Below are positions 1 to 26,119 of a DNA stretch of 26,119 nt, piece after piece. The first letter of the stretch is position 1. Each line of letters begins with the position of its first letter. Under the pieces are notes generated by a model. The model ran no database searches. It was not told where the DNA came from and saw only the letters and a list, made by a program, of their open reading frames with translations. Origin of the DNA: a virus; IMG/VR virus record IMGVR_UViG_3300031621_000031, positions 1 to 26,119 of that record; one strand, written 5' to 3'. Position numbers and translations under genes: made by a program.

Positions 1-165
1 TGTAATAGGATTAATTTTGCATTCTATTTTATTATCATAGATATATTTGCACAACATATACAACACTATTGCACTATCAGCGCCGCCGGATAACTTTATT
101 CCTATATTTTTATAATCTTGTGAAAAATTAAAAATTATTGTATCTTGGCTATTTTTAACTATCAT
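1..165 (-). CDS. PP-loop ATP pyrophosphatase, N-terminal part (runs off left edge)
   Basis: An open frame starts at ATG 165-163 and continues without a stop to base 1, giving 55 residues. Residues about 24-35 read KLSGGADSAIVL. This is the SGGxDS P-loop of N-type ATP pyrophosphatases (the fold of QueC, TilS, GMP synthetase and the asparagine synthetase synthase domain), preceded by a hydrophobic strand (IGI). Such enzymes adenylate a carboxylate, carbonyl or base before amide, nitrile or thiol transfer. The start overlaps the TGA of the upstream radical SAM gene in an ATGA junction, so it is translated as part of the same operon. Which subfamily it belongs to cannot be judged without the C-terminal part. 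The PP-loop call is seen directly; substrate and pathway are unknown. Confidence 0.8.
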   Translation of the reverse strand, partial: MIVKNSQDTIIFNFSQDYKNIGIKLSGGADSAIVLYMLCKYIYDNKIECKINPIT

Positions 166-1220
166 AGGTTTACTCTCTTTGTATTTTTGCCGTAACCACT
201 ACTAAACTCAAACTTGTTTCCGCAGGTCCTTCCACAAGTATATATTCTTTTATACTTGTCACTTTGATTGTTCCAGGATCTATCTAAGTAGGTAGCAAAA
301 AATTCATGTTCTAATACTTTCCAACCGTACTTACGCATATCATTGAAATCGTCGCCATACAATTTATATAAATTATCAAAACTCTTTCTTTGTGGATTAT
401 TAGGTCCAAAGTATGCAGGTGCTCCCATCCAAGTGCAAGGCCATAACCGCATTTGCATATCAATAAACACACTTTGTTCTTTTTTGTACTTACATACAAT
501 AGGTGTTTGCTCTATATACTGCTCAAAGCTATCATACGTTTTTTTAAGATTGTTCATATCACTTTGATTGTGATTGTTTTTTTTATCTTTTACAATACTA
601 CCTTTACGTGTTTTAATTTCTTTTTGTTGCTGTTCTGCAAACCTGCCTGTGTATTTGGCATTAAACTGTTTAAAGCCCATGTCTGTTGCCATTTGTTTTG
701 CAGTTTCAATTTGATGGTAATTATGTTCAAACTCAATAAAGTACCAACGAGCATTGCCGCCAGCGTCTATAAATGCTTGTGCATTAGCCATTATTTTATC
801 AAAGTTGCTGTTTACTCTGTACAAGTGATTAGTATCAGCTAACCCATCTATACTAAAGTTTACAGTGATACGATCACTTTTTTGTGCTAACTCTCTCCAC
901 CAAGCAGGGGTTCTAGCACTACCATTTACTGCCATTTTAAATTCTTTAACACCTTGACTTATGCTGTAGTCTATACTATCATCTAGTGTGGGACTTGCAA
1001 GACTGTCGCCAAAGTTACCACAATGAAATAGTTTTATTGTATTGGGTTCAAATGGCTCTAGTATAATTTTATAGTCATCTATAGTTGTATCATCTATAGG
1101 CATGTAAGGATTGAGTTCAGTCTGGCTGCCATGAAATCTAGCACACTGAGGACAAGCAAGTTGGCATCTGCTTGTGTGATCCATTTGTATTGTTTTAATC
1201 TCATTCAGATTCAGAAACAA
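162..1220 (-). CDS. Radical SAM protein with C-terminal SPASM/twitch-like cysteines (CGNxGD subfamily)
   Basis: This is a 352-residue radical SAM enzyme. The [4Fe-4S]/SAM motif is C19-x3-C23-x2-C26 (CQLACPQC). Where most family members have GGEP there is CGNFGD at residues 67-72. C-terminal cysteines C243, C262, C329 and C333 probably bind an auxiliary iron-sulfur cluster. It is clearly paralogous to the protein at 5309-6376: both carry FSxDGLxDTNHxYR, QAFIxAGGxAR, FEHNxHQ and TGRF, and their cysteines align. The start is TTG at 1220-1218. It keeps the first barrel strand (IKTIQ) and has AAAGGA 8 bases upstream; the first ATG, 12 codons later, would cut that strand. The gene overlaps the upstream gene by 20 bases. 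Radical SAM membership is firm; the substrate is unknown. Confidence 0.9.
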   Translation of the reverse strand: MFLNLNEIKTIQMDHTSRCQLACPQCARFHGSQTELNPYMPIDDTTIDDYKIILEPFEPNTIKLFHCGNFGDSLASPTLDDSIDYSISQGVKEFKMAVNGSARTPAWWRELAQKSDRITVNFSIDGLADTNHLYRVNSNFDKIMANAQAFIDAGGNARWYFIEFEHNYHQIETAKQMATDMGFKQFNAKYTGRFAEQQQKEIKTRKGSIVKDKKNNHNQSDMNNLKKTYDSFEQYIEQTPIVCKYKKEQSVFIDMQMRLWPCTWMGAPAYFGPNNPQRKSFDNLYKLYGDDFNDMRKYGWKVLEHEFFATYLDRSWNNQSDKYKRIYTCGRTCGNKFEFSSGYGKNTKRVNL

Positions 1221-2583
1221 CTTCGGTATCCTTTAACAACTCGTACAGCTCGGGTATAGACTTTTCTATACTATGTCCACGAATTTTATCTAATTTTCTA
1301 GTAGCTTTCCAAAACATAGGTATTGCTGCACTAAAATCTTTTGCATACATATAATCAACATATTGATCTAATAATCCTACAGCATCTCTGCGACTTGCTG
1401 CTTTGCGTTCTTCAGTGAAATCACTTTCGTCTATTATTTTAAGTAGTCTTGGTTTGTAATCTTCATACTTTTGTTTGATATGATCTTTAGCAAACTTAGG
1501 CAACATACGAATGTTATAAAATTTAGGGCCGTGCAACGGATGTGGTGTAATAATAGGACGCCACTCGTCGTCATTTACACGAGGTATTTTGTTTAGCAAT
1601 ATCCATTCCATAAACTCTGGAAAATGCAACACGTTAAAAACATTAATAGTTGCTGCTATCCAAACTTTAAAATTACCTTCTGCTTGACTTACTTTAAGTA
1701 AATTTTCGTGTATCTTATTAAAACGACTAGGAGGACGCATATAGTATTGTATATCGCCTACACCGTCGACGCTTGCACCTAAATTTACTTGTTTAAAGTG
1801 TTTCCAAATGTCCCAAGCACGTTGTGGTATATTTGTCATATTAGTATTGTATTCTACAATAATGTTTTTTGCACAGTCTTGGTCAACACATTTCTGTAAA
1901 AATTCGTAGTGTCTATCAATGATTAATGGCTCACCACCTACAATGTACAGTTTACGTATTTGATCTATGTTGTTGTCCATCTGTACCCAATAATGATCAC
2001 TTTCGTGCCAATTGTATAGGTCAGTTTCTGGCTCATATTTTCCTTTTGCATTTTTAATAAGTTTAACCTTACCGTGGCTGTCTTTATAACTATCACCCCA
2101 TAACTTAACTTGATCTTCGTACCACATACTACTATCAGTAGGGCCACACATTCGACATTTTAAATTACATAAGTTACCAAACCGCACATCATAAAAACTG
2201 CAATTTATTTCATCTTCTTCAATTGTACCGTCGGCTGCTGTTTTAGATAATAAATCTTCCCAATTAAATTCTCCGCGTTCAATCCAAATTTTATTTTCGT
2301 AATCAATACGAGCATTCATGCCCGATGACATTTCTGTTTGACAACGAACACATTCAGGATGCCATTTGCCTTCCATCATATACTTGCGTATTTCTTTTGA
2401 CAATTCGCTGTTACGTACTTTCTTAAGATCAGCTGTACGAGCATTATACTCTTTTCCGTCCTCATCGCGCAGTATACCGCCTGTCGGCCCGTGCTGTGCC
2501 TGACAACATACACGAATATCTCCGTTTGCTCTAAGGCTTTGACTCATCCACGGTACAGGACATAATGTTTCTAGTTTACTCAT
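1201..2583 (-). CDS. Radical SAM protein with N-terminal twitch domain
   Basis: This is a 460-residue protein in two parts. Residues about 1-85 hold an auxiliary-cluster cysteine set, C8-PVPW, C26-C27, C78 and C81, in the order normally seen in C-terminal SPASM/twitch domains. The radical SAM core follows, with C139-x3-C143-x2-C146 (CNLKCRMC) and GGEP at 216-219. The layout matches the family catalogued as twitch domain-containing radical SAM proteins. Paralogues in this window are at 2576, 3892 and 9909; the closest looks like 3892-5301, which shares the NWH insertion before the GGE motif. ATG 2583-2581 is preceded by GGAG at 7 bases and overlaps the upstream gene by 8 bases. The protein is probably a cytosolic modification enzyme; the substrate is not known. 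Confidence 0.9.
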   Translation of the reverse strand: MSKLETLCPVPWMSQSLRANGDIRVCCQAQHGPTGGILRDEDGKEYNARTADLKKVRNSELSKEIRKYMMEGKWHPECVRCQTEMSSGMNARIDYENKIWIERGEFNWEDLLSKTAADGTIEEDEINCSFYDVRFGNLCNLKCRMCGPTDSSMWYEDQVKLWGDSYKDSHGKVKLIKNAKGKYEPETDLYNWHESDHYWVQMDNNIDQIRKLYIVGGEPLIIDRHYEFLQKCVDQDCAKNIIVEYNTNMTNIPQRAWDIWKHFKQVNLGASVDGVGDIQYYMRPPSRFNKIHENLLKVSQAEGNFKVWIAATINVFNVLHFPEFMEWILLNKIPRVNDDEWRPIITPHPLHGPKFYNIRMLPKFAKDHIKQKYEDYKPRLLKIIDESDFTEERKAASRRDAVGLLDQYVDYMYAKDFSAAIPMFWKATRKLDKIRGHSIEKSIPELYELLKDTEVVSESE

Positions 2584-3895
2584 TTAAGTACTCCAAGTGT
2601 GGGAATGTTTTCCAGTAGTCTACGTTACGCAATTCGTTTAATTTGAGATAGTATTCTCTTGCTTTATTATTAAGTACATTGTCTATCCTAGTTTCTGCAG
2701 ACAATGCTTTTATAAGTCCTTGTATTGCTTTAGTTTCTCTTTTTTTATGTTTACTAGTATTACATAACCAACTACTTTTAATAAACTCTTCGAGATCAGC
2801 AATTTCTTGTTGTCTATAACTAAGTGGTACAAGTTCATGACGCATCCATTCTTTACCACGTACACTTGTAAATCCTAAATGAAAGCGTTCATTGTTAGTA
2901 CGATTACACATGTCATCAAAGTATTGTAGCATAGGAACTAGCCCTATACAATTAAGAGCTTGCAAACAAGTTTGTGTTACCATTTCCCATTCGTTGTGTA
3001 AGTTGTTTGAATTTTCTATACTAGTTATAACACTATCCCAATTAGTATGATAACGTATTAGTTCATCTTTTTCTTGTCCAGCATCAATACTAAAACGTAG
3101 TAGGCCGCCTTTGAAATGATTTAATAGATCTACTATTTCGTCTGTTATCAATGTTGCATTAGTGCTTATATCAAGACTAATATTTTTTGCATAATGTGTT
3201 TTAGCAATACTCCAAATAAAGTTAATGCTGTGTCTATCTGCAAATACCTCACCACCTCTAAACTCCATATACAATACATGTTCAAGGTTAGACATTATTT
3301 GTTCTTTAAAAAATTTACTTTGACTTAAATATTCTTCACCTGAACGTTTTGCAATATCTAAACTACCTTGCATTTGGTTTGTTATTTTATCGCCCCACTT
3401 GGAGTATTCTTTGTACATCATACTACTAAGATTAGGCGAACACATCACACAACTTAAATTGCATTTGGTGCTTAATCGTACTTCCCACCACTGTGGCATA
3501 ACATCCACATGACCATTTGCATCATAATACTTTTGTAAATGCGGTTTTACACGTTCTAAAAATCTTTTATTCTTACCAGTACGTTTACTTCCAAATCCAC
3601 TATTTTCCATTCTGTAACAGAATTCACAGTTACTAAGTTTTTCTCCGTTAAGCATTTTCATACGGAAGTCTTTCATAAAAGGACCATTCCATAAGTCTTC
3701 AATCTTATCTTTACTTAAATTATATACATTAGTGTCACTAGAATAAGTATTAGGAGTTATCTCGTCTAGAGTCATTTCTTTTGGAATACCATAGTCAATA
3801 CCTTCAATACTACAGCATACTCTAGCATCGCCCTTGCCCCTAGTGTTTAATTGTACAAAGGGAACAATGCAAAAGTTTTCTTCTTTTACATTCAT
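2576..3895 (-). CDS. Radical SAM protein with N-terminal twitch domain
   Basis: This is a 439-residue member of the N-terminal twitch radical SAM group. Auxiliary cysteines are C9 (CIVPF), C27-C28, C90 and C93. The core motif is C145-x3-C149-x2-C152 (CNLSCVMC). The GGE motif is atypical, RGGEV at residues 213-217, with valine in place of proline. It lacks the long insertion between core motif and GGE that contains NWH in the paralogues at 1201 and 3892, and is the most divergent of the four. ATG 3895-3893 has AAAGGA just upstream and forms a 4-base ATGA overlap with the preceding gene. Its stop overlaps the next start by 8 bases. The family call is firm; the reaction is unknown. Confidence 0.9.
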   Translation of the reverse strand: MNVKEENFCIVPFVQLNTRGKGDARVCCSIEGIDYGIPKEMTLDEITPNTYSSDTNVYNLSKDKIEDLWNGPFMKDFRMKMLNGEKLSNCEFCYRMENSGFGSKRTGKNKRFLERVKPHLQKYYDANGHVDVMPQWWEVRLSTKCNLSCVMCSPNLSSMMYKEYSKWGDKITNQMQGSLDIAKRSGEEYLSQSKFFKEQIMSNLEHVLYMEFRGGEVFADRHSINFIWSIAKTHYAKNISLDISTNATLITDEIVDLLNHFKGGLLRFSIDAGQEKDELIRYHTNWDSVITSIENSNNLHNEWEMVTQTCLQALNCIGLVPMLQYFDDMCNRTNNERFHLGFTSVRGKEWMRHELVPLSYRQQEIADLEEFIKSSWLCNTSKHKKRETKAIQGLIKALSAETRIDNVLNNKAREYYLKLNELRNVDYWKTFPHLEYLNE

Positions 3896-5301
3896 ATTAT
3901 GTCCTTTAGTATTGGAAATATCTCAGGAAATTTTTCTGTCCATCCTCGTTGTTTGTTAACTAAATTTATATATTCTTTTGTCTCTGGAAGTCTGGCACTC
4001 CAATCCTCACTGTTCATAAATCTTATAATGCCTTTAAAGCGTTTTATACCGTATGGTGCATTTAGCCATTGTTCCTTTGTAATACCTGCTTCTTCTACAC
4101 CAGTAAATAGTTGCCAGTTTTCTTCCATCCAAGGAAAAAATTCATTTTCGTATTTGTCTGTAATTTCTTTTTTAATGTGTGCAGGTAGCACTTTTACATT
4201 TAGTTGTGGTGGCCAATATGCAAAATGCATATTAATGCCGCCTGCCCCTAGAGGCCATTTGTTTAATTTTTTAAAACCTTGTTCAACTTTCCATTTTACA
4301 AACTCTGGTATGTAAGCTACGTTAAGTGCCATAATAGTAGTTGCTGTAGTAACTTCTACTTGTGGTGCTGTATTATCTAACATATGGAATACACGTTCTT
4401 GATGTTCCCAAGTACTAGGATAACGTATATAATCATTTTGCTCGCCAAATGCATCTATACTGTAGTGGAAACGCACACGCTTAAACTGTGCCCATAGATC
4501 AAATAAATCATCACGCCATTCTACAGCATTTGAATTATAACGTAGTTCCATATTCTTAGCATGTCCACGTTTAATACATTCTTCTAACAATTCATAGTGT
4601 TCATCAATAATTAAACTTTCGCCGCCTGCAAAATACAACTGATACATATGCGGGATTTGATCCATTAGGTCTGCCCAAAAACGGGGATTATTTTTGTGCC
4701 AGTTATAACTTGCCCCGTCATTACGACCTTTGTTTGTCCATTGACTTGTATTAGCAAGTTTCTCATTTTTCATTTGCGGAGTAATTGCTTTCCAGTCTTT
4801 AATCCATCCTGTTGAGTCATGTGGTGAACACATTACACATGCTAGTTGGCATTTACTTCCTAAACGTAAATCAATATATCTAATTTTTGGAGGTATACTT
4901 CCATCTTCTTTTGTTTCAGCTACTAATTCATCGATGTTAAATCTATTGCCCCAGTATTCAGTTTCCCAGTTACGTTTACTTAGATGACCCTGTTCTTCTT
5001 CTTTGTAACACTTGAGGCAACTAGCAGGCTTTTCGCCACGCAGCATCATTTTACGCACATTACGCATGTAGCCACTATTCCATGCTTCTTCTAATGTTGT
5101 ATGGTTGAAGTTAGCAGGAACGCCGTCATCGTTTTTAACTATTCCAACTTCGCCGCCACCTACTTTTTTATTTGAATCAGGATCTTGTACACTACTTGCA
5201 TTTGAAGTACAACATGTACGCATTTTGCCGTCTGGGCGGCTACTTAGATGCATCCACGGTAATGCACAAAATGTTTCTGATGGTAATATTTTATTGCTCA
5301 T
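3892..5301 (-). CDS. Radical SAM protein with N-terminal twitch domain
   Basis: Numbered from ATG 5301 this protein has 469 residues. Auxiliary cysteines are C12 (CALPW), C30-C31, C95 and C98; the core is C151-x3-C155-x2-C158 (CQLACVMC), with GGES at 226-229. The open frame extends to a TTG at 5337. I prefer ATG 5301 because it lies 7 bases after the upstream stop and leaves the short leader before the first cysteine seen in the three paralogues; the TTG has no Shine-Dalgarno and would overlap the previous gene by 29 bases. The ATG itself has only a weak Shine-Dalgarno. This junction is the only non-overlapping one in the 17-gene cluster. The protein is close to that at 1201-2583. Substrate unknown. 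Confidence 0.88.
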   Translation of the reverse strand: MSNKILPSETFCALPWMHLSSRPDGKMRTCCTSNASSVQDPDSNKKVGGGEVGIVKNDDGVPANFNHTTLEEAWNSGYMRNVRKMMLRGEKPASCLKCYKEEEQGHLSKRNWETEYWGNRFNIDELVAETKEDGSIPPKIRYIDLRLGSKCQLACVMCSPHDSTGWIKDWKAITPQMKNEKLANTSQWTNKGRNDGASYNWHKNNPRFWADLMDQIPHMYQLYFAGGESLIIDEHYELLEECIKRGHAKNMELRYNSNAVEWRDDLFDLWAQFKRVRFHYSIDAFGEQNDYIRYPSTWEHQERVFHMLDNTAPQVEVTTATTIMALNVAYIPEFVKWKVEQGFKKLNKWPLGAGGINMHFAYWPPQLNVKVLPAHIKKEITDKYENEFFPWMEENWQLFTGVEEAGITKEQWLNAPYGIKRFKGIIRFMNSEDWSARLPETKEYINLVNKQRGWTEKFPEIFPILKDII

Positions 5302-5308
5302 ACTGTAC

Positions 5309-6376
5309 TTATTTAAACTGTTCTGCAAAGGGATCAAACTCGGCGCCGCACTTCATGGCACATACTTTTAGTTTGCCGGTGCCGCAGCTGGGCTTATTCC
5401 AGCTTGCTTGTATGCTATCAAAGATGCCTGTGTCAAACACTGCCTCAAGGCCGTTACGTGCTTGTAAGGCGCTTATATCGGGTATAAAGTCCCATATTTG
5501 CTCTACCTTAGGATCTTTATGCCACCATTTATACATGCGTCCAGCAGTCCAGCAGCATGGCAGTGCTAATCCTTCTGCTGTTATGAATAAGCTATTATCT
5601 TTCTTTACTTTACAAATAATAGGAGCAGCATCATAATATGTATCCATAGTACCGTATTTCTTGAGGATCACCTCTTGCTTGGTAAGTGCTTTGTTCTGGT
5701 ACTTTGTGTCTGGCTTTTTAAGCTCGGCTGTATCTTTACCTTTGCGGTCTTTGGCTTGATGCTTTTCTTTTTTGTTTGTATTTGTATCTACAAATCTTCC
5801 TGTTTTCTTTTTCATAAATTTTTCACACCCCCATTTGTTAGCAAGTGCTTCTGCTTCTTCAACTTGGTGTTGATTATGCTCAAATATTAAATAGTCCCAA
5901 CGTGCTCTACCTCCGGCATTTATAAACGCCTGCATGTTACGTTCTATGTTATCCCAAACAACACCTTGACGATAGATATGGTTAGTATCGCGTAAACCAT
6001 CAACGCTAAAAATAACAGCCCCCATGCTGCCAAAAGTTATAGCTAAATCTTTCCACCATGCCTCATTTTTAGCTCCTCCGTTAGTATTCATGCTCAACCA
6101 CATATTAGGATTGTGTTCTCTAAAGTATTTGAAGATTTCTAATGTATCTTTAGCAACAATAGGATCACCTAAGTTGCCACACATATACATTGTTTTAAGC
6201 TGTGCAATAAAACTTGGTTTGAAGATTTGTTTACAGTCCTCAAGTTTAAGCTCGTCAAGATTGATATGTGGATTAATACCCTCACCGTTCATATTACGAT
6301 CACACATAGGACAACTTGCTTGACAGTTTTGTGTTACTTCAAGATGAATTGTTTTTATATCTTCAAGTGCGTACAT
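5309..6376 (-). CDS. Radical SAM protein with C-terminal SPASM/twitch-like cysteines (CGNxGD subfamily)
   Basis: This is a 355-residue paralogue of the protein at 162-1220. The SAM-cluster motif is C18-x3-C22-x2-C25 (CQASCPMC). CGNLGD at residues 66-71 replaces GGEP. C-terminal cysteines are C255, C274-C275, C331, C339 and C343; four of these align with the C243, C262, C329 and C333 of the paralogue. A lysine-rich stretch at about 195-225 separates the core from the C-terminal domain. ATG 6376-6374 has GGAG 5 bases upstream, and that signal lies inside the end of the preceding gene. Two copies of this subfamily in one operon suggest two related substrates or two successive steps. That is inference. 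Confidence 0.9.
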   Translation of the reverse strand: MYALEDIKTIHLEVTQNCQASCPMCDRNMNGEGINPHINLDELKLEDCKQIFKPSFIAQLKTMYMCGNLGDPIVAKDTLEIFKYFREHNPNMWLSMNTNGGAKNEAWWKDLAITFGSMGAVIFSVDGLRDTNHIYRQGVVWDNIERNMQAFINAGGRARWDYLIFEHNQHQVEEAEALANKWGCEKFMKKKTGRFVDTNTNKKEKHQAKDRKGKDTAELKKPDTKYQNKALTKQEVILKKYGTMDTYYDAAPIICKVKKDNSLFITAEGLALPCCWTAGRMYKWWHKDPKVEQIWDFIPDISALQARNGLEAVFDTGIFDSIQASWNKPSCGTGKLKVCAMKCGAEFDPFAEQFK

Positions 6377-7295
6377 CTTCTCTCCACTTAGGTATTCTTA
6401 TGTCAGGTACACAATCACAATATTCGTTTTGGCATATTATGCTTTCCATTTTTTTAATTTTTTTATCTTTAATATTTCCTAAAAGATGTTTTTTAGCTGT
6501 GCTACACTGTGCTCCATAAACATTCCCGTCGTGCCAAACTATTAGTCTTTTACTTCCTGCCTCGCATCTCCAACCTTTAAATGTATTTTGTTTGTTAGTA
6601 ATGAGTGTGCTTGCATATTGTACAGGGTAATGTTTATCATCTATTACAAAATGTGTTGATACATCTAATGGTGTATGTACTGATTTGCCATATTTAAAAC
6701 CTTTTATAAAATCTAAATCTTTTTTTTCATAGGAAATAACTTTACCGTTGGTCCACCAATTTGTAATGGGTTTTACCATCATATCAATTTTTATATTAGA
6801 TTCTACTATTTTATTAATCATATCTTTTGCTTCAGGTATTTTAGATTTATCAAATAATATTAATGCAGTGGTATAACATTTTTCTGCACATAACCTAGAA
6901 ACTTCAATAATATGTTCTGGCGTTGCAAATTCTAAATGTACACTTATTGTTACTCTTTTGATATCAGTTTCATCTAAAAACTTTTTCCACCAACGCAATG
7001 TTCTACTACCGTTAGTAACAATTTCTGTTCTCCAATTCTTATCTAATCCATTAATAAATTTTGACAGGCCAGGCCAAAGTGTAGGTTCGCCGCCACTGAG
7101 TAAAAGTAACTTTTTGTTAGAATTAATATCAGTATGAATAAAATTCCAAAACTCTAAAGATTCTTCTACATCTGGAAAACCGCTAGTTTTATCATAATGA
7201 ATAGGATGGCAGTATGCACACTTATAATTACATACGTCACTTAATACCCATTCGGCATTCAATGTTTCAGGTAGATCATTAGTAACTTTTTTCAT
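6363..7295 (-). CDS. Radical SAM protein, short type, tandem copy 2
   Basis: This is a 310-residue radical SAM enzyme with the core motif C22-x3-C26-x2-C29 (CNYKCAYC) and GGEP at 68-71. Cysteines C244, C264, C288, C293 and C295 near the C-terminus look like an auxiliary cluster site. Its length equals that of its upstream neighbour at 7279-8211, and the two share VCNY.C.YC, LxxxGGEPTxWP, TNGSRTLxWW, HLEFAxxEHI, FKGW.C and the end PDIRIPKWR, so they are a tandem duplication. ATG 7295 has GGAG 5 bases upstream, supplied by the repeated 31-base segment in the neighbour. The gene overlaps its neighbours by 17 and 14 bases. The target is unknown; CxxxCxxC and GGEP alone do not show whether it resembles QueE or RiPP enzymes. 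Confidence 0.9.
   Translation of the reverse strand: MKKVTNDLPETLNAEWVLSDVCNYKCAYCHPIHYDKTSGFPDVEESLEFWNFIHTDINSNKKLLLLSGGEPTLWPGLSKFINGLDKNWRTEIVTNGSRTLRWWKKFLDETDIKRVTISVHLEFATPEHIIEVSRLCAEKCYTTALILFDKSKIPEAKDMINKIVESNIKIDMMVKPITNWWTNGKVISYEKKDLDFIKGFKYGKSVHTPLDVSTHFVIDDKHYPVQYASTLITNKQNTFKGWRCEAGSKRLIVWHDGNVYGAQCSTAKKHLLGNIKDKKIKKMESIICQNEYCDCVPDIRIPKWREDVRT
6379..6409. repeat. 31-base direct repeat, copy in radical SAM gene 6363-7295
   Basis: This segment is identical to 7298-7328. It encodes PDIRIPKWR at the end of one radical SAM protein and also carries the GGAG ribosome site for the gene at 5309-6376. Confidence 0.85.
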
Positions 7296-8211
7296 TGTCT
7301 CTCCACTTAGGTATTCTTATGTCAGGTAAGCATGTACAGTAATTAGTGTTACAAACTACAGGATCATTAGGAATATGGTAACTTTCATCATATATATTTC
7401 CTATATTCATAGATTTTGCAGTACTACACTGTGCAAGACTTATATCTCCGTTGTGCCAAATAACAACTCGAGTTTTACCTAATGCACATTTCCAACCTTT
7501 AAAGTTGTGTTTGTTTTGTGATACTAATTCAAGTCCATATGAATAATGCTTCTTCTTACCATCAACAATTAAGTGTGTCGGAATGCCTTGTGCAATGTTA
7601 ATTTTAGAAGTATGATGTTTAAATGTTTTTATAAATTGTTTTTGCTCGTCGGTATATTCTTGTGCTAATCCGTCTAGTCCTCTAATAGGTTTTACAAATA
7701 TACTACACTCTAATTCTTTAAATTTATCTGCATAGTCTTGAATAAGATGAAAGTTTTTTTGATCAGCTAACAGCAACAAGGTTAAATTAGTTCGCTTGTG
7801 TAATAGTTTACCGACATTAAAAATATGTTCTAAACTTGCAAATTCTAAATGTGTACTAATTGCAACCCTTGCAAGATTATCATAATTATCTAATAGTTTA
7901 CTCCACCACTTTAGCGTTCTAGATCCGTTAGTCGTCAACTGTGTATAATAATTTTTGTCTAGTTCATTTAAAAATGGAATTAGTTTGGGCCATACAGTAG
8001 GTTCACCTCCGGTAAGGTTTAGTAACTTTGGACCCGGTTGTACTTCTTTATGTAAATAGTTAAAAAAGTCTAAAGCCTTGTAGTAATCAGGCTGTCCTGA
8101 ACTTCCACCGTATAGATCCTCCTGGCAGTAACTACAAGAATAATTACAAACATTACTTACTACCCATTCAATATTCATTCCATTAGGATTATCAGGAAAT
8201 ATACTTTTCAT
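7279..8211 (-). CDS. Radical SAM protein, short type, tandem copy 1
   Basis: This is a 310-residue radical SAM protein with C22-x3-C26-x2-C29 (CNYSCSYC), GGEP at 68-71, and C-terminal cysteines C242, C262, C287, C292 and C294. It is the tandem paralogue of the gene just downstream. Protein similarity spans the full length, but DNA identity is concentrated in the 31-base segment at the 3' end (PDIRIPKWR). The start ATG 8211-8209 overlaps the stop of the preceding small gene in an ATGA junction; only a weak AAGG lies upstream, so translational coupling is likely. The protein is predicted soluble, with no signal peptide or membrane segment visible. Substrate unknown. Confidence 0.9.
   Translation of the reverse strand: MKSIFPDNPNGMNIEWVVSNVCNYSCSYCQEDLYGGSSGQPDYYKALDFFNYLHKEVQPGPKLLNLTGGEPTVWPKLIPFLNELDKNYYTQLTTNGSRTLKWWSKLLDNYDNLARVAISTHLEFASLEHIFNVGKLLHKRTNLTLLLLADQKNFHLIQDYADKFKELECSIFVKPIRGLDGLAQEYTDEQKQFIKTFKHHTSKINIAQGIPTHLIVDGKKKHYSYGLELVSQNKHNFKGWKCALGKTRVVIWHNGDISLAQCSTAKSMNIGNIYDESYHIPNDPVVCNTNYCTCLPDIRIPKWRDNEKSY
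7298..7328. repeat. 31-base direct repeat, copy in radical SAM gene 7279-8211
   Basis: This segment is identical to 6379-6409. It encodes PDIRIPKWR and carries the GGAG ribosome site for the gene at 6363-7295. It marks a tandem gene duplication or later gene conversion. Confidence 0.85.
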
Positions 8212-8429
8212 TCAGATACTAACCTTACTTTTTTGCCGGGGCCTGTACGACTGGGCAAGTCACCATACTGATCTACATACCAATCTATTACAGCCTTATA
8301 CCAATTTTCGCTATTGTGATGTGCTTGTTTATTAAACTGATGTATGTTATTGTTTGTTGCTTGCATTGTACTCAAGGCTCTGGCGCTTTCCTTTTGTAGT
8401 TGTCGTAGGGTCAAATTACTTGTATCCAA
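8208..8429 (-). CDS. Small protein of unknown function (73 aa)
   Basis: I do not recognise this 73-residue protein. It is hydrophilic and looks mostly helical at the N-terminus (LTLRQLQKESARAL), then has an Asn/His/Gln-rich middle, an aromatic stretch (WYKAVIDWYVDQYGDLP) and a basic end (GPGKKVRLVSE). There is no cysteine. The only start compatible with the full frame is TTG 8429-8427, inside the end of the methyltransferase-like gene; the first ATG is at codon 22. The gene is held between that gene and a radical SAM gene by overlaps of 14 and 4 bases, so a role in the same pathway is plausible, as a carrier, chaperone or peptide substrate. That is speculation from position only. Confidence 0.6.
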   Translation of the reverse strand: MDTSNLTLRQLQKESARALSTMQATNNNIHQFNKQAHHNSENWYKAVIDWYVDQYGDLPSRTGPGKKVRLVSE

Positions 8430-9258
8430 TTCTCATAAACCTTGTATATTTAGGTAACTTTAATTCATTGTCATATAATATTTCTGTGAGCGGTGATTGA
8501 CTTGCAAAATCATCTAGATCATTTACACAATTAACATGTTCGTCGACTTCAAAGAAATTATTATTTTGTAATACAACTAGCTTACCAATAGGTATTTTTG
8601 CATACCATTCTGCAAAATTCTCAATGTGTTCACAACTTGTGTTTATAATAGTATCCGGACTATCAGTAATAGGGTAGCTCATTCTATTGTTAGCATTACT
8701 CCAATACTGCCAAACATGTTCGTTGTAATTAATATCCATAATATCTTGTGTTATACTTTTAAAACGCCACTCATCTACAAACCATGGTTTGTTAAATGTT
8801 TCAGCAATGTCTACACAAGACTCATCAATATCAAAAGATCTAACTTTATCTACTTTAATGTTACTTTCAAATAACATTGTAGCAAGGGTAGCATACCAAC
8901 CGGCGCAAAGGAATACTGTTCCTAAATCAACTTTAAGTTTACCTAGTTCTTTTAATAACCATAGTTTGCTTTCTAGTTGTCCTCTGCTAAAGCAATCGTC
9001 CCATATTTTAGTTTCATTAACAAAGAAGTTTTTAAACGCTGCAACAAACTGTGTTTCTACATAGCTGTCTAATATAGGCCATAATTTCCAAGTGTTATCT
9101 TCCATAACTAATTTACGTAAGTCTTCTTTATTATTATCGTTAACTAAACGAAAAATACTACTTAAATCTTTATCAGTATATGCTCTACGCAAATCAGATA
9201 GATTGCTGTTGTCAGCATACAACAATTCTAGTCTATCTAATAATTCAAACGTCTGCAT
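8416..9258 (-). CDS. Class I SAM-dependent methyltransferase-like protein
   Basis: From ATG 9258 this is 280 residues. A helical N-terminal third is followed by a Rossmann-type methyltransferase pattern: a glycine strand VFLCAGWYATLA at about 115-125 (motif I), then SFDID near 141-145 where the acidic residue would hold the SAM ribose, and PDTIINTSCEHI near 201-212 at the motif IV position. The methyl acceptor is unknown. The open frame has a TTG one codon earlier (9261); ATG 9258 is preferred, with AAGGGA 8 bases upstream. A NATAAATA late-type promoter motif lies 27 bases upstream of it, inside the preceding gene. The gene overlaps neighbours on both sides. The methyltransferase fold is inferred from these motifs and has not been tested by a profile search. 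Confidence 0.65.
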   Translation of the reverse strand: MQTFELLDRLELLYADNSNLSDLRRAYTDKDLSSIFRLVNDNNKEDLRKLVMEDNTWKLWPILDSYVETQFVAAFKNFFVNETKIWDDCFSRGQLESKLWLLKELGKLKVDLGTVFLCAGWYATLATMLFESNIKVDKVRSFDIDESCVDIAETFNKPWFVDEWRFKSITQDIMDINYNEHVWQYWSNANNRMSYPITDSPDTIINTSCEHIENFAEWYAKIPIGKLVVLQNNNFFEVDEHVNCVNDLDDFASQSPLTEILYDNELKLPKYTRFMRIGYK

Positions 9259-9916
9259 CAAATTGTTCCCTTAACCATTCAAAGTTATTTATTAACCCCA
9301 GATCAGCGCCATTAGAAAGCCCGTACTCCCTGCCAGCACAAGCACCTTTAATAGCATATTCGCCGAAGGGAGCATCTCCTCCCACTGTTGTCCATATTCT
9401 GAGTCTTTCATTTGTGTCTTCCTCGTTTTGTCTATCTATTATTTTACTTGCAAGTTTAGTACATTCTCTAAATGCACTACGCCATGTACTAAATTCATCT
9501 ACATTGAATGCAGTGATATTACTAACTTCTTCCATAAGCACAAATTTATCACTAATACTAGTAGTCATGTCTGGTTTACTAGTGTCCATATTAATAGTTG
9601 CATATCTTGGAAATAATTTTATTCCTCCGTATCCATACACTAGTCCATTTATAGGATTTTGGCTTCGCCACACATGTACTGCATCTCTATCTATACGGTT
9701 AGGCACATAAGAAAAATCAAAGGTATCAACAACATGTGCATCAGCATCAACTATCCATACCATTGGAGTAAATGCGTTTTTTGCAGCTTCTATATGAGCT
9801 TGATGTATTCCTTTTATGCCGTGTGTGCGTTTTGCATATGGAAATTTATCTTCTAATATTTTCCAATTTTTATCTGCTTCAACTTCGTTGTAACTTATAA
9901 ATGATATATCATACAT
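9245..9916 (-). CDS. Glycosyltransferase-like protein (GT-A type, paralogue of 11144-12067)
   Basis: This 223-residue protein begins with a strand (YDISFISYNE) and has an acidic metal-binding-like motif VDADA at 56-60, as in the DxD of GT-A glycosyltransferases. It shares with the protein at 11144-12067 the blocks AKRxHGxxG, the DxD region, NGLxYGxGGxKxxPR, WRxxFREgxK and an xGxDxxxGxxAIxGAxxG-like stretch, so the two are paralogues of different length. Most GT-A enzymes transfer a sugar from a nucleotide sugar; donor and acceptor are not evident here. ATG 9916 has no clear Shine-Dalgarno and overlaps the preceding radical SAM gene by 8 bases, which suggests coupled translation. The glycosyltransferase role is inferred from the fold-like pattern only. 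Confidence 0.6.
   Translation of the reverse strand: MYDISFISYNEVEADKNWKILEDKFPYAKRTHGIKGIHQAHIEAAKNAFTPMVWIVDADAHVVDTFDFSYVPNRIDRDAVHVWRSQNPINGLVYGYGGIKLFPRYATINMDTSKPDMTTSISDKFVLMEEVSNITAFNVDEFSTWRSAFRECTKLASKIIDRQNEEDTNERLRIWTTVGGDAPFGEYAIKGACAGREYGLSNGADLGLINNFEWLREQFDADV
9286..9293 (-). promoter_or_regulatory. Candidate internal late promoter motif (AATAAATA)
   Basis: AATAAATA on the minus strand lies 27 bases upstream of the methyltransferase-like ATG 9258 (24 bases before the TTG at 9261), inside the coding sequence of the upstream gene. The spacing matches the structural-gene sites. It could be a chance match in AT-rich DNA. Confidence 0.35.
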
Positions 9917-11147
9917 CAGGTGTATACGCCTTTTGTAGCATTTTTAATTCCGGAACGATATCATAAAACTGTTCTTTTCTTACACTGTCTACTTTTGCAG
10001 TCATTGTTACAAAGCGGTGTGCAGCTTTTGGATTATGATCCTTTGATAGTTCTGACATTATCTGCGTAAAATGTTTGCTAATATCAGTATTGTGTTTTTT
10101 ATTATAACTGCTTATAAACTTAGCAAGGCGTTTTCTAGTTTTGTTTTTAAATTTATCTGGTAGTATAGTTATATTATAGTGTAATGGCATCTCTATTAAA
10201 TTAAGAAAAAAGTTTTGATAACGTCTTTCACTATTAACAACGCCAATGTCTACTAGATGATTTATTATTTCAGGAAGTCTAAATACGTTCCAAGCACCTA
10301 CAGTTATACCAGGTTGTATTAATGTATTATCTAAAGTAGTCAATCTTTTTAAGTTAGCTTCAACTTTGCTCCACACAGTTCCAGAACGTATAAGCTCTGC
10401 TCTAGGACCTATTTCATCAATGCTTGGCCAAATTTCTAACTTGTCAGCGTTCCATTTTTTCCAATAATCAAATACATCTTTATTTTTATATGTAAATGTA
10501 GTGCAATTTGTGTTATATGATATCTTTACATCATGTCTATTGTTTTTATCTAACAGCTCAAGTATTTGCCAGTGTTCGTCCATCATTAACGGTTCGCCGC
10601 CAGCAAAATAAATTTTTTCAACAACATTAATTTGTTCGGTTAAGAAATCAAAGTTATTTGTATCATCAACAGAATTTATATTCCATACTTTGTCTTGATC
10701 TGAAATTAGTCCTAATTTTTTTGCATCTGGTACCCAAGCACTACTATACCTTGGTCCACAACTTCTACATTTAAGATTACAAAGATTACTAAATCTAAAG
10801 TCCCAGTAAAGTAAATTCATTTCTGAAACATGACCAGTTTCGTCAGTAATTTTAGGAATTCGCTCAAGAACTTTTGTAAATGCTCTATTATGATGTATAC
10901 GTCCGCTTAGTCCTGTTACACGTTCTTTGTTAAAACAAGTACTACATATTTTAGGTTGTTCACCATTGATCATCTGAAGGCGAAGTGATTTCATATTATC
11001 ACTGTTCCAAATTTCTTCAATAGAGTCTGTAGTTAAGTCACCTGCAAAATAATTATGCGTCGATGTTAAACAACAAGGAACTACTTTACCGTTTGGTTCA
11101 AAATTTAAATGCATCCACGGTATTGCACATATTGTACGAGTTTTCAT
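9909..11147 (-). CDS. Radical SAM protein with N-terminal twitch domain
   Basis: This is a 412-residue member of the N-terminal twitch group, set apart from the other seven radical SAM genes and lying between the two paralogous glycosyltransferase-like genes. Auxiliary cysteines are C7 (CAIPWMH), C25-C26, C68 and C71. The sequence between them (GDLTTDSIEEIWNS) is the typical spacer of SPASM/twitch domains. The core motif is C123-x3-C127-x2-C130 (CNLKCRSC), with GGEP at 183-186. It is the shortest of the four and closest to the family archetype. ATG 11147 forms an ATGA overlap with the preceding gene. Its position suggests action on the same glycan or glycosylated substrate as its neighbours, which is inference. 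Confidence 0.9.
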   Translation of the reverse strand: MKTRTICAIPWMHLNFEPNGKVVPCCLTSTHNYFAGDLTTDSIEEIWNSDNMKSLRLQMINGEQPKICSTCFNKERVTGLSGRIHHNRAFTKVLERIPKITDETGHVSEMNLLYWDFRFSNLCNLKCRSCGPRYSSAWVPDAKKLGLISDQDKVWNINSVDDTNNFDFLTEQINVVEKIYFAGGEPLMMDEHWQILELLDKNNRHDVKISYNTNCTTFTYKNKDVFDYWKKWNADKLEIWPSIDEIGPRAELIRSGTVWSKVEANLKRLTTLDNTLIQPGITVGAWNVFRLPEIINHLVDIGVVNSERRYQNFFLNLIEMPLHYNITILPDKFKNKTRKRLAKFISSYNKKHNTDISKHFTQIMSELSKDHNPKAAHRFVTMTAKVDSVRKEQFYDIVPELKMLQKAYTPDV

Positions 11148-12067
11148 TCCGGATCAATCACAAACTGTTGTTGAGGGCTACGACTAGGGTTTTGGTATAC
11201 TGTCTTTAAAAACTTGCTTTGTTGTGCATCTAAGGGCGTTACAGCAATAGGAATATCCATCTGTTGTTTTAACCTAACTCCGTAATCTTCACATGCTTCT
11301 AGTAAATCACTTTCATCTTGTACTTTATCTTTCCACAAGCTGTTTAGATATTCAAAGTCACGAACATTTACATAATCCCAATCAGTACACATTGTTTTGT
11401 AAAGTCCTTCTCTAGCACCGTATATAGCCCACAATCCGTTATCTACATCTGCTCCGGCCATTAACCATATCCAAAGTCTATGTAAATTTTTCCAATGTCC
11501 TTTTAGGAATTCTTCTTTGCTTACCCTTACTCCTTGATCTAGTGCCATCTTCACACCTTCTCTAAACCCTGCTCTCCAGGCTTGATGCGGAGTTTCATTA
11601 TTATAAACATAACTATAACAACTATTTTGTTGAATATAGTTTAGTTCCCAACAAAAATCTACTTGTGCTTTATCAGACTCTGCCGCTTCATGTGTTTTCA
11701 TTTCTAAAACAAATTTTCTTGGCCAGCATTTTAATCCACCATTGCCATACATAAGCCCGTTAATAACATTTTTTCCACACCAACTAATTACACTATTTTC
11801 TAAATCTGCATGTTCGTCAAAATTAAGTTCTTGTTGTAGGAATAATGGGTCAATTTGGTTATCACCATCTACTGTAATAAATCTATCAGTTTCACTTAGA
11901 TTAGCACAGGCTTTGTGTGCTGCATCTGAACCTTCTACACCGTGTACACGTTTTGCCCAAGGAACTTTACTACACAAGTCTGCGTAGTTTTTTTCTGCGT
12001 TAGGTTCATCATAGGACAGGTAGATAATATCGTAATCAATAATTTTCAATTTTCTCTCCGTATACAT
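11144..12067 (-). CDS. Glycosyltransferase-like protein (GT-A type, paralogue of 9245-9916)
   Basis: This 307-residue protein has the motif VDGDN at 66-70, in the place of the GT-A DxD, and shares AKRVHGVEG, NGLMYGNGGLKCWPR and WRAGFREG with the paralogue at 9245-9916. It has about 80 extra residues at the C-terminus. The start is uncertain. ATG 12067 has no Shine-Dalgarno and gives a 32-base overlap. A TTG at 12049-12047 has GGAG 6 bases upstream, gives 301 residues and better matches the paralogue, whose N-terminus aligns just after it. Glycosyltransferase function is inferred from the acidic motif, the strand-helix start and the two neighbouring sugar-transferase-like genes upstream. Confidence 0.6.
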   Translation of the reverse strand: MYTERKLKIIDYDIIYLSYDEPNAEKNYADLCSKVPWAKRVHGVEGSDAAHKACANLSETDRFITVDGDNQIDPLFLQQELNFDEHADLENSVISWCGKNVINGLMYGNGGLKCWPRKFVLEMKTHEAAESDKAQVDFCWELNYIQQNSCYSYVYNNETPHQAWRAGFREGVKMALDQGVRVSKEEFLKGHWKNLHRLWIWLMAGADVDNGLWAIYGAREGLYKTMCTDWDYVNVRDFEYLNSLWKDKVQDESDLLEACEDYGVRLKQQMDIPIAVTPLDAQQSKFLKTVYQNPSRSPQQQFVIDPE

Positions 12068-12587
12068 GTTCTATATGACTATTTGATGTTAGAATAGAAA
12101 CATTTTTATTTTTTACATTAGTACTTATTTTAATTTGTTTTGTACCTGCAAGTTCTTTTAGATTAATACTAAAGGTATCATGTAAAATAAATCGGTTGTT
12201 GCAGTCTACAATATAATATTCTTTTAAATAATCATTGCCAGCTAATAGTTCTTCACATGTTGAACTATTCATAAAGTTATTTACGACTAAACTTGAATTA
12301 GATTTAATAATTTGAATACAATCGTCTTGATGTGCTGTAGTTTTCTTTATGAGTCCTGCGTAGTGCTTATCCTCTACTTCTCCCTGGTATTGTTGTGGCA
12401 CAAGATCGTATTTGCCTTTTGTTCTAACGTCTTCTATAATTTTATAACTATTAAAATTTTTCTCACCTGAAATAAATTTTTCAACTTCATCAAAAGGTTT
12501 TGAAATATAATACTTTAACGTATCATTTATTTCGTTTGTTATACTAAGTATATTCTTAGTTTCGTTGTCAAAATATACATAAAACAT
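12036..12587 (-). CDS. Protein of unknown function (183 aa)
   Basis: I do not recognise this protein. It begins MFYVYFDNETKNILSITNE, a beta-rich start like small phage proteins that report a formatted value, and continues with alternating hydrophobic and charged stretches. It is lysine and asparagine rich and has no membrane segment. The frame is open to an ATG at 12608, but ATG 12587 is chosen: it overlaps the upstream stop by one base (TAATG) and has GAGGA 9 bases upstream, while the earlier ATG has no ribosome site. It lies among four glycosyltransferase-like genes, so a part in the same pathway is likely; its role is unknown. Confidence 0.7.
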   Translation of the reverse strand: MFYVYFDNETKNILSITNEINDTLKYYISKPFDEVEKFISGEKNFNSYKIIEDVRTKGKYDLVPQQYQGEVEDKHYAGLIKKTTAHQDDCIQIIKSNSSLVVNNFMNSSTCEELLAGNDYLKEYYIVDCNNRFILHDTFSINLKELAGTKQIKISTNVKNKNVSILTSNSHIEHVYGEKIENY

Positions 12588-13396
12588 TACACTTGTTCCT
12601 CTAGCCATTTTACTATATCGTCAGTCAAAAATTCATCTTCAACATAATGCAATACACCTGATTGTTTGTAACCATTTATAATTATTCCAGAATTACCTAT
12701 ATCAACCGGCAGTTTGTTTGTCCATTTAGTAGGTGGACTATTTAAATTTTGAACTCTAGGTTTCATATGTGTAAAAGATAACAAACTATCTTTGTGTAAT
12801 GTTTCACCTGCTATGCCTAATATTTTTAATGCTATTGCTACACTGACATCAACACTACACCAATTTTGAAAATGTTTAGGAGCATACTTTTCATAAAAAA
12901 CTTTCCAGTTTCTCATTATTATATCTAAAAGTACAAAGAACCTGTGTGTATTTTCACACTTTGAAAACTGATACATTCCTACATATACATCAGGTAAATT
13001 GTTGGCATCAAATGTTTTTCTATAATATCTGTTAGTAATTATTTCATTTCTATATGTTTTTACACTGTTAGTAAAAACTAGTTCATGACAGTTATTCCAA
13101 ACATAATCTATATTATCAAGAACTAACATATCCACATCAAATACAATAGTATTTCTATAAGGAGTTACGTGGTATACCTTCCAACGATTTTCAATCTTCC
13201 AATCATTATGTGCCATATCACTCCACGGTATAGGAATAATTTTATCAAATACATTGTATGGCACGTCATCATCGGTAATTAAACTTATATTTGTATTAGG
13301 TGACTTAGCAAGTATACTAAGTGCTAGTGCATATGCTTGTTTTACATAGTTTGTAGTTGAATTATTTTGTGCAATTAAACAAATACCATTACTCAT
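12587..13396 (-). CDS. Glycosyltransferase-like protein (GT-A, GT8-like, paralogue of 13389-14237)
   Basis: This 269-residue protein shows a GT-A layout: an N-terminal strand (GICLIAQNN), a YVKQAYALALSI helix, a SLITDDD strand, and the motif FDVDMLVLDN at 86-95 that matches the DxD metal and nucleotide-sugar site. Before it, RWKVYHVTPY followed by TIVFD resembles the stretch leading to the DxD in glycogenin-like (GT8) enzymes. The next gene upstream is a paralogue with the same start pattern (NNSxxxYxKQA). ATG 13396 has AAGGAG 10 bases upstream. Its stop overlaps the next start by one base. The family assignment rests on motifs, and donor and acceptor sugars are unknown. Confidence 0.65.
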   Translation of the reverse strand: MSNGICLIAQNNSTTNYVKQAYALALSILAKSPNTNISLITDDDVPYNVFDKIIPIPWSDMAHNDWKIENRWKVYHVTPYRNTIVFDVDMLVLDNIDYVWNNCHELVFTNSVKTYRNEIITNRYYRKTFDANNLPDVYVGMYQFSKCENTHRFFVLLDIIMRNWKVFYEKYAPKHFQNWCSVDVSVAIALKILGIAGETLHKDSLLSFTHMKPRVQNLNSPPTKWTNKLPVDIGNSGIIINGYKQSGVLHYVEDEFLTDDIVKWLEEQV

Positions 13397-14237
13397 TAGT
13401 AAACTCCTTATCTATAAAAGAATTTAAACTAAACTTGTTCATTACATGTGTAGTAGCACCTGTCAATTTTACAGCCGTATAGTCGTAATCTTGATGTGCT
13501 AACATCTTAATTTTACTACCTTTAGCATCTATTAGAATATCTTTATCTGTTGAAACCCACATATCACTCGGAAGAGTCGTTGGCCAGGGGCTGTCTTCAA
13601 CAAATCCTCGCATCATATGAACAGCAATACTAAATGCAAAATCATTCCTAAACTTTTTTTCTGTAATACTATACACTAACCTATAATAATTATAATTTTC
13701 TTTAATATGTTCTACTAAATTAAATACTTTTTTAGCAGTATCACTTTTAGTAAAATATAATATAGTTGCCCAGTACATAGGTATTGTACTATCACTTATT
13801 CTATCTAAATCGGCGTGTGATTTAGACTGATTTATTAAATTATAATCTTTTGCAATCATAAAATCATCTAGCATCGAAAAACAAGTCAATAATTTATCAT
13901 TACTAATTAACAAGTCAGTATCAATAACAATAGTTTTTTCAAAAATAGATAAATCATATGCATTAGTTCGTGCAGTATTTTTCCATTCTAATCTTTTGTT
14001 TGCATAAATTCCGTCATAAAACTTTTTTATTGACCCTTTTGGAGTAGGAGTATATGTAATTTCGTCAATGTACTTTTTATAAAACGGATATTTGGTCTCA
14101 ACGTAATCTACTGCATCTGTAATTAGTTGAACTGGTACCTTAAGATGTTCTTTAACACGCTTTGCACAATATATTGCCTGTTTGATGTAATCTATATCTG
14201 AGTTATTAAAAGCAAATAGAACTACGCCTTTGGTCAT
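13389..14237 (-). CDS. Glycosyltransferase-like protein (GT-A, GT8-like, paralogue of 12587-13396)
   Basis: This 282-residue protein has a strand-helix start (GVVLFAFNNSDIDYIKQAI), then VQLITDAVD, then IVIDTDLLISND at 103-114 with the DTD acidic motif expected of a GT-A glycosyltransferase. ARTNAYDLS just before it resembles the region that contacts the donor in GT8-like enzymes. Similarity to the downstream protein covers the first half and the DxD; the C-terminal halves have diverged. Its start forms an ATGA overlap with the small gene upstream and lacks a clear Shine-Dalgarno. The sugar and acceptor are unknown. Confidence 0.65.
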   Translation of the reverse strand: MTKGVVLFAFNNSDIDYIKQAIYCAKRVKEHLKVPVQLITDAVDYVETKYPFYKKYIDEITYTPTPKGSIKKFYDGIYANKRLEWKNTARTNAYDLSIFEKTIVIDTDLLISNDKLLTCFSMLDDFMIAKDYNLINQSKSHADLDRISDSTIPMYWATILYFTKSDTAKKVFNLVEHIKENYNYYRLVYSITEKKFRNDFAFSIAVHMMRGFVEDSPWPTTLPSDMWVSTDKDILIDAKGSKIKMLAHQDYDYTAVKLTGATTHVMNKFSLNSFIDKEFTNE

Positions 14238-14581
14238 AAGTTAATGAGCCCTTCAACTGATCTATTTTCTTTAATATCTGCGTAGTCTTTGGCATACTTT
14301 CTACTAGCAAAAATATACACACCTACAATATCTTTCATAAATTCTTTAGGATTATCAATAACCACAGGTATTTCATTATCATCTAAGATAATTATTTGTT
14401 CTTGATCGGTTTCTAAAAGAACAGACAGTAAATTTATAAGCTGTGTAGATGCTGTAAACTTATGTCCAAAAGCATAATGAATAAGATTATCTTTATATTG
14501 TTTTAGAAAAATACGTTTTTGATTATTTTGAGTTTCTAAGAAATTTGAAAACTCTAGGGCTTTTTCTAGTCGCTTGTCCAT
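14234..14581 (-). CDS. Protein of unknown function (115 aa), first gene of the operon
   Basis: I do not recognise this protein. It has a helical, charged N-terminus (residues 1-30), a middle with hydrophobic helices (STQLINLLSVLLE), a strand-like segment (QIIILDDNEIPVVI), and a helical end. There is no signal peptide. It is the first gene after the sigma70-type promoter at 14605-14633: ATG 14581 follows AAGGAG by 6 bases, and the predicted leader is under 20 bases. As first gene of the cluster it could be a regulator or a pathway protein, but there is no recognisable DNA-binding motif. The reading frame is well supported; the function is unknown. Confidence 0.7.
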   Translation of the reverse strand: MDKRLEKALEFSNFLETQNNQKRIFLKQYKDNLIHYAFGHKFTASTQLINLLSVLLETDQEQIIILDDNEIPVVIDNPKEFMKDIVGVYIFASRKYAKDYADIKENRSVEGLINL

Positions 14582-14589
14582 ACTGACTC

Positions 14590-14606
14590 CTTGTTAATAT
14601 AACAAG
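14590..14606. promoter_or_regulatory. Perfect dyad over the transcription start and leader (candidate operator 2)
   Basis: The arms CTTGTTA and TAACAAG are perfect inverse complements, 7 bases each with a 3-base centre. The site overlaps the last bases of the -10 box, the predicted start of transcription, and the first bases of the AAGGAG ribosome site. It could be an operator. A full RNA hairpin is less likely, because transcription should begin inside the left arm. Confidence 0.45.
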
Positions 14607-14633
14607 TATACACTCAAACTACTAGTTTGTCAA
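14605..14633 (-). promoter_or_regulatory. Sigma70-type promoter of the 17-gene operon
   Basis: On the minus strand TTGACA (14633-14628) is followed by a 17-base spacer and TATACT (14610-14605). The -35 box is a full consensus match and the -10 box matches at five of six positions. Transcription should start near 14598, leaving about 17 bases before ATG 14581. It is the only intergenic promoter of this type I see in the window, and it sits exactly between the structural genes and the radical SAM/glycosyltransferase cluster. It suggests recognition by host RNA polymerase early or mid infection. Confidence 0.8.
14614..14628. promoter_or_regulatory. Perfect dyad in promoter spacer (candidate operator 1)
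   Basis: The arms CAAACT and AGTTTG are perfect inverse complements with a 3-base centre. The site fills most of the gap between the -35 and -10 boxes, where a bound repressor would block polymerase. No protein is known to bind it. Confidence 0.45.
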
Positions 14634-14644
14634 GTATTAATTAG

Positions 14645-15574
14645 TTAAACGTTTGAAGAATTTGTATAAGTTGGTGATGTGACTGAAACATTTGCACCAG
14701 TTGCTCTAAGCTGTTGGATAGTACTTGTGAGTGTACCGTTAACGTTTTCGTCTACTGCTGCACCAAGGCCAGTTTGATCACCTAGGTCGTCATCTCTAAA
14801 TTCAATTTTAAATCTTAGAGTTTTGTTGTCGGTACCTTCGTGTCTTGCTTCGATATTATAATCGTTTTCTGCATACACTCCGCTACCTGATTTGATAAAA
14901 ATTTGTTGGTAAGTGCCTGTTAGATCATCACTACCAATAGCTTGTGCAGTACCTGTACCTGTAACAGTTGTAGTGGTATAATTAAATTTAATTGTACCCA
15001 TGTTAGTTAACAATGTTGCCCAATCGTTACTTTTAGCGCCACTTTGGCCAGTTACACTTGCACTAAATCTTATCTCGCCTCCGGAGTTAAAGAAGTATCT
15101 TCTTTGATTTGCATCAGCAAAATCTACAGTAAATGTATGTGTTCTTGTTCCGTTCCAGTCAGTGGCTCTACTGCTTGTGATTGCAGCTTCTACCGTACTG
15201 TTACCAGCATTAATTAATAATTTGTTTGTTTCAATTACACCTGTTGCTGTATCATAATCATTAAAACCTTCTGTAGTAGCATTTAAAGATGCACCTAATC
15301 CAGTACCACTGGCGTCGGCTCCTACAATCTGTCCTGCAGCAATATCACCTATAGATGCAGTTGTGCCACTTTGGTGATTACTAGCTTTGTTTATATCTGT
15401 ACGTAGGTTATCAAATTGAGCAGCTGTAATTACTGAACCGGCACTGACCTGAGCACTTGCTAAACTTTGTCCGTAACCGTTAGTTCCAGAACCGGTACCC
15501 ATAATAGTTGCAATTCTACTTTGCAAACCATTATATTGTGCTGCTGTGATACTGTCGCCTACGCTTACTGCCAT
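14645..15574 (-). CDS. Virion structural protein, probably tail or fibre associated (309 aa)
   Basis: The protein is rich in Gly, Ser, Thr and Asn with no cysteine, as expected for a phage virion protein. It contains a duplicated module: SITAAQYNGLQSRI at about 8-21 and VITAAQFDNLRTDI at about 48-61. A long beta-rich middle (repeated aromatic and TxTF segments) and an Ile/Gln-rich C-terminal part follow. ATG 15574 has AAGGA about 9 bases upstream and a late promoter motif 25 bases upstream, which supports expression with virion genes. I cannot match it to a named T4 protein, though similar proteins lie next to fibre genes in marine T4-like phages. Confidence 0.65.
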   Translation of the reverse strand: MAVSVGDSITAAQYNGLQSRIATIMGTGSGTNGYGQSLASAQVSAGSVITAAQFDNLRTDINKASNHQSGTTASIGDIAAGQIVGADASGTGLGASLNATTEGFNDYDTATGVIETNKLLINAGNSTVEAAITSSRATDWNGTRTHTFTVDFADANQRRYFFNSGGEIRFSASVTGQSGAKSNDWATLLTNMGTIKFNYTTTTVTGTGTAQAIGSDDLTGTYQQIFIKSGSGVYAENDYNIEARHEGTDNKTLRFKIEFRDDDLGDQTGLGAAVDENVNGTLTSTIQQLRATGANVSVTSPTYTNSSNV

Positions 15575-15599
15575 AATCTCTTTCCTTTAACTCTGCATA

Positions 15600-15607
15600 T
15601 ATTTATG
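15600..15607 (-). promoter_or_regulatory. T4-type late promoter motif (CATAAATA)
   Basis: The minus-strand sequence CATAAATA fits NATAAATA, the motif reported for gp55-dependent late promoters in marine T4-like phages (T4 itself uses TATAAATA). It lies 25 bases upstream of ATG 15574. No -35 box is needed for this class. Confidence 0.6.
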
Positions 15608-15612
15608 CGTGT

Positions 15613-17130
15613 CTATACCGCAACTTCAATCATCTTGACTCCAGCATCGTCGCTGTCCTCTAGACTCTTTCCTACTACACAGTAAGGGCTAGGCATAGCA
15701 CTATCAGCTGTGAGTGTTGTTGCTGTCCCAGGTACAGGCCCAGTAACTAAAATGTCACCTTTTCTTACTACGCCTTCTACTTTACATGGTACACGACCTT
15801 TAAGTGCAATAGCTACTCCGTCAATTCCTTCATTCATTAAATGTGCAGGATTAGTTGATACAACTCCTGCTAGTCTTTGATCACAGAATATTTTACATTC
15901 TGTAACTTCAGCTTCGCCGCCAAATACTAATACTGTGCCCGGCTCGTAATTGTTATCTGATGTATATTTTTCAGCCAAGTCAGCAAACTGTGCAGATGTT
16001 GCAGTTCCTCTAAACACATTTGCAGTTAAATCACCTGCAGCATCTCTACCTGCTAAGGTATTTGCTGTAGCACTTGTACTTGCACTTCTTGAAACTCCGC
16101 CAACTTCTAATTTTTGTGAGTTTGTTGCAGTTCCGTTAAATGTTGTTGCATAAACATTACTAAATGCCGATGCAGCAGAACCTATGTTTACAGTTTCAAC
16201 ACCTGACCATGCACTTACGTTACTGTATCCCGGAAGTATTGCTTCTGCTGTAAGGCGTAATGGCATTTTTTGTGCAGCACTCGAATTTTGTACTTGAAAA
16301 TATGTTTGTGTACCTTGTTCGTTAGCAATTAATGCTTTGTTATCATCTACAATCTTTATCGCTAGGTCATTTGTATTACCTACTGCAATACCTAGATCGG
16401 AAAATTCAACTAACGTTGTAAACTCTGTTGCTGATCCTGGAGATGATATAACATAATTGCTTGCATCAACACCGTTTAACTTTAATGCGTTAGATGCTGT
16501 ACCCCAGAATCTATGTGCTGTAGAAGTTACCCCACCTGTTGAGTTAATAGTATTTTTAAGAGTTAGTCCTTGTCTAACAACATCAAAGCCGGGGTAGGAT
16601 GATGCATCTTCAGTTCCTATAGTAAACTCTTGAGCACTAATTATATGTATTACTTCGTCATTAATAACTGATTTAATAACTGGTCTAGAAGTTCCGCCGT
16701 TATCTCTGATGTTAGCACTTTGGAATTGTGTTACTGTAGCACCAACACCTTGTGGTCCTACAAGTACAAAAGATGTTCCGTTATATGCATACAACTGCTC
16801 GTTGCCGGTATCCCACCAAAAGTCGCCTAAAGCAAGTCCAGCAGGGGTAGTTGCACTGACTTCGGCTCCTCCAGTAGTTCTCCATTTTGTTCCATCATAA
16901 AATTTTAGTTTACTATTAGTAGTATCAAACCAAATTTGGCCGCTTACTGCTTTTGGCGGTTGGTTACCTCCTGCAAAGTTTTCTAACAAAAACACAAAGT
17001 TTTCGTTTTGTATCTCTCCATATCCAGCATAATTTTTACCAACCAGTTTTAAATCTGTGGTTTGGTCAATAGTACCGTCTTCTACAACAGTTAGCTGAAC
17101 ATTGTTATATTTGTTAATTGTGTATGCCAT
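15613..17130 (-). CDS. Tail-fibre-like protein with peptidase-G2-like C-terminal domain
   Basis: This is a 505-residue protein. Residues about 1-130 form a domain shared with the two next fibre genes: LVGKNYAGYGE, LLENFAGG, GQIWFDT, LKFYDG, GDFWWDT, then LYAYNG and LVGP. The middle has repeated F.GTA..A..L segments (RFWGTASNALKL, TTFNGTATNSQKL, FRGTATSAQFADL). The C-terminal domain, about 384-505, starts DLAEKY and contains EPGTVLVFGG, LAGVVSTNPAHLMN and GDILVTG. It resembles the peptidase G2 (autoproteolytic chaperone-like) domain found at the ends of phage fibres; I do not see a confirmed catalytic residue. The start has a late promoter motif 24 bases upstream. Confidence 0.75.
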   Translation of the reverse strand: MAYTINKYNNVQLTVVEDGTIDQTTDLKLVGKNYAGYGEIQNENFVFLLENFAGGNQPPKAVSGQIWFDTTNSKLKFYDGTKWRTTGGAEVSATTPAGLALGDFWWDTGNEQLYAYNGTSFVLVGPQGVGATVTQFQSANIRDNGGTSRPVIKSVINDEVIHIISAQEFTIGTEDASSYPGFDVVRQGLTLKNTINSTGGVTSTAHRFWGTASNALKLNGVDASNYVISSPGSATEFTTLVEFSDLGIAVGNTNDLAIKIVDDNKALIANEQGTQTYFQVQNSSAAQKMPLRLTAEAILPGYSNVSAWSGVETVNIGSAASAFSNVYATTFNGTATNSQKLEVGGVSRSASTSATANTLAGRDAAGDLTANVFRGTATSAQFADLAEKYTSDNNYEPGTVLVFGGEAEVTECKIFCDQRLAGVVSTNPAHLMNEGIDGVAIALKGRVPCKVEGVVRKGDILVTGPVPGTATTLTADSAMPSPYCVVGKSLEDSDDAGVKMIEVAV

Positions 17131-17154
17131 ATGTTACCCCGTTCATTATATACT

Positions 17155-17162
17155 TATTTATC
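17155..17162 (-). promoter_or_regulatory. T4-type late promoter motif (GATAAATA)
   Basis: GATAAATA on the minus strand, 24 bases upstream of ATG 17130, lies in the 45-base gap between two fibre genes. It fits the NATAAATA late motif of marine T4-like phages. Confidence 0.6.
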
Positions 17163-17175
17163 GCATTATTATATT

Positions 17176-19107
17176 TTAAGTTACTGTCTGTAGTGTCCTA
17201 CGTACAAATACCCATGTGTTTGCAGACTGTATGTACTCATATAGGTATCTAGTTGCTGTCAAAGAAACAGTACCACTTGCAGTATTACTTTGGCTTATAT
17301 CTTGTATTACACTTTCGCCGCTACTTACATTGTTTTTATCTACAGTAATATTTGATTTTACAAGAACACCAGATGTATCTGGACTTGTAGTAATGTCTAC
17401 AACAATACCAGAAACTGTAGAACCTGAATAAGATGAAGTCATTACAAATGCCGTTGTACCTGTCTGATAAGTTGCAGCTGATTGAATGTTTTGTAACAAG
17501 GTTGCAATACTATTTTTCGGTCCGTCACCTGATCCAATTGCATTTGGATCTGTTAATCCTGTAACATCAAGACTTACTATTACATCTTTGCTATATAATT
17601 GGACATCAACGTAATTTTTTGTTGCGGCATCCGACGATGCTGTTGGCTCTGCAAGGCCAGTTATGTTTTGTGTATCAACTGTGATGTCTCCACCAGCAAC
17701 AATATTCAATCCTGTTCCATTTAATCGCGTAATGGTTGCGGCATTTAATTTTATATCATCAACAGTTAGCTCAGATAATGTTCCTACTCGTGTCAATCCT
17801 AGTGCATTATCAACTGTGCTTCCAAGTGTAGATTTACTAAGTACATCGGTGCCGTCTATCATTATTGACGGGTCCGGATTATCAACACCAGATAAAATGT
17901 TTATATCTTGGTTACTTGACCAAGCACTTGTGCTTGCTTGCCAAGTCCAGTCTTTACTACCATTTGAACTTCTTACTATTATGCCGCCACCGTCTATTTG
18001 TGCATCAGTTGCTTCTGTGCTGTCATCTAGTATGCCTAGTTCAATATTTTTGTCTTCAACTCTTAATGTTGTTGTGTTTAAATGAGTAGTTGTTCCTTCT
18101 ACTAATAGGTTACCACCAACTGTAAGGTTGCTAGTAAATCTACCATCTCCTGTAACATCTAAGCTATACGAAGGATTTGCTTTCCATATACCAACATATT
18201 TTTGGCTTGTGTCTACATAATATGCTGGTAAGAAACTACTACCTGCTCTTACCCTAATTGCCAAGTCTGCATTACTTTGTTGTGTTTCAAGTGTTGTTGT
18301 GGTGCCAGAAATTTTTAAAATAGAATATTCTGTTTCTCCAACGCCAACACTAAGTCCTGCTGAGTTTTTAATTTTTAGGCTTCCAGTCATAGCTGCATTG
18401 CCTATCGTAGGGACGAAGTCAGTAGCTGTTTTTGTTACTCCAGCATCGTCTAATAAACCTTTGGCACTAGTTGCAGTGCCTCTATAGAAAAACGCCGAGT
18501 TAACTACATTGAATCCTTTTTCAAGTAATTGTCTATTTTGTGCATCACCTGATACTTGAGGATATCCTGCAATAGCAAATTCAGGTAACACATAAAATGT
18601 TTCAGGTGCATATATACCTACAAGTGTACCGCCTAAGAATAATTTTAATATAGTACGTTGTACATCTGTTGCATCTAACTGACTAGAAACTTCAAAGCCG
18701 CTTTTTCCTTGTCCTGCACTATATTCAGGACCAATTAATGTTAATTCACTTCCGTCCCAAATATATAATTTGTTGTTTTCATTATCAATCCATATATCGC
18801 CTTTATTCAAGTTGCTAGGTTGTGTGCTACTTACTACACTTCCAGTTGCAGGTCTAAATACTAGGCCGTCATAAATTTTTAATCTTGCATCTTGTTTGTC
18901 ATACCAAAGTTGTCCTACCATAGGATTTGTAGGTTGAGATGTTGATGCAAAGTTTTCTAGTAAAGCAATAAAGTTTTCGTTAAGGAATTCACCAAAACCT
19001 TTGTAGTTTTTTCCTATTAGTGTTAAATCAGTAGTAGTTAAATCAAGTATCCCATCGGTTAGGTCAACTAATAATTCACCATCTGTTCTGTTTAGTCTAT
19101 AACTCAC
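17176..19107 (-). CDS. Tail-fibre-like structural protein
   Basis: This is a 643-residue protein whose N-terminal domain (about 1-130) is paralogous to those of the neighbours: LIGKNYKGFGE, LLENFAS, GQLWYD, LKIYDG, GDIWIDN, LYIWDG and LIGP. A middle with FYRGTATSAKGL and a YSLDVTG segment is beta-rich, and ATKNYVD at about 495-501 is a motif seen in many phage fibres, with a distinct Ser/Thr-rich C-terminus after it. The start is GTG 19107-19105, supported by GGAGGG 8 bases upstream; the gap to the preceding stop is 5 bases. It lacks the collar and peptidase-G2-like ends of its neighbours. A host-contacting role is inferred. Confidence 0.75.
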   Translation of the reverse strand: MSYRLNRTDGELLVDLTDGILDLTTTDLTLIGKNYKGFGEFLNENFIALLENFASTSQPTNPMVGQLWYDKQDARLKIYDGLVFRPATGSVVSSTQPSNLNKGDIWIDNENNKLYIWDGSELTLIGPEYSAGQGKSGFEVSSQLDATDVQRTILKLFLGGTLVGIYAPETFYVLPEFAIAGYPQVSGDAQNRQLLEKGFNVVNSAFFYRGTATSAKGLLDDAGVTKTATDFVPTIGNAAMTGSLKIKNSAGLSVGVGETEYSILKISGTTTTLETQQSNADLAIRVRAGSSFLPAYYVDTSQKYVGIWKANPSYSLDVTGDGRFTSNLTVGGNLLVEGTTTHLNTTTLRVEDKNIELGILDDSTEATDAQIDGGGIIVRSSNGSKDWTWQASTSAWSSNQDINILSGVDNPDPSIMIDGTDVLSKSTLGSTVDNALGLTRVGTLSELTVDDIKLNAATITRLNGTGLNIVAGGDITVDTQNITGLAEPTASSDAATKNYVDVQLYSKDVIVSLDVTGLTDPNAIGSGDGPKNSIATLLQNIQSAATYQTGTTAFVMTSSYSGSTVSGIVVDITTSPDTSGVLVKSNITVDKNNVSSGESVIQDISQSNTASGTVSLTATRYLYEYIQSANTWVFVRRTLQTVT

Positions 19108-19112
19108 TACTC

Positions 19113-21128
19113 TTACCCTCCAGTATATATTATGAAATTCATAGTCATATATGGATTCATAACACTTATTGCTTGCCCTAAGCTACCATCTGTTAATATT
19201 CCACCACTTGCAGGATATGCTTGTCCAGCTCCTGTCCCAGTAGGTGAATCATAAATGATTGCGTCATTGTCATTTGGTGTGCCGTTAACATCTCTAATTG
19301 CATAGTATTGATCTCCGCTATCTCCACGTAGATCATGTTCGTGTTCTGGTAAATTTTCAGTAGTGATTGTAACTGACTCTGCGCCGTCTTTTGCACCAAC
19401 AACATCTGCAGATCCTGATGAAACAACATTAGCACTTGTTCCGCCCATATTATCAGTACCTAGTAAAAATCTACCTCGTAAATCTGGCACTGCAAAATAA
19501 CCTGATACAGGTGATGCTTTATATGTTGTGCCAATTACTGCATATAAAGAACCGTAGGCACTTATTAAAACTTCTGTGCCGTCACATAATAACCAACCTA
19601 TAGGGGAAGCGCCGCCTGCAAATGGAACAACTGTTCCTACAGGTGTCAATCCTTGTATAGCACTAAACAAATTAATTCTGTTTATTTTCTTTAGTCCTGT
19701 GTCGCCCGATGTTCTGTTTATTAAAAGCTCATCGTCTGCTTGTGACGATAATACATTTGTTTTACCTGCAACAATATCGTTACTGATGCTAGTATTAAAA
19801 ACTTTAAGTGTACCACCTGTTTGTCCGTCGAATACTGTATCTGCTGCAGTAATATCACCTGCAAATCTAAATGTTGTAGCACTTGTTAATCTATCAGCAC
19901 TACCTGCCCTACCAGAAACAGTACCGCTTACATTACCAGTTACGTTACCAACAAAAGTTGTAGCATACATGTTTGCAAACTTTAAACTTGTACTACCTAT
20001 ATCTTTTGTATTATTTTCATTAGGTAAAATATTTCTAGTAGTAGTATTACCAGTAATATTAAGAGTGCCGCCTATATTAACATTTTGTGCTACACCTAAT
20101 CCACCTGCTGTTCTAATACTACCATTACTAAATGTTGTACTATTAGTAGTTGATGTTGTATTAATAAGTCCACTAGCTTGTATGTTTCCTGTTACGTCTA
20201 ATGCTTGGTCGGGTGCAACATTATTAATACCTACTCTAAGGTTACTGTCTAATCTTAGTACATTTTTTAAAACACCATCATTTTTTACCTTAAAGTCCAT
20301 ACTTGATCCAGCAATGTTATGTTGGAATATACCAGCATTGCCTTCAACACCAATATTCATTTCTGCATTGATGCCGTAGTTTATACCTGTGTTATTTTGT
20401 ACATTAAGTGGAAATGCTGTTGTACTAGTCACATCACCTCTAAGGAAGTTACCTGCGGCAACTGTTTTTCCACTTACAATTAATCCTTCTGCTTTTTCTG
20501 CTGTACCATAAAACTTTGGAATGCCATCGCCTGCAATATTATTTGCACTTAGATTAAATCCAGGGTTAAGTGTACTAAATCCTGGTATTACAACCTTAGG
20601 AGTAAAACTTTCACTTGTTATAAGTGCAACTGGTGTCGCATTTACTTCTATTTGTAATATATTATATGTTACGTCATCAGTACCAATTACTGTAACTGGA
20701 GTGGCGCCTGTTACAAGACCGTCACTGAAATTAGGTCCTACTAATACCCAACCAGATCCGCTAAACAAATATAGCTGTTGGTTATCTGTATCGACCCACA
20801 GGTCTCCTATCAAACTTTGTCCCGCTTGCGGTGCAGTAGTTGCTTTTTTTAATCCACCACTTGCTACCCAATTTGTTCCGTCGTACACTTTTAGTTGTTC
20901 TACACCAGGTGTTGTATCATACCATAACTGTCCTTCAACTGGAGTTGACGGCTGGGTTGCACTTGCAAAATTTTCTAATAAATGTAAAAAGTTTGTAGCA
21001 ATAGTTGTACCATATGCTGTTGTATTCCTACCAGGTAATCCTAATGAAGTTACACTATTGATAGTATTGTCTTCAACAGTAATTGTGCCTTTGTTAGCTT
21101 GGTCTGTATATGCTATTGTATATGCCAT
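19113..21128 (-). CDS. Short tail fibre-like protein with tail-collar domain (T4 gp12-like)
   Basis: This is a 671-residue protein. The N-terminal domain, about 1-140, is the same type as in the two downstream genes (LPGRN, LLENFAS, GQLWYDT, LKVYDG, GDLWVDT, LVGP). The middle contains ALDVTGNI, TTFVGNVTGNV and AGSADRL repeats. The C-terminal region begins VGTVVPFAGG at about 497, continues GWLLCDGT and VPDLRGRFLLG, and ends NPYMTMNFII; this is the phage tail-collar domain. HEH at 596-598 corresponds to the metal-binding HxH of T4 gp12. ATG 21128 has GGAG 8 bases upstream and follows the preceding stop by 3 bases. It probably forms trimeric receptor-binding fibres. Confidence 0.85.
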   Translation of the reverse strand: MAYTIAYTDQANKGTITVEDNTINSVTSLGLPGRNTTAYGTTIATNFLHLLENFASATQPSTPVEGQLWYDTTPGVEQLKVYDGTNWVASGGLKKATTAPQAGQSLIGDLWVDTDNQQLYLFSGSGWVLVGPNFSDGLVTGATPVTVIGTDDVTYNILQIEVNATPVALITSESFTPKVVIPGFSTLNPGFNLSANNIAGDGIPKFYGTAEKAEGLIVSGKTVAAGNFLRGDVTSTTAFPLNVQNNTGINYGINAEMNIGVEGNAGIFQHNIAGSSMDFKVKNDGVLKNVLRLDSNLRVGINNVAPDQALDVTGNIQASGLINTTSTTNSTTFSNGSIRTAGGLGVAQNVNIGGTLNITGNTTTRNILPNENNTKDIGSTSLKFANMYATTFVGNVTGNVSGTVSGRAGSADRLTSATTFRFAGDITAADTVFDGQTGGTLKVFNTSISNDIVAGKTNVLSSQADDELLINRTSGDTGLKKINRINLFSAIQGLTPVGTVVPFAGGASPIGWLLCDGTEVLISAYGSLYAVIGTTYKASPVSGYFAVPDLRGRFLLGTDNMGGTSANVVSSGSADVVGAKDGAESVTITTENLPEHEHDLRGDSGDQYYAIRDVNGTPNDNDAIIYDSPTGTGAGQAYPASGGILTDGSLGQAISVMNPYMTMNFIIYTGG

Positions 21129-21131
21129 CTA

Positions 21132-21746
21132 TTATTCTCCGACTGTACCTGCAAGACTTTGTATTCTTACAGTATAATCAATTTGAATTAATCTGTTCAA
21201 ACTCTTTTGAACAGGGTGGAAAACAACGTGTGTTAGCAAATTCCCAGTACCTGACGCCGAATACCCTTTTAATCCTAACTCGTCAAATACATATAAGCTG
21301 TTTTGATCTGTGGCTGTATCAAACGCATCCTGACCACTTGGTTCGCCGTAATCTAGCAAACAAGTTATAAGAACATCTGTATAGTTTGTACCACTAACGT
21401 GTCTTGTTTCGATCTTATTTCTAACCGGATCAGTGTTGTTTACACTGTTATCATCTACAATTTTTGTATACGTTTGATTATATAAACTTGCATTTGTTCC
21501 TGTAGAATTCGGTGTAAGGTATGTAATAATGCCTGTAGGATCAACACTAGTACCACCGTTACCAAAACTCATTTCGTATATCCAACCATTACCACGATTA
21601 CCTACGCTATCAGCTAACGCTATACTCATATTTTCATAATGAATAGCATTATTCTTGTCGATAAAGACTTCTTTGGTTTTAGGGTCATATATCTTAATAT
21701 GACCTTTAATTAATATACCGTTTTTTTCTTTTAAATTATCATTCAT
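21132..21746 (-). CDS. Virion structural protein of unknown role (204 aa)
   Basis: The protein starts with a charged segment and a beta-rich GHIKIYDPKTKEVFIDKNN stretch, then IALADSVGN, GWIYEMSFGNGG, and ends in a beta-rich tail (IQIDYTVRIQSL). It has Asn, Thr and Gly-rich composition with no transmembrane segment. It sits between the large structural gene and the gp12-like fibre gene. A late promoter motif lies 18 bases upstream, within the end of the preceding gene, and AGGA precedes ATG 21746 by 7 bases. I place it among virion proteins by context; I do not recognise a family. Confidence 0.65.
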   Translation of the reverse strand: MNDNLKEKNGILIKGHIKIYDPKTKEVFIDKNNAIHYENMSIALADSVGNRGNGWIYEMSFGNGGTSVDPTGIITYLTPNSTGTNASLYNQTYTKIVDDNSVNNTDPVRNKIETRHVSGTNYTDVLITCLLDYGEPSGQDAFDTATDQNSLYVFDELGLKGYSASGTGNLLTHVVFHPVQKSLNRLIQIDYTVRIQSLAGTVGE

Positions 21747-21764
21747 TTTAATGTCCTACTGTGT

Positions 21765-21772
21765 TATTTATC
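21765..21772 (-). promoter_or_regulatory. T4-type late promoter motif (GATAAATA)
   Basis: GATAAATA on the minus strand, 18 bases before ATG 21746, overlaps the last codons of the preceding gene. It fits the NATAAATA late motif. Confidence 0.5.
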
Positions 21773-24700
21773 AGGGTAAGTCAACCGTTGTGGATAGTAA
21801 GAATCTACTAATATCACTTTCAGCATTACTTAATGCTGTTCCTTGGTTATTCCAAAGCCTACCTTGTTTTCTTACTACAATTACTTTTTGATTTTCGCCT
21901 GGTGTCTCTAACAACACAAGCTCATTACCATTTTGTAAACTAAATTCTGCAGGTAATGTAACATCACCTTCAGGGCTATCTTGGCTTATTACTTGTGCAG
22001 AAGTTGCATAAGCTGTTCTCAGTGCAGTATTTAACTCATATGACGACAACGTTGTTTTTCTTAGTCTGCGGCCTGCTACAAATACTTCAAATTGATTTAC
22101 ATTATCTGGTGTAAAGTCTAAGTCGTACACTGCTGATGTTCCATCAGCAGTGAATGTAGATGTAATTATTTCATCTTTGTAAGGTATTGATGCTGTTTGG
22201 CTTTGATCGTAAAGTTCTGTACCTACAGTATAAATGTCCTTAACTCCAGTACCAAGAGTTCCTCTTCTTAATTGTGTCAATATATTTCCGCTTTTTCTAA
22301 AGTATTCTATACGCTCGTTATCAATAAACAATACACCTGGATACTTTGAACCCGGAATTGGATCTGGTAGACTTTGACTATTTTCTACAGTAATTATTTT
22401 ATCATTAAATTTCAAAGGTTCAGCTAATCTATAGTTTTTGGCGCCATCTAGCCTTTTATAAATATCTCTATTCAATATATCTTTAAATTGTCGCCAACCA
22501 AATTTATTCTTTAAACTATCTTTAGCAAAATGGAATGTTTCAACAGTATCATTTTCAGACAATGTTTCTTTTAACTTTACACGCATCTTATTAGGTGTAA
22601 TTACGTAGTCAATTGAAGGGTCTAATAATGCTCCATTTTTAACAACCCAAACATACTGGTCGTCAACTGCTGGGCTTTGTAGATTAATATAACCTGCTCT
22701 TAGCTGTCTTAGTTCATACCAGTCTGCTGTTCCGTCATCAGGTGTAGTTCCTGATCCTAGTTCTACTATTTCAACTATATCTCCTGCAACAACTGCAATA
22801 TTTAAAGTTTGCAAGTCGATAGTAGTCTGATCTGCGCCAATTATTGTTGTCATTTTTGCATTACTATTAGTCTGTAATGATGTGTTGTAGTTAGGATCGT
22901 CAATTCTTACACTGTTAAGATACACAGCATATTTCTTCCTAGCTACTAGCGGAGGTAAAAGATTTAAATTAGCAGTACTTCCGTCTATTTGAAAAACTTG
23001 TCTGCCTGCATTTACACCAGGTGATAGTAGTGTACGTTCAACAACGTCTAAACTTTGTCTTTCAATGCCTTGACTATCGTGATTACTAAATTGATAAATT
23101 TTTATTTTGTCACCATCATTAAGTGTTGAATATATATGTAATCTACCTTCATCTTCAACAAAGTTATTATCGTTGTCAAAATAACCGTATCTATAATCTC
23201 CGCCACTTGCTGTACTATCTTCTTGACCGACAACATAAACTCTTAAAGTGTCACCTACAGCACCTACGTTTGCATTTAGCAATATTGCACTACCTACTTG
23301 ATCATCATCATCTAATGCTGGATTAAATTGTCCTGAACTTGTAAACGACCAATCTTGAATATAAGTAAGTTCTTGTCCATTTAGATATACTCTCAACTGA
23401 CCAGCACGTATGCTTCCTGTAGGAACTTGCCATAATTTTAATTGGTATTCTTTACTATCAGTCATAGTATATTTTTGTGAGTAACCTGCATTTAGAATAG
23501 TATTATTAACCTGTACTATAGTAAACCATTCATGCGGTTTTTGCGTAAATGGTGTTTGTGTGAGATCAAATACTGAAGTACTTCCGTCAGTTACATATTC
23601 GTCAATAGTTATTGCACTAAAGTTTTGTATTATACCTTCAAATATTGCATACTTTACTACTGCATCAGTTTTAGGTGGTTCAGCAAACCTAATTACAATT
23701 CTATTTTCAGCTGCATACGTAGCATTACTTTTTGTAAGTACATGTTCTATTTGTTTACCGTCTATAGTTACAAGACTGCTTAAATTATCAGTATAGGTAA
23801 TGTTAGTTAAGAAATCTGCACTACTGCCATCAGCAGTAAATTCATCTAAGTCTAAAATATTAGTTCCACTATAATCTAATGTAAGTAGATTTATGTTAGT
23901 TCCAAGTGCAGGTGCTGTAGTAAATTTAACTTTATTTGTTGTGTAGTCTAAAGTATATGCTGTTTGAATAACATTATCAACTTTTACAAAAAGGAAGTTT
24001 TCTACTATTGGTGCTGTGCCTATATCAAAATCGGTAGTTGTACCATCGCCTACATAATTACGTGCATGAATTTGACTAGAACCGCCTGTTGGTCTTTCGT
24101 ATACTTTTATGTCAACAGTGTCAAATACTCTTCCCGGTAATTGCTCATCTGGGCCGCCGCTATTTGCAGAAGTTGCAAAACCATCTCCGTCAATGTTAAT
24201 TTCTTCTGCAAGTATACCTTGGGCAGTTGTGTAATCTAATTGTCCACCTTCTATAACAGTGTCATAGCTACCTGGTATAGGAAGGAAACTACCATCGCTA
24301 GTACTCTTACGTATAACTATAACATCATTTGCTTCATTAGATATACCTAATTCGTCTAACTCAATTAATGTTTGTACTCCGTCACCTGTTATACTTCTCA
24401 TTACGGCGTTTGGATTTGTAAACTGCGAACTATCATTTACCCAGTCTGGGTCATCTAATCTTACACCATTTTTGTATAAGTTATATACAACTCCGCTTTC
24501 TAAAGGCGTAGCCAATGTAACACTAATTGTACTACCATCTAGGGTAAAGGTCTCATCTTCAAATGTAGTATCATATGTATCATACTCACTAGTAAACCAA
24601 GGAGCTGTATCCCAACCAGTTGGTCCTCCAAAATCAAAACTCTTAACCTGCACTCCGCCGTAATCAACGCCGTCCATAAGTTGACCAAGGTCTTTAGCAA

Positions 24701-26119
24701 ATTGTCCTGTTACTGGATTGTATGCAATATTAATTCTATCTTGGGCGGTTAACAGGCTAATTGCTTTTTTGTAACTTACACTCATAACTGTGTTTACAGG
24801 TACTGGCTGTGCTAACACAATCTGTCCATGAAATCTAGTATAACTTTTTGTTTTACTATCTTTTATATTGCTATATGTATATTCACTTCTTAACAATTCG
24901 ATATTATTTACTGTTACAATAACATTACTATTTTTAAGATCCATTGGCCAAGTAAGTTCGTATGTGTACTTTGAACCCGATCCTGTATACGTTTCTACTT
25001 CATCTATTGATGTTATAAAGTTTTCACCACTTATTCTATCAAATTTTACAACATTTTTTATACCTCTAGTCAAACCGTCACCAAGTATTGGACTTATTTT
25101 TGCAGGTTTGCCTGTAAGTGACACGCTACCTGTAAGTGAAAGTACTGGTGCTGTAATATAACCGCTACCTGTGTTAGTAACTTCTACGCTTGTCACTGTT
25201 CCGTTAGCACCTAACTTTGCTATAGCACTTGCTCCTGTGCCACCGCCGCCGGTAAGTCTTATTGTAGGTGCTTGACTGTAACCAGAGCCGCCGTCTGCAA
25301 CTTGTACTTCAACAACTTTGTAACCTACGTTATCTGTCCAGTTCTTATACGGATAAGTTTTTAACTTATCGTCTACACCTATTAGATTGTTTCCTACTAC
25401 TTTTACATTTTGAGGTTCAATATTTTTAGTAATATCATTATAAGATGGTTGCAAGTCAAAGTCTGTAAGTCTGCTTTGGCTGTTTTCTGTCTTTTCGTAA
25501 GCACTTAAATACTCACGTAACTTTGTTTTGAAAGGCTTAACTTCTTCAAGATACTTTTCATAACTAGGCAAACTATCATTATTAAATGTTATGTCTTCAC
25601 GAAGCTGACCTACATTATGTTTTGCTTTTACAAAGCTAGTTTTGAATGCCCAGTCAACATTAGATTGTTCACTAAACACATAACGTAAACTTGCAAAAAA
25701 CAATTTGTTATATTCAATAGTAAGTGCTTCAGTATATAAGTCATTTTTTATAAAATCTAATACTGCTCTAATTTCTGTACTAGGCACACTATCAAAGAAC
25801 TGTGAATCAAAACTTATTATGTCAAATCCAACTGCACTTTCTCTAGTATCATACAAAGTATTTTTAAAATTAATTGTGCCGTTTTGTCTACCAATAGTTT
25901 CATAATTTACAGTGTAATCAACATCTGATTGTGCTGCAATTTTTCTAAGTAACAACCAACCGCCTGTTCCTACATTATTAATTTTGATAATGTCGCCTAT
26001 ATCGTCATTAATACCTTGTAGCTGATAAGCACCATCTAAAACAAAATTTACTTCAGTAAATTGTGTGTATCCTGTTTGATACCAATCTATGTAATCCCAA
26101 AACAATGCAACATCGTATG
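21771..26119 (-). CDS. Large virion structural protein, N-terminus outside the window
   Basis: The frame is open from the right edge to TGA 21773-21771. At least 1448 residues are present, and upstream residues DVAL precede FWDYIDWY with no start seen, so the true N-terminus lies beyond 26119. Near residue 270 (counted from F at 26102) are two GSGY-x2-AP-type repeats with GGGGTGA between them. Several repeated beta-modules follow, each starting DG(S/T)-like (ADGSSADF, TDGSTSVF, ADGTSAVY, IDGSTANL, LDGSTISV) and containing a V.NG/V.L.D pattern. Near the C-terminus PGVLFIDNERIEYF and QLRRGTLGTG form a segment conserved in structural proteins of marine T4-like phages. It is probably a tail or baseplate protein; no enzyme motif is visible. 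Confidence 0.75.
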   Translation of the reverse strand, partial: YDVALFWDYIDWYQTGYTQFTEVNFVLDGAYQLQGINDDIGDIIKINNVGTGGWLLLRKIAAQSDVDYTVNYETIGRQNGTINFKNTLYDTRESAVGFDIISFDSQFFDSVPSTEIRAVLDFIKNDLYTEALTIEYNKLFFASLRYVFSEQSNVDWAFKTSFVKAKHNVGQLREDITFNNDSLPSYEKYLEEVKPFKTKLREYLSAYEKTENSQSRLTDFDLQPSYNDITKNIEPQNVKVVGNNLIGVDDKLKTYPYKNWTDNVGYKVVEVQVADGGSGYSQAPTIRLTGGGGTGASAIAKLGANGTVTSVEVTNTGSGYITAPVLSLTGSVSLTGKPAKISPILGDGLTRGIKNVVKFDRISGENFITSIDEVETYTGSGSKYTYELTWPMDLKNSNVIVTVNNIELLRSEYTYSNIKDSKTKSYTRFHGQIVLAQPVPVNTVMSVSYKKAISLLTAQDRINIAYNPVTGQFAKDLGQLMDGVDYGGVQVKSFDFGGPTGWDTAPWFTSEYDTYDTTFEDETFTLDGSTISVTLATPLESGVVYNLYKNGVRLDDPDWVNDSSQFTNPNAVMRSITGDGVQTLIELDELGISNEANDVIVIRKSTSDGSFLPIPGSYDTVIEGGQLDYTTAQGILAEEINIDGDGFATSANSGGPDEQLPGRVFDTVDIKVYERPTGGSSQIHARNYVGDGTTTDFDIGTAPIVENFLFVKVDNVIQTAYTLDYTTNKVKFTTAPALGTNINLLTLDYSGTNILDLDEFTADGSSADFLTNITYTDNLSSLVTIDGKQIEHVLTKSNATYAAENRIVIRFAEPPKTDAVVKYAIFEGIIQNFSAITIDEYVTDGSTSVFDLTQTPFTQKPHEWFTIVQVNNTILNAGYSQKYTMTDSKEYQLKLWQVPTGSIRAGQLRVYLNGQELTYIQDWSFTSSGQFNPALDDDDQVGSAILLNANVGAVGDTLRVYVVGQEDSTASGGDYRYGYFDNDNNFVEDEGRLHIYSTLNDGDKIKIYQFSNHDSQGIERQSLDVVERTLLSPGVNAGRQVFQIDGSTANLNLLPPLVARKKYAVYLNSVRIDDPNYNTSLQTNSNAKMTTIIGADQTTIDLQTLNIAVVAGDIVEIVELGSGTTPDDGTADWYELRQLRAGYINLQSPAVDDQYVWVVKNGALLDPSIDYVITPNKMRVKLKETLSENDTVETFHFAKDSLKNKFGWRQFKDILNRDIYKRLDGAKNYRLAEPLKFNDKIITVENSQSLPDPIPGSKYPGVLFIDNERIEYFRKSGNILTQLRRGTLGTGVKDIYTVGTELYDQSQTASIPYKDEIITSTFTADGTSAVYDLDFTPDNVNQFEVFVAGRRLRKTTLSSYELNTALRTAYATSAQVISQDSPEGDVTLPAEFSLQNGNELVLLETPGENQKVIVVRKQGRLWNNQGTALSNAESDISRFLLSTTVDLP

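Follow-up and report, generated by a model that had tools for sequence, protein, structure and literature searches.

A viral operon of radical SAM enzymes and glycosyltransferases behind tail-fibre genes, possibly acting on the host envelope

The window analysed here is the whole 26,119-nucleotide stretch of IMG/VR record IMGVR_UViG_3300031621_000031 (positions 1 to 26,119), and positions 1-14581 hold an operon of 17 open reading frames behind a set of tail-fibre genes (Table 1). The reading that we favour, tentatively, is that this operon builds or decorates a glycoconjugate of the host envelope from its own sigma-70-type promoter. It would do so in two layers: a virus-specific core, comprising c115, two GT8-like enzymes and c190 and ending in GTa, and an exchangeable arm of radical SAM (rSAM) enzymes (NTW, RSa and RSb types), a second GT-A enzyme, a methyltransferase and a PP-loop ATPase, several families of which are also found together as a cassette in Bdellovibrionota genomes. 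The GT8 and GT-A enzymes would move sugars from host nucleotide-sugars onto a cytoplasmic acceptor. Synthesis or modification of the sugar or of this acceptor would fall to the rSAM enzymes, the methyltransferase and the PP-loop ATPase, and host machinery would carry the product to the envelope, where the altered surface might keep other phages off or conceal the infected cell. This reading draws on the conserved layout and promoter, on the glycan-type partners found in some arms and on the cellular cassette with its nearby GT2 and, in one locus, PMT_2 genes; it also draws on the O-chain modification proposed for tail-fibre islands in the excerpted text of PMC7029224.

All 17 open reading frames lie on the minus strand, and adjoining ones overlap by 4-32 bases. 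The sole exception is a 7-base gap at 5302-5308, which holds if the gene at 3892-5301 begins at the ATG (5301) and not at an upstream TTG (5337). The coordinates thus agree with the first-pass annotation, which had described 17 overlapping minus-strand genes with one such gap. No clear membrane span is present in the operon proteins (the top 19-residue hydropathy, 1.63, is in one GT8-like protein), so export of a product would depend on the host. Megablast against phage records gave no match.

Table 1. Features of the window and the basis of each assignment
Feature	Position	Strand	Remarks
PP-loop ATPase, N-terminal 55 aa	1..165	-	SGGADS motif; truncated by contig end
RSa-type radical SAM, C-terminal Cys-rich	162..1220	-	SPASM-like by eye
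NTW, N-terminal-twitch radical SAM	1201..2583	-	NF033640, 361 bits
NTW radical SAM	2576..3895	-	NF033640, 276 bits
NTW-III radical SAM	3892..5301	-	NF033640, 423 bits
RSa-type radical SAM	5309..6376	-	47% to Bdellovibrionota L159
RSb-type radical SAM, 310 aa	6363..7295	-	
RSb-type radical SAM, 310 aa	7279..8211	-	
c73, conserved small protein, 73 aa	8208..8429	-	often adjoins MT
MT, class I SAM-dependent methyltransferase fold	8416..9261	-	model
GTb, short GT-A glycosyltransferase-like protein	9245..9916	-	alignment with GTa
NTW radical SAM	9909..11147	-	NF033640, 368 bits
GTa, GT-A-fold glycosyltransferase	11144..12067	-	model; invariant DxD (D67, D69)
c190, fast-evolving, no assigned function	12036..12608	-	
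GT8-like glycosyltransferase, glycogenin-like	12587..13396	-	profile; invariant DxD
GT8-like glycosyltransferase, second copy	13389..14237	-	profile; invariant DxD
c115, 115 aa, first operon gene, no assigned function	14234..14581	-	
Sigma-70-type promoter TTGACA-17-TATACT	14605..14633	-	conserved before c115 in relatives
s1, in front of operon, probably structural	14645..15574	-	position; no family match
Late-type motif CATAAATA	15600..15607	-	26 bases upstream of s1
Tail-fibre-like gene	15613..17130	-	GATAAATA at 17155-17162
Virion structural/tail-fibre-like gene	17176..19107	-	
Tail collar fibre protein	19113..21128	-	PF07484
s5	21132..21746	-	phrog_11259; GATAAATA at 21765-21772

The eight CxxxCxxC rSAM cores that had been read directly from the translations were borne out, as all eight proteins match PF04055 (E 5e-13 to 4e-7). 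Six exceed the family cut-off in a six-frame search, one of them only together with its neighbouring matches, and four do so in a whole-protein scan. Among cluster members of at least 250 aa, the motif is kept in 247/247 NTW, 75/75 RSa and 53/53 RSb proteins. Only the four NTW-type proteins pass the 170-bit cut-off of NF033640 and are members of that family, to which, to our knowledge, no reaction has been assigned. In a tblastn search of 50,697 phage records, NTW matched three records and RSa one, and phmmer found no match for NTW-III among PDB sequences. The best NCBIfam match of both RSb proteins is NF038283 (prokaryotic viperin); at 44 and 43 bits against a cut-off of 180, the viperin label was rejected.

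Support for the four glycosyltransferase-like proteins noted at first pass comes from two directions. The profile of the GT8-like family matches glycogenin (E 1e-9, over positions 13-109 only) and its DxD motif (D87/D89) is invariant, although single sequences have no Pfam, NCBIfam or PHROG match, and one of the two proteins had no phmmer match in the PDB. Profile similarity together with the motif places this pair, as predicted enzymes, in GT8. GTa, which has no Pfam or NCBIfam match, is predicted to adopt a GT-A fold (pLDDT 89; Z 10.3 over 141 residues, 3.0 Å; nucleotidyltransferases, which share the superfold, also score 8-9), and the modelled fold and the two aspartates, invariant among its relatives, assign it to GT-A/GT2. 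GTb can be aligned with GTa (32% identity), and the D-x-D of GTa is retained in it. The tblastn search of the phage records detected neither GTa, nor a second GTa taken from viral locus L143, nor GT8 or c115, so these records offer no isolate.

The assignment of the methyltransferase is likewise upheld by a model (pLDDT 88.6) with a predicted class I SAM-methyltransferase fold (Foldseek E 9e-8; 615 PDB matches at E ≤0.001). By sequence, MT had no match in Pfam, PHROG or NCBIfam, none among PDB sequences (phmmer), and one record among the same phage records. The PP-loop ATPase call stands in part: the motif is present, but the gene is a 55-aa fragment in which the motif alone is seen. The fragment has a 47% match in loci L055-L057/L068. 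The full open reading frame in L057 (222 aa) barely reaches the Pfam QueC cut-off (22.1 against 22 bits), and another relative scores 27.0 bits. In PHROG, the matches of the RSb proteins are QueE-like. On these grounds it could be proposed that QueC-like PP-loop and QueE-like rSAM proteins make a modified base that the glycosyltransferases then glycosylate. However, the NCBIfam equivalogs score far under their cut-offs, at 15-23 against 150 bits for QueC in three PP-loop relatives and 25-27 against 206 bits for QueE, and both labels were rejected. Nucleotide or DNA modification is therefore the weakest of the earlier candidates, and we consider it very improbable.

The operon is not rare: relatives of GTa are encoded at a minimum of 589 places in IMG/VR, and the viral comparison used the best 80 of these 589. 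The usual order is tail fibres, s1, c115, GT8, GT8, c190 and GTa, followed by a variable rSAM arm. Across 81 GTa-seeded viral loci, GT8 is present in 78, c115 in 73 and MT in 42; c115 directly precedes GT8 in 73, the two GT8 genes adjoin in 74, and c190 directly precedes GTa in 57. These loci are related and some come from one contig, so the counts are not independent events. At least one rSAM gene occurs in 57 of the 81, a rate taken from this set since another locus set had been chosen by NTW. Taken with a published T4-like marine genome, TARA_ERS488813_N000010, for which the excerpted text reports 12 radical SAM genes (PMC5332604), this means that the rSAM density of the operon is not unusual, contrary to the first impression.

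Arm content and order differ strongly between loci. Some arms carry a UDP-glucose/GDP-mannose dehydrogenase, an epimerase or a carbamoyltransferase, each identified on one cluster member; the dehydrogenase cluster occurs in 10/81 loci and the carbamoyltransferase cluster in 4/81. Nucleotide-sugar enzymes are thus found in a minority of arms and are absent from the window, which counts against the envelope reading. Pfam returned nothing for cluster 85, which had been suspected of being an amidinotransferase, and that identity was dropped. It could be argued from such variation, and from the term hypervariable applied to a comparable published island in the excerpted text of PMC7029224, that recombination has simply gathered unrelated auxiliary genes here and that there is no single pathway. 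The core order, however, is largely fixed, and four families co-occur in cellular genomes far beyond chance (see below); we regard this explanation as quite unlikely. The condition set at the outset for giving up a coherent pathway, that the genes never co-occur elsewhere or have lost active-site residues, was checked, and the genes co-occur repeatedly with their catalytic motifs kept.

The virus that carries the operon is aquatic and probably T4-type. The Gp23 major capsid protein (PF07068) was detected on 3 of 12 contigs from the NTW and GTa scans, which are fragments, and two of the three carry the operon core (L072 and L143). Virus-like copies also occur in genome records named Neomarinimicrobiota, Rickettsiales, Gammaproteobacteria, Rhodobacteraceae and Bdellovibrionales; as these names are mixed, no host is claimed.

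The position of the operon invites a different target. Genes for s1 or tail fibres are present in 70 of the 81 loci, and s1 lies directly before c115 in 68. The fibres whose genes lie just upstream may be what the enzymes glycosylate and alter by radical chemistry, which would change receptor binding. The fold neighbours of GTa include SunS and ThuS, which are peptide glycosyltransferases, and in 24/81 loci there is no rSAM gene in the stretch examined while most keep the core, as this alternative would allow. The promoters, on the other hand, separate the operon from the fibre genes. Of the 76 distinct regions upstream of c115, 47 have a sigma-70 score of at least 11 of 12 (0.4 in mononucleotide shuffles), and of 88 sites scoring that high among 1354 open reading frames, 47 are at c115. 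The late motif NATAAATA precedes c115 in 2/76 regions (3.6 in shuffles), as against 14/18 for s5, 48/144 for tail-fibre genes and 24/89 for s1. The 76 regions derive from 87 loci with c115 after identical or contig-end-cut ones were dropped; starts were called mechanically, which shifted some regions, and 13 of 55 c115 upstream regions from rSAM-bearing loci carry none of the motifs that were scored.

Within the window, 41 sigma-70 sites lie in 13000-26119, and the one at 14633-14605 ranks first; shuffles give about 56 of any quality; because shuffles yield more sites than the window, the weight of this promoter comes from its conservation in relatives. The single strong promoter claimed at first pass is therefore sustained by the relatives but not by the site count. 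Late motifs, with one mismatch allowed, number 95 in the window against 107 expected, so the count is uninformative, and the case for both promoter types rests on where the motifs lie, in many loci just ahead of a start codon. With a sigma-70 motif before c115 and late motifs before the tail genes, the operon is probably transcribed separately and early, as judged from these motifs, and read-through into it from late promoters is possible. The conserved sigma-70 promoter before c115 appears to be a new finding. Since the promoter is not of the late type, and since part of the enzyme set (relatives of GTa, MT, RSa, NTW and PP-loop) occurs in Bdellovibrionota without adjoining tail-fibre genes, c115 or GT8, the tail-fibre target is weakened, and we consider virion decoration unlikely.

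Those Bdellovibrionota relatives sit together in their genomes. Among 191 genomes of the phylum, GTa, MT, NTW-III and a 386-aa RSb largely co-occur, with pairwise hypergeometric p ≤3e-9 when genome G169 is left out; these values are optimistic, as the genomes are related. For this test, a cut-off of E 1e-45, chosen after inspection, reduced the MT matches from 16 to 12; when all 16 are kept, the overlap is 11/11 for RSb, 10/10 for NTW-III and 10/11 for GTa (p ≤6e-12). The best identities to window proteins are 43-59% for GTa, GTb, MT (over 194 aa), one RSa and two NTW proteins, with the NTW at 1201-2583 43% identical to its counterpart in L162. For the cellular 386-aa RSb, the window proteins are no more than distant relatives (24-27%). 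NTW-III relatives (51-61% identical) occur in 10/191 genomes, in one case on a virus-like contig; in the NTW-III tree, the 24 viral rows group together (100/99), and the Bdellovibrionota rows branch beside it with weak support (83/29, 87/86). The loci, which come from metagenome-assembled genomes, have GT2 genes nearby and, in one case, PMT_2. Although the enzyme families are shared with the window, no tail-fibre genes, c115, GT8, c190 or c73 were seen in the loci examined, and GT8 and c115 were found in 1/191 genomes, on a virus-like contig. We found no published description of this linked cassette, and it appears to be new.

GTa was found without an arm, within the stretch examined, in L163-L166 and L168 (Tateyamaria, Ruegeria and Cribrihabitans records) and in L172 (Parvibaculum). 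A search of 398 genomes from the phylum of Ruegeria detected no NTW-III, so that a tie to ordinary O-antigen loci would be conjectural, a point against the envelope reading.

SPASM and twitch rSAM enzymes act on peptides more often than on sugars, and most characterised SPASM enzymes have peptide substrates. Here they might act on a small protein, be it c73, c115 or a precursor that escaped notice, and convert it into a peptide with cross-links or epimerised residues, which the glycosyltransferases and MT would tailor. MT lies directly before c73 in 19/81 loci, and its fold neighbours include protein N-terminal methyltransferases. Across 27 distinct sequences, however, c73 is conserved over most of its length, with no leader/core split and no conserved Cys; its absence from the Bdellovibrionota loci examined and the confinement of c115 to a virus-like contig there also speak against a peptide product, which seems rather improbable. 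Of the products first considered for a pathway that builds or modifies something, a cell-surface glycan is thus the one we favour, and the genes themselves hold up as a repeatedly co-occurring unit.

A broader proposal, for which we hold out little expectation, is that aquatic viruses and predatory Bdellovibrionota have in common an undescribed rSAM/glycosyltransferase pathway for a hypermodified envelope glycoconjugate. If so, the virus would turn it on early, hiding or re-coating the infected cell against competing phages, and possibly also against predators for which this surface serves as a cue; the predators would apply the pathway to their own envelope. Counts of radical SAM genes in ocean viruses have so far had no function attached to them; an operon of largely constant order, with a conserved promoter, definite partners and cellular counterparts that tend to come and go together, turns such counts into a pathway open to expression and assay, and the product could also be sought in cells, in the Bdellovibrionota that carry the cassette. 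Genes beside tail fibres, moreover, need not serve the tail, and promoter type sets these apart.

Among the closest known systems is the variable island (host recognition cluster, HRC) of pelagimyophages and cyanomyophages, which lies in the structural region beside tail fibres and carries GT8 genes and some rSAM cassettes; it is described as hypervariable, with a proposed role in O-chain modification, in the excerpted text of Zaragoza-Solas et al. (2020, PMC7029224), which also states that prediction of middle and late promoters failed in pelagimyophages. The operon resembles this island, as portrayed there, in its tail-fibre neighbourhood and its GT8 and rSAM genes, and differs in its largely fixed c115-GT8-GT8-c190-GTa core and conserved sigma-70 promoter. 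One HRC flank in HTVC008M, VrlC, is matched by no window protein (tblastn, E 0.01), and the other is gp14, whereas the window contig ends inside the PP-loop gene. Profiles of GTa, GT8, c115, c190 and c73 had no match in those stretches of HTVC008M, Mosig and K566 that were examined. TARA_ERS488813_N000010, compared by rSAM count from the excerpted text of PMC5332604, is alike in being a T4-like marine virus with a large rSAM set. Pelagibacter phage Mosig EXVC030M has a tail-fibre-adjacent cluster of MoaA-like proteins, a carbamoyltransferase, an aminotransferase and a methyltransferase; unlike the window, the 20.5 kb examined lack the five profiled families, and the window NTW proteins have no match there, but its methyltransferase matches the MT profile (E 1e-44). 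The open reading frame at 21771-26105, cut by the contig end, weakly matches an Hc2-annotated gene of HTVC008M (E 4e-4) that lies two genes before VrlC.

The main genes of the 26,119-base virus record are all leftward. Reading from the right, a large virion gene is followed by s5, a trio of tail-fibre-like genes and s1; the operon comes last and extends to the left edge. Re-calling gave the 17 overlapping operon ORFs and single 7-base gap that the first-pass annotation had described. The eight radical SAM (rSAM) proteins are of three kinds: two RSa, two RSb and four N-terminal-twitch (NTW) proteins, which have an N-terminal twitch/SPASM region and exceed the NF033640 cut-off. Profile comparison identifies an adjoining protein pair as glycogenin-like GT8 enzymes. 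A GT-A fold is predicted for GTa, to which GTb can be aligned with its DxD retained, and a class I methyltransferase fold is predicted for MT; the PP-loop assignment is based on 55 aa in the window and a longer relative. The small protein c73 has no Pfam or PHROG match; its ATNNNI..FNK.AHHNS..WY and YG.LPS..GPG motifs are strongly conserved.

Features of the window
Feature	Positions	Description
Operon	1-14581	minus-strand ORFs
NTW-III	3892-5301	one of four NTW rSAM proteins
RSa		rSAM; two proteins, 352 and 355 aa
RSb		rSAM; two proteins, 310 aa each
c73	8208-8429	small operon protein, 73 aa
MT	8416-9261	methyltransferase
GTb	9245-9916	GT-A-like
GTa	11144-12067	GT-A-like
c190	12036-12608	unassigned operon protein
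GT8 pair	12587-13396, 13389-14237	glycogenin-like
c115	14234-14581	first operon gene
Promoter	14605-14633	sigma-70 type
Inverted repeat	14615-14629	within promoter
s1	14645-15574	gene before operon
s5	21132-21746	gene before the tail-fibre-like genes

Scanning for NTW returned 60 viral loci and scanning for GTa at least 589 places encoding a relative, the best 80 of which were used. ORFs called and clustered in 140 loci follow a single layout: s5, tail fibres and s1, then a core of c115, GT8, GT8, c190 and GTa, and finally an arm of NTW, GTb, MT, c73, RSa and RSb genes that vary in number and order. Among the 81 GTa-seeded loci (best matches of at least 589), GT8 is present in 78, c115 in 73 and s1 or tail fibres in 70, with s1 immediately before c115 in 68 and c115 before GT8 in 73. 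At least one rSAM gene occurs in 57 of these 81 best-matching loci and MT in 42; in the other 24, some of them incomplete, rSAM is absent from the stretch covered. Of the c115-bearing loci from both scans, 64 of 87 have at least one rSAM gene, and the maximum is 10. No record in the isolate phage collection matches GTa, the GT8-like protein or c115. The T4-type capsid protein Gp23 occurs in three of 12 contigs searched, two of which carry the core; on the evidence of these relatives, the virus is probably affiliated with T4. Three viral loci (L061, L062 and L063) have another arm type, in which NTW is accompanied by a UDP-glucose dehydrogenase-like gene and the stretch covered has no GT8/c115 core, and Vibrio phage K566 (also K567) has its own NTW-like rSAM gene cluster with unannotated neighbours (L069 11965-18701).

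The core is preceded by a different kind of promoter motif from its neighbours. In the window, late-type CATAAATA or GATAAATA lies 19-26 bases upstream of s1, the next tail-fibre gene and s5, and TTGACA-17-TATACT precedes c115. Upstream of c115 in relatives, a sigma-70 site at 11 or 12 of 12 matches is found in 47 of 76 distinct regions, versus 0.4 in mononucleotide shuffles, and the late motif in two, versus 3.6. The pattern is the opposite at s5 (late motif 14/18, sigma-70 0), at tail-fibre genes (48/144 and 0) and at s1 (24/89 and 3). Sigma-70 sites of that level are sparse at operon-internal genes (GTa 17/148, RSb 2/41, NTW 1/202, the rest 0), and of 88 among the 1354 ORFs of tail-bearing loci, 47 are at c115 and 16 at GTa. 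Two opposite-strand clusters of the core-only loci, 36 and 48, carry such sites in 8/9 and 7/8 cases. By locus class, c115 regions score at least 11 in 37/55 rSAM-bearing, 5/12 core-only and 5/9 further loci; five other core-only regions of the 12 have GATAATTA, and 13 of the 55 rSAM-bearing regions have no recognised motif. Since sigma-70 sites at c115 stand against late motifs at s5, tail fibres and s1, the operon is probably a separate host-polymerase transcription unit nested behind the late genes, and probably an early one. In the core-only viruses L112, L126, L128, L130, L135 and L141, a AGATAATTA-type sequence before c115, perhaps another promoter class, replaces the sigma-70 site. The window promoter also contains a perfect 7-base inverted repeat, CAAACTA-G-TAGTTTG, overlapping the -35 box end; it is a possible operator, and altered forms occur in close relatives (L010, L011, L071).

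A GTa scan of bacterial genomes gave 25 loci. L150-L153, L155-L157, L160 and L167, from bacterial or archaeal metagenome-assembled genomes, look viral because they carry tail or core genes; L173 and L174 share contigs with L150 and L157. L154, a 13.5-kb contig, encodes a GTa that matches viral GTa at 95% and has no tail gene. Near GTa in L158, L159, L161, L162, L169 and L170 are varying subsets of NTW, RSa, RSb, MT and PP-loop-type genes, with no matches to tail or core clusters; the records are named Bdellovibrionia, Bdellovibrionales, Bdellovibrionaceae, Halobacteriovoraceae or Bacteriovoracaceae. L171 has GTa alone, and the same genome elsewhere clusters RSa, RSb, NTW, a GTb-like gene, MT and PP-loop (L177, L178). 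These Bdellovibrionota-type cellular loci all come from metagenome-assembled genomes. Their best identities to the window are 59% for NTW-III, 48% over 194 aa for MT, 47% for RSa, 44% for GTa and 43% for both GTb and one NTW; the window's two RSb reach just 24-27%. Tateyamaria, Ruegeria, Cribrihabitans and Parvibaculum records (L163-L166, L168, L172) have GTa without an rSAM arm in the stretch covered.

Within 191 genomes of the phylum of L169's genome (taken as Bdellovibrionota), GTa is found in 11, NTW-III at 51% identity or more in 10 (11 matches, with G005 at 34% only), MT in 12 at an E-value of 1e-45 or below (a looser 1e-10 gives 16 matches) and a 386-aa RSb in 11. All four families are present together in seven genomes, and 14 carry at least one. 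Tested in pairs, the overlaps have hypergeometric p values of 8e-16 to 2e-10, or 3e-9 or less without G169, whose GTa, NTW-III and RSb matches are on a virus-like contig, relatedness being ignored in both cases; the overlaps are equally strong with all 16 MT genomes. In contrast, GT8 and c115 occur in one genome of the 191, solely on the G169 virus-like contig. At E 1e-60, NTW-III has no match in 398 genomes of Ruegeria's phylum, which we take to be Pseudomonadota; the identical query in those 191 genomes was the positive control. From the overlap of the four families and the restriction of GT8 and c115 to a virus-like contig, we infer that the viral operon joins a core confined to viruses to enzymes with relatives in a cellular cassette.

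Several elements of this picture are already known. PMC5332604 reports rSAM-rich T4-like genomes, and PMC7029224 describes islands beside tail fibres that combine GT8 genes with rSAM cassettes and proposes O-chain modification for them. Viral auxiliary gene counts in PMC7150976 include rSAM and glycosyltransferase genes, and PMC9301287 mentions viral rSAM contigs. Searches of open-licence papers turned up no account of a fixed core of this kind, of the sigma-70 promoter conserved at c115 or of the Bdellovibrionota cassette; the promoter and the cassette appear to be new.

The partner genes point to glycans. The window operon has four glycosyltransferases, other arms include UDP-glucose/GDP-mannose dehydrogenase, epimerase and carbamoyltransferase genes, and GT2 genes and one PMT_2 gene lie near cellular cassettes. 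Given these partners, and since no clear membrane span is found among the operon proteins, we favour an operon that makes or decorates an envelope glycoconjugate through host export; the main rival places the modification on the tail fibre instead. SPASM/twitch enzymes often act on peptides, so a peptide product is possible. A modified nucleotide is unlikely because the QueC/QueE equivalog scores count against it.

The cellular clusters have features of their own. One Bdellovibrionia contig has 13 NTW genes above the family cut-off in about 29 kb (G003:C1:745513-774880; L175, L176), with a near copy in G011 (L181, L182). HTTM-like membrane genes, mostly judged by eye, lie near cellular NTW clusters in L162, L169 and L178; the one at L169:18850-19731 scores 25.5 bits, under the Pfam cut-off. 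Small ORFs at L169:7421 and L162:16192 start with what, by eye, is a twin-arginine-like signal.
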